Positions 1 through 64,000 of a stretch of 64,000 bases of DNA are shown here, one piece after another. A program made the translations under genes and the position numbers. The stretch's first letter is position 1. Every line of letters starts with the position of its first letter. The stretch covers positions 124,001-188,000 of the forward strand of contig NZ_MRYI01000003.1 in the NCBI RefSeq assembly GCF_002260525.1, read 5' to 3'. Under the pieces are notes generated by a model, which had not been told where the DNA came from, did no database searches, and saw nothing but the letters and a program-made list of their open reading frames with translations. The DNA is from Hahella sp. CCB-MM4 (GTDB taxonomy: Bacteria; Pseudomonadota; Gammaproteobacteria; Pseudomonadales; Oleiphilaceae).

Positions 1-243
<243 letters not shown>

Positions 244-310
244 GCTGTCCTGCTGACCCTAGGTGAATGCTAACCTGGACAGGTCAGCCACCTTCCACCT
301 ATCCTTCTCG

Positions 311-345
311 ACCGGAGGTGTATTATGCATCTCCGGTTTCTTTTT
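311..345 (+). terminator. Rho-independent terminator after trxB
   Basis: ACCGGAGGTG and CATCTCCGGT form a 10-bp stem with one G-T wobble around a 7-nt loop, followed by TTCTTTTT. It ends the trxB transcript ahead of aat. Confidence 0.75.
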
Positions 346-420
346 ATAATGGATACACCATATTGCTAGCCTAAGGGCTTGTTGATATTCCATCACCCAT
401 GACTAACTAGCTGTGCCTCA

Positions 421-1122
421 ATGACAGAACTCTCCTGGCTTGATCGCGAAATCATGTTCCCCCACCCCAGTACCGCGCTGGAGGAACCCAATGGACTGCT
501 CTGCATGGGAGGCGACCTGAGCCCGGAACGACTGCTGCGGGCCTACCGAATGGGGATATTCCCCTGGTTTAGCGAAGACCAGCCCATTCTCTGGTGGTCT
601 CCGGATCCACGCTGCATTATGGAACTCAGTGAAATACACATCTCCCGAAGCATGAGAAGGGTCTTTAACAGCCAAAAGTTTCAGTATTCTTTTGATACAT
701 CCTTTGAAGCCGTAATCAAGTCCTGTGCCGCTCCCCGCGCCTATTGTTCGGAAACCTGGATAACGCAGGATATGCAGCTCGCCTACATATATCTCGCAAG
801 GCTTGGCTTCGCCCACAGCATAGAAATATGGGAAGGCAGCGAACTGGTTGGGGGGCTCTACGGAATTGCGATGGGCCGATGTTTTTTTGGTGAATCCATG
901 TTCTCCAAACGCACCAACGCTTCCAAAGCAGCCTTTATCGTATTGGCCAAACACCTACACTCATGGGGTTACCAGCTTTTCGACTGCCAGGTTCCCAACC
1001 CCCATCTTTTATCTCTTGGCGCTTCTTCTATTCCAAGAGAGCAGTTTTTGACTATACTTGCAGAAAATATTGATCAAAACCTGAGCCACGAATGGCTGAT
1101 TGACCAGAGTCTCATTGGATAG
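421..1122 (+). CDS. aat: Leucyl/phenylalanyl-tRNA--protein transferase
   Basis: The 233-residue protein has the usual family length. It transfers Leu or Phe from aminoacyl-tRNA to proteins with an N-terminal Lys or Arg, making primary N-degrons in the cytoplasm. Family motifs seen are FPWF (47-50), ILWWSPDPRC (56-65), GGLYGIAMG (144-152) and FFGESMFS (155-162). The ATG at 421 gives the expected N-terminus, although the ribosome site before it is weak. bpt follows 118 bp later, and clpA/clpS, which act on the products, lie about 1.3 kb further on and convergent. Confidence 0.95.
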   Translation: MTELSWLDREIMFPHPSTALEEPNGLLCMGGDLSPERLLRAYRMGIFPWFSEDQPILWWSPDPRCIMELSEIHISRSMRRVFNSQKFQYSFDTSFEAVIKSCAAPRAYCSETWITQDMQLAYIYLARLGFAHSIEIWEGSELVGGLYGIAMGRCFFGESMFSKRTNASKAAFIVLAKHLHSWGYQLFDCQVPNPHLLSLGASSIPREQFLTILAENIDQNLSHEWLIDQSLIG

Positions 1123-1240
1123 TTCGAGGCTCTGCAATACAAGAAAGTAGCGCAGTGCCCATCCCCAGGAGCGTTCCGCTCCGGCGAACTCCCAATAAGA
1201 ATCTAACTCCGGCTACCGCGGAACAGCGAGAGTATTGTCC

Positions 1241-1945
1241 ATGTCAAACATGCGTACGTTGGTGTTTTACGCCACCCCAGAACATCCTTGCAGCTATTTG
1301 AATGATCGGCTGGCAACCACTATGTTTGTCGACCCCAAAGCGGATGTTGATCAATCTCTTTATACCCGACTTTCACAGCTGGGCTTTCGGCGCAGCGGTC
1401 ACCATTACTATAAGCCCCGATGTAACGGATGCAATGCCTGCATTCCTGTCCGGATTCCGGTGGCCAGATTCGAACCCAGTCGAAGCCAGCAACGGACCTG
1501 GACAAAAAACAAGGATTTGCAGGTCATAAAATGCGAACCTCGCTTTCGGCAGGATCATTTTGCCCTTTATCAACGATATATCAATGAACGTCACCGGGAT
1601 GGCGACATGTTTCCGCCAACTCTGGACCAGTATGAGTCTTTTCTACTGGAATCCAGAGAAGACACTCAGTTTGTAGAGTTTCGCCACCAGTCACGGCTTC
1701 TCGGAGTCGCAGTGACTGATACCACTCAAGACGGGTTATCTTCGATATATACGTTTTTTGATCCTTCCGAATCCAGAAGAGCGCTCGGTGTATTTGGTAT
1801 TCTATGGCAGATCGAGGAGGCGAAATGCAGACAACTCCCCTACCTCTACCTTGGCTACTGGATTCGGAACTGCAATAAGATGTCTTATAAAACCAATTAT
1901 CGCCCCATAGAAGTGTTAGTCAGAGACAACTGGGTCAGTATTTAA
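1241..1945 (+). CDS. bpt: Aspartate/glutamate leucyltransferase (arginyltransferase family)
   Basis: This 234-residue protein belongs to the ATE1/Bpt family; bacterial members mostly transfer Leu to proteins with N-terminal Asp or Glu. It shows the N-terminal pattern FYATPEHPCSYL and the block GFRRSGHHYYKPRCNGCNAC with Cys61, Cys64 and Cys67, followed by the C-terminal segment YLYLGYWI. A TTG two codons upstream (1235) is possible, but the ATG at 1241 is better placed. With aat upstream and clpA-clpS downstream it completes an N-end-rule neighbourhood. Leu specificity is inferred from the bacterial family. Confidence 0.93.
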   Translation: MSNMRTLVFYATPEHPCSYLNDRLATTMFVDPKADVDQSLYTRLSQLGFRRSGHHYYKPRCNGCNACIPVRIPVARFEPSRSQQRTWTKNKDLQVIKCEPRFRQDHFALYQRYINERHRDGDMFPPTLDQYESFLLESREDTQFVEFRHQSRLLGVAVTDTTQDGLSSIYTFFDPSESRRALGVFGILWQIEEAKCRQLPYLYLGYWIRNCNKMSYKTNYRPIEVLVRDNWVSI

Positions 1946-2061
1946 CAGTTCTTTCCCGATTGCGCTTTGCACTTTGGTTATAATTAAGGCAAAATTCGCA
2001 CTCCTAAATTTAGGTGGCGCTGATTTGTTATATATTTCAGGCCCTTTATAACCTGCCAATA

Positions 2062-2070
2062 TGTTATAAT
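2062..2070 (+). promoter_or_regulatory. Extended -10 promoter of infA
   Basis: TGTTATAAT is a perfect extended -10 element (TG-N-TATAAT), 49 bp before the infA start. I see no good -35 at the right distance, which is tolerated with an extended -10. Confidence 0.6.
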
Positions 2071-2118
2071 TAATACACAACTACGGCGCTTTTGTATAAC
2101 TGACGAGGATTCTGCTGA

Positions 2119-2337
2119 ATGGCGAAAGAAGGCAATATAGAAATGGAAGGGACCATTATTGACACCCTTCCCAACACGATGTTCCGGGTAGAGCTGGAAA
2201 ACGGTCACGTTGTGACGGCTCACATCTCAGGCAAAATGCGGAAAAACTACATTCGTATTCTGACTGGCGACAAAGTTAAAGTTGAAATGACTCCATACGA
2301 TCTCAGCAAAGGCCGAATCGTATATCGCGCCCGTTAA
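2119..2337 (+). CDS. infA: Translation initiation factor IF-1
   Basis: The 72-residue single S1-type OB fold has the universal length and sequence: [13 protein letters not shown] at the start, a central [11 protein letters not shown]-like strand and [14 protein letters not shown] near the end. IF-1 binds the A site of the 30S subunit during initiation. It has its own extended -10 promoter and is closed by a strong bidirectional terminator shared with the convergent clpA. Confidence 0.98.
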
Positions 2338-2352
2338 CATCTCGCCTTCTCA

Positions 2353-2388
2353 GCATTAAAAAAGGGGCCTAAGCCCCTTTTTTAATGC
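2353..2388. terminator. Bidirectional terminator between infA and clpA
   Basis: A perfect 16-bp stem (2353-2368 with 2373-2388) encloses a CTAA loop. The A-run and T-run are built into the stem flanks, so it works for infA on plus and clpA on minus. Confidence 0.92.
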
Positions 2389-2403
2389 TCTTCTTAACCA
2401 GCC

Positions 2404-4680
2404 TTACGAAGACTGGTCTTCCAGAGTTCTCTCCTGCACAAACTTGAATACAAGCTTGTCATCCGCAACCGATACCAGAACAGTTCCTCCCTCATCCGAC
2501 AACTCGCCGAATAGAATGTGCTCTGCCAACGGCTTCTTAATGTGCTCCTGGATCAATCGAGCCATTGGACGCGCGCCCATCTTCTCGTCATATCCATGCA
2601 CAGCCAGCCAGGCTTTGGCTTCAGTATCCAAATCCAGCAACACTCTTTTCTCATCCAGCTGAGCTTGCAACTCGGTAAGGAACTTGTCTACCACATGCGT
2701 GATAGTCGTTGCTGTCAGAGGCTTGAACTGAATAATGCCATCCAACCGGTTCCTGAACTCAGGTGAAAACGTCTTGGTAATGATTTCCATACCATCCGTA
2801 CTGTGATCCTGATAGTTAAACCCGATGGACCGGCGACTCATTTCCTCAGCACCGGCATTGGTGGTCATTACCAGAATAACGTGACGGAAGTCCGCCTTAC
2901 GGCCGTTATTGTCGGTCAAAGTTCCGTGATCCATTACCTGCAGCAAAAGATTGAAGACTTCCGGATGAGCCTTCTCAATCTCGTCCAGCAACAGAACACA
3001 ATGAGGGTTCTTATTGACAGCTTCCGTCAATAACCCCCCCTGATCAAAGCCGACATAACCGGGAGGAGCACCAATCAAGCGCGAGACAGTATGGCGTTCC
3101 ATATACTCCGACATATCAAAGCGCACCAGTTCCACACCCAGAATTTTAGCTAACTGCCGGGTAACTTCTGTCTTACCCACCCCGGTAGGTCCGGCAAACA
3201 GGAAGGAACCTTCCGGCTTACCTTCGGACTTAAGCCCGGCACGGGAAAGCTTAATTGCTGTAGCCAATGCTTCGATGGCGGGATCCTGGCCGAATACCAC
3301 CATTTTGAGATCCCTTTGCAGATTGCGGAGTTTATCCTTATCTGTAGAGGAAACGGTTTTTGGTGGAATCCTGGCAATACTTGCCACCACAGATTCAATA
3401 ATATACGTATCGATAATCTTGGCCCGGTCTTCTTCCGCTTTCAGACGCTGACTGGCCCCAGCCTCATCAATAACATCAATGGCTTTATCAGGCATATGAC
3501 GATCATTGATATAACGGTCTGCCAACTCTGCCGCTGAGCGCAAGGCATCGTCGGTGTATTCCACCTCGTGATGCTTCTCAAACTGCCGCTTCAGACCTTT
3601 CAGGATCTGGTATGTATCCTGTACTGAGGGTTCAATGACATCTATTTTCTGGAATCGTCGTGCCAATGCACTGTCTTTCTCAAAGATTCCACGAAACTCT
3701 GTAAAGGTTGTAGATCCGATACAGCGGATTTCACCAGAACTTAACAGGGGCTTCAGCAGATTGGACGCATCCATAACGCCGCCGGAAGCCGACCCCGCAC
3801 CAATGATAGTGTGAATCTCATCAATAAACAGAATGGACTTATGCTGTCTTTTGAGCTCTTTCAAAAGAGCCTTGAAGCGCTTCTCAAAATCGCCGCGATA
3901 TTTGGTACCCGCCAGCAAAGCGCCTAGATCCAGCGAATAAACCACCGCATCCTTGATAACGTCAGGAACATTACCTTCCACAATTTGCTTGGCCAGACCC
4001 TCAGCGATAGCTGTTTTGCCCACGCCGGCCTCACCGACCAACAGTGGGTTATTTTTACGGCGACGGGACAAGATCTGCATAACCCGTTCGATTTCTTTTT
4101 CACGGCCGATCAGCGGATCGATCCGACCCTGCCTGGCCAGTTCATTCAAATTGGTGGCATAAGACTCCAGGGGTTTGGAACCGCCGGATTCTTCCATAGC
4201 TTCATCCTGATGCTCATGTTCTTCGTCCTGCTCATTGTCACCGGCTACCTTGGAAATACCGTGACTGATGTAGTTGACCACATCAATACGAGCCACATTC
4301 TGCTTTTTCAAAACATATACAGCCTGGCTTTCCTGCTCACTGAAGATTGCCACCAGCACATTGGCGCCGGTCACTTCCTTCTTGCCGGAAGACTGTACAT
4401 GAAATACAGCTCTTTGTAGGACCCGCTGAAACCCCAGTGTGGGCTGGGTTTCCCTGTCGGGGTCATTAGTGGGAATCAATGGTGTAGTCGAATCGACAAA
4501 CTCTGAGAGTTCCTCACGAAGCTGAGATAATTCCGCACCACAGGCACCTAACACTTTAATGGCTGACTCATTGTCTAAAAGTGCTAACAGCAGATGCTCC
4601 ACGGTCATAAACTCATGACGCTTCTCCCTCGCGTTCTTGAATGCCGCATTTAAGGTCAATTCGAGGTCTTTACTAAGCAT
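2404..4680 (-). CDS. clpA: ATP-dependent Clp protease ATP-binding subunit ClpA
   Basis: The 758-residue AAA+ unfoldase matches the ClpA length. In order it has a Clp N-domain (about 1-140), an acidic linker (about 148-165), the first AAA+ module with Walker A GEAGVGKT (216-223) and FIDEIHT, and a second module with GPTGVGKT and [12 protein letters not shown]. It threads substrates into ClpP, which is not in this window. The gene follows clpS by 22 bp, so the two are probably cotranscribed. Together with ClpS it degrades N-degron substrates such as those made by Aat and Bpt. Confidence 0.97.
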
Positions 4681-4700
4681 TTCTGCACCTCAGCTTCGAG

Positions 4701-5078
4701 CTAGTCCGCTCTCTCAATTTCACATAACAGCGGATGTTCACATTCTGAGGAATACTGATTGACCTGAGCCGCCTTTGACTCGGCAATGTCCCTCGTGAAC
4801 ACGCCACATACGGCCCTTCCCTGGGTATGCACAGTCAACATTATCTGAGTTGCTTTAGGCTCAGGCATGTTGAAAAACGTCATCAGCACTTCCACCACAA
4901 AATCCATGGGTGTGAAGTCATCATTGAGCATGATGACGTGGTAAAGGGAAGGACGTTTGAGAGCCGGTTTTTCGGGCGCAACCGCCAGATTTCCGTGCTG
5001 ATCATGATCTGAATCATGCTGCCCCTCATCATCCTTTCCTTGGTTTAATATTAGTAGACTATCTTCAAGTTTACCCAT
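4701..5078 (-). CDS. clpS: ATP-dependent Clp protease adaptor ClpS
   Basis: The 125-residue adaptor delivers proteins with Leu, Phe, Trp or Tyr at the N-terminus to ClpA. Residues of the N-degron pocket are visible: Asn52-Asp53-Asp54 in [10 protein letters not shown] and His84 in LTVHTQG. The N-terminal tail of about 40 residues is long, His/Asp rich and unstructured-looking, as expected for the part that engages the ClpA pore. It is the first gene of a clpS-clpA unit and is divergent from cspD. Confidence 0.95.
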
Positions 5079-5472
5079 AGGTGAAATGAATAATTTGGTT
5101 AAATCTTCTTGAGATTTGTTTGACCGACGTAAACCTCGATATGCGGAATGAAACCATACAAATTTCAGACCAGCACAGCTGAAATAAACTCACACTGCCA
5201 ACAATGTCTCAGTACGTTGAGAAACCCGCTCCCAGATTATGAATGTGGAGACTCTATCCCCTTACTTCAAGCTCTAGAGACGGATTTATTCGATTACTTT
5301 CAATGTAATTCGCTTTATAATACTATCGCTATGGGAAGCAAACTAGGTCAATCTCCTAAGGTAGTGGTACTTCTGCTTCCCATTTGAAGATGCCAGGGAG
5401 TAATGGCCGCGGAGTAACAACTAACAAAAAAAATAGGGCATAAGCCCATTCTTTGAGACAAGGGAGTCGATC
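5079..5472. other. Divergent clpS/cspD intergenic region
   Basis: This 394-bp spacer holds no convincing gene. On the plus strand TATAAT at 5316-5321 is a likely -10 for cspD, with a poor -35 (ATTACT or TTACTT near 5293), which would give a leader of about 145 nt. A short GGGC-ATAA-GCCC hairpin lies late in that leader. The cspD ribosome site AAGGGAG is strong. Confidence 0.5.
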
Positions 5473-5808
5473 ATGCCTCAAGGTAAAGTAAAATGGTTTA
5501 ACAATGCCAAGGGCTACGGCTTTATTATCGCTGATGAAGGAAATGGAGACCTGTGTAAAGAAGACCTTTTCGTGCACTTCTCCTCCATCCAAATGGAAGG
5601 GTATAAAACTTTAAAAGCGGGACAAGCTGTAGCATTCGAAGCACAACCAAGTGGAAAAGGATTCCACGCTGTCAATATCATGCCGTTGGAGGCACTCCAG
5701 CGAAGTGATACGACAACTGCCGAAGAAAGCTCATCACAACGAACCACCGAAGATAGTGCCTCTGAGCCGTCTTCAACAAAACCACAGTCAATAGCCGCCA
5801 GCGCCTAG
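5473..5808 (+). CDS. cspD: Cold-shock-domain protein, CspD type with extended tail
   Basis: Residues 1-70 form a cold shock domain with RNP1 (KGYGFI, 13-18) and RNP2-like LFVHF; the start MPQGKVKWFNNAKGYGFI is typical. CspD binds single-stranded DNA or RNA and inhibits replication in stationary phase in E. coli. Here residues 75-111 form a Ser/Thr/Glu-rich tail, so the protein is 111 residues against about 74-90 in most relatives. A strong AAGGGAG site supports the start. Position between clpS and icd matches Pseudomonas. Confidence 0.9.
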   Translation: MPQGKVKWFNNAKGYGFIIADEGNGDLCKEDLFVHFSSIQMEGYKTLKAGQAVAFEAQPSGKGFHAVNIMPLEALQRSDTTTAEESSSQRTTEDSASEPSSTKPQSIAASA

Positions 5809-6021
5809 CTTTTACTTTCGTTTAAGCTATCCGCACGGTTTTGCTCATCCGCTGTGCCTCCATTACTTGTGGGGGCAGAGCTTAGGTCGTGCCCAATTTC
5901 CAGCAATAGGGTCACGGACTTACTTCAAGTAGTGCACCAATTTCATGCACGGTCCCCTTATGCTCACTGTTATCTAATATTCTTATCCTTTAGCCATATC
6001 AACGCATATTATTTCGATTAT

Positions 6022-7281
6022 CTACCCCATGTGCTGAATGACAGCATCGCCAAACTGGGAAGTAGATAATAAAGTAGCATCCGGCATGAGACGCTCGAAA
6101 TCATAGGTAACCGTTTTCGCTTCTATAGCCCCGGACATACCTCGAAGAATGAAATCCGCCGCCTCATTCCATCCTATGTGACGCAGTAACATTTCTGCGG
6201 ACAGAATCAGAGAACCAGGATTGACCTTGTTTTGCCCGGCATATTTGGGAGCAGTACCGTGAGTGGCCTCAAACAAGGCCACGCTGCCCCCTATATTGGC
6301 TCCTGGCGCAATACCAATGCCACCCACCTCGGCGGCAAGAGCATCGGATATGTAGTCACCATTGAGGTTGAGCGTCGCAATTACGCTGTAGTCCTCAGGC
6401 CTCATCAGGATCTGCTGAAGAAAGGCGTCAGCGATGACGTCCTTAATGACGATATCTGACCCTGTCTTTGGATTGGCAAAGTGGTGCCAGGGCCCACCGT
6501 CCAGCGGCTCCGCACCGAAGCGTTCTCTGGCCAGCTCATACCCCCATTCCTTAAAAGCCCCCTCCGTATACTTCATGATATTTCCCTTATGCACCAAGGT
6601 GACGGAAGGACGGTCGTTATCTATCGCGTACTGTATTGCCTTTCTAACCAGCCGCTTAGTCCCCTCTTCCGATACCGGCTTAATGCCGATACCGCAGTTA
6701 TCAGGAAAACGAATCTTCGTCACTCCCATCTCTTCTCTGAGAAAGTTGATGATTTTCCTGGCTTCTTCGCTATTGGCCTGCCATTCAATTCCCGCGTAAA
6801 TATCCTCCGAGTTCTCCCGAAAAATCACCATATCAGTCTTTTCAGGTGCCACCACAGGGCTTGGAACACCCTCAAACCAACGAACAGGTCTCATACACAC
6901 GTACAGATCAAGCTCCTGCCGCAGAGCAACATTCAGCGAGCGAATTCCGCCGCCAACAGGTGTTGTAAGCGGCCCTTTGATTCCAACAGAAAATTCCCGT
7001 AGTACTTCAAGCGTCTCTTCCGGTAGCCATTGGTCTGCCCCATAAACCTGGGTGGCTTTCTCGCCGCAGTATATTTCCATCCACGCAATCGCGCGTCGGG
7101 TGCCATAGGCCTTTTCCACTGCAGCGTTCACGACCTTTATCATGGGCGGCGTAATATCAACCCCAATGCCGTCACCCTCTATATAGGGAACTATGGGGTG
7201 ATTAGGGACATGCAAAGTCAGATCAGAGCTGACAGTAATCTTATCTCCATCATCCGGTACGCGGATTTTTTGATATCCCAT
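6022..7281 (-). CDS. icd: Isocitrate dehydrogenase, NADP-dependent
   Basis: The 419-residue enzyme converts isocitrate to 2-oxoglutarate and CO2 in the TCA cycle. The N-terminus [15 protein letters not shown] and the segment [12 protein letters not shown] are typical. [14 protein letters not shown] contains the serine that AceK phosphorylates in E. coli, so the same control is possible. I chose the ATG at 7281 because an AGGAG site lies six bases before it; the frame stays open to 7416, but that extension has no family match. It is divergent from rluE. Confidence 0.96.
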
Positions 7282-7532
7282 AGCTGACTCCTGAAGCATC
7301 ATCATGTTCAACCGGATACTAACCGGCCGAATTATTCTCTTTATTAATGCGGGCAATTTTGGTGCACTTGCGACCAAATTCAGCCATCCCCTGAAATTCG
7401 AGTATAGCAGTTGCACAATTTTGAGGCTTAACCAGGCTTTATCGATTGACCTGTGACAACATCATGGACGCATGAAGGCTGGAATGAGAAAATTTCAGAT
7501 CCGTATCATGGAATTAGCGAAAGGTCCGAGTA

Positions 7533-8171
7533 GTGGCAAAGCTTGTTGTATTCAACAAACCAATGAATGTACTGTCCCAATTTACCGACACCCAAGGACG
7601 TAGCACCTTGAAGGACTACATTCAGGAAACCAATCTTTACCCTGCCGGTCGCCTTGATTACGACTCCGAAGGATTGCTCATCCTGACCGACGATGGAGCC
7701 CTGCAGGCGAAAATCAGCCATCCCCGCCACAAGCAGCCCAAGACTTACTGGGTTCAGGTAGAAGGCAAGATCACCCAAGAAGCCCTTTCCCGCCTGGAAA
7801 AAGGCATCCTGCTGAACGACGGTCCGACCAAACCCGCCAATGCCACCGTGATTGACCCTCCGGAAATCTGGGAAAGGGATCCTCCGGTAAGGCAACGCCG
7901 CAACATTCCAACAAGCTGGATCGCTCTGACAATACTCGAGGGCCGGAACCGCCAGGTACGCAGAATGACGGCAGCGGTGGGTTTTCCTACCCTGAGACTA
8001 ATCAGATACAGCATCGGCCCCTGGAGTATCGACAACTTACCCCCGGGGGAAGCCAGGCTGGAGAAGATACATCTACCCGCATCACCTCGACGACACTCCA
8101 ATCCTCGCACGGCGAGAGACAACAGGAACGTCAGAAAAATTTCCGATTTTCGAGGAAAAAGAAAACACTAA
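7533..8171 (+). CDS. rluE: 23S rRNA pseudouridine synthase RluE
   Basis: A 212-residue RsuA/RluB/E/F-type pseudouridine synthase without an S4 domain, as in RluE. The catalytic Asp lies in PAGRLDYDSEGLLILTDDG. The later segments TYWVQVEG and LEGRNRQVRRM are also family blocks. It modifies U2457 of 23S rRNA (E. coli numbering). Translation starts at GTG 7533, and the ATG at 7508 is in another frame. The C-terminal 30 residues are very basic. nudJ follows after 22 bp, as in many gammaproteobacteria. Confidence 0.92.
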   Translation: MAKLVVFNKPMNVLSQFTDTQGRSTLKDYIQETNLYPAGRLDYDSEGLLILTDDGALQAKISHPRHKQPKTYWVQVEGKITQEALSRLEKGILLNDGPTKPANATVIDPPEIWERDPPVRQRRNIPTSWIALTILEGRNRQVRRMTAAVGFPTLRLIRYSIGPWSIDNLPPGEARLEKIHLPASPRRHSNPRTARDNRNVRKISDFRGKRKH

Positions 8172-8193
8172 AAAAACATTAAAGGAGCGTTGC

Positions 8194-8658
8194 ATGTCTG
8201 TCTGGTGCCCCAGAGCCACTGTTGCAGTCATCATTCCCCAGAATGACGACCATTCCCCCAATGGAAAGTTATTGTTTGTAGAAGAACTCAGTCAGGGAAA
8301 ATCCGTCATCAACCAACCCGCAGGACATATTGAAAAGGGCGAGAGTATTCTTGAAGCAGCCCGACGGGAATCCCTCGAAGAAACAGGGTGGTCCATTGAG
8401 TTGAGCGGCTTTATAGGCATCTATACTCTACATCTACCTGAGCAGGATTTAACCTACCACCGCTACTGTTTCGTGGGCAAACCTGCACAGCAACTGACTA
8501 CGCAGCTCGACAGCGACATTATTTCCACCCACTGGCTGACTCCGGAGGAAATGATGTCTGGCAAATTCGCCCTTCGCAGCCCTTTAGTCAGAAAGTGTGT
8601 GGAGGACTATTTGGAAGGCCGGATCTATCCGCTCGATATTATCCATGAAGCCTTCTAG
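8194..8658 (+). CDS. nudJ: Nudix hydrolase NudJ (thiamine/nucleotide pyrophosphatase)
   Basis: The 154-residue protein has a complete Nudix box, GHIEKGESILEAARRES then LEETGW, which binds the catalytic divalent metal. E. coli NudJ hydrolyses nucleoside tri- and diphosphates and HMP-pyrophosphate. AAAGGAG before the ATG supports the start. It lies between rluE and mnmA as in many relatives. The last codons and the TAG stop are duplicated just downstream in a degenerate 23-bp tandem pair. Confidence 0.9.
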   Translation: MSVWCPRATVAVIIPQNDDHSPNGKLLFVEELSQGKSVINQPAGHIEKGESILEAARRESLEETGWSIELSGFIGIYTLHLPEQDLTYHRYCFVGKPAQQLTTQLDSDIISTHWLTPEEMMSGKFALRSPLVRKCVEDYLEGRIYPLDIIHEAF

Positions 8659-8686
8659 ATCTTATTCATGAATCCTTCTAAATGAA
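8641..8686. repeat. Two degenerate 23-bp tandem repeats over the nudJ stop
   Basis: Unit 1 (8641-8663) contains the last codons and TAG stop of nudJ. Unit 2 (8664-8686) repeats it with 17 of 23 identical positions and carries its own TAA. The shared core is CATGAA-N-CCTTCTA. Confidence 0.7.
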
Positions 8687-8752
8687 GAACTCCAACTCCC
8701 GCGGCGTCAGTCGGCAATTTCAATAAAACCTGCATTCTGATGCCGATACCGT

Positions 8753-8758
8753 TATAAT
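8753..8758 (+). promoter_or_regulatory. -10 element (TATAAT) upstream of mnmA
   Basis: A perfect TATAAT lies 54 bp before the chosen mnmA ATG, in GTTATAATACCGCGCC. No good -35 is visible, so this is a candidate only. Confidence 0.45.
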
Positions 8759-8812
8759 ACCGCGCCCTTTTACTAGGTATAGAAATACCAGGTATTGATA
8801 CGGTTATTTGAT

Positions 8813-10006
8813 ATGTCGCCAACACGCAAGCAGAAAGTCATCGTCGGTTTGTCCGGAGGAGTCGATTCTTCCGTGTCCGCGTACATTCTGAAGTCCCTGG
8901 GTTATGAGGTCGAAGGCCTCTTCATGAAGAACTGGGATGAAGACGATGGTACGGAATACTGCACAGCTCTGGCAGACCTTGAGGATGCAAGCAAGGTAGC
9001 CGACAGACTTGGGATTAAACTGCACACGGCCAGTTTTTCAGCAGAATATTGGGATCGGGTATTCGAGCACTTCCTTGACGAATATCGCGCCGGCCGAACG
9101 CCCAACCCGGACATCCTCTGCAACAAAGAAATCAAATTCAAAGCTTTTCTTGAATATGCACAACACTTGGGCGGAGACTTTATCGCTACAGGTCACTATG
9201 CCCAGCGCGGCCGCATAGGTAGTGAAATTGCCCTGATGAAAGGGGCCGACCCAAGCAAAGAGCAAAGCTATTTTCTTCATGCTGTTCCGGGAAATGCTGT
9301 TGCAAAAACCCTGTTTCCAGTCGGTGGCCTGCTGAAAAAAGAAATTCGCCGTATCGCGGCAGAACAAGGGTTTGCCACAGCAGACAAGAAAGACAGCACC
9401 GGTATCTGTTTCATTGGTGAACGTAAGTTTTCAGACTTTTTGAAAACCTATATCCCCGCCCAGCCTGGCAGAATTATGACTGATGAAGGCGATGAGATCG
9501 GTCGGCATCAAGGCCTCATGTATCACACCATTGGCCAGCGCCAGGGCCTGGGCATTGGGGGACTCAAGAACTACGACGACGCCCCCTGGTATGTCATAGA
9601 CAAGGATCTTGAAAACAACATTCTTTACGTTGCTCAGGGCAGCAACCACCCTCACCTGTTCCAGCAAAACCTGACGGCCAGCAAGCTTGAGTGGATTAAC
9701 GGCATCCCCGATTACGGAAAAACACCCGGAGAGTTCCGCTGCTACGCCAAGACGCGATATCGCCAGCCAGATCAGGCTTGCACCGTGTTTTGCAAAGAGG
9801 ACAAGGTGGAAGTAATTTTTGACCAACCACAACGAGCCATTACCCCGGGCCAATCCGTCGTATTTTACGACGGACTCAGGTGTCTGGGCGGCGGCGTCAT
9901 TGAAACCAGAAAGACACAGTTTAATTCCGGCTCTCTGGTTAAATCAGACAAACAGACAAACTCAGGCACGTCGGGAACCTTAGAATCCGGTGTTAATGGA
10001 GGGTAG
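8813..10006 (+). CDS. mnmA: tRNA-specific 2-thiouridylase MnmA
   Basis: This 397-residue enzyme adds sulfur to U34 of tRNAs for Lys, Glu and Gln, using ATP and sulfur delivered by the Tus relay (tusA is at 40484). The P-loop is GLSGGVDSS (12-20). The catalytic cysteines are visible: Cys103 in [12 protein letters not shown] and Cys199 in [14 protein letters not shown] at 8795 in frame is possible, but the ATG at 8813 gives the family N-terminus. The last 30 residues (Ser/Thr/Gly rich) extend beyond the conserved fold. hflD starts 2 bp after the stop. Confidence 0.95.
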
Positions 10007-10008
10007 CC

Positions 10009-10626
10009 TTGTCGGGCAATACTGAAGATCAAGTTATCGCGCTGGCTGGCGTATTTCAGGCAGCTTACCTGGTAGATGAACTCGCCAAAAAAGGAACCCT
10101 GGGCGAAGAGGCATTCAAGACCTGCCTCAACAGTCTGTTGAAAGTTGATGTCAGCAACACTATAGACGCCTTCGGCGATCGCTATGGCATTCAGGTCGGT
10201 TTACGCGAACTCATCGCCGTACTTGAGAAGCAACAAAACCGCAGCAAAACGGAAATGGTCCGTTACGCCCTCACCCTGCTTTATCTTGAAGGCAAGCTTA
10301 GAAAGCGTCCGGATCTGCTTGAGGTCATGGGCAAAAGAATCCAGCAGGTTCAGACTCAGACACTTCATTTTGAGGTAACCCACTCAAATATCGTGGGAGC
10401 ATTTGCATCGCTGTATAAAGACACCATCAGCACTTTTCCCCAGCGCATACAGGTAACGGGTGACCCCAAATATCTTCGCGTTGATGAAAATGCTGACAAA
10501 ATCCGCGCCATACTGCTGGCCGGTATCCGTGCTGCGGTACTTTGGCGCCAGGTTGGCGGCCGACGCTGGAAACTCTTGTTTATGCGCAAACAGATTCTGC
10601 AAGTGGCGAGACAGCTGGCGAATTAG
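10009..10626 (+). CDS. hflD: High frequency lysogenization protein HflD
   Basis: The 205-residue helical protein matches HflD over its length, including VIALAGVFQAAYLVDELAKKG at the start and VTHSNIVGAFASLYKDTIS in the middle. In E. coli HflD is membrane-associated and binds phage lambda CII; its normal role is unclear. It is nearly always between mnmA and purB. The start is TTG at 10009 behind GGAGGG, 2 bp after the mnmA stop, so the two are translationally coupled. Confidence 0.9.
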   Translation: MSGNTEDQVIALAGVFQAAYLVDELAKKGTLGEEAFKTCLNSLLKVDVSNTIDAFGDRYGIQVGLRELIAVLEKQQNRSKTEMVRYALTLLYLEGKLRKRPDLLEVMGKRIQQVQTQTLHFEVTHSNIVGAFASLYKDTISTFPQRIQVTGDPKYLRVDENADKIRAILLAGIRAAVLWRQVGGRRWKLLFMRKQILQVARQLAN

Positions 10627-12075
<1,449 letters not shown>

Positions 12076-12087
12076 CAGCTCAACAAG

Positions 12088-12110
12088 CGCCAGCCCATAC
12101 GTGGCTGGCG
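12088..12110 (+). terminator. Stem-loop between purB and roxA
   Basis: CGCCAGCC and GGCTGGCG form a perfect 8-bp stem around a 7-nt loop, 13 bp after the purB stop. No T-run follows, so it may attenuate or protect the 3' end rather than terminate fully. Confidence 0.45.
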
Positions 12111-12139
12111 TCATATCATCTTTATCCTCAGGGTGACCT

Positions 12140-13339
12140 ATGCTCACTTCTCTTGGGTCGATCAGCATTGAAGAATTTCTTGCTGAATACTGGCAAAAGA
12201 AGCCTTTACTGATCAAAAACCTGTTTCCTGAATTCGAGTGTCCGCTCGATCACAATGATCTGGCAGGCCTTTCTCTGGAAGACGAAGTGGAATCCCGCAT
12301 CGTTTTTGAGAACCTTGACGGCAAACCATGGCAATTAATGCATGGGCCATTTGAAGCAGACTTTCTGGAAACATTGCCGGAAGAAAACTGGACGCTGCTG
12401 GTACAGGGCCTGGATCACTGGATCCCCGAAATTGCTGATCTATTGGATAGGTTCCGCTTTTTACCCAACTGGCGGGTGGATGACATCATGGCCAGCTTTG
12501 CTCCCGTCGGTGGCAGCGTTGGTCCGCATTATGACCAGTACGATGTCTTTTTAATCCAGGCTGAGGGTCGTCGAAAGTGGCAAATCGGGCCGGTATGCAC
12601 CGCCCAAACCGAACGCCTTGAGGGTACTCCTCTTCGCATTATCAAGGATATGCAGGTAACAGACGAATGGGTGCTTGAACCAGGTGATGCGCTTTACCTC
12701 CCACCTGCCGTTGCTCATTATGGTGTTGCTCTAGAACATTGCATTACTCTGTCAGTAGGATTCAGATCCCCCACCCAGGCGGAATTGATATCTTCGTTTA
12801 CGGATTATTGCTGCGAACAAGCTTCTGTAAATCGCCACCTGACAGACGCAACCATCCGGCCATTACCGAACCCCGGACTCATCCAGGAAGACGTCATTAA
12901 CGATTTCAAAGGCTTTCTCAGGGAGCTGATCGATAACGAGCCAATGATGAAAACCTGGTTTGGTGAGTATGTCACCAGTCCCAAGCATGAAGGCATCGTG
13001 GAGGCAGTCGACGACGAGGAACGCATCTCCGAAGACGAACTCCAGGAGTTGTTCTTGGTACCGGAGGTTCAATTCCGCTGGAACGAAGGTTCCAGGTTCA
13101 GCTTTATCCCCCAGGACCATCAGATTATTTTGGCGGTAGACGGTCATTCATACTGCCTTCACAGCGATGCACGAACATGGGTAGAGCTACTTTGCTCTTC
13201 AAATCAAATAGATAAATCCCGATTGGGGGAACTGACCTCCAACGATGAGCTAATCAGGCTCTTGGCAAGGCTATTCAATCAGGGTAGCTTGAGAATTAGT
13301 ACCGACGACGAATTGGACGATTGGGGCGATGACGCTTAA
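12140..13339 (+). CDS. roxA: Ribosomal protein uL16 arginine 3-hydroxylase (JmjC/cupin)
   Basis: The 399-residue protein matches the YcfD/RoxA family of Fe(II)/2-oxoglutarate oxygenases that hydroxylate an arginine of ribosomal protein L16. The start ISIEEFLAEYWQKKPLLIKN is typical. The metal ligands are His130 and Asp132 (GPHYDQYD) and His193 (PPAVAHYG). A C-terminal dimer and winged-helix region follows. An acidic tail ends the protein and overlaps the next gene by 11 bp, suggesting coupled translation. E. coli RoxA is slightly shorter (373). Confidence 0.9.
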   Translation: MLTSLGSISIEEFLAEYWQKKPLLIKNLFPEFECPLDHNDLAGLSLEDEVESRIVFENLDGKPWQLMHGPFEADFLETLPEENWTLLVQGLDHWIPEIADLLDRFRFLPNWRVDDIMASFAPVGGSVGPHYDQYDVFLIQAEGRRKWQIGPVCTAQTERLEGTPLRIIKDMQVTDEWVLEPGDALYLPPAVAHYGVALEHCITLSVGFRSPTQAELISSFTDYCCEQASVNRHLTDATIRPLPNPGLIQEDVINDFKGFLRELIDNEPMMKTWFGEYVTSPKHEGIVEAVDDEERISEDELQELFLVPEVQFRWNEGSRFSFIPQDHQIILAVDGHSYCLHSDARTWVELLCSSNQIDKSRLGELTSNDELIRLLARLFNQGSLRISTDDELDDWGDDA

Positions 13340-14282
13340 ATACACAAAAATAACGACCTGGCAGGAAAGCGAAAAAGAGCTCAAGGAAATTCGTAAAAAG
13401 GTTTTTGTTGAAGAGCAAAACGTACCAGAAGAACTGGAATGGGATGACTATGATGCCCAGGCCACTCACTTTCTGGTCAGGGACATGGACGGACTTTGTT
13501 ACGGTGTTGCCCGCCTGATTCATGACGGACAGCACAAAGCCAAAATTGGTCGCTTTGCGGTCCCCAGCGAATTTCGGGGCCAGGGCATCGCCGGCAGCCT
13601 GCTGAAATTTGTCATTGGTTATGCCCGCTCTCAAGGAATCATTGAACTTAACCTGAGCGCTCAATGCTACATACAGTCCCTGTATCAACAAGAAGGGTTT
13701 GAAGCCGTAAGCGAACCCTACGATGAGGCCGGAATTCCTCATATCCGCATGAGACTGGTATTGGGCAGCCTTAAGCCTGAAACCCAAAACAAGCTCTCAG
13801 AAGATGAAACTGTATACCGGATTCATTCGCAGGAAGAATACCTGAAGCATTTGTGTGCACTACTGCGGCAGGCAAAGCATTCTGTCCAGATCCTGACCTA
13901 CGATCTGGAGAAAGGCACACTTGATATTCCTGACGTGCTGGATGCGATTTCCGGCCTGGCCCGCAAAGGACGCGGAACAAGCGTTCAGGTGGTGCTTGGT
14001 GATCCCAGACCTGCGGTGACATACAGCAATCAATTTCTGAGTCTGGCGAGACGGCTGACAACCTCAATCGAGATCAAAACCCTGAACTCAGAACTTTCCT
14101 TCCCCGATCAGGTTTTTGTCCTGATAGACGATTATGGTGTCGCCCTGAGACACAGCCATGATAAATGGGAAGGTTTCTGCTGTTATTCGGATCCCGGCAC
14201 AGTCAAACGACTGAAAGATGAATTTCAGCGCCTGCTGAGTCATAGCCACGTTTCCCAGGAGCTGCGGCAGTTTTCGCTGTAA
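13329..14282 (+). CDS. GNAT acetyltransferase fused to a C-terminal phospholipase-D-like domain
   Basis: Residues 1-145 form a GNAT fold: RKKVFVEEQNVPEELEWDDYD at the start and the acetyl-CoA loop GRFAVPSEFRGQGIAGSLL. Residues 160-317 form a second conserved domain (SVQILTYDLEKGTLD, VQVVLGDPRPAV) that recalls a phospholipase-D-like fold, but no HKD motif is complete, so it is probably non-catalytic. The same two-part protein follows roxA in Pseudomonas. The substrate is unknown. The gene overlaps roxA by 11 bp. Confidence 0.8.
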   Translation: MTLKYTKITTWQESEKELKEIRKKVFVEEQNVPEELEWDDYDAQATHFLVRDMDGLCYGVARLIHDGQHKAKIGRFAVPSEFRGQGIAGSLLKFVIGYARSQGIIELNLSAQCYIQSLYQQEGFEAVSEPYDEAGIPHIRMRLVLGSLKPETQNKLSEDETVYRIHSQEEYLKHLCALLRQAKHSVQILTYDLEKGTLDIPDVLDAISGLARKGRGTSVQVVLGDPRPAVTYSNQFLSLARRLTTSIEIKTLNSELSFPDQVFVLIDDYGVALRHSHDKWEGFCCYSDPGTVKRLKDEFQRLLSHSHVSQELRQFSL

Positions 14283-14349
14283 CAGCTTACCCAGTCTTTC
14301 CTTAAGGAATCGATCAATGCGCGCATCGTTGAACAAGGATGCCCCATTG

Positions 14350-14402
14350 ATTGGCGATTAGCGGGATTAACTTTTCATTACTCCTACGATCTAATCGCCA
14401 AT
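14350..14402. repeat. 12-bp inverted repeat between the GNAT gene and lysR
   Basis: ATTGGCGATTAG (14350-14361) and its exact complement CTAATCGCCAAT (14391-14402) are separated by 29 bp. There is no T-run on either side. It lies in the convergent gap, just past the lysR stop. Confidence 0.6.
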
Positions 14403-14410
14403 TCCGATAT

Positions 14411-15373
14411 CTAGTCCCTCGCCCTGATCTCAAGCTCTTCAGGGGCATCTGCTGTCTGAGTGATGAGACGCCGCAACCAGCGGTGATCTGAATTATTCTG
14501 CAACAATGGGCTCCAGGCCATCTTTAACTCAAAAGGAGGTATTGGAAAAGGTGGCTCTTTGATCACCAGGTTCGGGTTATCCAACATTAATTGAGCGGCC
14601 CGGGACGGTAGCGTGGCGATCAAGTCCCGTTGCTGGGACAGAAGCATCGCCACTTGATAATGACGGGTAAATACACTGATATTGCGCTTTTTATCGAGCT
14701 TCGCCAGAGCCTCATCCACCCACCCCAGGCGCTGAACATCTTTAGGATTGACGCCGACCCCCACTCCAAAGCCGGTTTTACTGACCCAAATGTGGTTAGC
14801 GTTCAGATAGGCATCCAAAGTAAAGTCATAAACCAATGGGTTATGAACACTCAACAGACAGGAAAAACTGTCCTCCCAGATGGTTCGCTGATGAAATGAT
14901 TGCGGAATCTTGTCGAAGCGGTTGATTGCCATATCCACCCGCCCCTGCTCCACGTCCAGAAACGAAACATCACTTGGCGTGAGCACATCGAGAATCACTC
15001 CCGGCGCTTCATCCCGGATACGCTTGAGCACCGCGGGAATCAGGGCACTTTCCGCATAATCGCTGGCCATAATCCTGAAAACCCGTTTGGTGGTGGCTGC
15101 ATCAAACTCTTCCCGGGGCTGGACTACCTGGTCAATCTCGGTCAGAACCGTCCGTATCAACGGCTGCAATTCCACCGCTCTAGCCGTTGCTGTCATACCT
15201 TCACTGGTGCGAACCAGAAGCGGATCCCCAAACATATCCCTTAACCGGCGCAGACCATTACTCATCGCCGGCTGGGTGATTCCCAAATGATTGGCAGCTT
15301 TGGTAACGCTTTTTTCCCTTAGCAGAACATCCAGGTAAACAAGCAGATTCAGATCAATTCGAGCAAGATTCAT
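14411..15373 (-). CDS. LysR-family transcriptional regulator
   Basis: The 320-residue protein has an N-terminal winged helix-turn-helix (LLREKSVTKAANHLGITQP, about 17-36) and a C-terminal periplasmic-binding-like effector domain. The N-terminal pattern IDLNLLVYLDVLLREKSVTKAA resembles the NodD/LeuO/PcpR branch. It sits downstream of, and codirectional with, the nucleotide-salvage genes, so control of those genes is a reasonable inference but not shown. Three direct repeats lie 76-125 bp upstream of its start. Confidence 0.85.
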   Translation of the reverse strand: MNLARIDLNLLVYLDVLLREKSVTKAANHLGITQPAMSNGLRRLRDMFGDPLLVRTSEGMTATARAVELQPLIRTVLTEIDQVVQPREEFDAATTKRVFRIMASDYAESALIPAVLKRIRDEAPGVILDVLTPSDVSFLDVEQGRVDMAINRFDKIPQSFHQRTIWEDSFSCLLSVHNPLVYDFTLDAYLNANHIWVSKTGFGVGVGVNPKDVQRLGWVDEALAKLDKKRNISVFTRHYQVAMLLSQQRDLIATLPSRAAQLMLDNPNLVIKEPPFPIPPFELKMAWSPLLQNNSDHRWLRRLITQTADAPEELEIRARD

Positions 15374-15448
15374 TCAATCAATACCAAATGGTCAGGACAT
15401 ACATTCGATAAATTATGGACCTAATACACTAACCTTGTCATTTGTTTG

Positions 15449-15498
15449 TCCAAACTATTGCTGATTTATCCAAACTATTTTGGTTAATCCAAACTATT
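15449..15498. repeat. Three TCCAAACTATT direct repeats upstream of lysR
   Basis: Exact 11-bp copies of TCCAAACTATT start at 15449, 15469 and 15488, a spacing of 20 and 19 bp (about two helical turns). They could be operator sites on one DNA face, or another member of the degenerate tandem repeats seen across this window. Confidence 0.75.
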
Positions 15499-15586
15499 GA
15501 TGTGTATTGACTAAATCTAAGACAGGAACAAGTCAGGAAGCAGCCCAGGCCACTTCCTTTATAGGAGAAAGAGAAGATCAAGCGGA

Positions 15587-15619
15587 ATAAAAAATCAGCC
15601 TGGCGAGAAGGCCAGACTG
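15587..15619 (-). terminator. Rho-independent terminator after the 5'-nucleotidase gene
   Basis: Read on minus, CAGTCTGGC pairs with GCCAGGCTG (9 bp, one wobble) around CTTCTC and is followed by ATTTTTTA. It lies 9 bp after the nucleotidase stop. Confidence 0.8.
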
Positions 15620-15627
15620 AATTAAAG

Positions 15628-17274
15628 TCAAAGACGCTGAATATCCCCGGTGTCATAGTCCGCAGCGTTAATCGGTGAATGCTTCTGCAGATAAGTCTTT
15701 AATACCTCAGCATCAACAAATCCGCTATTAACGTAGCCCGGGTGTGAGGCCAGACTAGGATATCCGTCACCGCCAGCGGCGATATAACTGTTGACGGCCA
15801 TCCGATAAGTCTTGTTCGGCTCAATCGGTTTGCCCGCGACCAGAGCTTTCTGCAGTTTGCCCCCGACAATTTCCAGCTCCACGCCGGCAAACTGGGCAAA
15901 GGCACCAGTATCCACCGGTTTTGCCGCCACCGTAGCAAGATACTCCATCAGCTCCGTTCCACTGAGGTCAACGGAAGCCACGGTATTGGAGAACGGCTGC
16001 ACCATCAGCACCTCTTTATAGGTGATTTCGCCGGATTCAATACTGTCGCGAATTCCACCGGAGTTCATCACAGCCAGATCCGCCCGCACTTTTTCCATCT
16101 GAGCAGCGGCAATCAGAACTCCGAGGTTTGTCGGCTGAAAACGTACCACATGCCGATCACCTTCGAGTTTATCGTTAACGCTCCCGATAGCAATGTTCAA
16201 CTCCTCCTGCCCCTTATCCTGATATGGCTGCAGAAATGCCAACATTTCCGGGTCTTCGGCAATCTGGTCTTCCACGAGGACTCTGACCGAGTTTCCTTCC
16301 GAGTCTTTGACCTTTTTCTTCAGATTGACTGGAATCAGCTGATAGCTCAGCAGTTTAAGCTCTCCATTATGATACTCAAGGTCTGCTCTACCGACATATT
16401 TCCCCCACTCATGAGCCTGCATGATCAGAGTGCCGTTTTGAGAGTCCGGCAAGCAGGGATCACCGGGTTTGTAGGATGTATTGGCCTCATTCTCTCCCGT
16501 CATGCACACCGGATCCTGAGAATGGCCGCCAACAATAACATCTATACCAGGAACGGTTCTGGCCAGCGTGACATCACCGGGAGCGTTCACCCCGTAGTTA
16601 GCATCGGTATAATGCCCCATATGAGTGGCAGCGATAATCACGTCCGCTTCCTTTTTCAACTCAGGCACCAACACCGCCGCTTCCACCGCCGGGACGGTAA
16701 ACTCAACATTTCCCATATACTCGGGATTACCCAGCAGCTTGGTGTCTTCAGTGGTCAGACCCAGAACAGCAACCCGTAGTCCTTCAAGATTGAAAATATT
16801 ATATGGCTTGAACAGACGCTCGCCTGTCGTGCCATCATAGATATTGGCGGCGAGGAATGGGAAGTCAACCCAGCTCTGTTGCTGGCGGATGACACCTAGC
16901 GGATTATCAAACTCATGATTACCTACGGCCATGGCATCATATCCCAGCATGGCCATGCCTTTGAAATCGGGCTCGGCATCCTGCAGGTCTGACTCTGGAA
17001 CCCCGGTATTGATATCACCGCCGGACAGCAGGAGGACCTGCCCACCCTGCCCTTCGACTTCAGCACGAATCTGGTCAATCAGAGTTTTCCGGGCCGCCAT
17101 GCCATATTCATCATGGGAGTTACGCCAGAATCTTCCGTGATGATCATTGGTATGAAGCAAAGTCAGTTTATAGGTCTTATCTGCATCCGGACCCGATTGT
17201 AACGAGCCACATCCGGTCAGAACTACGGCACTGACCAGTGCCAGCATACTGATACGTTTGATCTGAATTTTCAT
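15628..17274 (-). CDS. UshA/NutA-type 5'-nucleotidase, predicted lipoprotein
   Basis: The 548-residue protein aligns with E. coli UshA almost throughout. It has the dinuclear-metal phosphoesterase motifs HTNDHHGRFW (Asp44, His46), GGDINTG, GNHEFD, THMGHY and GGHSQDPVC, and a C-terminal nucleotide domain (NSGGIRDSIESGEI, GGDGYP). Unlike UshA it carries a lipobox, VVLTGC with Cys22, so it should be a lipid-anchored envelope protein like Vibrio NutA. It removes phosphate from nucleotides to give nucleosides, which the adjacent ABC system could import. The next gene upstream is a nucleoside hydrolase. Confidence 0.93.
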   Translation of the reverse strand: MKIQIKRISMLALVSAVVLTGCGSLQSGPDADKTYKLTLLHTNDHHGRFWRNSHDEYGMAARKTLIDQIRAEVEGQGGQVLLLSGGDINTGVPESDLQDAEPDFKGMAMLGYDAMAVGNHEFDNPLGVIRQQQSWVDFPFLAANIYDGTTGERLFKPYNIFNLEGLRVAVLGLTTEDTKLLGNPEYMGNVEFTVPAVEAAVLVPELKKEADVIIAATHMGHYTDANYGVNAPGDVTLARTVPGIDVIVGGHSQDPVCMTGENEANTSYKPGDPCLPDSQNGTLIMQAHEWGKYVGRADLEYHNGELKLLSYQLIPVNLKKKVKDSEGNSVRVLVEDQIAEDPEMLAFLQPYQDKGQEELNIAIGSVNDKLEGDRHVVRFQPTNLGVLIAAAQMEKVRADLAVMNSGGIRDSIESGEITYKEVLMVQPFSNTVASVDLSGTELMEYLATVAAKPVDTGAFAQFAGVELEIVGGKLQKALVAGKPIEPNKTYRMAVNSYIAAGGDGYPSLASHPGYVNSGFVDAEVLKTYLQKHSPINAADYDTGDIQRL

Positions 17275-17369
17275 AATTTACTCCCGGCAACTCCATTTTG
17301 TCTGAGGGGCTTTGAAAGTGCTTTGTAAACGAATTCCTGGATCAGAGTATGATCTGGCAACCCTTGACC

Positions 17370-18347
17370 CTATCTCAGAGAACCATCACAAATGGCCTGC
17401 AGAAACAGGTCAACCAATTCCTTGTCCTTCACCTCCATACACACTGTCACCGGCGAGCGGTTTTCCCAGTGTTTCAGCAGGTAGGTGTATCCCTTGCGGT
17501 TGATAGTTAGTTGCCCGGCACCAATACCTTCGGGTATGACGCGGGCAGGACCACAAATCACATCGAATAGGTCCGGAGCCACAACGTATGCCACAGCGGC
17601 AGCATCATGCATACAACATCCCGGCTCTTCCAGCCCGGATGCCGCACCGACATTGGAGTAGTAGTTCACGTAGAAGCGGCTGGCGTCCCAGATCAGTTTG
17701 CCGGTATCCCCAGCACTATCCCTTAGCTGTCTTAACGACGTATCTGTCAGGATAACCCTGTGGGTAACATCCAGTCCCACAACGACAACCTTGGCTCCAG
17801 ACCCCATGACAATATCCGCACTATGTGGATCTGACAGGAAATTAGCCTCTGCAAGCGGAGATACGTTGCCGGGCTCATCCACAGCGCCCCCCATAATCAC
17901 CAGCTGCTTGAGCTTTGACGGTAACTCTGGATCCAGGCGCAAAGCCAAGGCCACATTAGTCAGCGGCCCGATTGCCACCAGAGTGAGCTCGCCCTTTAGC
18001 TCGTTGGCTTTATCCACAATAAACTGGGCCGCTGACTCAGACACAGCAGCATGCTTGGCTGCAGGTTTGATGTCGATATTGCCCAGGCCATCTTTTCCGT
18101 GCACAAAATCAGGATGGGGAAAAGGCGTTTGAATCAAAGGCACCGCCGCACCTTTGGCCACTGGAACCTGCTCAGCGCCAAATGTCTCCAGCAGAGCCAG
18201 AGCGTTAGCGGTGGCCTGATCAGCGGACACATTGCCAAAAACGGTGGTGATGCCTGCCAATTCAATCTCCGGGTGCGCAATGGCAAAAGCGATAGCCATC
18301 GCATCATCAACACCAGGATCAGTATCAATAATTATTGGAAAAGTCAT
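17370..18347 (-). CDS. Inosine-uridine preferring nucleoside hydrolase
   Basis: The 325-residue protein belongs to the IunH/Rih family that hydrolyses ribonucleosides to base and ribose. The N-terminus [19 protein letters not shown] holds the calcium-binding Asp cluster, and [12 protein letters not shown] holds the later active-site His/Asp. Exact base preference cannot be read from the sequence. Its ATG overlaps the ribokinase stop by four bases (ATGA), so the two are translationally coupled and the ribose released is directly paired with its kinase. Confidence 0.92.
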
Positions 18348-19219
18348 TCTGTTACCTCGGTAGAATACGGGATACTGGGAGAAGCGCCATGTCGGGTGAC
18401 GGCGATAGATGATGCGGTAATAGCCCGGTTTAACGAGGCTTCATGGGACAACCCCTGAATGATACTGGCCAGGAAGAATCCAACGAAAGTGTCTCCTGCA
18501 CCTGTCGTATCTACCGCCTTGACAGGTTTTGCCGGCAGTCTGATATGTTCTGATGAAGAGGACAGTAACGCCCCTTCAGCTCCCAATGTCATGACCAGTG
18601 TTGTTTCTGCGTAGCGCTCATTTAAAATTCGAAGAGCCTCTTGCGCCGAGTCTGTGCCAGCCAGATCAGCGGCTTCAATCTGATTGACGAAGAGCAGATC
18701 AATGTCATCAAGGGGAAGCCGACTCACCTCCGGTGTCATAGGTGCCGGATTAAAGGCCACATTCACACCTTGCTCACGAGCCGCCTCTATGGCCCAGTCG
18801 ATTCCATTGCACTCGTTCTGGAGCAGCAACCAGTCACCGGTATCCAACTCCGATATCGCCGCGCGTATACGCTCCCGGCTAAAGATCCGATTAGCTCCCC
18901 CGAACAACAGAATAGAGTTCTCTGCGGACTGATCCACCTGGATAATGGCATGGCCACTGGGTGAGTCAACCAGCTCAATCCAACTGGTATCTACCTGGTT
19001 TTCGGCCAGGTAGTCGATAATCCATCCATCTGAACGGTTTATCGCCCCAAAATGCTTCACCTGAACGCCTGCACGGGCCAAAGCGATTGATTGATTGGCT
19101 CCTTTCCCGCCAAGAACCACATCCAGCTTTTCCGCGCTAAGCGTCTCCCCGGGACGGACAAAGTGAGAGACCTGATACACCTTGTCGATATTTATCGACC
19201 CGAAATTTAACACTTTCAT
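18344..19219 (-). CDS. rbsK: Ribokinase (PfkB family)
   Basis: The 291-residue sugar kinase shows the two PfkB signatures: [17 protein letters not shown] near residues 36-52 and [15 protein letters not shown], with the catalytic Asp. It phosphorylates ribose to ribose 5-phosphate in the cytoplasm. The coupled nucleoside hydrolase supplies ribose, which supports ribokinase over other PfkB sugar kinases. It is separated from the permease gene upstream by 127 bp containing a stem-loop. Confidence 0.88.
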
Positions 19220-19312
19220 TTAATACCTCCCGGGCCCTTTGAGTAGTCCATGCCATCATCCTTTCCTGGTTACAGATCCCGATATTTAATTAACGATCAG
19301 CGCTCTCAACAA

Positions 19313-19337
19313 CGCCCCTCATGGCATATGAGAGGCG
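19313..19337 (-). terminator. Stem-loop after the ABC permease gene
   Basis: On minus, CGCCTCTCAT pairs with ATGAGGGGCG (10 bp, one wobble) around ATGCC, 9 bp after the permease stop and before TTGTTG. The U-run is weak, so it may be an attenuator between transport and catabolic genes. Confidence 0.5.
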
Positions 19338-19346
19338 GTTATCAAA

Positions 19347-20312
19347 TTAGCGCTCTTTCACATACGGCACACCAATCGCCTTGGGTGCTACGGCTTTGCC
19401 GAAGAATCCAGCCAACAGCACCACTGTGAGGATATAGGGCATGGCCTCAATAAATTGAACCGGAATCACGCCAATACCGGGCAATTCTGTTCCCTGCAGC
19501 CTGACAGCCACCGCATCCAGAAGCCCGAACAGCAAACAGGCACCGAGTACCGGAAATGGACGCCACTTACCAAAAATCAAAGCCGCCAGGGCAATAAAGC
19601 CCTGCCCCGCTGTCATATCCCTGACAAACTGGGCGTTATGTGCTGCAGAAATATAAGTTCCTGCAAGGCCACATAGTACCCCGGCGAAAACCAGGGCTGA
19701 ATAGCGCAAACGGATGACGGAAATCCCGGCGGTGTCTACGGCTTTTGGATTCTCACCCACAGCCCGCAGGCGTAGTCCATATCGGGTACGGAAGAGTATC
19801 CACCAAGCCAATGGCACCATCAAAAAGGCCATATAGACCAGAATATTGTGTCCACTCAACAGCTCAGAATAGAGGCCGCCGATAACGGGAACATCCCGCA
19901 GGGCTTCTGCAAAGGGAAACTCTATTGAGGTAAAACGTGCTTCATCAGGCAACAAGGGCGTTTGACCTCCCTGCTTGAACCAGCTAAGCCCCAAGGACAT
20001 TGTCAGACCGGCGGCCAGGATGTTAATGGCCACACCGCTCACGACCTGATTTCCCCGAAAGGTAATACAAGCCACACCGTGCAGCATGGCGAGCGAAATG
20101 GAAACAAGAATCGCGGCCCCCAAACCAAGCCAGGCAGACTCAGTGGTGTAGGCCACCGCAGCAGCAGCGAATGCCGCAGCCAACATCTTGCCCTCAAGAC
20201 TGATATCGATCACCCCGGACCGCTCAGAGAACATGCCCGCAAAGGCCGCGAATATCAGGGGAGTGGATACCCTCAGGGTGGCATCCAGGGTCAGGAGAAT
20301 GGTTTCGATCAT
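19347..20312 (-). CDS. Nucleoside ABC transporter permease (YufQ/NupQ type)
   Basis: The 321-residue membrane protein has eight or more hydrophobic segments and the family blocks SGVIDISLEGKMLAAAF, FRGNQVVSGVAINILAAGL and GLRLRAVGENPKAVDTAGI, the last being the cytoplasmic loop that contacts the ATPase. It pairs with the permease encoded just upstream, and the two genes overlap by 4 bp. Family members import purine and pyrimidine nucleosides. It is the last gene of the four-gene transporter unit. Confidence 0.9.
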   Translation of the reverse strand: MIETILLTLDATLRVSTPLIFAAFAGMFSERSGVIDISLEGKMLAAAFAAAAVAYTTESAWLGLGAAILVSISLAMLHGVACITFRGNQVVSGVAINILAAGLTMSLGLSWFKQGGQTPLLPDEARFTSIEFPFAEALRDVPVIGGLYSELLSGHNILVYMAFLMVPLAWWILFRTRYGLRLRAVGENPKAVDTAGISVIRLRYSALVFAGVLCGLAGTYISAAHNAQFVRDMTAGQGFIALAALIFGKWRPFPVLGACLLFGLLDAVAVRLQGTELPGIGVIPVQFIEAMPYILTVVLLAGFFGKAVAPKAIGVPYVKER

Positions 20313-21409
20313 GCCGCTTTCTCCTTGAAAAACTTCGCCAGCAGGGGTTTATAGAGAAACTCCAACGCCCCGCAGAACAGAATGACAAGCCCTTGCATTA
20401 CCACGACGATATCCCTGTTAATGTTGGACATTTCGAACGCCAGTTCTGCACCACCCTGATACAGCACCCCGAATAGCAATGCCGCCAGAATAATGCCGAT
20501 TGGATGGTTACGCCCCATAAGAGCAACCGCAATGCCGGCAAATCCATAACCGTAATGGAAATCCAGAATCAGACGGTGCTGCACCCCTGAAATCTCATTG
20601 ACTCCCACCATACCGGCCATCGCTCCGGAAATGGCCATTGCCAGCACCATAACGTACGCAGGTTTGATACCGGCATATACTGCCGCATCACGGTTAAAGC
20701 CAACCGTCCTGATCTCATAACCCCATTTGGTCTTCCAGATCAGCAGCCAAGTTCCCAATGCACAAAGCAAAGCAAGAATAATGGACAGGTTCAGTGGCGA
20801 AGCCTCAAATTCGATTCCTATTCCCGCCAGAACCTCGTGAACAAAAGGCATCCAGGAATTCTCATCCAGCAAGCGACTCTGAGGGGTCATCTGTCCAGGC
20901 TCTCGCAATACATTCACCATCAGGTAAACCATCAGCGACGAAGCGATAAAATTGAACATGATCGTAGTGATAACGATATGGCTACCGCGGTAAGCCTGAA
21001 GCCAACCGGGAATAAATGCCCATGCCGCGCCGAACAGGCCTGCCACCAACACACTTAACAACAATAGCGCTGGTCCGGGCAGTGACGTATCCAACGCCAG
21101 ACACAAAAGGCCAACTCCAAGCCCTCCAATGTAGGCCTGCCCCTCTCCACCGATATTAAACAGTCCTACATGGAAGGCTATCGCCACGGCCAGACCGGTA
21201 AAAATAAAATTCGTGGTGTAATAAAGCGTAAAGCCCAATCCCTCTTGATACCCGAAAGCACCATAAAGGAGAATTTCAGCAGCTTTTAAAGGGTTAACAT
21301 CTATCACCAGAAAAACCAGTGCAGACACCAGCAAAGCGGTTACCACATTCAATAGAGGCAGTAGCCCGATATTCACCCACCGGGGCAATGCCTGATCGAG
21401 TCCCTTCAT
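20309..21409 (-). CDS. Nucleoside ABC transporter permease (YufP/NupP type)
   Basis: The 366-residue membrane protein is the second permease of the BMP-type importer. Family blocks include FNIGGEGQAYIGGLG, GSHIVITTIMFNFIAS and the ATPase-contact loop YEIRTVGFNRDAAVYAGI. It has about nine or ten membrane segments. Its start overlaps the ATPase stop by 4 bp and its end overlaps the next permease start by 4 bp, showing tight translational coupling. Confidence 0.9.
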   Translation of the reverse strand: MKGLDQALPRWVNIGLLPLLNVVTALLVSALVFLVIDVNPLKAAEILLYGAFGYQEGLGFTLYYTTNFIFTGLAVAIAFHVGLFNIGGEGQAYIGGLGVGLLCLALDTSLPGPALLLLSVLVAGLFGAAWAFIPGWLQAYRGSHIVITTIMFNFIASSLMVYLMVNVLREPGQMTPQSRLLDENSWMPFVHEVLAGIGIEFEASPLNLSIILALLCALGTWLLIWKTKWGYEIRTVGFNRDAAVYAGIKPAYVMVLAMAISGAMAGMVGVNEISGVQHRLILDFHYGYGFAGIAVALMGRNHPIGIILAALLFGVLYQGGAELAFEMSNINRDIVVVMQGLVILFCGALEFLYKPLLAKFFKEKAA

Positions 21410-22977
21410 CCGGCCTGCTCCTGTTCCGAGTTAGAAGATAGGTCAGAGTCAGAAGACAGGTCGGCGGTCGCACTCATCATCAAACCGAGAGTACGCTCAT
21501 CGGCATCGGCCGCAGCCACTTCACCGGTAATTCGTCCATCACACATCACAATAATCCGGTCGCTTAATGCTAGAATCTCATCCAGTTCCACAGATATCAG
21601 CAGAATAGCCCCACCGCGGTTACGCATCTTCAGGAGTTGAGTATGTATAAACTCAATCGCTCCAATATCCACACCCCGCGTGGGTTGCCCGACCAGCAAC
21701 ACTTTCGGTTCCCTGTCCAGTTCACGGGCCAGAATCAGTTTTTGCTGGTTACCACCGGAGAAATTGGCGCTTTTCAGCTTGGGGTCCTGAGGACGTACAT
21801 CGAAATCCGACATAAGTGTCGCGCAATGCTTCTCGACCAAACCAGGCTTCAGCAGACCATGCTGGTTCCACTTATCGTCCCGATGGTATCCAAGAATGCT
21901 GTTTTCACTGGCGCTCATCGGGGTCACAAGACCTACCCGATGACGATCCTCTGGAACATGAGCAATTCCGGCATCGCGAAGCTCATCAGGCCCAATGTGA
22001 GATTCCGTGGAAATTTTCAGTTTGCCATAGCAGATTGTTCCCGCATCAACCGAACGCATTCCAGCCAATGCTTCCATCAATTCTGTCTGCCCGTTTCCAG
22101 AAACGCCGGCAATTCCCACGATTTCGCCAGCTGACACTTTGAAAGAAACATTTTTCACCCGTTCCACCTGCTGGGCATCCACAACGCTAAGGCCCTCGAC
22201 CTTCAAAACGTCGTCGCCCGCAGCAGCGTCAGGCTTTTCCAACTGAGTCACCACTTTACGCCCGACCATTAGTTCGGCCAGTTCTTCCGGGTTGGTTTCA
22301 GCAGTGGATAAATTTGCCACCATCTCACCGTGGCGCATAACCGATACGTTATCCGTTATTGCCATGATTTCTTTCAATTTATGGGTGATCAGGAGAATGG
22401 TAACGCCCTGCTCTTTCAATCCTTTGAGAATCGCGAACAGATCATCGGTTTCCTGTGGGGTCAGAACGCCGGTTGGCTCATCCAGGATAAGCACCTTGGC
22501 GCCTTTATAGAGGGCTTTAAGTATCTCAACTCGTTGCTGGAGTCCGACGGGTAAATCACCAACGATGGCATCCGGGTCGACCTTCAGATTGTAATTGGTG
22601 GAGAGGTCCAATAAGACCTTCCGAGCCTTGGCCTGCCCCTGCATTAACAAGGCGCTGCCTTCGTTGCCTAGAATAATATTCTCTAAAACGGTAAATGGCT
22701 CGACCAGCATAAAGTGCTGGTGGACCATCCCTATTCCAGCGGCAATGGCAGCATGGGAATTGGGAATATCGGCAGGTTTACCGAAGACGGATATCGAACC
22801 GCTGTCGGCCTGATAAAAACCGTAGAGAATACTCATCAAAGTGGATTTACCGGCACCGTTCTCTCCAACAATACCGTGAATACTTCCTTTTACCACATTC
22901 AGACTGACGTCTTTGTTGGCCTGTACGGCACCAAAACGCTTACTGACACGGTCTAGTTCGAGTGCATAGTCAGTCAT
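21406..22977 (-). CDS. Nucleoside ABC transporter ATP-binding protein (YufO/NupO type)
   Basis: The 523-residue protein contains two ABC ATPase domains in tandem. The first has Walker A GENGAGKST (38-46) and LPVGLQQRVEILKAL with LILDEPTGVL. The second has GVSGNGQTE and SGGNQQKLILARELDREP; its Walker A is degenerate, as is usual in this family. The C-terminal tail carries DLSSDS followed by DLSSNS, encoded by an 18-bp tandem repeat. It overlaps the permease gene by 4 bp. The binding-protein gene lies 112 bp upstream. Confidence 0.92.
   Translation of the reverse strand: MTDYALELDRVSKRFGAVQANKDVSLNVVKGSIHGIVGENGAGKSTLMSILYGFYQADSGSISVFGKPADIPNSHAAIAAGIGMVHQHFMLVEPFTVLENIILGNEGSALLMQGQAKARKVLLDLSTNYNLKVDPDAIVGDLPVGLQQRVEILKALYKGAKVLILDEPTGVLTPQETDDLFAILKGLKEQGVTILLITHKLKEIMAITDNVSVMRHGEMVANLSTAETNPEELAELMVGRKVVTQLEKPDAAAGDDVLKVEGLSVVDAQQVERVKNVSFKVSAGEIVGIAGVSGNGQTELMEALAGMRSVDAGTICYGKLKISTESHIGPDELRDAGIAHVPEDRHRVGLVTPMSASENSILGYHRDDKWNQHGLLKPGLVEKHCATLMSDFDVRPQDPKLKSANFSGGNQQKLILARELDREPKVLLVGQPTRGVDIGAIEFIHTQLLKMRNRGGAILLISVELDEILALSDRIIVMCDGRITGEVAAADADERTLGLMMSATADLSSDSDLSSNSEQEQAG
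21428..21463. repeat. Two 18-bp tandem repeats in the ABC ATPase tail
   Basis: Units at 21428-21445 and 21446-21463 share GAGT-N-AGAAGA-N-AGGTC and encode the repeated hexapeptides DLSSDS and DLSSNS at the C-terminus. The unit length keeps the reading frame. Confidence 0.75.
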
Positions 22978-23038
22978 GACAAACAGATTGTCCCGTGTAA
23001 TTTTTTATTAACAACTATTGAATTAGATGAGGCAGGTA

Positions 23039-23075
23039 GAAGCGGCGACCAGTACATCCTGATCAGTGCCGCTTC
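23039..23075 (-). other. Stem-loop between the binding-protein and ATPase genes
   Basis: GAAGCGGC (23039-23046) and GCCGCTTC (23068-23075) can pair over 21 nt, 15 bp after the BMP gene stop. No T-run follows on minus. Such hairpins often stabilise the binding-protein mRNA so that it is made in excess of the transporter. Confidence 0.5.
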
Positions 23076-23089
23076 CTTATGCACAGATA

Positions 23090-24082
23090 TCAGTAGTTAC
23101 AGCTGTTGTCAGACATGTAGTCATGAACAGTGATTTTACCAGCGATGATATCGGCTTTGATTTGATTGACCTTGGTTTCCATTTCAGGAGTCACAAGATC
23201 ACGGTTATTTTCGTCCAGAGCCCAGTCAACTCCGTTTTCGGCCAGACCGAGTACTTCCACACCGGAAGCCCATTTGCCGTCTTTGGCAGCTTTCCAGGTG
23301 TTGTATGCAGCCACATCAATACGCTTAACCATGGAAGTCAGCATCGTGCCTGGATGAATATAGTTCTGGTTGCTGTCCACGCCGATGGCGTACTTATGAC
23401 GATCCTTGGCTGCCTGATACACGCCGCTGCCGGAGCTTCCCGCTGCAGCAAACAATACGTCAGCGCCGCTGTCGATCTGGCTCTTGGCCAGCTCATTGGC
23501 TTTACCAGGGTTGTTAAATGCCGCACCGGTGGAACCGATCATGTTGGAAAATACTTCAGCTTTCGGATTGACGTACTTTGCGCCTTGCTCAAAGCCACAG
23601 CCGAACTTACGGATCAGGGGAATATCCATACCGCCGATAAAGCCGACTTTGCCGGTGCCAGACTTCATGGCTGCCAGTGCACCCACCAGGAACGAACCTT
23701 CATGCTCTTTGAAAACAATGGAGCGGACATTCGGCTTATCCACCACCATATCGATCAGGGTAAATTGGGTTTCCGGGAATTTTTCTGCAGCGGTCGCCAC
23801 AGCATTTGCCTGACTGAATCCTACTGCGACGATAGGATTGGAGCCCCGACGGGCCAGCTTGACCAATCCTTGCTCCACCTGGGCTTCATTGGTCGGTTCA
23901 ACTTCTTTTACTTCTACACCGAAATCCTTCTGAAATTTCTTCACCCCTTCAAAGGCGGCTTCATTAAAGGATTTATCAAATTTACCTGCCTTGTCGTAAA
24001 CCACTGCCGGTTTGAAATCCGCAGCCTGGACACTTGCTGCAGTGGTAAGCCCCAATACGGTGGCAAATAAAATATTTTTCAT
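23090..24082 (-). CDS. BMP-family nucleoside-binding protein
   Basis: The 330-residue periplasmic protein has a classical signal peptide (MKNILFATVLGLTTAASVQA) without a lipobox cysteine. The mature part matches the BmpA/NupN family: VVYDKAGKFDKSFNEAAFEG, FVGGM-like GKVGFIGGMDIPLIRKF and AAGSSGSGVYQAAKD. It should capture nucleosides for the adjacent ABC importer. It is the first gene of the minus-strand nucleotide-salvage locus and is divergent from sixA. A stem-loop after its stop probably favours higher expression than the transporter genes. Confidence 0.92.
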   Translation of the reverse strand: MKNILFATVLGLTTAASVQAADFKPAVVYDKAGKFDKSFNEAAFEGVKKFQKDFGVEVKEVEPTNEAQVEQGLVKLARRGSNPIVAVGFSQANAVATAAEKFPETQFTLIDMVVDKPNVRSIVFKEHEGSFLVGALAAMKSGTGKVGFIGGMDIPLIRKFGCGFEQGAKYVNPKAEVFSNMIGSTGAAFNNPGKANELAKSQIDSGADVLFAAAGSSGSGVYQAAKDRHKYAIGVDSNQNYIHPGTMLTSMVKRIDVAAYNTWKAAKDGKWASGVEVLGLAENGVDWALDENNRDLVTPEMETKVNQIKADIIAGKITVHDYMSDNSCNY

Positions 24083-24465
24083 CGGTTATCCTTAGGTCTA
24101 TGCCTGTTTCTGTAATTATGAACCGGTTTATGTCAATGAAATGCAATTGATCCAATGCAAAGCTTCAGAAAGTGCCGGTTTTCATGACGATCAGCCATTT
24201 GCGCAAATCCTATTACAAAATTTTATTCACGCCTATGCCTGAACAGCCAATTAAAGTGATCCAGCATACGTATAATCCGAAACATTCCTGTGATTTTGTC
24301 GTTAGGAGGCAAGATCACTCACTAAAATCGACACTTTTACAGTGGCACTAGGGAGGCTAAGCTTACTTCTTCCACAGAAATGCGTTCGCAGTATAGCCTG
24401 CCATTTGACACATATGTCAGATATTTTGCAAATGGAAGCTCAAAAATCGTTAGCCGGGAATGCCT
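24083..24465. other. Divergent intergenic region, BMP gene / sixA
   Basis: This 383-bp spacer has no convincing gene. TTGACA occurs on plus at 24405 (inside TGACA-CATA-TGTCA, a short dyad) and on minus at 24136-24131, but neither has a good -10 at the right distance. An A/T-rich stretch lies at 24205-24235. The promoter and operator of the nucleoside locus should be here, but I cannot fix them. Confidence 0.35.
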
Positions 24466-24975
24466 ATGACCACCAAAACCCTGACCCTGATTCGCCATGC
24501 CAAATCCTCCTGGTCGGACCCTAACCTTCAGGATAAGCTGCGCCCGCTCAATAAAAGAGGCCTGCGTGATTTGTCCAGGATGAACGCATTACTGCAGCAC
24601 CTCCACCTTAAGCCGGATCTCATCCTCTGCAGTACGGCCAAGAGAGCACTGGAAACCCTTGAGGGGTTGCGCCAGGGGCTCGACGCAAACGATGACAACG
24701 TCAAATTTGTGGAGCAACTGTACGAGGCAGACAGCCCTCACCTGCTTTCTGAAATCACCCTGCGACCGGATTCTGTCAGCCACCTGGCCATCATCGGTCA
24801 CAATCCCGGACTGACAGATCTTATCAACCAACTCAGCGGGTTAGAGCTGGGCAATCTGGCAACCTGCGCCATCGCCCAGATACGATTTGAATGCGAACAC
24901 TGGAGCGACATTGAAGCACAGCCGGGAACCTTTCAACTCCTGCTGTCCCCCAAGGCTATCGCAGCAAATGAATAA
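24466..24975 (+). CDS. sixA: Phosphohistidine phosphatase SixA
   Basis: The 169-residue histidine-phosphatase-superfamily protein has the RHA motif LTLIRHAKSSW (catalytic His11) and the second His in AIIGHNPGLTDLINQL. SixA removes phosphate from histidines of phosphotransfer proteins, ArcB and PTS-Ntr components in E. coli. I place the start at the second ATG (24466), because GGGA lies six bases before it but directly abuts the first ATG at 24460. It may act on a nearby relay such as the hybrid kinase at 25953, but this is speculative. Confidence 0.88.
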   Translation: MTTKTLTLIRHAKSSWSDPNLQDKLRPLNKRGLRDLSRMNALLQHLHLKPDLILCSTAKRALETLEGLRQGLDANDDNVKFVEQLYEADSPHLLSEITLRPDSVSHLAIIGHNPGLTDLINQLSGLELGNLATCAIAQIRFECEHWSDIEAQPGTFQLLLSPKAIAANE

Positions 24976-25075
24976 AGTGTGATCTTTGTGCAGCCAAATT
25001 GTTTTATTCATCTATACTTTCCAAAGAGAAATATGAATCCTAAGTCACGATAAACTAAAGCGATTTTAACTATCC

Positions 25076-25867
25076 ATGTCTGCGACTTACATTACTGCGA
25101 TTATTGGCGGCATTATTATCACGGTGCTTTTGCTGACTTACGTCCACCAGTGGCGTGAAAAAAGCAAGGACGCCCGACAGCGGGAACTCAATACTTTGAC
25201 TGACCGCTCACGCCGGCTAAGAAGAATAGCCATTGGGATACCCTCCCAGTACATGCCAAAGGAAATAGGCATGCTGTTAGTGAGTCGTGGCCAGGAAACG
25301 CTAAAAGAATTAGCGGGTTATGGATACAAGGAGGGGCTGACTGAAAAAATGGAAGAATGGGAGATCATCAAGCAAGGCACGCAGAAAGGTGATCTGGTTC
25401 CCATGCCCAACCCACAGGATGAGTCGTCCCAGGTTGAGCTCAGAAAAAATCTGCAGCTACTGTTCAAGTTCATCGAAGCACAGGTAAAAAGAGGGCGTAT
25501 CGATAAGAAGTTGGGGACCAAATATCTTCTCCAAACCCAGTATTTATTGGCCAAAACACTCGCGGAGAGCCACTCTATCAAAGCGAAGCAGGCGCATAAG
25601 GCCGGCAAGCTGAGAATTGCCATACATCACTATCATGATGCCGTACACGCTTTTAACAAACTGGAAAACAATCCATTGGCACAAAAAACCATTGCCGCCT
25701 ATCGCCTTCGGATAAAAGAACTTGATAAGCTGGCAACTCAGGAATCTGCAACCAAGTCGCAGCAGGGAGCGGCTCCCAGTTCAGCAGGTAACAAACTTAG
25801 CAGTCAACTGGAAGAAATGATGGACGAAGAGGAAAAATGGAAGCGTAAGCAAAACTACGACGATTAG
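25076..25867 (+). CDS. Membrane-anchored helical protein of unknown function
   Basis: I do not recognise a named family. The 263-residue protein starts with one membrane helix (ITAIIGGIIITVLLLTYV, about 6-23), followed by a basic stretch and a long charged helical part. Residues 125-225 look like two or three TPR-like helical hairpins (LFKFIEAQVKRGRIDKK, KAGKLRIAIHHYHDAVHAF). The tail is acidic (EEMMDEEEKWKRKQ). It should sit on the inner membrane with the bulk in the cytoplasm. It lies 100 bp after sixA and 85 bp before the kinase. Confidence 0.75.
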   Translation: MSATYITAIIGGIIITVLLLTYVHQWREKSKDARQRELNTLTDRSRRLRRIAIGIPSQYMPKEIGMLLVSRGQETLKELAGYGYKEGLTEKMEEWEIIKQGTQKGDLVPMPNPQDESSQVELRKNLQLLFKFIEAQVKRGRIDKKLGTKYLLQTQYLLAKTLAESHSIKAKQAHKAGKLRIAIHHYHDAVHAFNKLENNPLAQKTIAAYRLRIKELDKLATQESATKSQQGAAPSSAGNKLSSQLEEMMDEEEKWKRKQNYDD

Positions 25868-25952
25868 ACAGCATCAAAAGCTTTTAGACAAACGGCTCTG
25901 TAATCCCATCACAAGGTCGTGAAAATACAGTAATAATGAGAAGGGTAGCTCC

Positions 25953-28340
25953 TTGAAGATAAGCGCATATAACCGACTTTCTTTTCGGTTAGCACGAAAC
26001 ACCGTGTTGTTAGCCCTCTTTTTGGGCATGATGCTGAGCCTTATCCAGGTCGTCATTGACTATGTCAACGAAAAGAACTCTCTGGACAACGAAATCCGGG
26101 CCATCATTACCATCAGCCACGCTCCGGCTTCTCAAATTGCTTACAATATCGATTCTCGTCTTGCAGCAGAACTACTCGAAGGGCTCCTCGAACACCCGGC
26201 TATCATTCATGCGGAAATTATAGATACTGACAACCGTATTCTTTCCAGCCGTGAACGGCGGGCCCAGGAATCCCCGTATCGCTGGCTCAACGACCTGCTG
26301 TTTCAACCGACCCGTACCTACAGCGAGACCCTGTTTGTTCCCCAGCTGAATGATTTCGTACTGGGCAACCTGAACGTCGTGGTCGACACCTACCCCAGCG
26401 GCGCAGAGTTTCTTTCGCGGGCCACTTTCACCCTGGTTTCCGGTTTTGTCCGCAGCCTGATTCTGTCAGCCGTATTGCTGATCCTCTTCTACATGATGCT
26501 GACCCAACCCCTGGTGAAGGTCATTTCCTCTGTCAGTGAAGTGGATCCTGAAACTCCGGAAAAAGTTCGCCTTCCAGTCCCCAAAGGTCACGAACTGGAT
26601 GAAATTGGTGTACTGGTCAACTCCACCAACAACCAACTGCAGGCTATCGACGCCAACCTTGAAAAGCTGCGTAAAGCCGAAGCACGACTGAAAACCTACT
26701 CCGAACAGTTGGAGCAGATTGTCGACAGCAGAACCAAGGAACTCTCTGAGAAGAACAAGCAGCTGATCAAAAGTAATCACGACCTGCGCGTAGCCAAGGA
26801 AGAAGCCGTACGTCGCGCGAAAGCCCGGGCGGATTTTCTGGCCAATATGAGCCACGAGATCCGTACACCGTTTAACGGCGTGCTCGGAATGATCAGCCTG
26901 ACGCTCGAAGAACCTCTTTCAGAAAAACAGAAAGAGCAGCTGAATGTTGCCTATAGTTCCGGGGTTTCACTACTGGAACTCTTGAACGACATTCTCGACA
27001 TCTCCAAAGTGGAAGCCGGCAAACTGACGCTGGAAAATATCAGCTTCAGCCTGCGTAAAACCACTGAGGATGTGGCCAGACTCCTGGCCCAGAACGCCCA
27101 TGCGAAACATGTCGCCCTATACAGCGATATTGATCCTGAGTTCCCGGAACAGGTATTTGGCGATCCCACCCGTATTCGTCAGGTGATCAGTAATCTTGCC
27201 GGTAATGCCATCAAGTTCACCGATTCCGGCAGCGTGACTTTAAGCCTTAGAGTCACACGCTCCCAACAAATAGAGATCTTGGTCAGCGATACGGGAATCG
27301 GGATTGAACAAGACCGGATTGAAAGCATATTTTCGCCATTCTCCCAGGGGGACACCAATATCACCCGTAAATACGGGGGAACCGGGTTGGGACTGACCCT
27401 TTGCCGGCAGCTGGTGACCCATATGGGAGGTGAAATACGCGTGGAATCAGAGGTTGGTGTCGGCAGCAAGTTTATTGTGACACTACCGCTGAAAATTGAT
27501 ACCGGTGTCAAAGCACCCACCATCGACGAAGGCCTGCTCGATTTCACATTTCTCCTGCTTTATCAGGAAAATAACCAGACCTTCAAAAGCATTTCCGCAG
27601 AGCTCAAGCACTGGGGCTTGAACCACCGGGCGCTTCCATTCCGGCAGGTGCAGGATCTGAGCCTGCGACAGGAAACCTTCTCAGAGAACACCATCATTCT
27701 GTTCGATACACGGTCTGTTGCTCCTATGCTGGTGGAACATCCGGACATCAACAAGGTCAAATTGATTCTGGTGGCCCGCCAGAACATCCCTTCCGAGACT
27801 TCCGCCCTGGCCTTGATGCGAATCGAACAGATGATCAGCGCTCCAGTGAGCCGCGAACGACTCTACGAAACCCTGTGTCGGGTCACCCAATTAACCAGCA
27901 CATTGAAAGAAGTTGACGACCGGCTGGTTGCCCCTGCCCGAAAAGTAACCCATAACGTTCTCCTGGTCGAAGACAACCAGGTAAACCAGTTAGTGGCTAA
28001 AACCATTCTGAAAAAGCTTGGCTACGAAGTTTCTATTGCCCAAAACGGCAAGGATGCACTCGATGTGATCGAGAATGGCGAGTTTGATATTGTTCTGATG
28101 GATTGCCATATGCCAGTCATGGACGGCTATGAAGCCACCCGCCATATCCGGCAAAACCCCCGCTTTGATAATTTGCCGATTGTGGCGGTGACCGCCAATG
28201 TTATGCAAGGTGACAAGGAACGCTGCATGAGTTGCGGGATGAACGACTATCTCACCAAGCCCTATGAGAAGAAGGCATTGGCTCTACTGCTTGAAAAATG
28301 GCTATCCTCACCTGCCCAGGCGGCAAATGAAACGGCCTAG
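25953..28340 (+). CDS. Hybrid sensor histidine kinase
   Basis: The 795-residue protein has TM1 (about 18-37), a periplasmic sensor region (40-160), TM2 (163-185), HAMP and coiled coil (186-290), HisKA with His301 (SHEIRTPFNGVLG), HATPase with N and G boxes (GNAIKFTD, DTGIGI, GTGLGL), a degenerate receiver-like segment (about 520-640) lacking the phospho-Asp pattern, and a true receiver with Asp717 (LMDCHMPVMDGY) and Lys769. It resembles BarA/GacS-type kinases but has no Hpt domain. The start is TTG behind AAGGG; later ATGs would remove TM1. Confidence 0.88.
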   Translation: MKISAYNRLSFRLARNTVLLALFLGMMLSLIQVVIDYVNEKNSLDNEIRAIITISHAPASQIAYNIDSRLAAELLEGLLEHPAIIHAEIIDTDNRILSSRERRAQESPYRWLNDLLFQPTRTYSETLFVPQLNDFVLGNLNVVVDTYPSGAEFLSRATFTLVSGFVRSLILSAVLLILFYMMLTQPLVKVISSVSEVDPETPEKVRLPVPKGHELDEIGVLVNSTNNQLQAIDANLEKLRKAEARLKTYSEQLEQIVDSRTKELSEKNKQLIKSNHDLRVAKEEAVRRAKARADFLANMSHEIRTPFNGVLGMISLTLEEPLSEKQKEQLNVAYSSGVSLLELLNDILDISKVEAGKLTLENISFSLRKTTEDVARLLAQNAHAKHVALYSDIDPEFPEQVFGDPTRIRQVISNLAGNAIKFTDSGSVTLSLRVTRSQQIEILVSDTGIGIEQDRIESIFSPFSQGDTNITRKYGGTGLGLTLCRQLVTHMGGEIRVESEVGVGSKFIVTLPLKIDTGVKAPTIDEGLLDFTFLLLYQENNQTFKSISAELKHWGLNHRALPFRQVQDLSLRQETFSENTIILFDTRSVAPMLVEHPDINKVKLILVARQNIPSETSALALMRIEQMISAPVSRERLYETLCRVTQLTSTLKEVDDRLVAPARKVTHNVLLVEDNQVNQLVAKTILKKLGYEVSIAQNGKDALDVIENGEFDIVLMDCHMPVMDGYEATRHIRQNPRFDNLPIVAVTANVMQGDKERCMSCGMNDYLTKPYEKKALALLLEKWLSSPAQAANETA

Positions 28341-28363
28341 AAGCCCTAGCCCTAGAAGCAATC
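28334..28363. repeat. Two degenerate 15-bp repeats over the hybrid kinase stop
   Basis: The core CCTAGAAGC, which includes the TAG stop at 28338-28340, recurs exactly 15 bp later (28351-28359). Flanks are less conserved. Confidence 0.5.
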
Positions 28364-28366
28364 CAA

Positions 28367-28393
28367 AGCCTCTCACGAACTGAGTCAGAGGCT
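28367..28393. other. Stem-loop in the convergent kinase/ospR gap
   Basis: AGCCTCT and AGAGGCT pair over a 13-nt loop in the 125-bp gap between the kinase and the convergent regulator gene. No T-run follows, so a terminator role is uncertain. Confidence 0.4.
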
Positions 28394-28465
28394 CTATTGA
28401 AAGCGCTGAGACAAGCCATCGACAGTTATCCGCCAGCTTTTCAATTTGCCAGGCCAATGCCAGAG

Positions 28466-28948
28466 CTACTTCGATACCAATTCGTTCAGCAGCAGTCTTA
28501 GCCCATCCCTGATCCCTATCAACTCTTCATCCCCAAGACTGCTGTGACAAAGTAGTGCTCTGGGAATTTCTGCTGCTCCGGCCTTCAGCTCCTGGGCTCT
28601 TGGGGTCAAGCTGACCAGAACCTTACGCTCATCGTTCACAGCACGCTGACGAACCAGCAATCCCTGCTGCTCCATCCGTTTCAACAGCGGCGTCAGAGTT
28701 CCGGTATCCAGCAACAATCTCTCGCCGAGCATCTTGATCGTGACCTCTTTATCACGATCTCCTTCACGCCCCTGATACTCCCACATCACCAGCAATACCA
28801 GATATTGGGGATAGGTCAGCCCCAGTTGGTCCAGCAACGGGCGATATAATGCCGTCATCATTCTGGAGCTGCTGTACAACAGAAAACACAACTGGTTATC
28901 CAGAGCCAAAAGCTCTTCATCACCCATGTCTGCAAGTGCATTAGCCAC
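28466..28948 (-). CDS. ospR: MarR-family peroxide sensor, OhrR/OspR type
   Basis: The 160-residue protein matches OhrR in the sensor segment LDNQLCFLLYSSSRMM (redox Cys21) and LGLTYPQYLVLLVMWE; a second cysteine, Cys134, fits the two-cysteine class. The wing and recognition helix lie in TGTLTPLLKRMEQQGLLVRQR. Oxidation by peroxide should release DNA. It is 43 bp downstream of gpx on the same strand, the arrangement of P. aeruginosa OspR with its glutathione peroxidase. A 16-bp palindrome at the gpx promoter is the likely operator. Confidence 0.88.
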   Translation of the reverse strand: MANALADMGDEELLALDNQLCFLLYSSSRMMTALYRPLLDQLGLTYPQYLVLLVMWEYQGREGDRDKEVTIKMLGERLLLDTGTLTPLLKRMEQQGLLVRQRAVNDERKVLVSLTPRAQELKAGAAEIPRALLCHSSLGDEELIGIRDGLRLLLNELVSK

Positions 28949-28991
28949 GATACTACCTTTTGGCTTTAAATCTGGAACGACGCTCTGCCAT

Positions 28992-29468
28992 TTAAAGAAG
29001 CTTCTTCAAAGGCTTTTCAAGTTTCCCCGGCTCTGCAGTTGGTGGGAAGCGGTCCACAACCTTGCCGTCACGATCTACCAGAAACTTCGTAAAGTTCCAT
29101 TTGATTCCTTCTGATCCCATAAGCCCTTTGGCTTCTTTTTTCAAATACTTATAGAGAGGATGCGTATTGTCACCGTTGACATCAATCTTGGAGAACATGG
29201 GAAAGCTGACCCCATAATTCAATTCACAGAATTCTGCGATTTCGCTATTCGACCCAGGATCCTGCTGCATGAACTGATTACATGGAAAGCCGAGAATTTC
29301 CAGCCCCTGATCCTTATACTCTTCGTAAAGTTTCTCTAATCCCTTGAACTGAGGCGTAAAGCCACATTTACTGGCGGTATTGACGATCAACAGAACCTTG
29401 CCCTTGAAGTCAGCAAGACTCTTCTCATGACCTTGTATGTCTTCCACCTTGATATCGTAAATTCCCAT
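28992..29468 (-). CDS. Glutathione/thioredoxin peroxidase
   Basis: The 158-residue protein is a GPx-fold peroxidase. The peroxidatic Cys35 is in [11 protein letters not shown] (Cys in place of selenocysteine). Cys63 is in GFPCNQF and Cys81, the likely resolving residue, in [10 protein letters not shown]; this three-Cys set is typical of thioredoxin-dependent members. [15 protein letters not shown] completes the active site. It reduces organic and hydrogen peroxides in the cytoplasm. The OhrR/OspR-type regulator follows and probably represses both. Confidence 0.93.
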
Positions 29469-29596
29469 GCTTTTTCAGCTCCTGTTTATAGATCCAACCC
29501 ATTAACTTGATTTTTAATTCATCCGTCTTTCTTTATCCAACCGTCTTTTTTATTCGATCGTTTCTTCGGATGATTGCCTGAATAATATTTGCCGCA

Positions 29597-29615
29597 ATTA
29601 TATTGTGCACAATAT
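29597..29615 (-). promoter_or_regulatory. gpx-ospR promoter with OhrR/OspR-type palindrome
   Basis: ATATTGTGCACAATAT (29600-29615) is a perfect 16-bp palindrome. On minus it overlaps a consensus -10, TATAAT (29602-29597), 129 bp before the gpx ATG. Binding there would block RNA polymerase. MarR/OhrR sites are usually such A/T-flanked dyads. Confidence 0.75.
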
Positions 29616-29657
29616 TTTAAACCAGCACCAAGTGATCAGTTTTCTGCATAGAGAAGA

Positions 29658-30347
29658 TTAATTTTGACTATAAGCCAGAATTTGGCTCAGCTCCGCCAGT
29701 CCATAGCCGGTGGTTTCCCGCCATTCGTTAAACGCCACCTGCACCTTCTGTAAATCGCGCTTAGCCGTGGGCGGAGTATCAACGATCCCCAAAGCAATCA
29801 GCGCTCCTGCCACATGACTGGTCAGCATGAAGGTGTCTTTACCTACCATGCGAAGAAAACTGGGAGCCGACCGCCCTCCAAGTTGCTTTCCCCGTTTTGC
29901 CAGCAGAGTCCAGAGACCTACGATATCTGTCACCGGCCAATCAGCCAAAAACCGCCCAAAGCCTCCTGCGGAAGCCCCCAGATCAGTGATCATTTGCGCG
30001 TTCACAGGAATTGCACTCATTTTACCCCAATGCCGGATCAATGCCTTGTTCTTCATCCTTTCATCAAGATCCGTATCCGAAAACAGAACCATCTTTTCAG
30101 GATCAAAGCCAAAGAAAGCTTTTTCAAACTCAGGCCATTTGGCGTCCACCAGACTATGCTTTAATCCCGCCCGGAAGATTCTCCGGGTCATATTGGACAA
30201 ATAATAGGCATCCGTCTTTTCTGCCAACTCCTCATTGGAAGCCGTTTCCGGCAGAGCCATCTTTAAATTCTCGACGCCGCCAAAGCGCTCCGTTACTCTG
30301 GCAAGACGATCAGCAATACTGACCGTTTTGACTGAATATTTCGTCAT
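29658..30347 (-). CDS. Tag-like DNA-3-methyladenine glycosylase I, zinc-less variant
   Basis: The 229-residue protein resembles the Tag superfamily of helix-hairpin-helix glycosylases: RIFRAGLKHSLVDAKWPEFEKAFFGFD and NKALIRHWGKMSAIPVNAQ align with the Tag core. Classical Tag binds zinc with two Cys and two His, but this protein has no cysteine at all, so the zinc site is absent. Activity on 3-methyladenine is therefore not assured. It lies 29 bp from msrB on the same strand, which fits a damage-response unit. Confidence 0.7.
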   Translation of the reverse strand: MTKYSVKTVSIADRLARVTERFGGVENLKMALPETASNEELAEKTDAYYLSNMTRRIFRAGLKHSLVDAKWPEFEKAFFGFDPEKMVLFSDTDLDERMKNKALIRHWGKMSAIPVNAQMITDLGASAGGFGRFLADWPVTDIVGLWTLLAKRGKQLGGRSAPSFLRMVGKDTFMLTSHVAGALIALGIVDTPPTAKRDLQKVQVAFNEWRETTGYGLAELSQILAYSQN

Positions 30348-30376
30348 CCACTTCGCTCCAGGATCCTTGGGATTCT

Positions 30377-30778
30377 CTATTCTTTATCTTTTGGGTGAAA
30401 CTTGAGCGAGGCTGAATTCACGCAATAACGCAGACCCGTCGGCTGCGGACCGTCTTCGAATACATGCCCTAAATGGGCATCACAATGATGGCAAAGAATT
30501 TCAGTCCTGATCATCATATGACTATGATCCTGGCGCTCGTCGATATTCTGCTCCTGAGAAGGCGCCCAAAAGCTTGGCCAACCACATCCTGAGTCGTACT
30601 TCTGTTCCGACGTAAACAGTTCAGCACCACAGCAGACACAGGTGTATTGCCCTTCATCCTTGTTGGCATAGTACTCACCGGTAAACGGCCGCTCTGTTGC
30701 CGCTTTACGGGTAACCCGATACTGCTCATCAGTTAACTGCTCTTTCCATTCTTCTTCTGATTTCCGGATTTTGTCCAC
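30377..30778 (-). CDS. msrB: Peptide-methionine (R)-S-oxide reductase MsrB
   Basis: The 133-residue selenium-free MsrB repairs methionine-R-sulfoxide using thioredoxin. Two CxxC pairs (CVCCG and CHHCD) bind structural zinc, and the catalytic Cys is in [22 protein letters not shown] is the usual substrate loop. The start is GTG at 30778 behind a very strong GGGAGGTG; the frame runs on to 30820, but the extension has no family match. It is divergent from alaA and precedes the Tag-like gene. Confidence 0.95.
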
Positions 30779-30845
30779 TGTCCACCTCCCGATTGTTATA
30801 TCAAAAACCCTGATGTCCACCTGACAGGCTGCCTGATGCCCCAGA

Positions 30846-30876
30846 GTGTCTGATGATCTTTTAAAATTTCAGACAC
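30846..30876. repeat. 8-bp inverted repeat in the msrB/alaA divergent region
   Basis: GTGTCTGA and TCAGACAC are separated by 15 bp of A/T-rich sequence, 68 bp upstream of the msrB start and 84 bp upstream of alaA. Its position fits an operator for either gene. Confidence 0.45.
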
Positions 30877-30960
30877 AGGCCCTTAAATTATTGCTCGCCC
30901 CTATTGCTAATCGCTATAGGCCAATTAATATGTACGCCAGTTTATCTTGATGGTTCAAGT

Positions 30961-32175
30961 ATGTTAGAAGTCAAAAAATCCAATAAGTTGCAGCATGTTT
31001 GTTACGAAATTCGTGGCCAGGTGCTTGAAGAAGCCAAACGCCTGGAAGAAGAAGGCCATCGTATCCTGAAACTGAATATCGGCAACCCGGCTCCCTTCGG
31101 CTTTGATGTCCCGGAGGAAATCCAGCAGGACGTGATATACAACCTTAGCCATGCTCAGGGATATGCTGACTCCAAAGGGCTGTTTTCTGCCCGCAAGGCG
31201 GTCCAACACTACACCCAACAGTGCGGCATTGCCAATGTGGATATCGAAGATATTTATCTGGGCAACGGCGTCAGCGAACTCATTGTGATGTCAATGCAGG
31301 CTCTGCTCAACACCAATGATGAGGTTCTGATCCCTTCGCCTGACTACCCTTTGTGGACAGCCGCAGTCACCCTCTCAAGCGGACGTGCCGTTCACTATCG
31401 CTGTGATGAGCAGTCGGACTGGTTTCCGGATATTGCCGACATTGAGAGCAAGATCACCGACCGCACCCGGGCCATTGTCATTATCAACCCCAACAATCCG
31501 ACAGGTGCCGTATATAGCCGGGATCTTCTGGAACAAATTCTGGAAGTTGCCAGACGGCACAAACTTATCGTGCTGGCTGACGAAATCTACGACAAAATTC
31601 TCTACGACGGCGCTGAGCATGTCAGCCTTGCCTCTCTGGCCGATGATCTTCTGTTCCTGACTTTTAACGGCTTATCCAAGAACTACCGTGCCGCCGGATA
31701 TAGAGCGGGATGGATGATCGTCAGCGGCGCCAAACTCCGGGCAGGAGACTTTATCGAAGGCCTGACCATGCTCAGCTCCATGCGCTTGTGCTCAAATGTT
31801 CCCGCACAACTCGGAATCCAGACTGCACTGGGGGGCTATCAAAGCATCAATGATCTGGTAGCGCCCGGAGGCAGACTTTATGAGCAACGTAACACCGCCT
31901 ATGATCTGATCACCCAGATTCCCGGCATCAGTTGCGTCAAGCCCAAAGGCGCCATGTATCTGTTTCCCAAGATCGACCCGAATCATCTGAAAATCAAAAA
32001 CGATGAACTGATGGTGCTTGACCTGCTGAAACAGGAGCGTATTTTGATTGTCCAGGGATCGGCATTCAATCTACAGGACCAACAGCATTTCAGGCTGGTA
32101 TTTCTGCCAAGAGTGGATGAACTCACATCAGCCATCGAGCGCATTGAGCACTTTATGAGCGGGTACGATCAGTAA
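30961..32175 (+). CDS. alaA: Alanine/glutamate-pyruvate aminotransferase AlaA
   Basis: The 404-residue class I PLP enzyme is nearly colinear with E. coli AlaA (405). It makes alanine from pyruvate and glutamate. Lys240 in TFNGLSKNYRAAGYRAGW should hold PLP; NPNNPTGAVY and the N-terminal LKLNIGNPAPFGFD are family blocks. The ATG at 30961 matches the family start; a TTG at 30904 in frame is discounted. The last codons (GYDQ-stop) form the first unit of a five-copy 22-bp tandem repeat. Confidence 0.94.
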   Translation: MLEVKKSNKLQHVCYEIRGQVLEEAKRLEEEGHRILKLNIGNPAPFGFDVPEEIQQDVIYNLSHAQGYADSKGLFSARKAVQHYTQQCGIANVDIEDIYLGNGVSELIVMSMQALLNTNDEVLIPSPDYPLWTAAVTLSSGRAVHYRCDEQSDWFPDIADIESKITDRTRAIVIINPNNPTGAVYSRDLLEQILEVARRHKLIVLADEIYDKILYDGAEHVSLASLADDLLFLTFNGLSKNYRAAGYRAGWMIVSGAKLRAGDFIEGLTMLSSMRLCSNVPAQLGIQTALGGYQSINDLVAPGGRLYEQRNTAYDLITQIPGISCVKPKGAMYLFPKIDPNHLKIKNDELMVLDLLKQERILIVQGSAFNLQDQQHFRLVFLPRVDELTSAIERIEHFMSGYDQ

Positions 32176-32270
32176 AGTTGCTGGATACGATCAGCAAAAT
32201 AGCTGGCTATGACCAGTGAAATGGGCGGGTATGACCAGTGAAATAGGTGGACAAGATCAGTAAAGTGCCT
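32161..32270. repeat. Five degenerate 22-bp tandem repeats from the alaA stop
   Basis: Units begin at 32161, 32183, 32205, 32227 and 32249. The shared pattern is GG-N4-GA(T/C)CAG-N-(A/G)AA(A/G)T. Unit 1 encodes the end of alaA and its stop codon, and later copies lie in the gap to the next gene. There are no unique spacers, so it is not a CRISPR. Confidence 0.9.
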
Positions 32271-32312
32271 GATCTTTTCCATTTAATACAACACAATTAC
32301 GGAGCTATTGGT

Positions 32313-32750
32313 TTGGCGGATATCCATATTGAAGAGTTTTACAAGGACGTAGCAAGAATCCTGCTTCAGATGTACCACAGCTTTCCCCGCAAGTCCCAGG
32401 TGTTCGTAGAGGACATCTCGGGGCCTGACCATCCGGATGAGTACGGAATTCACAGCGCTCGCCATCAGTCCTGCTTTGCCGCCATGCTCTGGCTCAGCGA
32501 AGAAGGATTCATCCGCTATCAGGACACGATTCGTCAGGAGGCGATTGACCAGGCCGTGCTTACCCAGGAAACCTTCCTCCGCCTGACCTGCATTGCAGAT
32601 ATCGAGAGTATCACCGCGGAACATGATGATTCACCGCGTCCGGGAGGAATACCGGCTACAAATATTGAGCTTATCCGTCATGCCTTAAAATCGGCAACCT
32701 CCACTCACCTTGCCACCCTGATGGAACACATTCTGTTCAGCCAGCGCTAG
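32313..32750 (+). CDS. Conserved hypothetical protein between alaA and htpX
   Basis: I do not recognise a functional family. A protein of similar size sits between alaA and htpX in Pseudomonas. The 145-residue product is mostly helical and soluble, with [21 protein letters not shown] near the start and [23 protein letters not shown] in the middle. I prefer the TTG at 32313 because GGAG lies eight bases before it. A GTG at 32247 is also in frame but would translate part of the 22-bp repeat array. Confidence 0.7.
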
Positions 32751-32851
32751 CAGCCTCTTGTTCCTTAAGTATATTTAATCTCCTGACCGTTGATTTAGCA
32801 GCGGATCAAACCTATTTTCGTGAGAGCCTAATCTGTATCTCTGAGGAGACT

Positions 32852-33733
32852 ATGCTAAGAATCTTATTGTTCTTTGCCACAAACATTGCTGTCGTTTTAG
32901 TGGCGAGCGTTACCCTGCGGTTATTGGGAGTTGAACCTTATCTTCAAGGCTCCGGCCTCAACCTGACATCCCTGCTGATTTTCTGTGCAATATTCGGCAT
33001 GTCAGGCGCGATGATTTCACTCTTCCTGTCCAAGTGGATGGCCAAGATGTCCACCCGCACGCAGGTCATTGAGCAGCCTTCAAACGCAGCCGAGAGCTGG
33101 TTAATGGATACGGTGAAAGAACTCTCCAATGAAGCGGGTATCAAGATGCCGGAAGTCGGCATTTTTCCCGCCCAGCAATCCAATGCATTTGCCACCGGAT
33201 GGAATAAGAATGATGCCCTGGTTGCTGTCAGCGCCGGTCTTCTTAATCGCTTTAACCGGGATGAAATTCGCGCTGTCCTGGCCCACGAGATTGGCCACGT
33301 AGCCAACGGCGACATGGTCACACTGGCGTTGATCCAAGGGGTTATTAACACCTTCGTGATGTTCTTCGCCCGCATTATTGGTAACTTTGTGGACAAAGCC
33401 GTGTTCAAAAACGAAAACGGACACGGCATGGGGTTCTTTGTGACCACCCTATTTGCCGAGATTGTGCTGGGCATCCTTGCTCAGGTCATTGTGATGTGGT
33501 TCTCCAGAAGGCGGGAATACAGAGCTGATGCCATGGGAGCCAAACTGGCAGGAACAGGCGCGATGATCGCGGCCCTGGAAAAGCTGAAAATGGAAACCCA
33601 GGTGCCCAACCAAATGCCGGATACTTTAACCGCCTTTGGTATCACAGAAGGAATGAAGGGTGGTCTGAAAGCCCTGTTCTCCAGCCATCCACCACTGGAC
33701 GAAAGGATTGCGGCATTGCGCCAGGCTGCTTAG
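32852..33733 (+). CDS. htpX: Membrane zinc metalloprotease HtpX
   Basis: The 293-residue M48 protease has two N-terminal membrane helices (about 4-25 and 38-60), the zinc motif HEIGH with His145, Glu146 and His149, two more membrane segments (about 153-205) and a later conserved [15 protein letters not shown] that supplies the third ligand. It degrades misfolded inner-membrane proteins with FtsH. GAGGAG before the ATG supports the start. A perfect hairpin overlaps the stop codon. Confidence 0.95.
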
Positions 33734-33740
33734 CAGCCTG
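33722..33740. other. Hairpin over the htpX stop codon
   Basis: CAGGCTGC-TTA-GCAGCCTG is a perfect 8-bp stem that includes the TAG stop, in the convergent gap with the PilZ gene. No T-run follows, so its role as a terminator is uncertain. Confidence 0.5.
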
Positions 33741-33757
33741 GCTCTCCCCGCCCCACC

Positions 33758-34474
33758 TTAGTAATCCTGGGCCTGCAACTCATAGATATAACCGGTAAGA
33801 ACAATTTTCGCCGCATCCGACAGTCCCAGGTACTGCAGACCGTAGGTGTATTTATACGGCAGCTCTCCAGGGTCCAGCAGCGTCTTGTTTCGAATAACCG
33901 CCGAAATTTTAAAGGTTTTGGATATTCCGGACACCGACACCAGGAACTGCAGCTTTATCTCATCCCCTAATGCTCCCAAAGATTCAACACTTTTCACTCC
34001 AGCACCGGACTTACTGATATCCGTGATGACGGCCTCCTTTGGCCACTCACCGGTACCTGCGTCGAAATCGCTGGTGACCATAGAGGGAAGTTCCACCTTG
34101 AGCCTTGAGGCGTTTCGAACCTCTACAGCGATCAACTCTTTGGGATATTCAAGAAACAGGTGAGGAAAAGGTTGCATGGCAACGTGCTTGATAAAACTGT
34201 TGAATGCAAAGACGCTGGTCCTTGCCATTGACCTTACGGTGAACGGCCGGTCCTTCTTCAGCAACACCTGCTTTCCATCCACTACCGGCATGGAGACAAT
34301 CAATCCCTGACCAGGGGCGTAGCCAATCAATTTCACATGATATCGACCACCATGGTCCACACCCTCCAAATGCAAAGGATCGCCAATACGCAATCCCATT
34401 TTTTCAAATGGTAACTGCATTTCCTGAACGGTGCTTGAGGATTTATTCTCCGGAGACTCTGCCACTTTTACCAC
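33758..34474 (-). CDS. PilZ-domain c-di-GMP-binding protein, YcgR-like
   Basis: The 238-residue protein has an N-terminal YcgR-like domain (about 22-110) and a C-terminal PilZ domain. The two c-di-GMP motifs are intact: RxxxR at Arg120-Arg124 (VRNASR) and DxSxxG at Asp152-Gly157 (TDISKSG). YcgR/FlgZ proteins brake flagellar rotation when c-di-GMP is high. No flagellar or diguanylate cyclase gene lies nearby, so the target is unknown. It is convergent with htpX. Confidence 0.85.
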   Translation of the reverse strand: MVKVAESPENKSSSTVQEMQLPFEKMGLRIGDPLHLEGVDHGGRYHVKLIGYAPGQGLIVSMPVVDGKQVLLKKDRPFTVRSMARTSVFAFNSFIKHVAMQPFPHLFLEYPKELIAVEVRNASRLKVELPSMVTSDFDAGTGEWPKEAVITDISKSGAGVKSVESLGALGDEIKLQFLVSVSGISKTFKISAVIRNKTLLDPGELPYKYTYGLQYLGLSDAAKIVLTGYIYELQAQDY

Positions 34475-34994
34475 TAAGCTTGCCTATGAAAGAAAAGATC
34501 GAGCTAAGTTTCTGATAAACAGTCAATAAAGCATTTTTAAAGTATAGGAGAGAGTCACAATACTGCGAGAATTTTACCAAACTTATCGCCATACTCACTC
34601 ATATTGAACCCTACCCTCTCTCAGATCAGCTAGCTTCTCAACCTGGAATGAATTTGCATTGATTGACAAATCGAGCTTACTCCATGGGTTTTACAAAAAC
34701 TTCCGGGCAATCAAGAAATAACAGCAACTACCCAGAAAACATGTCAAAAATAGAGACATCAGAAGCCAACCTCCCATAAGTTGATCGCAGACTTTCGATG
34801 CTAAACTATGTCTTATGACAATGCTTCCGGTAACAGCGGTTCTAGAGTCGGAGCCTTGAGCAACAACGCCTCTTATCAAAAGAAGCGCGTACATCTGAGC
34901 CGTCGTTCCCGCAGGCAGCCCGGTAGAAAAGGAGTTTTAACAAAGGTGTCACATGGGAACGCTAGTCTTCCGCTAAATCAAAGAGGTGGTCGTA
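34475..34994. other. Intergenic region upstream of the PilZ gene and a small gene
   Basis: In this 520-bp region I see no gene I would defend. Short open frames are present on both strands, but they lack ribosome sites or family features. TTGACT on minus at 34526-34521 could be a -35 for the PilZ gene, without a good -10. Strong AGAGGTGG at 34982 serves the small gene that follows. Confidence 0.4.
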
Positions 34995-35189
34995 ATGTAT
35001 GCCTTAAACAAAGAAAAGATGGAAGAACTGAATCTGGGAAACACCCCACTTAACGGTGCAGCCATCATTGATGAAAACGGGAAGGAAATTCCGATTACGG
35101 AAACGATGATCAGACAGGCCCTCAAGGATCTTGAACACGCCTGGGAGCCCTGGCACAAGGGACACTTGGCTGTCAAAGTAAAGCGGTAG
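34995..35189 (+). CDS. Small conserved-looking hypothetical protein
   Basis: This 64-residue soluble protein is not recognised. It contains LNLGNTPLNGAAIIDENGKEIPITETMIRQALKDL, which looks like a folded alpha/beta unit and not a chance frame. AGAGGTGG lies eight bases before the ATG at 34995. It is convergent with pdxB, and an AGCGGTA/TACCGCT stem-loop overlaps its stop. Confidence 0.6.
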   Translation: MYALNKEKMEELNLGNTPLNGAAIIDENGKEIPITETMIRQALKDLEHAWEPWHKGHLAVKVKR

Positions 35190-35214
35190 CGCGTCATTCC
35201 AGGGCTTTACCGCT
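35182..35214. other. Stem-loop between the small gene and pdxB
   Basis: AGCGGTA and TACCGCT pair over 19 nt in the convergent gap. No T-run is present. It may protect both 3' ends. Confidence 0.4.
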
Positions 35215-35226
35215 CTACTGATCTCA

Positions 35227-36372
35227 CTACTTGCTTTGGATATTAAATCCCACTGCTGACAACTTATTCAGCAGCTCCACTTTTCCGCCTTTGAGCACAA
35301 CTTTCACCTGCTCAAAACCTCTCCTTACACGATACCCCTTGCGCAGCTCATCAAACGCTTTCCCGCGTTCCGCTTCGGGCAGCCTTAAGGTCCGCCGCAG
35401 ATTACTGTCATCATGGCGTACATCGTAACAAGTCCGGATAGCGGTATGCAGAGCCCAGAACGGATCTGCGCCAGAGGAAAAAGCCAGCTTCTTCAATGGC
35501 GGTTCCGGCAAAAATTGCCCCAGCTTATGTCTTTCAGGCAACCCCAAATAGCGGCAAAAGCTTTTGTAAACCATCTCAGTTCCCGCAACTTTGCCATCCA
35601 GCGTATAACCAGCAATATGAGGGGTCACGAAATGACACAGGTCTGCCAGTTCTGTATCCACCACAGGCTCGCCGTTAAAGACGTCCAGCACCACCGTTGG
35701 TGGATTCTCCTCCTGCAGTCTTTGCTTTAGCGCCGCTTCATCGATCACGTCACCCCGGCTGGAGTTGATCAGAATCTGATCTCCCCTCAAACCACTCAGG
35801 ACCTGATGATTCATAAGGTGGTGAGTTTGATACTCCCCTTCTTCCACGAGCGGAACATGAAGTGAAATCACGTCACACTGAAGCACCTCTTCCAGTGGAT
35901 AAAGGCCTTCTTCCCCCTCATTTTCTTTAGGGGGGTCATTTGATAAAACCTTCATCCCAAGAGAAGTCAGGGCTTTTTCCAACTTCGAACCAATAGCACC
36001 GCGACCGATAATTCCGACACTCTTGCTTTCCAGCTCGAAGCCAAGTTCATCTGCAAGCACCGATAGGGTTCCCACCACATACTCCACCACGGCACTGGCA
36101 TTGCACCCCGGAGCATTGCTGTATGCGATCCCGCACTCGTTCAGATACTCAGTATCAACATGGTCCAAACCAATAGTCGTCGTTCCAACAAACCTGACCC
36201 GGCTGCCCTCCAGCAATTGACGGTTCACCTGAGTGATAGAGCGCACCAGCAGAATATCTGCATCGCGTACATGCTCTGGTGTAATGCCCCGTCCGGGGTA
36301 GGTCTGGATTTCACCAATACTGGCAAAAAACTGTGGCACGAGAGGTATATTCTCATCGGCGACAATTTTCAT
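35227..36372 (-). CDS. pdxB: Erythronate-4-phosphate dehydrogenase
   Basis: The 381-residue D-2-hydroxyacid dehydrogenase carries out the second step of the DXP-dependent pyridoxal phosphate pathway. It has the start MKIVADENIPLVPQFF, the NAD-binding loop SVGIIGRGAIGSKLEKAL, the catalytic Arg in INSSRGDVIDE and His in VTPHIAGYTLDGK. The C-terminal dimer domain specific to PdxB is present. It lies 30 bp after rhlB on the same strand. Confidence 0.95.
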   Translation of the reverse strand: MKIVADENIPLVPQFFASIGEIQTYPGRGITPEHVRDADILLVRSITQVNRQLLEGSRVRFVGTTTIGLDHVDTEYLNECGIAYSNAPGCNASAVVEYVVGTLSVLADELGFELESKSVGIIGRGAIGSKLEKALTSLGMKVLSNDPPKENEGEEGLYPLEEVLQCDVISLHVPLVEEGEYQTHHLMNHQVLSGLRGDQILINSSRGDVIDEAALKQRLQEENPPTVVLDVFNGEPVVDTELADLCHFVTPHIAGYTLDGKVAGTEMVYKSFCRYLGLPERHKLGQFLPEPPLKKLAFSSGADPFWALHTAIRTCYDVRHDDSNLRRTLRLPEAERGKAFDELRKGYRVRRGFEQVKVVLKGGKVELLNKLSAVGFNIQSK

Positions 36373-36401
36373 TTCACTTCCTTTTCTTGTATCAGTTGTG
36401 A

Positions 36402-37613
36402 TCAGTTAACGAGGCTGTCATCCGGATGAATCAGTTTGAGACTTTGTCCCAGGTAGCCTTCGAGATCCGGGATCAAAAATGAATCATCTTCGCAGGCAAA
36501 GCTGATGGAGATTCCTGATGCTCCCGCACGACCGGTACGACCGATTCGATGCACATAGTCTTCAGGATCATCCGGCAGGTTGTAATTAATAACGTGCGTG
36601 ACACCGTCTATATGGATTCCCCGGCCGGCCACATCGGTGGCAACTAATACCTTAAAATCGCCTTTACGGAATTTTTCCAGGGTCCTGAGCCGTTTCTGCT
36701 GCTGTAGTTCACCGGAAATCATCTCGCTGCTGATATTCTGCTTATTCAGGTTTTCGCAGAGCCGCCTGGTTTCGTCCCGCCGGTTACAAAACACAATCAC
36801 CTTCTCAGCACCTTCCTGCTTCAGGAGATTAACCAGAAGTTTTTGCTTGCGACTGCTTTCCACCATGTACACGCGCTGATCGACGGTTTCCGCCGGCTTA
36901 ACTTCGGACACCAGCATGATCTCCACGGCATCTTCAGTCCAGCGGCGCGCCAGGTTAAGAATGTCTTCACTGAAAGTCGCACTGAACAGCAGGGTTTGCC
37001 TGGTTCGGGGAGTTGCCCTCACAATTCTTTTAACATCTGGAATAAAGCCCATGTCCAGCATACGGTCAGCTTCGTCCAGAACCAGCACTTCCACCAGATC
37101 CAGATAGATATCGCGGCTGCTCAAATGATCCAACAGACGACCCGGGGTGGCTATCAACAGGTCAATGGCTTCGTCCCGTAATTGCCTGCGCTGACGATCA
37201 AGTTGGGTTCCCCCAATCACCGACATGATATTAACTTTCATGTTCCGGGCCAGCTGCTTGGCATCCTTCTCTATCTGCAAGGCAAGCTCTCGTGTAGGGG
37301 CCACAACTAAAGCTCGCGGCTCACTGGCATATCGCTCTTCTTCGGGAATGGGATTGGCAACGATGCGTTGCAAAATGGTGATCAGAAACGCCGCTGTTTT
37401 TCCTGTGCCGGTTTGCGCCTGGCCGATCAGGTCCTCAGCTTTCAGAGTGTGAGGTAGCGTTTGTCCCTGGATAGGCGTGCAGTGGGAAAAATTGAGCTTA
37501 CTGATCGCCTGACTGAGTGACGGGTGCAAGTTAAGGCTGGAAAAGGACACCCGCGGTTGCTCATTGGTAGTTTCTTGAACGCCAGTATCACTGGCCACTT
37601 CATTTTCATTCAT
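36402..37613 (-). CDS. rhlB: DEAD-box ATP-dependent RNA helicase RhlB
   Basis: The 403-residue helicase shows the DEAD-box motifs: Q motif (HCTPIQGQTLP), Walker A AQTGTGKTAAF, PTRELALQ, TPGRLLDH, VLDEADRMLDMGF, SAT, and in domain 2 VIFCNRRDE, ATDVAGRGIHID and HRIGRTGRAG. The end ISFACEDDSFLIPDLEGYLG matches RhlB, a helicase linked to RNA degradation. The short C-terminal tail suggests less basic RNA binding than in E. coli RhlB. Confidence 0.88.
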   Translation of the reverse strand: MNENEVASDTGVQETTNEQPRVSFSSLNLHPSLSQAISKLNFSHCTPIQGQTLPHTLKAEDLIGQAQTGTGKTAAFLITILQRIVANPIPEEERYASEPRALVVAPTRELALQIEKDAKQLARNMKVNIMSVIGGTQLDRQRRQLRDEAIDLLIATPGRLLDHLSSRDIYLDLVEVLVLDEADRMLDMGFIPDVKRIVRATPRTRQTLLFSATFSEDILNLARRWTEDAVEIMLVSEVKPAETVDQRVYMVESSRKQKLLVNLLKQEGAEKVIVFCNRRDETRRLCENLNKQNISSEMISGELQQQKRLRTLEKFRKGDFKVLVATDVAGRGIHIDGVTHVINYNLPDDPEDYVHRIGRTGRAGASGISISFACEDDSFLIPDLEGYLGQSLKLIHPDDSLVN

Positions 37614-37678
37614 ATAGTGTTTTGAACTTATCTAGGTCTAATTATTAAAGACATCATCCCTGGCCTTTCAATATCCAT

Positions 37679-38263
37679 TTACAGAGCTTCCAGACAAAAC
37701 CGCTTCAGCTCTATCGGTCGGCCGCCCTTAAATTGTTGACGGAACCTTATCATTAATTGCTCTGCACGGGGAGGTAGTCCTCCCTTTAAATACGTTAAAG
37801 TCTGCTCAAGCACCGCTTTTTTAAATGCCTCTGCGTTGTGTCCGCCAGCCCCATTGAGGTTATCGAAGCTGATATTAAACTTCTGGTCACAGGCTTCTGT
37901 CAGCACCCATTCAATCGCCTGAGGCTTCACTTCCACCTTTTCAAACAACGCCTGCTGTTCTGCAGTTCTGCCGTCCGGGGCATACCAGTAGCCGTAATCC
38001 ACCAGTTTCCTTCGCTCTTTCCCCGCCTGACACCAATGCGCAATCTCATGCAGAGCACTATTGGCGTATCCATGGGCAAAATAAACTTCATTCATTGTAG
38101 TACGACAATCGGGGTGCCCTGCCGGCAAATATATCGGCTCCCCGCCCCCTGCCACCAGAATGGTATTTTCAGACACGGCAAACAATTCGTTAAACACAGC
38201 CTGTAATTGCCGGGCTTTCTCTTCTATTTCAACAGGTTCCTCCACCTCGACAACCCCCACCAT
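37679..38263 (-). CDS. epmC: Elongation factor P hydroxylase EpmC
   Basis: The protein, about 194 residues from the ATG at 38263, matches the YfcM/EpmC family. EpmC hydroxylates the modified lysine of EF-P after EpmA and EpmB act; those genes are not in this window. Metal-ligand candidates lie in ANSALHEIAHWCQAGKERR; VDYGYWYAPDGR and KVEVKPQAIEW are family blocks. The frame remains open to a TTG at 38350, but that extension (Ser/Gly rich) has no family match, so the start is uncertain. Confidence 0.87.
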   Translation of the reverse strand: MVGVVEVEEPVEIEEKARQLQAVFNELFAVSENTILVAGGGEPIYLPAGHPDCRTTMNEVYFAHGYANSALHEIAHWCQAGKERRKLVDYGYWYAPDGRTAEQQALFEKVEVKPQAIEWVLTEACDQKFNISFDNLNGAGGHNAEAFKKAVLEQTLTYLKGGLPPRAEQLMIRFRQQFKGGRPIELKRFCLEAL

Positions 38264-38350
38264 ATGAGGAGCCGATTCTGCGCGACCGCTCTCGAAGCCA
38301 CAACCCTCGAAGTCACGACTAGAGGAACTATTCAATCGTTCGTATACCAA

Positions 38351-38624
38351 AGGAAACTACTTACAAGGTTAAATATAACGTCCGGATATCCAGACCACTT
38401 ATGATGATCAGGTCCGATTAAAAGTTGGTAAGTTTATATCAAGCGGGCTGAACCTTTCACCTATATACACTAAACTCCTTACGTCTTCCGCTTATGTCAC
38501 CCTGGTCTATACCCACAGGATCAACACGTAACCAACTGTAATCCGGGGAAATAGCGCACATATTCGGAACCGGCGGCCGTCTAATATGTCTAACAATGTG
38601 AAACCCCATAGAATCACTTGAGAC
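38351..38624. other. Intergenic region epmC/dsbD
   Basis: From the epmC start to the dsbD leader I see no gene, clear promoter or strong dyad. The A/T-rich stretch around 38355-38400 and 38430-38470 could hold divergent promoters. Confidence 0.3.
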
Positions 38625-38633
38625 ATGGCTATT

Positions 38634-38687
38634 TTAACCAGGAATAAAGAGTTAACTAGGAATAGAGAGTTAACCAGGAATAGAGAC
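38634..38687. repeat. Three 18-bp tandem repeats just before dsbD
   Basis: Units at 38634-38651, 38652-38669 and 38670-38687 share TTAAC-N-AGGAATA-N-AGAG. Read in the dsbD frame they give LTRNKE, LTRNRE and LTRNRD. Confidence 0.85.
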
Positions 38688-38696
38688 CCCCTACCG

Positions 38697-40439
38697 ATGA
38701 TAAGGACACTCCTTACCTTTCTGTTATGCCTTCCGGCTTTGGCTTACGCAGCATTCAGCCTGGACAATAACACAGACGCTTTACAGGAACCTGATTTTCT
38801 TCCTGTGGACGAGGCTTATATTTTTACGTCGTCTGTAGAAGGTAACGATCTTGTTCTGCACTGGAAAATCGCTGACGGTTACTACCTTTATCAAAACCGG
38901 ATGAAGGTAACGACGCAGAATTCCAGCGTTTCTATCGGTGAATTCGACTACCTCCATGAAGGCAAGGAAAAGGACGACCAATATTTCGGCCTGGTAAAAG
39001 TGTTTTACCATGAGGCGGAGTTCAGGGTTCCTGTTAATTCAGCCGCCGGTCAAGAGGTAGAATTTACGGTCGGCTATCAGGGTTGCGCAGATGCCGGCCT
39101 TTGCTATCCACCCCAGAAGCGCCCAGCTCTTTTTATTGCACCTGAGAGCTCCGAGGTTACAGGCGCTTCAAACAGCAACAACAACCAGCAAACCTCAAAT
39201 AACAGCAAAGATACGCCTGTCTCCGGAGACAACTCCCTGACACAGGCAGGCTTTTTTCTGGCGATCATATCTGCTTTTGCCGGCGGTCTGATCCTCAACC
39301 TGATGCCCTGTGTTTTCCCGGTATTGTCACTTAAGGCTTTCAAGCTGGCCAAAGCCTCCGGCATTGCTCGCAAGGAGCACAAGTTGCAGTCGCTGGCCTA
39401 TACCGCCGGTGTGGTCTCTCTATTCCTGACCATAGCCACTGCTCTGATTGTCCTGCGTGCCGGCGGAGAGAGTATTGGTTGGGGGTTCCAACTTCAGTCA
39501 CCATGGTTTGTCGGACTGATGGTGTACGTATTGTTTTTGCTGGGACTCAGCCTCTCCGGCTTTATTGAGATTGGCACCAGCCTGATGGGAGCAGGAGAAA
39601 GCCTGGCAACCAAAGGTGGCAAAAGAGGCGCATTCTTTACCGGCGCACTGGCCGTACTGGTCGCCAGCCCCTGCACCGCCCCTTTTATGGGGACTGCCAT
39701 GGGCTATGCGATTACCCAACCTCCAGCAATATCACTGCTGATATTCACCAGCCTCGGTCTGGGTATGGCCTCCCCATTCCTGGCTATTGCCTTCATTCCA
39801 GCTTTGGCTCAGGCCTTGCCTAAGCCCGGGGCCTGGATGGATACCTTCAAGCAGATACTCGCATTTCCATTATACTTCTCCGCACTTTGGCTATTGTGGG
39901 TATTAGGCAGGCAGACAGGCATCAATGGCATGACCTGGGTATTGGCAGGTTTGATCGCTCTCACCTTTGCCGCCTGGATACACCGCCGTGCAAGAATGCT
40001 GTCAGGCCCCGCGATATGGTTTGAGAGACTCTTTGCGATTTCGGCCGCAGTATTTGCACTTTGGATACTTTCCACAACGGCCACGCCGGAAAAAACAGAA
40101 CAGGTGGCAGCCTTTCACCAGGACGCCATTGAACAATACCGCAGCGAAGGAAAAACCGTTTTCGTGAACGTCACAGCAGACTGGTGTGTCAGCTGTCTGG
40201 TGAACGAAAATGCTGTTTTGAGTCAAAGCCCTGTTGCAGAGACCCTGGAATCTGAAGAGGTGGCATACATCAAAGGTGACTGGACAAATAGCGACCCGAT
40301 GATTACCGACTATCTGGCCTCTTTCGGCCGCAATGGCGTCCCGCTATACGTGGTATATCGCTCAGGACAGGACCCGATTGTCCTTCCTCAAATTCTGACT
40401 GCGAATGCCGTTATGGATGCCCTGACGGGACTGAACTGA
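38697..40439 (+). CDS. dsbD: Thiol:disulfide interchange protein DsbD
   Basis: The 580-residue protein carries electrons from cytoplasmic thioredoxin to the periplasm. It has a signal peptide (MIRTLLTFLLCLPALAYA), an N-terminal alpha domain with the redox pair around GCADAGLCYPP, an eight-helix beta domain with LNLMPCVFPVLSL and ASPCTAPFMG, and a C-terminal thioredoxin-like gamma domain with ADWCVSCLVNE. An in-frame ATG at 38625 would add 24 residues made of three LTRNRE-like repeats before the signal peptide; I prefer 38697, but neither has a good ribosome site. Confidence 0.92.
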   Translation: MIRTLLTFLLCLPALAYAAFSLDNNTDALQEPDFLPVDEAYIFTSSVEGNDLVLHWKIADGYYLYQNRMKVTTQNSSVSIGEFDYLHEGKEKDDQYFGLVKVFYHEAEFRVPVNSAAGQEVEFTVGYQGCADAGLCYPPQKRPALFIAPESSEVTGASNSNNNQQTSNNSKDTPVSGDNSLTQAGFFLAIISAFAGGLILNLMPCVFPVLSLKAFKLAKASGIARKEHKLQSLAYTAGVVSLFLTIATALIVLRAGGESIGWGFQLQSPWFVGLMVYVLFLLGLSLSGFIEIGTSLMGAGESLATKGGKRGAFFTGALAVLVASPCTAPFMGTAMGYAITQPPAISLLIFTSLGLGMASPFLAIAFIPALAQALPKPGAWMDTFKQILAFPLYFSALWLLWVLGRQTGINGMTWVLAGLIALTFAAWIHRRARMLSGPAIWFERLFAISAAVFALWILSTTATPEKTEQVAAFHQDAIEQYRSEGKTVFVNVTADWCVSCLVNENAVLSQSPVAETLESEEVAYIKGDWTNSDPMITDYLASFGRNGVPLYVVYRSGQDPIVLPQILTANAVMDALTGLN

Positions 40440-40441
40440 AA

Positions 40442-40473
40442 CTGGTGGCTGCCTGAGGCAACCGCCAGGTTTT
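40442..40473 (+). terminator. Terminator after dsbD
   Basis: CTGGTGG-C-TGCC pairs with GGCA-A-CCGCCAG around a TGA loop (one wobble and one mismatch), followed by GTTTT, directly after the dsbD stop. Confidence 0.7.
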
Positions 40474-40483
40474 AATATGCTAT

Positions 40484-40777
40484 TTATCCTTCACACTTGC
40501 GAATGTGGTAATGGTAGTAATTCCCCCGCTCTTCGCTCAGCAACAACTCATGCCCAAGAAACTCGCAGAATTTGGGAATATCCCGCTGTGTTGAGGGGTC
40601 TGTGGCAATCACTTCCAGCACTTGCCCCTCACTAATGTCACGAATCTTGTTGTGCAACATCATTACTGGCTCGGGACATAGCAACCCTTCAGCATCCAGA
40701 GTCTCTTCGATTGTGTATTCTTGCGCGTTATTCACTACATCACTCTTAAAATTAACTTTTGATTTTCTCCCAGACAT
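40484..40777 (-). CDS. tusA: Sulfur carrier protein TusA
   Basis: The SirA/TusA-fold protein carries persulfide sulfur to the tRNA 2-thiolation relay that ends at MnmA (8813). The active Cys is in [16 protein letters not shown] and the end [22 protein letters not shown] is typical. From ATG 40777 it has 97 residues. A GTG 14 codons on would give 83, nearer the usual 75-82, so the start is open. The frame also runs to 40813. It is convergent with dsbD and divergent from the ABM gene. Confidence 0.9.
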
Positions 40778-40924
40778 TCCCAGGATTGTCCTATACTCAA
40801 TATGAAGGCTCAAGACTGGTAAAAGTCACCTAAGTGATTACCAGTGTTCGCCTTTTTTGTGGGCACGATACCTCTTGGTCAGCCAGAAATTTCCAGCGAA
40901 TGATAACGATAAAGGGAAGACATT

Positions 40925-41212
40925 ATGATTCGAATCATTATAGAAAGATACGTCGACAACTCCCTCGAAGAGCACTATGAAACGGCAGCAAAACGTATTC
41001 TACAGGGCGCAGTACAGGCACCGGGATTTATCAGCGGAGAATCGCTACGTGATATGCAGGATTCAACACACCGAGTGCTTTTGAGCACCTGGGCAACCGT
41101 TCAGCACTGGCAACAATGGCATAGTTCGCCTCAACGACATGCACTGATGGCAGAACTTGCTCCGATGCTTGAGAGAGAAGAAAAGGTCACCTTATTGGAC
41201 CACTACGATTAA
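40925..41212 (+). CDS. Antibiotic-biosynthesis-monooxygenase (ABM) domain protein
   Basis: The 95-residue single ABM/dimeric alpha-beta-barrel domain reads MIRIIIERYVDN then APGFISGESLRD and LLSTWATVQHWQQWHSS, the usual order of strand-helix units. Members include small quinol monooxygenases and haem-degrading enzymes, but many have no known activity, and I see nothing to fix the substrate here. AAAGGGAAG before the ATG supports the start. It is convergent with rlmM. Confidence 0.8.
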   Translation: MIRIIIERYVDNSLEEHYETAAKRILQGAVQAPGFISGESLRDMQDSTHRVLLSTWATVQHWQQWHSSPQRHALMAELAPMLEREEKVTLLDHYD

Positions 41213-41235
41213 GGGTCTGGTTCAGGCGACGACCA

Positions 41236-42336
41236 TTAATGAGTTGCATCGGGAAAAGGGGCTGTCAAAACAATTACCGTCACCTCTTCCCGATCGTGAT
41301 ATAACTGCTTGATTCTGACTTCCGCTTCAATATTGGCACTTTCAAGCCGCTCCTGCAGTTTCTGCAGACAGGCCTCAACCGCGTCAAACCGGGTCTTCAT
41401 GGGGAGTTTGAGATTAAACAGAGCATACCTGCTCCAGCCATACACCAGCCAGTCAGCCATTCGCTCCAGCGTCCGCATGGGCTTATCCACAATGTCGCAA
41501 ACCACCCAATCCACAGATCTACCGGGTTTGTATACATAGCCATCGGCGGCAACATAGGAAACATCTGCATCCTGCATCAAAGACGGCGCTAACGCGCCAT
41601 GGTCAACGGCGGTCATTTTGACGCCCTGATTAACCATATACCACGTCCAGCCCCCAGGAGCGGCTCCCAGATCGACCCCTTTTTGTCCTCGTTTCAACAC
41701 AAAGGATTTCTCGTGGGGACTCAACATGACCATAAAGGCCTCTTCGATTTTAAGGGCCGAGCGACTGGGAGCCTCAGCATCAAAACGTAACCGGGGAATT
41801 CCCTCAGCAAAAGCACTCAACGTCGGCGAAGCACCAACAGCCAAAATAAAGTGCTGTCCGCTAAGACACACGACAAAACAGGTCGGCAGGCGTGAATCCG
41901 GCTTTGCAGATAACATTCCCTGGGACTTCATCGCAGCACTCATCGGTGCCACGAGCTTCTTGCTCAAGGTCCGCAGAGATCCTTTTTCATCGTCTCCTGG
42001 CGCTTCCACTGACAAGTAGCCGAATCGCCCTCCACTATCCCTCAAAGCACTGACCACCGGAGACACTCGGTCTTTGGGACTTTCCGCCTCCACTTCCCCG
42101 ACAACCAGGTAAAGTTGCCTGGAGAACACAAGCTTATCAGCCTCAATCTCACCATAGAGCTTGCCCACATCCCCTTGAGATACTTTCCAATACACCCACC
42201 CCTGATGTTCCTGTATAGCGCTGTACCCATACACCAACCTTTGTCCGGCAACACTCTGAAGTTCCTGCAGGCACTCTTTTTCAAATCCCTTGCGGCAATA
42301 GGCAAGTAGGCCGGTGGTTTTGAGCTTTTGATACAT
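41236..42336 (-). CDS. rlmM: 23S rRNA 2'-O-ribose methyltransferase RlmM
   Basis: The 366-residue protein has exactly the E. coli RlmM length. It has an N-terminal THUMP-like RNA-binding part and a C-terminal Rossmann methyltransferase with the AdoMet loop GVDLGAAPGGWTWYMV and the catalytic KDKE-type residues (Lys in FNLKLPMKTRF). It methylates C2498 of 23S rRNA. I start it at ATG 42336 (MYQKLKTTGLLAYCRKGFE); the frame runs back to 42480 without family support. Confidence 0.95.
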   Translation of the reverse strand: MYQKLKTTGLLAYCRKGFEKECLQELQSVAGQRLVYGYSAIQEHQGWVYWKVSQGDVGKLYGEIEADKLVFSRQLYLVVGEVEAESPKDRVSPVVSALRDSGGRFGYLSVEAPGDDEKGSLRTLSKKLVAPMSAAMKSQGMLSAKPDSRLPTCFVVCLSGQHFILAVGASPTLSAFAEGIPRLRFDAEAPSRSALKIEEAFMVMLSPHEKSFVLKRGQKGVDLGAAPGGWTWYMVNQGVKMTAVDHGALAPSLMQDADVSYVAADGYVYKPGRSVDWVVCDIVDKPMRTLERMADWLVYGWSRYALFNLKLPMKTRFDAVEACLQKLQERLESANIEAEVRIKQLYHDREEVTVIVLTAPFPDATH

Positions 42337-42465
42337 TCTCGATGATCCAATATGAATGAAGACGGGGAAAACCTGTATGGCACTCCGTTGAGGTGCGGGC
42401 ATTATAATCGGTTCACCAATACATTCCATGGCCTGGCGCCTATCAATAAGCTCCAGGCCACATAC

Positions 42466-42497
42466 CAGCCATACTTCCAACCTGCCATACTTCCAAG
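42466..42497. repeat. Two 16-bp tandem repeats upstream of rlmM
   Basis: CAGCCATACTTCCAAC and CTGCCATACTTCCAAG lie in direct succession, identical at 14 of 16 positions, in the gap between the hydrolase stop and rlmM. Confidence 0.65.
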
Positions 42498-42522
42498 TAC
42501 CAACTACTCTCTCGATTAGCTG

Positions 42523-43152
42523 TCATGCTCCCAATATGAACTCTCGAATTTCCCGGGCGGCATTATTCCAATTTTCTTCTGTCGTTACTCCACTGGACTT
42601 TCGCGGAGCCAGATCATGATTACCATCCATCGCCCAGCTTATCCGGATGTTGGCTCCCAGGTGTTTTTCCACGCCTTCTTCCTGATTTCCAAACGGATCA
42701 CGGCTTCCCTGAATAATCAGTCCCGGAGCCTTAAGCCTGCCCAAGTGTTCGGTCCTTAGATTTTCCGGCTTGCCCGGCGGATGAAACGGATAGCCCAGTG
42801 CACACCAACCGGAGAGATTTGAAATATCCCGACCAAACTCGTCCACCAGGAGGCTGGCCATGCGCCCTCCCATTGATTTACCACCGACAAATACCCGAGC
42901 CCGGCTATCACATGCCGACACTGCTGCCATAAAAGATTCAAGTAACTTGGGTTGCCGGTCTGGCGGACGCTTACGACCATCTTCGCGACGCTTGGCCATA
43001 TAAGGGAATTCGAATCTCACGACGGAGATATCATCACCCGCAATGACTGCCGCCATGTGATCCATAAACTCGCTGTCCATTGGCGCTCCTGCGCCATGAG
43101 CCAGTAACAGGATATTTGGAGCCTTCCGGCTACCGTTATATATATAAGTCAT
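42523..43152 (-). CDS. Alpha/beta hydrolase, KANL3/Tex30 type
   Basis: The 209-residue hydrolase has the oxyanion segment LLAHGAGAPMDSEFM, the nucleophile elbow GGKSMGGRMAS (Ser within GKSMGG), an Asp in IIQGSRDPFGN and the closing His in MDGNHDLAPRK, so the catalytic triad is complete. Family members are dienelactone-hydrolase-like proteins with unknown natural substrates. It is divergent from the cbb3 operon. Confidence 0.85.
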   Translation of the reverse strand: MTYIYNGSRKAPNILLLAHGAGAPMDSEFMDHMAAVIAGDDISVVRFEFPYMAKRREDGRKRPPDRQPKLLESFMAAVSACDSRARVFVGGKSMGGRMASLLVDEFGRDISNLSGWCALGYPFHPPGKPENLRTEHLGRLKAPGLIIQGSRDPFGNQEEGVEKHLGANIRISWAMDGNHDLAPRKSSGVTTEENWNNAAREIREFILGA

Positions 43153-43619
43153 GAGTTACGCCTGAAATTTCACTTAATGATGCTTGCCAACATCTTTTGA
43201 TCGTTTATAACGGACGATCGCCTACAGATAGGGCCGCGGTCATCCTAACTGAGCGCGGCCGACGGTTGCCAGATTTCCATTAACAGTCTTGCCTGCCCCA
43301 AAATGTCGCTTTCAGATCGCTTGTTAATTAGCGTCATTAAAAAGAAAGCACTATCATTATGCCCAAAACATTCCCCTCTTGACTCATATCAAAGTGGAGA
43401 AACCTTCAGTATTGATAATGAGTTCGGGCGGTATATTCGGTTGACATGTCTAATGCTCAACTCTTATGCTTCGCCCCGCTGTCGAGGGGAGACCGTGGAA
43501 GACAACCCTCTTCCAGCCGCTGAATTTGGCGGTTACCGGAGCCACAGGAAGTGCTGATCTTCACCAGCAGCGAGATTTAGCGCCATTCAACCAAAACTCA
43601 GGGTATGGAATAATCAGTA
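43153..43619. other. Intergenic region upstream of the cbb3 operon
   Basis: This 467-bp region holds the Anr/FNR-type promoter at 43379-43419 and a GGCCGCG/CGCGGCC inverted repeat (43232-43238 with 43254-43260) nearer the hydrolase gene. I see no gene in it. The predicted ccoN leader is about 190 nt. Confidence 0.6.
43379..43419 (+). promoter_or_regulatory. Anr/FNR-dependent class II promoter of ccoN
   Basis: TTGACTCATATCAA (43379-43392) matches the Anr/FNR box TTGAC/T-N4-ATCAA. A -10, GATAAT, lies at 43414-43419, so the box would centre near -41 of the predicted start, the position for activation under low oxygen. Confidence 0.85.
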
Positions 43620-45053
43620 ATGAATACAGCAAGTGCTAACGAGACCTACAACTATAAGGTGGTGCGCCAATTTGCCATCATGACAGTTGTTTGGGGTGTT
43701 GTGGGCATGGCCGTAGGTGTGCTCATTGCAGCTCAACTTGTATGGCCAGAGCTTAACACACACTATCCATGGTTCCACTTCGGTCGACTGAGGCCGCTTC
43801 ACACCAACGCCGTCATCTTTGCCTTTGGCGGGTGTGCGCTTTTCGCCACCTCATATTATGTGGTACAGCGAACGTCCCAGGCCCGACTGTTCTCCGATGG
43901 TCTTGCAGCATTTACTTTCTGGGGATGGCAGGCAGTGATTGTAGCAGCAGCCATCACACTGCCGCTGGGATACACCACTTCCAAAGAATACGCCGAACTT
44001 GAGTGGCCGATCGATATTCTGATCACTCTGGTATGGGTGTCATATGCCCTCGTATTCTTCGGTACTATCGCCAAACGTAAGATGAAGCACATCTATGTAG
44101 CCAACTGGTTTTTTGGTGCATTCATTCTGACAGTTGCCGTACTGCACATCGGTAACAGCATGGCGATCCCGGTCTCTGCCATGAAATCCTATTCGGTATA
44201 TGCAGGTGCCATCGACGCCATGGTTCAGTGGTGGTATGGGCACAACGCGGTTGGATTCTTCCTGACAGCCGGTTTCCTTGGCATGATGTACTACTTCGTG
44301 CCTAAGCAGGCGGAACGCCCTGTATACTCCTATCGTCTTTCTATCGTGCACTTCTGGGCGCTGATCAGCATCTACGTCTGGGCCGGTGCTCACCACCTTC
44401 ACTACAGTGCGCTGCCAGACTGGGCACAAAGTGCAGGTATGGTAATGTCCCTGATTCTGCTGGCACCTTCCTGGGGCGGTATGATCAACGGCATGATGAC
44501 CCTGTCAGGTGCCTGGCACAAACTGCGTACTGATCCGGTTCTTCGCTTCCTGGTCGTTTCCCTGAGTTTCTACGGCATGTCCACATTCGAAGGGCCTATG
44601 ATGTCCATCAAGACAGTGAACGCACTGTCCCATAATACTGACTGGACTATCGGCCACGTGCATTCCGGTGCTTTGGGCTGGGTTGCCATGATTTCCATCG
44701 GTGCCCTGTACCACCTGATTCCCCGCCTCTATGGTCTGAAATCCATGTACAGCACCAACCTGGTCAACGTTCACTTCTGGCTGGCCACCATCGGTACAGT
44801 GCTTTACATCGCTGCCATGTGGGTCAACGGCATCATGCAGGGTCTGATGTGGCGTGCGGTTAACGCTGACGGCACCCTGCAGTACACCTTTGTTCAGGCG
44901 CTGAAAGCCAGCTATCCGGGTTACACCGTCAGGGTGCTCGGTGGAGCGGTATTCCTGACCGGTATGCTGATCATGGCCTACAACGTTTATAGAACTGTCC
45001 GTCAACGTGACGCTGTGGCTGACGATGCCGCGGCTGTTCCGCAGACTGCTTAA
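43620..45053 (+). CDS. ccoN: Cytochrome c oxidase cbb3-type subunit I
   Basis: The 477-residue integral membrane protein has about twelve helices and holds the low-spin haem b and the high-spin haem b3-CuB centre where oxygen is reduced. Ligand regions include [45 protein letters not shown] and [14 protein letters not shown]. It is the first gene of the ccoNOQP operon, behind an Anr/FNR box, consistent with high-affinity respiration at low oxygen. The ribosome site is weak. Confidence 0.98.
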
Positions 45054-45068
45054 GAGGGAGACACATCA

Positions 45069-45677
45069 ATGCAACATGAAGTCGTCGAAAAGAATTTGGG
45101 GTTGATGATCCCTCTGATTCTGATCGTCATCAGTTTTGGTGTACTGGTTGAGATCGTCCCTCTGTTCTTCACTAACGAAGTAACCAAGCCCGTTGAAGGA
45201 CTCAAACCCCTAAACGCACTGCAGCTTGAAGGACGTGATATCTTCATCCGTGAAGGCTGTACTGTTTGCCACACCCAGATGGTTCGTCCGTTCCGGGCAG
45301 AAACCGAGCGCTACGGTCACTATTCCGTTGCCGGTGAATCTGTTTACGAACACCCGTTCCTGTGGGGCTCCAAGCGTACCGGACCTGATCTGGCGCGTGT
45401 GGGTGGCCGCTACAGCGATGCCTGGCACCGTGCACACCTCTACAATCCTCGTGATGTTGTTCCCGAATCCAACATGCCTGCATTCCCTTGGCTGTTCACT
45501 TCCAAAGTGGACCCATCAGCAACGGCACCCAAGATGGAAGCTCTGCGCACTGTAGGCGTGCCTTACACTGACGAAGACATCGCCGGTGCAGCAGAAATGG
45601 TGGACGGCAAGTACGAGATTGAAGCGGTAGTCGCTTATCTGCAACAGCTTGGCACCGTCATCTCGAGCAAACGGTAA
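45069..45677 (+). CDS. ccoO: Cytochrome c oxidase cbb3-type subunit II
   Basis: The 202-residue membrane-anchored monohaem cytochrome c has an N-terminal helix (about 11-33) and one haem site, Cys64-x-x-Cys67-His68 ([13 protein letters not shown]). The conserved [16 protein letters not shown] and axial Met region ([12 protein letters not shown]) follow. It relays electrons from CcoP to CcoN. It lies 15 bp after ccoN, with GAGGGAG before the ATG. Confidence 0.97.
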
Positions 45678-45683
45678 GAAACA

Positions 45684-45860
45684 ATGGATATCAACACTGT
45701 CCGCGGCATTATCACCATCCTGTTGATGGTGACCTTTATCGGTCTGGTGATTTGGGCTTATAGCAGTAAAAGAAAGAAAACTTTCGATGAAGCTGCCAAC
45801 CTGCCCTTCGCCGACGAAGAGACGGACAAAAAAACGTTAAAAGAAACGGAGACTAAATAA
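45684..45860 (+). CDS. ccoQ: Cytochrome c oxidase cbb3-type subunit CcoQ
   Basis: This short gene encodes 58 residues: MDINTVRGIITILLM, one membrane helix (about 8-26) and a charged cytoplasmic tail ending in KETETK. The form (FxGxxIWAY-like end of helix, then a basic and acidic tail) is that of CcoQ/FixQ, a small subunit that stabilises the oxidase. It lies 6 bp after ccoO and 2 bp before ccoP, so it is cotranslated with them. Confidence 0.9.
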   Translation: MDINTVRGIITILLMVTFIGLVIWAYSSKRKKTFDEAANLPFADEETDKKTLKETETK

Positions 45861-45862
45861 CG

Positions 45863-46768
45863 ATGAATAGTTTCTGGACCGGGTGGATAAGCTTTATCGT
45901 TCTCGGATCAATATTCGGTTGTGCCTGGCTGTTGTGGGCGACACGCAAAAGCCAGAAGTTCCATACTGAAACAGAAGAAACCATGGGCCACTCCTTCGAT
46001 GGTATCGAGGAGTACGACAATCCCATGCCCAAATGGTGGCTGTATCTTTTTATGGCGACCATCGTATTCGGCCTTTTCTATCTTTTCCTGTATCCAGGAC
46101 TGGGTAGCTACAAAGGGTACCTTGGTTGGTCATCTGCTGGTCAATGGGAAAATGAAGTGGCGGACGCCAAAGCCATTTATGATCCCCTTTACGCAGAGCT
46201 GGCAGCCACGCCTATTGAAGAACTGGTGAAGAACGAAGACGCCATTACCATGGGTAAACGCCTCTTCCTCAACAACTGTGCGGTATGCCACGGTTCTGCG
46301 GCTCACGGCGGCTTCGGCTTCCCGAACCTGACAGACAACGACTGGTTGTATGGCGGCGCTCCTGAAAAGATCAAGGAAACCATCACCAACGGTCGTAACG
46401 CAGCCATGCCTGCCTGGGAAGCCATTGTTGGGACAGAAGGTGTAACCGAACTGGCCAACTATGTTCGCAGCCTGAGCGGTCAGCAGAATATCGATGCGGA
46501 AAAAGCTGAAGCCGGCGCCAAGCTGTTCCAGGCAAACTGTGTTGCCTGCCACGGTACGGACGCTAAAGGCAATCAGGCTGTCGGTGCTCCTAACCTGACA
46601 GACAGTACCTGGCTATATGGCGGTACTCAGCAAGCGGTTGAAATGACTCTGAAGTCAGGCCGTAATGGTGTTATGCCAACCTTTAAGAAAACCCTCGGTG
46701 ATGAGCGTATACACCTGGTAGCTACCTACGTATACAGCCTGTCCAAGCAGACTCAAAAAAGCGAGTAG
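45863..46768 (+). CDS. ccoP: Cytochrome c oxidase cbb3-type subunit III
   Basis: The 301-residue dihaem cytochrome c has two N-terminal membrane helices (about 7-27 and 57-78) and two haem sites: Cys139-x-x-Cys142-His143 (NCAVCHG) and Cys226-x-x-Cys229-His230 (NCVACHG). DGIEEYDNPMPKWW is the usual segment before helix 2. It accepts electrons from the soluble cytochrome pool. The ATG is 2 bp after the ccoQ stop. A 10-bp perfect hairpin follows in the gap to ccoG. Confidence 0.98.
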   Translation: MNSFWTGWISFIVLGSIFGCAWLLWATRKSQKFHTETEETMGHSFDGIEEYDNPMPKWWLYLFMATIVFGLFYLFLYPGLGSYKGYLGWSSAGQWENEVADAKAIYDPLYAELAATPIEELVKNEDAITMGKRLFLNNCAVCHGSAAHGGFGFPNLTDNDWLYGGAPEKIKETITNGRNAAMPAWEAIVGTEGVTELANYVRSLSGQQNIDAEKAEAGAKLFQANCVACHGTDAKGNQAVGAPNLTDSTWLYGGTQQAVEMTLKSGRNGVMPTFKKTLGDERIHLVATYVYSLSKQTQKSE

Positions 46769-46836
46769 CTTTTTAGAAGGGAAAATTTAAAGGGAAATAA
46801 CTTATCACGGGTGCCCTCCAGGCCCCCGCGCAACAA

Positions 46837-46860
46837 GCAGGGCGGTGAATACCGCCCTGC
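46837..46860 (+). terminator. Stem-loop after ccoP
   Basis: GCAGGGCGGT-GAAT-ACCGCCCTGC is a perfect 10-bp stem with a four-base loop in the ccoP-ccoG gap. No clean T-run follows. It probably lowers read-through from the structural genes into the assembly genes. Confidence 0.6.
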
Positions 46861-46953
46861 TCCAGTCATTTTAGCGCTGCTTGGCGTGTGCCGGACGACT
46901 TACAAACCTCCGACAAGTAAACAGCGCTAAAGTGATTGTGATGAGAGACCCCT

Positions 46954-48387
46954 ATGAGTGACAAGATCCCGGTTCAAAATCTTGATCCAGACTCGGCGGC
47001 TGTATATAAACCTCAAGCGGTCGAGCTCTATGAAAGTCGGAAGAAAATATACGTAAAAGAAATCACCGGCTTTTTCCAGAAAATCAGAACCGTTTCACTC
47101 TGGATGTTAATGGGGATGTACTTCCTGTTCTGCTGGATCAGTGTAGATGGTCAGCAGCTGGTTCAGTTCGATCTTCCTAACCGCCAGTTCCATATATTCG
47201 GTACGACTTTCTGGCCCCAGGACTTCGTTCTCCTGTCGTGGCTGTTGATTATCTGCGCCTTTGGCCTGTTCTTTGTTACCACCCTGTTTGGACGGGTATG
47301 GTGCGGTTACACCTGCCCACAAACGGTCTGGACCTTTATCTTCATGTGGCTGGAAGAGAAGATTGAAGGCAGCCGCAACCAACGAATGAAGCTCGACCAG
47401 GCTCAGATGAGTGGCCAGAAAATAGCCAAAAAAAGCGCCAAACACGCCGCCTGGCTGTTGGTCGCTTTTGCTACCGGTTTAACCTTTGTCGGCTACTTCT
47501 ATCCCATCAGGGAACTTGTTCCTGACATTCTGTCATTTAGTGCCACCTCTGGCTGGGCATACTTCTGGATCGCCTTTTTTACCGTTGCCACTTATCTGAA
47601 TGCGGGTTGGTTGCGCGAGCAGGTCTGTCTTTACATGTGTCCATATGCACGATTCCAGTCGGTGATGTTCGACCGCAACACCATGATCGTGTCCTACAAC
47701 CCGAATCGCGGCGAACCACGCGGTAGCCGTAAGCGCAGTGTCGACCCCAAAGAGAAAGGTTTGGGCGACTGTGTTGATTGCGGAATGTGTGTACAGGTAT
47801 GCCCGACTGGAATCGATATCCGTGATGGACTGCAGTACGAATGTATTGGCTGTGCTCTCTGTATAGATGCCTGTGACTCCATCATGGAAAAGATGGAGTA
47901 CTCCAAGGGGCTGATCAGCTACACCACAGAGAACACTCTTGAAGGACAGACATCGAAACTTATCCGCCCTAGAACCATAGGCTACGGCATTATGCTGGTG
48001 GTCATGATGTCAGCCTTCGCCATCAAGCTGGGAACGCGCAATCCGGTTGAACTGGATATTATCCGCGACAGGGGGGCGTTGTTTACAACGAACAGCAAAG
48101 GGTTTGTTGAAAACTCCTATACACTGAGCATCATGAATATGTCGAATGATGTCCGCACATTCCATGTCAGTGTTTCCGGTCTGGATAAGCTCGCCATCAA
48201 TGGCAAAACCGACTACACACTGCAGCCGTCAGAACTCCTGACAGCGCCACTGGCGGTGGAAGCTCCACCGGAATCAATGACGGAAAGAAACCACGATATC
48301 TCATTCAAGGTGCAGGCCCTGGATGACGACGACGTCAGCGATGAATCAGAAAGTCGCTTCCTCGGCCCCGCCCCGATTCGGTTCTAG
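46954..48387 (+). CDS. ccoG: cbb3 oxidase assembly copper reductase/ferredoxin CcoG
   Basis: The 477-residue FixG/RdxA/CcoG family protein has about five membrane helices, a CGYTCPQTVW motif and two [4Fe-4S] sites: CVDCGMCVQVCPTG and CIGCALCIDACD. A C-terminal Ig-like domain faces the periplasm. CcoG is thought to reduce Cu(II) to Cu(I) for CuB assembly. It starts the ccoGHIS assembly set, 185 bp after ccoP. Confidence 0.95.
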   Translation: MSDKIPVQNLDPDSAAVYKPQAVELYESRKKIYVKEITGFFQKIRTVSLWMLMGMYFLFCWISVDGQQLVQFDLPNRQFHIFGTTFWPQDFVLLSWLLIICAFGLFFVTTLFGRVWCGYTCPQTVWTFIFMWLEEKIEGSRNQRMKLDQAQMSGQKIAKKSAKHAAWLLVAFATGLTFVGYFYPIRELVPDILSFSATSGWAYFWIAFFTVATYLNAGWLREQVCLYMCPYARFQSVMFDRNTMIVSYNPNRGEPRGSRKRSVDPKEKGLGDCVDCGMCVQVCPTGIDIRDGLQYECIGCALCIDACDSIMEKMEYSKGLISYTTENTLEGQTSKLIRPRTIGYGIMLVVMMSAFAIKLGTRNPVELDIIRDRGALFTTNSKGFVENSYTLSIMNMSNDVRTFHVSVSGLDKLAINGKTDYTLQPSELLTAPLAVEAPPESMTERNHDISFKVQALDDDDVSDESESRFLGPAPIRF

Positions 48388-48394
48388 CCCAGGC

Positions 48395-48425
48395 ACGCTT
48401 CCCTTACAATTACGAAGGGAAGCGT
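48395..48425 (+). other. 11-bp perfect stem-loop between ccoG and ccoH
   Basis: ACGCTTCCCTT pairs with AAGGGAAGCGT around a 9-nt loop, 7 bp after the ccoG stop. There is no T-run. It may be an attenuator or an mRNA processing signal. Confidence 0.55.
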
Positions 48426-48519
48426 TAAAGCCGTCGACCCTGAATATCAGGTAAGGCATTCTGTCCTGGAGCAACGGGTTGACTGCCTTAAATCCTGAAA
48501 ATTTTCTAACGAGAAATCA

Positions 48520-49032
48520 ATGACTGAAATACAAAGCGTTCCCTGGTACAAAGAAAAATGGGTTTGGCTGCTCATCGCAATCCCCGCCTCTTCCATCATT
48601 TTCGGCATCTTTATGATCACCATGGCGGTTACCGGTCAGGATAGCCTGGTGAGAGATGACTATTATAAAGACGGCCTGATGATCAATGAGGAACTGGAGA
48701 GAGACCAGAAAGCTGCAGAACTCGGTTTGACAGCCAATTTGCTGTTTTCAGGACAGGAAATTGAAGCAACTCTTTCCGATCCGTCCCTGGCACCGGAAGG
48801 AAAGTTACTGAAACTCCGTATTCTTCATCCCACATTGTCCGGCCAGGACCTGGATATCATGCTGGTATCCAACGGCGATCATTATCGGGGATCCTTTGAA
48901 GGCACCCTCGATGGCAAGCGTTACCTCCAGCTATCCGATCAGGATGAAGTATGGCGGTTGAAAGGCGAATCATGGTTTCCCCGCAAAGACTCTATTCTAT
49001 TGAAGCCCGCTGTTTCTCAAACGAATGAATGA
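48520..49032 (+). CDS. ccoH: cbb3 oxidase assembly protein CcoH/FixH
   Basis: The 170-residue FixH-family protein begins with a cytoplasmic WYKEKWVWLLI and one membrane helix (about 12-35), then DDYYKDGLMINEELERDQKA, the family signature, and a periplasmic beta-rich domain. It is needed for stable cbb3 assembly. Its end overlaps the ccoI start by 8 bp, so translation is coupled. Confidence 0.9.
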   Translation: MTEIQSVPWYKEKWVWLLIAIPASSIIFGIFMITMAVTGQDSLVRDDYYKDGLMINEELERDQKAAELGLTANLLFSGQEIEATLSDPSLAPEGKLLKLRILHPTLSGQDLDIMLVSNGDHYRGSFEGTLDGKRYLQLSDQDEVWRLKGESWFPRKDSILLKPAVSQTNE

Positions 49033-51433
49033 CGCGTTACGCTGCTTCCATTGTCATAACCCTGTTCCTTCCAATGTAGATATCAGGATTCAGGTTAATG
49101 GAGAATCCAAACCGGTCTGCTGCCACGGCTGCGAAGCTGTGGCCAGATTGGTAATGGACGGCGGCCTGGAACAATTTTACCAATTTCGCGAAGGTGAACT
49201 GGAACAACCGGACACCTTATCCCCGGAAGACGAGGCAAAACTGAGCGTTTTCGACCGGCCGGATATTCTCAACAGGCTTTCAGGCCAGCTTGATCAGGAT
49301 AAGCGCAGGATTCAGCTTTCCATTGAGGGAATCACTTGCGCCGCCTGCGTCTGGCTTTTGGAACAATTCGTTCGCAAACTTGATGGCGTCGATGAATTCT
49401 GGGTCAACCTGACGACCCATAGGGCCGAGTTGGTATGGGCCCCTCAAAAGACCCGGCTCAGTACGATACTCAAAGCTATCAACTCGATCGGCTTCAATGC
49501 CTTCCCCTACTCAGCCAGCCAGGAAGAGAAGCAACTTCAGGAACAACAGAAAAAAACCCTGATCCGCCTGGGCATTGCCGGGATCGGAATGATGCAGAAT
49601 ATGATGCTGGCGATCCCGTCCTACTTCGGATTGCTGGAAGACACCCAGCAGATGATCGATCTGTTCCGCTACATCAGCCTTCTCGTCGCACTTCCGGTCG
49701 TTCTCTATTCCGCCCAACCCTTTTTCTCAGCGGCCTTAAGAGACCTTAAGCTGCGACACCTGACCATGGACGTTCCGGTCGCCATTGCGATTGGCATCGC
49801 CTACCTCTCCAGTGCCTGGATTACGGTATTCGGGGGCAAAGAGGTCTACTATGACTCCGTGTGCATGTTCACTTTTTTCCTGTTACTGGGACGCTACCTG
49901 GAAAGCCTGGCCCGGGTGACCGCAGCGAGAACCAACTCGACACTGCAAGGCAAAGCTCCCGTCTTTATCTATCGGTTAACAGGAAAAGAGGATGACTCTG
50001 TCGAAATGGTGCCGGTGGACGATCTTCAAGTAGGAGACCTGATCAGATTAAAGCCAGGGGACTTCATCCCCGTAGACGGAACGATTGTTCAGGGATCAAG
50101 CAAGGTCAACAATGCGGCACTCACCGGAGAGTTTATTCCCCAGCCCTGCTCAGAAGGCGGCAAAGTACTCTCCGGCAGCGTAAATATCGAAAACAGCATT
50201 ACTGTCAGAGTGGATGCCCTGGATCAAGACTCCCATCTTTCCACGATTAATCGGCTGGTGGATCGCGCCCTTCAGGATCGCCCAAGACTCTCCACCCTGG
50301 CTGACCGTATTGCCAGCTTCTTCGTTGCCGGAGTGCTGATGACAGCGACCGTTGTTGGGCTGGTCTGGTGGCAAATAGACCCTGAGCATGCATTTGCCGT
50401 GATGCTGTCGGTATTAGTCGTGACCTGCCCATGCGCTCTGTCTCTTGCCACTCCAACAGCATTAACCGTTGCCACGACAGCCCTCCGCCAATCCGGTTTT
50501 GTATTGAGCCGTGGTCATGTTCTGGAGACGCTGGCCAAAGCCACTCACTTTGTTTTCGATAAGACAGGCACCCTTACCCAAGGGGAACTCACAGTGGCGT
50601 CGGTCGACAACCTCAGCGGAGATGCTAACGAGGCCCTGTTAGCCATTGCCGGAGCCCTTGAGTGGGAAAGCCCGCACCCTGTTGCCAAGGCATTTCGTCC
50701 CTTTGCCTCTGGTCCAGCCCACAACGTTACCCAATACCCCGGCCAGGGTATTTCAGGCGAAGTATCAGGCCAGGTATACCGCCTGGGAAGCGCGGCATTC
50801 TGCCAACTGGATCAGAAAAAAGAGGAGCCTGTCGATGACCCCTATCAGAGAATTTACCTGAGTCGCGGACAACAACTCATTGCCATATTCCAACTGTCAG
50901 ACACCCTGAGGACAGGCGCTCTGGACGCCGTTAAAACCTTGCAAGAGCGTGGTCTGAAAGTATCCATGCTGACCGGCGACAGCTCTTCCCATGTAGAATC
51001 AATTGCACAGTCCGTCGGAATCTCCAATGTGAGTAAAAGTCTGACGCCGGAGCAGAAACTCGATCAGGCCCGCCACTGGCAACAAAGCGGGGATACTGTT
51101 GTCATGGTGGGAGACGGTATCAACGACGTGCCGGCCATGGCCGGCTCGCATTTATCCATTGCCATGCAAAATGCCTCCGATCTCACCCAGATTAAAGCCG
51201 ATGCCGTTATTCTGAATACTGATCTCAACACCCTGGTATTTGCACTCGAAAAAGCCCGCTCAACGTTCCGTGTCATACGGCAAAACCTCACCTGGGCACT
51301 GGTCTACAACCTGATTGCCCTGCCCCTGGCCGCGGCTGGATATATTGCCCCCTGGGCGGCCGCGATCGGTATGTCGGTGAGTTCGTTGATCGTCGTGCTT
51401 AACGCCCTTAGACTGTCAGGTTCCAGAAAGTGA
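49025..51433 (+). CDS. ccoI: Copper-transporting P-type ATPase CcoI
   Basis: The 802-residue P1B ATPase supplies copper for cbb3 assembly. The N-terminus has an extra Cys-rich part (CFHCHNP, CCHGCEAV) and a metal domain with GITCAACVWLLE. The membrane metal motif is VTCPCALSLAT. The actuator has LTGEFIP, and the catalytic part has DKTGT, ESPHPVAKAF and GDGINDVPAM. It overlaps ccoH by 8 bp and precedes ccoS, the standard ccoGHIS order. Confidence 0.96.
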   Translation: MNDALRCFHCHNPVPSNVDIRIQVNGESKPVCCHGCEAVARLVMDGGLEQFYQFREGELEQPDTLSPEDEAKLSVFDRPDILNRLSGQLDQDKRRIQLSIEGITCAACVWLLEQFVRKLDGVDEFWVNLTTHRAELVWAPQKTRLSTILKAINSIGFNAFPYSASQEEKQLQEQQKKTLIRLGIAGIGMMQNMMLAIPSYFGLLEDTQQMIDLFRYISLLVALPVVLYSAQPFFSAALRDLKLRHLTMDVPVAIAIGIAYLSSAWITVFGGKEVYYDSVCMFTFFLLLGRYLESLARVTAARTNSTLQGKAPVFIYRLTGKEDDSVEMVPVDDLQVGDLIRLKPGDFIPVDGTIVQGSSKVNNAALTGEFIPQPCSEGGKVLSGSVNIENSITVRVDALDQDSHLSTINRLVDRALQDRPRLSTLADRIASFFVAGVLMTATVVGLVWWQIDPEHAFAVMLSVLVVTCPCALSLATPTALTVATTALRQSGFVLSRGHVLETLAKATHFVFDKTGTLTQGELTVASVDNLSGDANEALLAIAGALEWESPHPVAKAFRPFASGPAHNVTQYPGQGISGEVSGQVYRLGSAAFCQLDQKKEEPVDDPYQRIYLSRGQQLIAIFQLSDTLRTGALDAVKTLQERGLKVSMLTGDSSSHVESIAQSVGISNVSKSLTPEQKLDQARHWQQSGDTVVMVGDGINDVPAMAGSHLSIAMQNASDLTQIKADAVILNTDLNTLVFALEKARSTFRVIRQNLTWALVYNLIALPLAAAGYIAPWAAAIGMSVSSLIVVLNALRLSGSRK

Positions 51434-51463
51434 CCTTGAAGTGACGGAGGCAGCCTCAATTCC

Positions 51464-51712
51464 ATGCAAATTCTTTTTGTCCTGATACCACTTTCCATTC
51501 TACTGCTGACCATCGCGGTTCTGATATTTCGCTGGGCGGTTAAATCCGGTCAATATGACGACCTCAAAGGACCTGCCCACAGCATTCTGTTTGATGACGA
51601 CAAGCACATGGAACCCACCACCTCAAAAGACGCCTCTGACAAAGCAAGTGAAACACCTGAACAGCAAAACCAGGCTTCATCGAACCAGGATTCAACGGAT
51701 AAGTCTTTATGA
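51464..51712 (+). CDS. ccoS: cbb3 oxidase maturation protein CcoS
   Basis: The 82-residue protein has an N-terminal membrane helix (ILFVLIPLSILLLTIAVLIF) followed by RWAVKSGQYDDLKGPAHSILFDDD, the CcoS signature. CcoS is required to insert haem b and CuB. The C-terminal half is a disordered Ser/Gln/Asp-rich tail, longer than in most CcoS proteins. Its stop overlaps the next start (ATGA). Confidence 0.92.
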   Translation: MQILFVLIPLSILLLTIAVLIFRWAVKSGQYDDLKGPAHSILFDDDKHMEPTTSKDASDKASETPEQQNQASSNQDSTDKSL

Positions 51713-52506
51713 TGGTCGATGTTGCCCTGTTCCTGTCTGCGCTGCTGATTGGCCTCATGGGCAGCGGCCATTGCCTGGGGATGTGCGGAGGTATCGCCAG
51801 CGCCCACTCATTTAATCTCGACAATGACACCAGAAGCACCCCGTCCGGAGCTATAGCAACATCAGCAACATCAGGACGCCAAGGATTACTTGGCCCTCTC
51901 CTGATATTTAACCTGGGTCGCCTCACCAGCTACACAATCATAGGATTCCTTGCCGGTACAATTGGTGCTGCACTGGCCCTGAACATGACGGCGTTGATTA
52001 TTCTCCGTTCCATCGCCGGCACGCTTTTGATCATGATGGGGCTTTACGTCGGACAATGGTGGTCCGGACTCGTACATATCGAAAAACTCGGCTCAAAGCT
52101 TTGGCGATTACTGACCCCACTGTCGAACAGGCTCCGCGGTAAATCCGGCCCCGGGGCAGGTTTTTTCCTGGGGATGATCTGGGGCTGGCTGCCGTGCGGT
52201 CTGGTATACAGCGCTCTCGCCTGGGCCATGAGCTCAGCGGATTCCAATAGAGCCGCCATGCTGATGTTTGGATTTGGACTCGGCACGCTCCCCAGCATGT
52301 TGGCCGCCGGACTGTTCGCCTATCACCTCCGCCGCTGGCTCAGTCGACTATCTGTCAGGCGCGTTTTTGCCGTCGGCCTGATTATTTTTGGTATCTGGAG
52401 CCTGCCCGTCGGCTGGCCGAAACTGTTCACAAGCCAGGGAGATTCCTCCTCACACTCCCATAAGATGTCTCCTGAACAACATGCCGACGAACCCGGTAAT
52501 CACTAA
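51709..52506 (+). CDS. SafE/TauE-like cbb3-cluster membrane protein
   Basis: The 265-residue integral membrane protein has about six helices and the motif GLMGSGHCLGMCGGIASAHS near the start, with GWLPCGLVYSALAWA in the second half; this pair is typical of the UreH/DsbD-like transmembrane family found next to ccoS. A role in copper or haem handling during oxidase assembly is inferred from position. The gene overlaps ccoS by 4 bp. Its last codons run into a 15-bp tandem repeat array. Confidence 0.82.
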   Translation: MMVDVALFLSALLIGLMGSGHCLGMCGGIASAHSFNLDNDTRSTPSGAIATSATSGRQGLLGPLLIFNLGRLTSYTIIGFLAGTIGAALALNMTALIILRSIAGTLLIMMGLYVGQWWSGLVHIEKLGSKLWRLLTPLSNRLRGKSGPGAGFFLGMIWGWLPCGLVYSALAWAMSSADSNRAAMLMFGFGLGTLPSMLAAGLFAYHLRRWLSRLSVRRVFAVGLIIFGIWSLPVGWPKLFTSQGDSSSHSHKMSPEQHADEPGNH

Positions 52507-52609
52507 TCCGGTATCCATTAATCCGGTTAGTACTTATCCTGTTTCTACTGCTCCGCTATCCACTATTCAGGTAGGTACTTATCCGGTAACCACTATTCAG
52601 CTAACCATT
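52490..52609. repeat. Eight degenerate 15-bp tandem repeats from the SafE-like gene end
   Basis: Units start every 15 bp from 52490 to 52595; the consensus is close to AATCCGGTANCCACT. The first unit holds the last codons and TAA of the SafE-like gene. In another frame the array reads as NPVIT, NPVSI, NPVST, YPVST-type pentapeptides, but no gene there is convincing. Confidence 0.9.
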
Positions 52610-52679
52610 AATAGCGAGGCCCTTTCACCAGGATATTGCCAACGAGCCTGTTCTCATCACTCGACGTCCGTCTGCCACA

Positions 52680-52720
52680 TTGATACATATCAAGGCTGTC
52701 CGTCACGTAAGTATTTAAAC
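52680..52720 (+). promoter_or_regulatory. Anr/FNR box upstream of hemN
   Basis: TTGATACATATCAA (52680-52693) is a perfect Anr/FNR consensus. A/T-rich -10 candidates (TATTTA at 52712 or TTAAAC at 52715) lie at the distance for class II activation. hemN starts at 52762. Confidence 0.85.
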
Positions 52721-52761
52721 TGCCCGGAGCATTGAATTAACCCGGTGGGAGGCAGTTTTAC

Positions 52762-54165
52762 GTGGACAACATTTACTGGAATGAACAATTAATCCGTAAA
52801 TACGATTTACAGGGTCCCCGATACACATCCTATCCAACCGCAATGGAATTTCAGCCCGGCTTCAGCCATCAGGATGTTTTTGACGCCGCCAGCGTCTCCC
52901 GGTTAACTGCCAAGCCATTGTCGCTGTATTTCCACATCCCTTTCTGTGCCAGGCTTTGTTATTACTGCGCCTGCAACAAAATCGTGACTAAACGCCGTGA
53001 ACAGGCTCAGCCTTACCTGGACCAGCTCTACAGGGAAATGGTTCTTCAAGCTGCCCTGTTTTCGAAGGATCAGGATGGAAATTCCCGCCTGGTAGAGCAA
53101 CTCCACTGGGGCGGAGGTACGCCAACATTCCTCAGCCCTGACCAAATGCGTGAACTCATGACACGCACCCGTGAGCTTTTCAGGTTGCTCCCCGATGATC
53201 AGGGTGACTACTCCATTGAAATCGATCCCCGTGAAGCGGACGACGAAACACTCACCGTTCTCCGGGAAATAGGATTCAATCGAATCAGCCTGGGAGTACA
53301 GGATTTCGATCCCAAAGTGCAGAAAGCCGTAAACCGTGTACAAAGCGAAGAACTCACGCTCCATGTCCTGACCAAAGCCCGGGAGCTGGGGTTCCGCTCA
53401 ATCAATATTGATCTGATTTACGGTCTGCCCTTCCAGACAGAATCCACTTTTGCCAGAACCGTGGACAAAATCATCCAGTTTTCACCTGACCGGCTGTCGG
53501 TGTTTAACTACGCCCATATGCCCAACCGATTCAAACCGCAACGACGAATCGATGGGGCGACACTGCCAACACCACAGCAGAAGCTGAGCATACTGCGCAA
53601 TTCGGTAGACCAGTTGATCAGGCACGACTACCGCTTCATCGGCATGGATCATTTCGCCAAGCCAGATGATGAACTGGCCATCGCCCAGTCAGAGGGCCAC
53701 CTCCACCGCAACTTCCAGGGCTATACCACTCGCGGCAACTGTGATCTGATCGCGATGGGCGTATCCAGCATCAGCATGCTGGACCGGGCTTACTATCAAA
53801 ATGTCTACGACATCCCCGGCTATAGCGACATACTTTCCCAGGGTAAATTGCCTGTACAACGGGGAGTGATGCTCAATGATGACGATGTTCTCAGGCGTGA
53901 AATCATTATGGAGCTCATTTGCAACTTCAAACTCAGCTTCAAGATGATAGAAGACCGATACAACATTTCGTTCAAGGAATACTTCAAGCCAGAACTGGCT
54001 CAATTAAAGGACATGGAAGAGGACGGTCTGGTTCAGTTTGGAACAGAAAACGGCGAGGAACTTGTTCGCATACACCCGGCGGGGCGTCTTCTCATCAGGG
54101 GGATCTGCAAAGTATTTGACCGGTATCGTGTGGAGCAGACCCAAAGCTTCTCAAGAATTATCTAA
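52762..54165 (+). CDS. hemN: Oxygen-independent coproporphyrinogen III dehydrogenase
   Basis: The 467-residue radical-SAM enzyme decarboxylates coproporphyrinogen III to protoporphyrinogen IX without oxygen. The [4Fe-4S]-SAM cysteines are Cys62, Cys66 and Cys69, with Cys71 also conserved (HIPFCARLCYYCACNK). LHWGGGTPTFL and the C-terminal HemN domain follow. The start is GTG 52762 behind GGGAGG. The Anr/FNR box upstream fits haem supply for cbb3 at low oxygen. A 21-bp repeat covers its stop codon. Confidence 0.96.
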   Translation: MDNIYWNEQLIRKYDLQGPRYTSYPTAMEFQPGFSHQDVFDAASVSRLTAKPLSLYFHIPFCARLCYYCACNKIVTKRREQAQPYLDQLYREMVLQAALFSKDQDGNSRLVEQLHWGGGTPTFLSPDQMRELMTRTRELFRLLPDDQGDYSIEIDPREADDETLTVLREIGFNRISLGVQDFDPKVQKAVNRVQSEELTLHVLTKARELGFRSINIDLIYGLPFQTESTFARTVDKIIQFSPDRLSVFNYAHMPNRFKPQRRIDGATLPTPQQKLSILRNSVDQLIRHDYRFIGMDHFAKPDDELAIAQSEGHLHRNFQGYTTRGNCDLIAMGVSSISMLDRAYYQNVYDIPGYSDILSQGKLPVQRGVMLNDDDVLRREIIMELICNFKLSFKMIEDRYNISFKEYFKPELAQLKDMEEDGLVQFGTENGEELVRIHPAGRLLIRGICKVFDRYRVEQTQSFSRII

Positions 54166-54184
54166 AGCTTTTCAAGAATTATCC
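54143..54184. repeat. Two 21-bp tandem repeats at the hemN / sensor kinase junction
   Basis: Units 54143-54163 and 54164-54184 are identical at 19 of 21 positions (core CAAGAATTATC). Unit 1 encodes the hemN C-terminus (SFSRII), and unit 2, read on minus, encodes the last residues and stop of the convergent kinase. Confidence 0.85.
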
Positions 54185-56886
54185 ACGGCGGCCTTGGCCT
54201 CTGTCAGCTCAGGCATGAGCGGCACGTCAAAGTAGAAAATGCAGCCACCTTCATTTTTATTCCGGTAGTGAATACTGCCACCATGCTTCTCCACAATGGC
54301 CTTGGATATATTCAAACCAAGGCCTGACCCTCCCTGGGTTCTGGAAGTCGATGAGTCGGCCTGGGCAAATCGCCCAAAAATCTTATCGGAAAATTCTTCC
54401 GGAATACCCGGTCCGCTGTCTATAACCTCAATACGAATATGATTCTTCTGCCTTATCGCACTGATATGCACCTCAGTATTCGGCTTGGAGAACTTCGCGG
54501 CGTTGGACATCAGATTGGTCATAACCTGAGTCAAGCGCTCATTGTCTCCCCATATCACCAGCTCATCATCAACGGCATCGAGCACAAACTGCACCCGATA
54601 GTGATCTGCATATGGCTGGTTATTACGGCAGATATCCTGCAGCCACTCAGCCACAGAAATCCTGACGCATTTTATCTTGAAGTCCACTTCGGTAATTTTC
54701 TTGAAGTCCAGAATCCGGTTGACCAGCTCCAACAACCGCTGGCTGTTACGATTCGCGATATCGAGCAGACTTTCTGATTTCTCATCCATCGCGACTTTCT
54801 GATTTCTGATTAGGCCCAATGCCCCTTTTATGGCCGTCAAAGGAGTGCGAAGCTCATGACTCACAGTAGAAATAAACTCATCTTTGATACGATCAATCTC
54901 TGCCCGTTCAGTGATGTCTCTCACCATGACCAAGTGGTAAAGCTTGTTTTCCAGTCCATAGTCAGAAATGGACAGATCAATCGCAACCTGATCCCCGTTT
55001 CGCCGGTTCCCGGTGGTTTCCATGACTCCCCCTCCAGCGCCCTCAATACTGTTCAGGACATAATGGAAATTCACTCCTTCAAGCGCTGGAATTAGATGGA
55101 CGATTTTCTCCCCCAACAACTCCTGTCCTGCGGTCAGAAATATCTCTTCTGCAGAACGATTCGCCCTGATAATCACACCATCCACATCCACCACCAGCAA
55201 CGCGTCCGGAGTATTATCCACAATAGCCTTCAGGGAGTTTTCTGAATCCCTCAGTGCCGCTGTCCGCTCTCTGATCATGACTTCAAGCGCCACGGTTCTG
55301 CCAGTGAAAAAGAGCGCCACCATTCCACTCATTACCGAGAACAATAATCCCAGAACGTAGACAAACCAAGCCGTCAGAGACAGGTGGCTGACGTAATTGT
55401 CAACCGTCGGGGTAATGACAAAAAGCCACTCTCTATCAGCGACTTTGATAGGAATCTTCCAGACCAGTTCTGAATCAAAAGCGCCCTGATCCTGACTGGT
55501 CACAGCGCGGTATTCCCCCGACCGACTGATTTGGGTTTGATACAACAGCCCTTCATCCGTATCTGAGGTATCGACTATACGGACAAAAAAACCACGGAAA
55601 TTCTGACTATCAAAGAAATGCTCCAGCAATATCCCTACTTTGATTACCGCGGTGAAATACCCATCCAAAATGTCCCCGTCACTGGAGAATTTAGGGAAGA
55701 AAACCAGTACCCCCGCCTGAGCTCCGTCATCCTGCACCAACCGGATTCTCTCAGTTAATACCGGGGCCTTGGTATCTCTAGCTTTATCAAGTGCCACACG
55801 CCTGAATGGATTTGCCAATACATTAAACCCCAGGGCCTCCTTATTCCCTTCAAAAGGCATAATGAACTGCACCGGCACGATCTCATCATGCTCCGGCGAC
55901 TCTTGCAGAGAGCCATCAATCCGCTCTCTAATACCCGTATCCACGCCATAATCCCGCTGCATCACCAATTCCACATAGGTACGTAATCGCTCATTGGCAT
56001 ATGGATTCCAGGACAGGGCCTGCAAATTGTCGTAACGCTCCAGCAGCCACCCAACCTGATCCTCAAACGTTTTCCGGGAGCTACGCTGCACAATTCCCAT
56101 ATTCCTGGCGACGGTCTCCAGCACGCCAATCTGGGCCTTCATTGTCTGCTCAAAGGTGATCACCATAGCCCTGGCTTCCGTCTCAAGTCGAAGCCGGGCA
56201 TTGTTCTCCTCTGAATTTCTAGCGTAATAGAATCCGACAGTGGCAAGAATAAATGTCAGAGCAAGTGTCAACGATACCGGCCACCGCCGGGGTTTCCACA
56301 TACTGACTGGACTCAAAGTCCACACCAGGATCAATGGTCCAAATATGGCAGTGCCGATAGAATCTCCAAGCCACCACACAGCCCAATTCTGTAACAGAGA
56401 TTCCGTTGGCATCAGCCCCGCAGTCACAAGAGACGTACATCCAACCGTGGCACTGACAAGACAACTTAGCGGCCCGGTAATGACGATAAATAGAAAAATG
56501 AGATAAAGATCAGACAGAGTGTTGGGAAACCTTCCAAATTTCATCACCAGATAACGAGCCAGCATGGCCTGAATTGCGGCACCAATCCCAATAAAGGCTA
56601 TTAGTGCTACCTGAGTGAGAGCGACGCCGCCGGAGGAGTTCTCCAGCGTCACCGTATAATTAACAAGAAAGGACCCCAACCAGATTCCAAACCCTTGCCT
56701 GTATCCCCCCATGATGACGGCAGCCAAAGCAATGCCCGAGGGTATCCAGATAGCCGTGGCGTATGCGCTGTCCGCAGCAAAGGCGAGCCCCAGGCGACCC
56801 GTAGTGAAATATCCAACGGCGGTGAGGAGTATCCACCCGTACTGAGATAGCCGCGACGAGCTGGGCCGAAACATGTCAGATCTCAT
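54172..56886 (-). CDS. MASE1-CHASE-PAS sensor histidine kinase
   Basis: The 904-residue kinase has an N-terminal MASE1 membrane sensor (about 12-210, eight helices), a CHASE domain (about 245-480; RNMGIVQRSSRKTFEDQV, WNPYANERLR), another membrane helix (about 495-520), a PAS domain (about 550-665), HisKA with His677 (STVSHELRTPLTAIKG) and HATPase (NAAKFSK, DSGPGIPEEF, GGSGLGL). There is no receiver or response regulator gene nearby, so its partner is unknown. It ends 6 bp from the convergent hemN stop. Confidence 0.88.
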   Translation of the reverse strand: MRSDMFRPSSSRLSQYGWILLTAVGYFTTGRLGLAFAADSAYATAIWIPSGIALAAVIMGGYRQGFGIWLGSFLVNYTVTLENSSGGVALTQVALIAFIGIGAAIQAMLARYLVMKFGRFPNTLSDLYLIFLFIVITGPLSCLVSATVGCTSLVTAGLMPTESLLQNWAVWWLGDSIGTAIFGPLILVWTLSPVSMWKPRRWPVSLTLALTFILATVGFYYARNSEENNARLRLETEARAMVITFEQTMKAQIGVLETVARNMGIVQRSSRKTFEDQVGWLLERYDNLQALSWNPYANERLRTYVELVMQRDYGVDTGIRERIDGSLQESPEHDEIVPVQFIMPFEGNKEALGFNVLANPFRRVALDKARDTKAPVLTERIRLVQDDGAQAGVLVFFPKFSSDGDILDGYFTAVIKVGILLEHFFDSQNFRGFFVRIVDTSDTDEGLLYQTQISRSGEYRAVTSQDQGAFDSELVWKIPIKVADREWLFVITPTVDNYVSHLSLTAWFVYVLGLLFSVMSGMVALFFTGRTVALEVMIRERTAALRDSENSLKAIVDNTPDALLVVDVDGVIIRANRSAEEIFLTAGQELLGEKIVHLIPALEGVNFHYVLNSIEGAGGGVMETTGNRRNGDQVAIDLSISDYGLENKLYHLVMVRDITERAEIDRIKDEFISTVSHELRTPLTAIKGALGLIRNQKVAMDEKSESLLDIANRNSQRLLELVNRILDFKKITEVDFKIKCVRISVAEWLQDICRNNQPYADHYRVQFVLDAVDDELVIWGDNERLTQVMTNLMSNAAKFSKPNTEVHISAIRQKNHIRIEVIDSGPGIPEEFSDKIFGRFAQADSSTSRTQGGSGLGLNISKAIVEKHGGSIHYRNKNEGGCIFYFDVPLMPELTEAKAAVDNS

Positions 56887-57202
56887 ATTTGATATGCATG
56901 CATGGAATCAGGTTTGCCAATACCGAGCTGGTTTTACATCCTGCAAAGTTCACCTCCGTGTAATCCTCTGTTCATCTGACGGCTGACAGGGATATTCAAC
57001 AGAGCCACTTTATCAGTTTAGTCCCGACCAGCAGAATTTCATGCGCAATCCATGGTGCAATGACGTTTATGAGATCCCCCGATCCGCTCTTTCGCTTATA
57101 TTTCGGGACCTCCGAAAGAATTGCCAAAATGCCCGCTGAAAACAAAAAATTCAGTTCCGAAAATGGCGAGCTTCTCCAAACAACTCAGGCTATGATGCCT
57201 CC
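56887..57202. other. Divergent intergenic region, kinase / ada-alkA
   Basis: This 316-bp region contains no gene that I can support. No clear dyad or -35/-10 pair stands out. A short alternating GATATGCATGCATGG run sits beside the kinase start. Confidence 0.35.
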
Positions 57203-58726
57203 ATGGAACTAGATCACAACACCTGTTATTCAGCGCTGCTGAGCCGAGACACGAGATTCGACGGATTGTTTTTCGTTGGAGTATCCTCCACCGGCATATA
57301 CTGCCGCCCGGTCTGCCGTGTAAAAACGCCAAAGCAGGTAAACACACAGTTTTTCATCAGCGCGGCGGCGGCAGAAAAAGCGGGCTATCGCCCCTGCCTG
57401 CGCTGCCGCCCGGAGCTGGCCCCAGGCCTCTCCCCTCTCGACAGTGGCAACACCCTGGCAATTTCCGCCAAGGAAATGATCGACAAGGGACTACTGCAGG
57501 AACTTTCCACAGAAGAGCTGGCGGCAAAGCTGGGAATTACAGACCGGTATCTGCGCAGGATTTTCAATGAAACCTTCGGCGTCAGCCCCCAGGAATATAA
57601 TCATTCAAGACGCCTGCTGCTGGCCAGACAACTGTTGATGGACTGCAGTCTGCGCATCAGTGACATCGCACTGGCAGCCGGCTTTAACAGCCAAAGGCGT
57701 TTCAACAGCGCCTTCAAGGATGCATACCGGCAGGCGCCCTCAACTTTTAAACGCAATCCTGTGAACGGACAGGGAGACACATTCTACCTGGAGGTCGGCT
57801 ATCGGGCTCCCTTTGCCTGGCAGCAATTCCGAGACTTTCTTCAGCCCCGTATCATTCCAGGTGTTGAATGGGTGTACGAGGACGGATATCGTCGCACGCT
57901 GAGACTGGTTGACTGCAAAGGCACAATTCACTCTGGCTGGATCGACATCCGCCACCTGCCCAAGAAGCACCGATTCGGCATCACCCTGCCCCTATCCCTG
58001 CTACCTCAGTTAAGCTGGATAAAGAATCGCGTAACGCATTTTCTCGATCTGTCGAATAATCCGGTGGAAACCAACACATTTTTCAGCGATGCGCAAAACT
58101 GGATTGATGGACTGAGCAGGATTGATAGACCGAGCCGGACTGACGGACTGGGCTGGATCAACGGACTGAGAGTACCAGGCAGTTTCTCCGGATTTGAAAT
58201 CGGCGTTCGCGCCATATTGGGCCAGCAGATCAGTGTCGCAGCCGCCATTAAAAAGCTGGGGCAATTTAGTGAAGAATTTGGCTCCTCGACAGAAACACCT
58301 TTTCCCGAACTGCATACGGCATTTCCTACAGCCATCGACATGGAGCACGTAACCGTCGATTCAATCGCATCACTCGGGGTCATACGTCAAAGAGCCCAGG
58401 CCATTCTCCTCCTGGCTGCTCACAGCAGGCAGGATCCCATGTTTCTGGAACCGGGTATCAATATCGACAACCAGATTCAGCAGCTCCTTGAGGTCAAAGG
58501 AATCGGCGAATGGACTGCACAATACATTGCCATGCGCGGATTGGGCTGGACCGACGCCTTCCCGGCAGCAGACGTCGGGGTTCTTAAAGCATTGGCAATA
58601 TTCAGAGACCAGCAGATCAAAGCCACCGAGGCGAAGGAAATTGCCCGACAGTGGCGCCCTTGGCGCAGTTACATCACGATGCACTTCTGGAACCTCCTGG
58701 CATCAGAAAGCAGTAAATCTTATTAA
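57203..58726 (+). CDS. Ada regulatory domain fused to AlkA DNA glycosylase
   Basis: The 507-residue protein joins an Ada N-terminal domain (about 5-75; zinc and methyl-acceptor cysteines in GIYCRPVC and CLRCRPE), an AraC-type helix-turn-helix (about 95-185; ISDIALAAGFNSQRRFN) and an AlkA half (about 190-505) with FEIGVRAILGQQISVAAA and the HhH-GPD segment LEVKGIGEWTAQYIAMRGL with catalytic Asp in AFPAADVG. It should sense methyl damage and excise alkylated bases. Residues about 300-323 are a repeat insert of four hexapeptides. ogt follows after 25 bp. Confidence 0.93.
   Translation: MELDHNTCYSALLSRDTRFDGLFFVGVSSTGIYCRPVCRVKTPKQVNTQFFISAAAAEKAGYRPCLRCRPELAPGLSPLDSGNTLAISAKEMIDKGLLQELSTEELAAKLGITDRYLRRIFNETFGVSPQEYNHSRRLLLARQLLMDCSLRISDIALAAGFNSQRRFNSAFKDAYRQAPSTFKRNPVNGQGDTFYLEVGYRAPFAWQQFRDFLQPRIIPGVEWVYEDGYRRTLRLVDCKGTIHSGWIDIRHLPKKHRFGITLPLSLLPQLSWIKNRVTHFLDLSNNPVETNTFFSDAQNWIDGLSRIDRPSRTDGLGWINGLRVPGSFSGFEIGVRAILGQQISVAAAIKKLGQFSEEFGSSTETPFPELHTAFPTAIDMEHVTVDSIASLGVIRQRAQAILLLAAHSRQDPMFLEPGINIDNQIQQLLEVKGIGEWTAQYIAMRGLGWTDAFPAADVGVLKALAIFRDQQIKATEAKEIARQWRPWRSYITMHFWNLLASESSKSY
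58100..58171. repeat. Four in-frame 18-bp repeats inside ada-alkA
   Basis: Units begin at 58100, 58118, 58136 and 58154 and encode WIDGLS, RIDRPS, RTDGLG and WINGLR. They lie just before the AlkA core, in a loop position. Confidence 0.85.
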
Positions 58727-58751
58727 ATCCAATGCAATCCGACGAACTCAC

Positions 58752-59282
58752 ATGACAGAATTATCGAACCAACAAACCATCCTGTATCAGGATATCGATT
58801 CGCCTCTGGGCACCATCAGATTGACGACAAACGGGAATGGCCTGACCGGCTGTTATTTTCACGGCCAGAAATACTTCCCGGAACTGTCGGCACGTTGGCA
58901 ACCCGGCAGTCATGAGGTATTGGAGCAATCCCATAGTTGGCTGCTTCGCTATTTCCATAGAGAAAACAACGCAGATTTCCCCCCGGTGCAGGAGCTGGTT
59001 TTGACTCCTCAAGGCACGGAATTTCAGAAGCGGGTTTGGCAGGTATTACTACGCATTCAGCCTGGAAACACCAGAAGTTATAGTGATTTGGCAATGGAGT
59101 TGAATCACCCCAATGCAACTCGGGCGGTGGCTGCCGCCGTTGGTAGAAATCCCTTATCCATTATCATTCCCTGCCACCGCGTGATAGGGAAGAATCTCTC
59201 ACTTACAGGCTATGCGGGAGGGCTGGACCGAAAACAAGCCCTACTGACTCTGGAAGGCGCACTACCTGAACGCCTGATTTGA
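58752..59282 (+). CDS. ogt: Methylated-DNA--protein cysteine methyltransferase
   Basis: The 176-residue protein transfers the methyl group from O6-methylguanine in DNA to its own cysteine, in NPLSIIIPCHRVIGKN (the PCHRV motif). TEFQKRVWQVLLRIQPGNTRSY is the DNA-binding helix-turn-helix block. It starts at ATG 58752, 25 bp after the Ada-AlkA stop, so the two form a small alkylation-repair operon. Its stop codon starts a 19-bp tandem repeat series. Confidence 0.94.
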   Translation: MTELSNQQTILYQDIDSPLGTIRLTTNGNGLTGCYFHGQKYFPELSARWQPGSHEVLEQSHSWLLRYFHRENNADFPPVQELVLTPQGTEFQKRVWQVLLRIQPGNTRSYSDLAMELNHPNATRAVAAAVGRNPLSIIIPCHRVIGKNLSLTGYAGGLDRKQALLTLEGALPERLI

Positions 59283-59351
59283 TTCGGACCCCTTTTCTTG
59301 AATTGGATCTCATTACTTGATTTGGATCCCTTTATTTGATCCGAATCCGAC
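59279..59351. repeat. Degenerate 19-bp tandem repeats from the ogt stop
   Basis: Units start at 59279, 59298, 59317 and (partial) 59336, each beginning TTGA and containing GGA(T/C)C-like sequence. The TGA stop of ogt lies in unit 1. Confidence 0.85.
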
Positions 59352-59378
59352 AACGGAATAATAACGAGCGAGAATGAC

Positions 59379-60263
59379 GTGACAGCAAAAGACAGCCTAA
59401 TCCTGACTTTTCTAGCGGCCATCTGGGGCGCTTCCTTTTTATTTATGCGCGTGGCAGTCCCCGAATTTGGCCCGATTGCCATGATCCAACTGAGAATCGG
59501 TATTGCCGCACTCTGTCTTTTGCCTTTTCTGTTGTGGCGCTACCGTAACAAAATCGACTGGTCACGCCTGCCCCACTATATTGTGCTTGGCATTACCAAT
59601 TCAGCTCTACCCTTCACGTTACTGGGCTTCGCCACAGTTCACGTCAGTGCCGGCTACACGTCCCTGCTGAACTCCAGTGTTCCTCTCTGGAGTGCCATCG
59701 TCGGCGCCTTGTGGTTGGGAGACTGGCTGACCCGGTGGCAATTGGGTGGCATCATGCTGGGATTTCTCGGAGTATTTATCCTCGTTCTCGGCAAAGGAGA
59801 GCTCAGTTTTTCAGGCCCGACGATGGCCATCATCGCCTGTACTCTGGCCACCATGAGTTACGGCGTATCCGCCAACTATACCAAGCGCTACCTGAGCGGC
59901 ACCCAGCCCATCGTACTGGCCACCATGAGTCAGGCGACAGCCGCCATCCTGATGCTTCCTCTGACATGGCTCTACTGGCCAAGTCAGACAATCTCATCAA
60001 CTGCCTGGGTGTTCGTCACAGCCCTTGGGGCAGTTTGTACAGCATTCGCCTATATACTTTTCTATGGCCTGATATCCCGCGTCGGCCCTACCAAGACGGT
60101 TTCGGTGACCTTTCTTGTTCCAGTGTTCGCGATGCTCTGGGGGCACGTATATCTGGCTGAACAGATCACCGCTTATATGTTGGTTGGTTGCCTTGTAATT
60201 CTTATCGGCACAGCCTTCACCATCGGTCTCATCGCACCGGCTCGTATTCGGCCTGCCGGTTAA
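59379..60263 (+). CDS. EamA-family drug/metabolite exporter
   Basis: The 294-residue protein has ten predicted membrane helices in two EamA repeats. Repeat 1 starts LILTFLAAIWGASFLFMRV, and repeat 2 starts MAIIACTLATMSYGVSANY. It belongs to the DMT superfamily, which exports amino acids or other metabolites; the substrate cannot be read. The start is GTG 59379. It lies 97 bp after ogt, with the tandem repeats between. A 10-bp stem-loop lies 45 bp after its stop. Confidence 0.87.
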   Translation: MTAKDSLILTFLAAIWGASFLFMRVAVPEFGPIAMIQLRIGIAALCLLPFLLWRYRNKIDWSRLPHYIVLGITNSALPFTLLGFATVHVSAGYTSLLNSSVPLWSAIVGALWLGDWLTRWQLGGIMLGFLGVFILVLGKGELSFSGPTMAIIACTLATMSYGVSANYTKRYLSGTQPIVLATMSQATAAILMLPLTWLYWPSQTISSTAWVFVTALGAVCTAFAYILFYGLISRVGPTKTVSVTFLVPVFAMLWGHVYLAEQITAYMLVGCLVILIGTAFTIGLIAPARIRPAG

Positions 60264-60307
60264 TTCCCATCGTCCTGGCTTCCCTGCGACTTCTCTCTGC
60301 ACTTCCC

Positions 60308-60344
60308 AGCCCTTGGACGACATTGGCACGTTGCTCCAAGGGCT
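60308..60344 (+). terminator. 10-bp stem-loop after the EamA gene
   Basis: AGCCCTTGGA and TCCAAGGGCT pair perfectly around a 17-nt loop. There is no T-run, but it lies between the exporter gene and the ars promoter. Confidence 0.5.
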
Positions 60345-60353
60345 GCCCCTGAC

Positions 60354-60396
60354 CCTCTTATCTCTTATCCTCTTATCCTCTTATCTCTGATCCTCA
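60354..60396. repeat. Short CCTCTTAT-type repeats before the ars promoter
   Basis: Five or six degenerate 7-8 bp units of CCTCTTAT or CTCTTAT/CTCTGAT lie in tandem just upstream of the arsR -35. Confidence 0.7.
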
Positions 60397-60406
60397 TAAA
60401 TAGTCA

Positions 60407-60464
60407 TTGAACTTTACATATCTCAGTGCTATATATGGAATACCATATATATGGAGCTCCATAT
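60407..60464 (+). promoter_or_regulatory. ars promoter with two ArsR-type dyads
   Basis: TTGAAC (60407-60412), a 17-bp spacer and TATATA (60430-60435) form the promoter. The dyad ATATATGG-AATA-CCATATAT (60431-60450) overlaps the -10. A second, ATATGGAGCTCCATAT (60449-60464), covers the ribosome site and start codon of arsR. ArsR should bind here and leave on arsenite. Confidence 0.8.
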
Positions 60465-60837
60465 GAACCCTGTCGATCTGTTTAAGACCCTGGCGGATGA
60501 CACCCGCTTAAAAACCATCTGCCTGATTGTGCTCAGAGGAGAGCTCTGCGTGTGTGACCTGGTGTCCGCCCTGAGTCTCAGCCAACCGAAAATTTCCCGG
60601 CACCTGGCACAACTCAAAGCAACAGGTGTATTGCTGGACAGGAAGCAAAAGCAATGGGTGTACTATCGCCTTAACCCTGACATTCCTGCATGGTTTGACC
60701 AGGTATTGAAACTCACTGTGGCAGGCAACGAAGCATTGATCAGTGACGCCAGAAGAAATTTATCCGGCAATAGCTGTTGTGACGAAGAGACAGCAGAAAC
60801 ACTCACAGGGATAGCCCCCAATACATGCCAGGCATAA
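60463..60837 (+). CDS. arsR: Arsenite-responsive repressor ArsR
   Basis: The 124-residue ArsR/SmtB repressor has a winged helix-turn-helix with the arsenite motif GELCVCDLVSALSLSQPKISRHL; the Cys pair in ELCVC binds As(III). C-terminal Cys residues (NSCCDEE, NTCQA) may add contacts. I start it at ATG 60463, with GGAG six bases before; an ATG at 60451 in frame lacks a site. It represses its own promoter and, by inference, the downstream arsenic genes. Confidence 0.93.
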   Translation: MNPVDLFKTLADDTRLKTICLIVLRGELCVCDLVSALSLSQPKISRHLAQLKATGVLLDRKQKQWVYYRLNPDIPAWFDQVLKLTVAGNEALISDARRNLSGNSCCDEETAETLTGIAPNTCQA

Positions 60838-60921
60838 ACATCACACAGGTATCGCCTTGAATCTTGATACAACCAAGCATAGTTAGCCAAGACTTCGACC
60901 GTTTCCCCATCAACAACAGAC

Positions 60922-60943
60922 TATATTCGATATTCCGAATATA
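60922..60943 (+). promoter_or_regulatory. 8-6-8 dyad upstream of the ArsI/CadI-like gene
   Basis: TATATTCG-ATATTC-CGAATATA is a perfect dyad ending 11 bp before the VOC gene start and just before its AGGAG site. It may be a second ArsR operator, so this gene may be controlled apart from arsR. Confidence 0.7.
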
Positions 60944-60954
60944 CAGGAGACCAA

Positions 60955-61431
60955 ATGAAACGCTTGCACATCCATCTCAACGTCAAAGATCTGGAAAACA
61001 GCATTCAATTCTATAACCGGCTGTTTGCTGTTGAACCCACTCTGGTTAAAGACGATTACGCCAAATGGATGCTTGATGATCCGCGAGTCAACTTTGCCAT
61101 TTCTACTCGAAGCCGAAAATCAGGTCTGGATCACCTTGGCCTACAGGCAGAGTCAGAGGGCGAGTTGGAACAAATTCACGAGGCCATGCGCCATGCGGAT
61201 CAACCTGTTGTTAACGAACCGGGCGCCACCTGTTGCTATGCCCGCTCCAACAAGCATTGGACGGTGGATCCTGATGGCGTGGCATGGGAAGGCTTTCATA
61301 GCCTTGAAAGCATTCCGACGTATGGCAAAGAAGAACCCTCCGCAGAAAAGGAAGATCTTCACGAATCTGGAGACAAAGCAGCCTGCTGCATCAACAAAAT
61401 CAAGCCGGAATCAGCCGGCCGCTGCTGTTAA
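60955..61431 (+). CDS. ArsI/CadI-family VOC (glyoxalase-fold) protein
   Basis: The 158-residue protein has the VOC fold, starting MKRLHIHLNVKDLENSIQFYNRLF. GATCCYARSNKHWTVDPDGVAWEGF carries the adjacent Cys pair that binds trivalent organoarsenicals in ArsI and the Glu that binds Fe(II). ArsI breaks the C-As bond of methylarsenite; CadI relatives are metal-induced with unclear activity. The tail adds two more CC pairs (AACCINK and the final GRCC). Its own dyad and AGGAG precede it. It lies between arsR and the ArsJ-type GAPDH. Confidence 0.83.
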   Translation: MKRLHIHLNVKDLENSIQFYNRLFAVEPTLVKDDYAKWMLDDPRVNFAISTRSRKSGLDHLGLQAESEGELEQIHEAMRHADQPVVNEPGATCCYARSNKHWTVDPDGVAWEGFHSLESIPTYGKEEPSAEKEDLHESGDKAACCINKIKPESAGRCC

Positions 61432-61456
61432 ACGCATAGAACCGGCATTAGAACAA

Positions 61457-61510
61457 TCTATGCTGACAGAGAATTCTATGCCGACAGAGAAATCTATGGG
61501 GACAGAGACA
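61457..61510. repeat. Three 18-bp tandem repeats after the ArsI/CadI-like gene
   Basis: Units at 61457, 61475 and 61493 share TCTATG-N3-GACAGAGA. The last one is half of an 11-bp hairpin. Confidence 0.85.
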
Positions 61511-61526
61511 TACATCTGTCCCCATA
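61495..61526 (+). other. 11-bp hairpin between the VOC gene and gapdh
   Basis: TATGGGGACAG and CTGTCCCCATA form a perfect 11-bp stem with a 10-nt loop. The left arm is the last copy of the 18-bp repeat. No T-run follows; it may attenuate or stabilise the transcript. Confidence 0.65.
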
Positions 61527-61581
61527 ACATTACAGCCCTGGGGAGTAATCTCAGGGAACAAACAAATCACGAGAGAGCTTC

Positions 61582-62586
61582 ATGAGCATCCGAGTAGGTA
61601 TTAACGGCTTTGGCCGAATGGGACGACTGGTATTACGCGCCGCCTGGAATTTTCCTGAGATAGAATTCATCCAGATTAATGATCCGGCTGAAACACCTGA
61701 AGTTCATGCCCACTTGCTTCAGTTTGATTCTGTACATGGTCGTTGGAACCATGAAATCGGACACAATGAAAATGCCTTGCTGATTGACCAAACTCCCATA
61801 CGCTTGACCCGCAACACTTCCATCGAAGACACAGATTGGAGCCAATGTGACATAGTGCTTGAATGCTCCGGCGTCATGCGTCAAAAAGCATTGCTGGAGC
61901 AATATCTTGCGCAGGGGGTGAAGAAGGTAATTGTTTCCGCTCCGGTGAAAGAAGAAGGCATCCTCAATGTCGTGATGGGGGTAAATGATCACCTATACGA
62001 TAACAGTGTACACCCGATTGTTACGGCGGCTTCCTGCACCACTAACTGCCTGGCCCCTGTGGTAAAAGTACTGCATGAGTCACTGGGTATTCACCATGGT
62101 TCAATGACAACGATCCACGACCTGACCAACACCCAAACCATTATTGACGCGCCTCACAAGGATTTGCGTCGGGCACGCGCCAGCAGCATGAGCCTGATTC
62201 CCACCACCACTGGATCAGCGACTGCGATCACCAGGATTTTCCCGGAACTGGAAGGGCGACTTAACGGCCACGCCGTCCGAGTACCATTGCTCAACGCGTC
62301 ACTGACGGACTGCGTATTTGAAGTGAAAAGTTCGACAACCGCTGAAGAGGTAAATCACCTGTTTAAACACGCTTCACAAACCAACCTTAAAGGCATTCTG
62401 GGCTTTGAAGAGAGACCTCTGGTTTCCATCGATTATCGCACCGACCCGCGATCCTCCATCATCGATGCCCTGTCCACCATGGTCGTGAATAAAACCCATG
62501 TAAAGGTCTATGCCTGGTATGACAATGAATGGGGTTACGTTAACCGGATGGCCGAGTTGGCAGTAAAGATCGGGCACCTTTTGTAA
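61582..62586 (+). CDS. ArsJ-associated glyceraldehyde-3-phosphate dehydrogenase
   Basis: The 334-residue GAPDH has the Rossmann start [18 protein letters not shown], the catalytic Cys in [12 protein letters not shown] and the closing [12 protein letters not shown]. In arsenic islands this isoform is known to make 1-arseno-3-phosphoglycerate from glyceraldehyde 3-phosphate and arsenate; ArsJ exports it. Position directly before arsJ supports that role over glycolysis. It lies 150 bp after the VOC gene. Confidence 0.92.
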
Positions 62587-62687
62587 GGCGCCATATCCTG
62601 CATGTAACTATGGCATGCAACTCTTAATAGCCACCAAGCTCTTATACTTAAGCTGTCACAGATAAGCCCTTTCAATCGAGCCTAAAT

Positions 62688-63911
62688 ATGCCGCCGAGAT
62701 TATCAACCGATATCCGCCAATACCTCATTATTACCGGGAACTACTGGGCGTTTACCCTCACTGACGGCGCTCTGCGCATGCTGGTTGTATTGCACTTTCA
62801 CGGGCTTGGATATTCGCCATTGGAAATTGCCCTGCTGTTTTTGTTTTATGAGTTTTTCGGTGTTGTTACCAATCTGATTGGCGGCTGGCTGGGAGCCAGA
62901 ATCGGTCTTAACCGAACCATGAACATTGGCCTGGCCATGCAAATTGTCGCACTGACCATGCTGATGGCCCCGGCTTCCTGGCTGACCGTACCCTGGGTGA
63001 TGGCCGCCCAGGCACTGTCCGGCATCGCCAAAGATCTCAATAAAATGAGTGCCAAGAGTGCAGTAAAGTCCCTCGTACCTATAGACGCCCACAGCCGGCT
63101 ATTTAAATGGGTGGCATTTCTAACCGGATCAAAAAATGCGCTCAAAGGTATAGGATTCTTTCTCGGCGGCGCACTACTCAGCATACTCGGCTTCCAGTCA
63201 GCCATGATCGCCATGGCGATCCTCCTGGGCGCCTGCTGGCTTTTCAGTCTGGCCGCCTTGCAGCATGATCTTGGAAAAGCCTCATCAAAACCCAAGTTCC
63301 GGGAGATATTTTCGAAAAGCCGGGCCGTCAACATCCTTTCTGCCGCACGCTTATTTCTGTTTGCTTCCCGGGATGTATGGTTTGTCGTCGCGCTCCCGGT
63401 TTACCTCAGTGAAACCTTTCACTGGACGTTCTGGCAGACCGGTGGATTTCTTGCCTGCTGGATTATCGGCTACGGCACCGTCCAATCGCTGTCCCCAAAA
63501 ATTCTGACTTTCTCTCAATCTAACGATGACAGCAAGGTTGATTACCGTGGAGCCGCCACGCGATGGGCAGGCTTACTGGCATTGATCCCGGCAGCGATCG
63601 CTGCAGGACTCTATTTTCAACTCAACACCTATGCCGTGATTATTGGCGGCCTATTGCTGTTTGCCATCGTATTTGCCGTCAATTCGGCCTTACACAGCTT
63701 CCTGATTGTGCATTTTGCCTCAGAAGACGGAGCCTCACTCGATGTAGGTTTTTACTACATGGCCAATGCCATGGGTCGCCTTATCGGCACCGTTCTCTCC
63801 GGTGCGATCTTCCAACTTTACGGGCTGACAGCCTGTCTTGGTGTTGCCGCTGTTTTTCTGATGACCACGACTCTGATTTCACTGGCATTACCCCAAACGA
63901 TGGAAAAATGA
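62688..63911 (+). CDS. arsJ: Organoarsenical efflux MFS transporter ArsJ
   Basis: The 407-residue MFS protein has twelve predicted helices. YWAFTLTDGALRMLVVLHFH at the start and FFGVVTNLIGGWLGARIGLN are ArsJ-type. It exports 1-arseno-3-phosphoglycerate, which then releases arsenate outside, giving arsenate resistance without arsenate reductase. No arsB, acr3 or arsC gene is visible in the window. The gap to gapdh is 101 bp. Confidence 0.9.
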   Translation: MPPRLSTDIRQYLIITGNYWAFTLTDGALRMLVVLHFHGLGYSPLEIALLFLFYEFFGVVTNLIGGWLGARIGLNRTMNIGLAMQIVALTMLMAPASWLTVPWVMAAQALSGIAKDLNKMSAKSAVKSLVPIDAHSRLFKWVAFLTGSKNALKGIGFFLGGALLSILGFQSAMIAMAILLGACWLFSLAALQHDLGKASSKPKFREIFSKSRAVNILSAARLFLFASRDVWFVVALPVYLSETFHWTFWQTGGFLACWIIGYGTVQSLSPKILTFSQSNDDSKVDYRGAATRWAGLLALIPAAIAAGLYFQLNTYAVIIGGLLLFAIVFAVNSALHSFLIVHFASEDGASLDVGFYYMANAMGRLIGTVLSGAIFQLYGLTACLGVAAVFLMTTTLISLALPQTMEK

Positions 63912-63934
63912 CGATGACATTATTGTCGATGGGT

Positions 63935-63940
63935 TATAAT
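63935..63940 (+). promoter_or_regulatory. -10 element (TATAAT) for the next gene
   Basis: A perfect TATAAT in GGGTTATAATAATCC lies 41 bp before the ATG at 63981. No good -35 is visible. A GACA-TTAT-TGTC dyad lies just upstream. Confidence 0.4.
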
Positions 63941-63980
63941 AATCCGCTTTCCACCAGGCCCTGTAATACCAAGCTTTCCG

Positions 63981-64000
63981 ATGTCAGACACCAACACACC
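63981..64000 (+). CDS. Possible start of a gene cut by the window edge
   Basis: ATG at 63981 opens a frame reading MSDTNT to the window end, behind a plausible -10. Six codons are too few to name a product. Confidence 0.3.

Follow-up and report, generated by a model that had tools for sequence, protein, structure and literature searches.

Short tandem repeats recur along a 64,000-nucleotide stretch (the window) of the genome of the marine bacterium Hahella sp. CCB-MM4, each with a unit of its own and several of them at the end of a gene. What are these arrays, and why do they lie where they do? The first-pass annotation had listed them at about a dozen places. TRF at a score of at least 50 reported 12 arrays, at 12 of the 13 places listed; the other place, 28334 (15 bp x 2), gave no report even at score 30. 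Twenty dinucleotide shuffles of the window yielded four arrays in total, or 0.2 per window versus 12 in the real DNA, and the claim passed this shuffled-control check. The short tandem arrays in the window are real.

Five of them, all on the plus strand, overlap a stop codon. At 8635..8680 (23 bp x 2.0; TRF), the nudix (nudJ-like) gene 8194-8658 has its stop at the end of unit 1; the array at 32164..32264 (22 bp x 4.6) begins in the last codons of an alaA-like gene (stop at 32175); that at 52493..52612 (15 bp x 8) begins at the stop (52506) of gene 51709-52506, earlier called SafE-like, for which no NCBIfam match was found at 1e-5. The hemN stop (54165) sits at the joint of units 1 and 2 in 54143..54183 (21 bp x 2.0), an array that reaches into the end of the convergent gene 54172-56874 as well, and the array at 59279..59340 (19 bp x 3.3) begins at the ogt stop (59282). 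The nudJ-like and hemN stops extend 1 and 2 bases, respectively, into the second unit. Six genes had been said to carry their stop inside the first unit; these five were upheld, but the sixth, a hybrid kinase gene, depended on the unsupported repeat at 28334. By eye, the nearest relative, G006, has one copy at the nudJ-like and alaA-like sites, one unit at 52493 and the first unit alone at hemN.

The remaining arrays lie within or between genes. Two 18-bp arrays are in frame in coding sequence: 21428..21462 (minus strand, x 1.9), close to the C-terminal end of a gene for an ABC transporter ATPase (21406-22977), the locus being 18 bp shorter in G006, and 58101..58170 (plus strand, x 3.9), within an Ada/AlkA-like gene (57203-58726) and not found in G006. 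Of the two other 18-bp arrays, which lie outside called coding sequence, one, 38634..38686 (plus strand, x 2.9), stops just short of gene 38697-40439 as called (start at 38697), and the other, 61455..61508 (plus strand, x 3.0; not found in G006), is intergenic, 24 bp past the stop at 61431. An alternative ATG at 38625 would bring the former into frame. Also intergenic are 42464..42496 (minus strand, 16 bp x 2.1), which lies between rlmM (41236-42336) and a gene whose end is at 42523, both on the minus strand, and 15445..15499 (19-20 bp x 2.8, no strand assigned; TRF), which is flanked by two minus-strand genes, past the stop of 15628-17274 and ahead of the start (15373) of 14411-15373, and by eye is a single copy in G006. 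The intergenic 7-8 bp series at 60354..60395 (CCTCTTAT, plus strand, x 5.5; TRF) has a unit shorter than the main class and is possibly a different thing.

In array density the window does not clearly exceed the remainder of the genome sample (12 versus about 8 expected, p = 0.12). That sample covered 1.164 of 6.66 Mb (60 stretches less five contigs shorter than 10 kb), with genes called by a home-made caller, and contained 152 arrays, about one per 7.7 kb. For arrays of 14-25 bp, the noncoding density of CCB-MM4 (G000) was 5.59 per 10 kb. This exceeds the value for G006 3-fold (1.85; 20 stretches less two short contigs), that for five other Hahella about 20-fold (G001-G005, 0-1.04) and that for 50 named gammaproteobacteria 6-fold (0.97, or 14 arrays in 143.9 kb); E. 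coli had no such array in 23 kb of noncoding DNA. Two members of the same family, G008 and G024, also look high. Perfect duplications of 15-26 bp numbered 26 in the 1.164 Mb of CCB-MM4, compared with 2 in 749 kb of G001, G003 and G006 together and 4 in 1.41 Mb of the gammaproteobacteria. The comparison with related genomes, made on standing arrays from which any duplication rate is inferred, thus supports the earlier claim that the process acts often in this lineage. Within the 1.164-Mb sample, the array excess marks the whole Hahella sp. CCB-MM4 genome.

Given the arrays at stop codons in the window, a link to gene ends had been proposed, with the absence of enrichment there named as its refutation. 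In the 1.164-Mb sample, 28 of the 117 arrays in not wholly coding (non-CDS) sequence overlapped a stop codon versus 22.1% under random placement (p = 0.66). The stop-codon link therefore fails, because stop overlap outside wholly coding sequence equals the random level, and targeting of stop codons was rejected. Where an array and a stop did meet, the stop fell inside unit 1 or straddled the end of that unit (ending within 1.1 units) in 27 of 31 pairs in the sample. Start codons were depleted of arrays in the sample, and among the 111 of 117 non-CDS arrays assignable to a gap, density was highest between convergent genes and lowest between divergent ones. Arrays in coding sequence were said to keep frame, and the period was indeed divisible by 3 in 34 of 35 CDS arrays. 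The arrays near gene ends reflect tolerance, mainly that they do least harm there. For annotation, gene-end repeats in this genome mark, on present evidence, tolerance and not regulation.

The units themselves were mostly 15-23 bp long, with 18, 15 and 16 bp the commonest. Rows with exactly one mismatch numbered 2 at periods 13-14 and 19 at periods 15-16, and none was found at a period of at least 13 in one shuffle of the sample. At period 12 such rows were not raised (14 in CCB-MM4 versus 4 in the shuffle and 26 in the gammaproteobacteria), nor were perfect duplications of 12-14 bp (2 versus 9 in the gammaproteobacteria). The units are unrelated between loci, as first described: only 1 of 4851 unit pairs had more than 9 bp in common, and shared substrings among the sampled units pointed to no common unit family or long motif. 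Shorter likenesses do occur. At least 6 bp were common to 780 of 4851 pairs versus 611 in one background draw, and CTA/TAG occurred in 66 of 117 non-CDS arrays versus 40 expected from intergenic background, a modest excess. Pure randomness does not predict this CTA/TAG and 6-bp sharing, unless the seeds differ in make-up. An EM motif search at width 6 found a weak, T-rich pattern (score 48.6 for units, 24.8-33.8 in six nulls), to which we give no weight since units had 40 restarts and nulls 12. A hairpin-driven origin was rejected: the units showed no hairpin excess, and their folding did not surpass that of their own shuffles and fell short of that of intergenic background.

Colinear flanks in the G006 sample made 16 arrays testable, 12 of them those of the window. 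A repeat of matching period was absent from 15 of these places, and the single context match, at 60354 in the window, was attributed to a neighbouring conserved repeat at 60430. Judged by sequence comparison, none of the 16 testable arrays is found in this nearest relative.

Replication slippage is a textbook origin of tandem repeats, and template slippage had been put forward here. If slippage between pre-existing short direct repeats had made the first duplication, the two copies should match beyond their ends. In eight perfect two-copy arrays the extra match was 0-2 bp (mean 0.88), with no microhomology of at least 3 bp in any of them; simulation gave 0.72 for blunt duplications and 3.64 for duplications with 3-bp homology. 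This test omitted rows overlapping TRF arrays of at least 2.4 copies of that period and rows whose extra match was at least 0.4 of the period, an exclusion applied also in the simulation. Of ten perfect two-copy rows, two were set aside: L184:475 sits within a 40-bp array and has an extra match of 7, and L186:9014 is a 9-bp unit taken for one of 18. Keeping all ten would raise the mean to 1.5. Less perfect arrays somewhat exceed the blunt expectation, with means of 1.48 and 1.96 in one- and two-mismatch rows versus 0.73 and 0.89 simulated, although the one-mismatch rows recount some perfect arrays and are not independent. Obligatory 3-bp homology is excluded for the perfect two-copy arrays, and 1-2 bp, or more in some cases, is possible. 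Simple slippage is therefore not supported for the founding step, because these eight arrays show no 3-bp microhomology; as units of 12-14 bp are no commoner than in other genomes either, we consider it an unlikely source of the first duplication. It is plausible for later growth from 2 to 8 copies. Among 128 arrays with periods of 14-25 bp, those with 2 to 8 copies numbered 63, 34, 21, 6, 2, 1 and 1, a roughly geometric series that suggests stepwise growth.

Collectively, we favour, at a probability of roughly 0.72, a neutral rise, specific to this lineage, in tandem duplication that does not depend on microhomology, the arrays then growing, decaying and being filtered by selection. At many unrelated sites in this lineage, some 15-23 bp of single-copy DNA would be duplicated head-to-tail, with no need for direct repeats of at least 3 bp at its ends. 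Some duplications would then add copies stepwise, and point mutation would erode the arrays. Selection would purge duplications that shift frame or disturb starts or promoters, and the survivors would be those in intergenic DNA (most between convergent genes), those across stops with the ancestral coding end in unit 1, and those in frame within genes. The earlier view of one shared process at differing sequences, frequent in the lineage and then decaying, survives in this form. We infer that the process is neutral; its molecular cause would most likely be break-and-rejoin or nick-and-fill by a DNA enzyme with altered behaviour.

Neutrality bears on a functional alternative, in which the arrays would be satellites of constant size and variable sequence, serving as binding sites for a nucleoid protein or as templates for small RNAs, as proposed for Bacillus repeats of 20-21 and 52 nt (PMC8161180). 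In their size window, variety of sequence, species specificity and enriched CTA/TAG they recall the class described there, but sizes are spread over 15-23 bp, 63 of 128 arrays have two copies only, none of the 16 was found in G006, and placement tracks tolerance, all of which makes function distinctly unlikely.

If duplication is raised neutrally, an altered gene may lie behind it. Loss of the SbcCD nuclease might let duplications accumulate. SbcD is above cut-off in low-density G001-G005 and not in CCB-MM4 or G006, SbcC tracks it within Hahella (G003 SbcC being below cut-off), and neither was found in high-density G008. However, arrays are few in several family members without above-cut-off SbcD (G007, G013-G017, G020-G022), and G024 has SbcD yet looks high. 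Across the 50 named genomes, density per 10 kb was 0.35 with SbcD present (32), 0.24 with a weak SbcD-like match (6) and 0.34 with SbcD absent (12), and noncoding density in the same classes was 1.26, 0 and 0.38, opposite to the prediction. SbcCD loss tracks density within Hahella, not in the 50 other genomes, and was rejected as a general cause; for CCB-MM4 we hold it to be very unlikely. Canonical Ku/LigD end joining of staggered breaks with fill-in would yield homology-free duplications, but Ku was not found in CCB-MM4 or G001-G006 and was present in only 2 of 38 genomes searched, which leaves this route highly improbable.

Other candidate genes were screened. Loss of the PolA 5' nuclease was rejected (domain present, frame open in CCB-MM4), as was loss of Exonuclease I (gene present). 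No Piwi/Argonaute was found in the 38 genomes searched, and reverse transcriptases bore no clear relation to array density. A second type IA match (TopB) was absent in CCB-MM4 and in low-density G001, G002, G004 and G005, giving no pattern. An ATP-dependent DNA ligase tracks density within Hahella (present in CCB-MM4, G006 and G003; not found in G001, G002, G004 and G005) but was not adopted as the cause: it has no match in G024 and G009, and it is present in G007, G015 and G020, where 40 kb from each genome contained no non-CDS array.

For an altered enzyme, topoisomerase I would be the best precedent. As a special case of the favoured process, an altered topoisomerase I or partner topoisomerase may, by abortive nicking or strand passage, leave two nicks 15-23 nt apart, to be filled in and sealed; the same has been suggested for the E. 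coli topA R168C mutator. That mutator is reported to form head-to-tail duplications de novo, 2-19 bp long, for which existing repeats are not required (PMC6954433), and the absence of 3-bp microhomology in the CCB-MM4 arrays agrees. Against this, CCB-MM4 TopA spans its full length in an open frame of 884 aa and scores normally (820 bits), R168 is reported in the same paper to be conserved throughout the 1750 homologues, and duplications in E. coli run shorter than those here; a topoisomerase origin is thus possible but doubtful.

More broadly, and still tentatively, natural 'duplicators' might exist, in which a heritable, patchy change in a break-and-rejoin enzyme gives 15-23 bp duplications without microhomology or Ku, and so hundreds of minisatellites per genome, the size window marking how much DNA that enzyme or complex covers. 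If this is true, lineage differences in the trait would allow the responsible gene to be mapped. CCB-MM4, with many fresh two-copy duplications of narrow size and low-rate sisters, offers a natural comparison for mapping the cause.

How do these arrays compare with known systems? VNTR loci serve MLVA typing and are usually described as scattered loci. The CCB-MM4 arrays share with such bacterial minisatellites their short length, locus-specific units and diverged copies; they differ in lying about one per 7.7 kb of sampled genome, and the flanking direct repeats of slipped-strand minisatellites are lacking at the founding step of the perfect two-copy arrays.

That no named element resembles them, as first stated, was a fair remark, but close descriptions exist (PMC8161180, PMC6954433). 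The constant-size, variable-sequence repeats of Subirana and Messeguer (PMC8161180; PMC6749651) are likewise many differing, species-specific, mostly noncoding arrays of narrow sizes, patchy between related species. Like theirs, the CCB-MM4 units differ (1 of 4851 pairs more than 9 bp alike). However, such repeats are reported to have a constant size of 20-21 (20-23) or 52 nt and were searched for with a minimum of four repeats, whereas sizes here run over 15-23 bp and 97 of 128 arrays have two or three copies. In those species most arrays also carry a characteristic short sequence; the nearest counterpart in CCB-MM4 is the modest CTA/TAG excess (66 of 117 non-CDS arrays versus 40 expected). 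Families of related arrays also occur in the species of PMC8161180 and were not seen in the CCB-MM4 sample. Since the CCB-MM4 arrays are mostly of 2-3 copies, the founding step is visible.

The topA R168C mutator is alike in this step: its de novo head-to-tail short duplications arise without existing repeats, and the eight perfect two-copy arrays, with their 0-2 bp of extra match, show the same independence, the less perfect arrays being intermediate. It differs in unit size (2-19 bp versus mostly 15-23 bp) and in being a laboratory-evolution allele assayed in E. coli galK rather than a natural lineage (PMC6954433, Bachar et al.). The authors of that study state there that the origin of tandem repeats from non-repeated DNA is unknown; we regard the CCB-MM4 arrays as a natural example of this little-understood kind of mutation, rather than as a new genetic element.

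Arrays were defined as TRF calls with a score of at least 50. The window, positions 124001-188000 of contig C85 in a 6.66-Mb Hahella genome, held 12 of them, compared with 0.2 per window after shuffling. TRF recovered 12 of the 13 repeat places listed in the first-pass annotation; the other one, at 28334, was absent even at a score of 30. HemN, RlmM, and Ogt gave NCBIfam matches above the cut-offs, and the nudix, alanine-aminotransferase-like, BarA-like hybrid kinase, ABC ATPase, and Ada/AlkA-like genes matched below them; the gene at 51709-52506 had no NCBIfam match. In the array at 61455, the third 18-bp unit differs from the other units at positions that pair with an inverted arm further downstream (arms TATGGGGACAGA and TCTGTCCCCATA at 61495-61506 and 61515-61526, region 61491-61526), a pattern that suggests templated correction between the hairpin arms.

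Array density was determined in the window plus 55 of 60 further stretches of the 6.66-Mb source genome, five short contigs being dropped (1.164 Mb, 957 called genes). This sample contained 152 arrays, or 1.31 per 10 kb, compared with 0.46 in the nearest relative among the genomes compared (G006), 0.25 and 0.30 in two of five other Hahella (G001 and G003), and 0.54, all periods, in 79 named gammaproteobacterial loci. The noncoding density, which counts arrays of 14-25 bp lying at least partly outside coding sequence and scales them to 10 kb of noncoding DNA, was 5.59 in the source genome, 1.85 in G006, 1.04 in G003, and 0 in the remaining Hahella (G001, G002, G004, and G005). It was 0.97 across 50 named genomes (14 arrays in 143.9 kb) and 0 in E. 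coli (23 kb), which had one array overall in 150 kb. The source genome thus exceeded the five other Hahella, which gave 2 arrays, by a rate ratio of 21.7, G006 by 3.0, and the 50 named genomes by 5.7. In samples of 40-80 kb each, two genomes from other genera of the family also look array-rich, G008 with 11.2 (14 arrays; loci L215-L218 and L102) and G024 with 6.6 (4 arrays; loci L263-L264); G009 gave 4.7, based on 2 arrays. G022 and G012, congeners of G008 and G024, were sparser (0 and 2.1), and independent recurrence of the phenomenon is possible. Two high-GC MAG loci, L033 and L027, carried 4 and 3 arrays of 14-25 bp, nearly all within called genes, and these probably represent a different class.

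The units were mostly 15-23 bp long. In the source genome, perfect tandem copies (two full units without mismatch) were counted 26 times at 15-26 bp and twice at 12-14 bp; the sampled gammaproteobacteria (1.41 Mb) gave 4 and 9. With one mismatch, periods 13, 14, 15, 16, 17, and 18 gave 0, 2, 9, 10, 3, and 18 rows in the source genome, periods 19-25 gave 17, and periods 26-40 gave 1; one shuffle yielded none at period 13 or above. At period 12 the source genome gave 14 rows, the shuffle 4, and the gammaproteobacteria 26, so this period is not raised in the source genome. The step from 14 to 15 bp therefore does not stem from a limit of detection. A few repeats of these sizes also occur in the low-rate Hahella (periods 15-18: 11 in 949 kb).

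The 152 arrays comprised 28 across a stop codon, 5 across a start codon, 84 intergenic, and 35 within coding sequence. Compared with random positions, wholly coding ones excluded, stop overlap was 23.9% against 22.1% expected (p = 0.66), so the repeats are not enriched at stop codons in this sample. Start overlap was 4.3% against 18.5% expected (p = 8e-6). Convergent gaps had 11.4 arrays per 10 kb, followed by codirectional gaps at 7.5 and divergent ones at 4.6, and 5 of 72 arrays in codirectional gaps lay in the fifth adjoining the start. Two proposals of the first-pass annotation held in the larger sample: arrays inside coding sequence keep frame, with periods divisible by 3 in 34/35 cases (49/117 outside), and the first unit holds the stop in 27/31 array-stop pairs. 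The latter would follow if a stop-spanning unit were duplicated, because the old coding end would stay in the upstream copy.

The best named relative by alaA is Hahella sp. HN01 (88%). Most of the window is colinear with G006, in blocks of 69-83% DNA identity, and AlaA is 96% identical. Colinear flanks occurred in the G006 sample for 16 of the 152 arrays, including the 12 window arrays, and at 15 of these no repeat of similar period was found at the counterpart. By eye, a single copy can be recognised in G006 where the first unit lies for the nudJ-like, alaA-like, 51709, and hemN genes and for 15445. A tandem palindromic TATATATGGAATACCATATATATGGAGCTCCATAT at 60430-60464, upstream of an ORF, looks like a conserved operator, because G006 retains a similar repeat (16 bp x 2.2), unlike the other arrays. 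The G006 match of the 16th array (60354) was ascribed to this repeat, as no series of that kind is visible in the alignment. Downstream of its nudJ-like gene, in the gap matching window 8659-8812 (contig C137), G006 was seen by eye to have a 17-bp two-copy repeat of its own, TTTTCAGTGTCCGGG..., which is not the array that the window has there. Among arrays of 14-25 bp, two copies were counted in 63, three in 34, four in 21, and more in 10, as expected under a stepwise process.

Had the first duplications come from slippage between short repeats, the match in perfect two-copy arrays should run past one period for no less than the length of the short repeat. In eight arrays of this kind, of which six are from the source genome and one each from G008 and G024, the extra match was 0, 0, 0, 1, 1, 1, 2, and 2 bp; the simulated mean was 0.72 for blunt duplication and 3.64 (minimum 3) for 3-bp homology. 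Rows with one and two mismatches averaged 1.48 and 1.96, between the blunt (0.73 and 0.89) and 3-bp (about 3.6) simulations, so some 1-2 bp homology, or a mixture, is possible at the founding step. The units showed no hairpin proneness and no long words in common; words of at least 6 bp were shared by 780 of 4851 unit pairs, somewhat more than the 611 in one background draw. CTA/TAG was over-represented (66/117, 40 expected), which may reflect either a preference of the process or seeds lying in unconstrained DNA.

Regarding the cause, Ku was not found in the source genome or G001-G006, nor Piwi among 38 genomes. Loss of PolA or ExoI was rejected, as PolA with its 5' nuclease and ExoI are present with open frames in the source genome. 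TopA is likewise present and open; G006 encodes a second TopA-like protein (C102:53496-55109; 706 aa open frame, 478 bits, above the family cut-off), possibly on a mobile element. The SbcCD nuclease pair is present in G001-G005 and was not found in the source genome, G006, or G008; its absence from the first two may be a single loss. SbcCD loss is an unlikely general cause, since across 50 other genomes having the pair was no guide to density (0.35 arrays per 10 kb with and 0.34 without; noncoding, 1.26 versus 0.38). An ATP-dependent DNA ligase gave weak matches, yet above cut-off, in the source genome (C74:18158-18667) and G006 (C113:42909-43382); it also occurs in G003, and no match was found in G001, G002, G004, or G005, the four Hahella whose noncoding density is 0. 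It was not adopted as the cause, as the pattern fails to extend to the family. The best precedent is the E. coli topA R168C allele, whose galK insertions are all reported to be tandem duplications that arose de novo, 2-19 bp long and independent of pre-existing repeats; its authors name adjacent-nick repair among the possibilities (PMC6954433).

None of the papers found on Hahella and tandem repeats dealt with such arrays, judging by title and opening of the abstract; this is weak evidence of absence, as the search covered few subscription papers. A known class of bacterial tandem repeats combines constant size with variable sequence: Subirana and Messeguer report units of 20-23 nt from individual species in many groups and of 52 nt from Firmicutes, and propose selection on repeat size (PMC8161180; PMC6749651). 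The arrays described here are alike in being species-specific with differing units, but lack the fixed size and four-copy minimum of that class. They are read here as a stage that is earlier and rawer, and it is suggested that constant-size classes could stem from the way in which duplications arise, not from their function.
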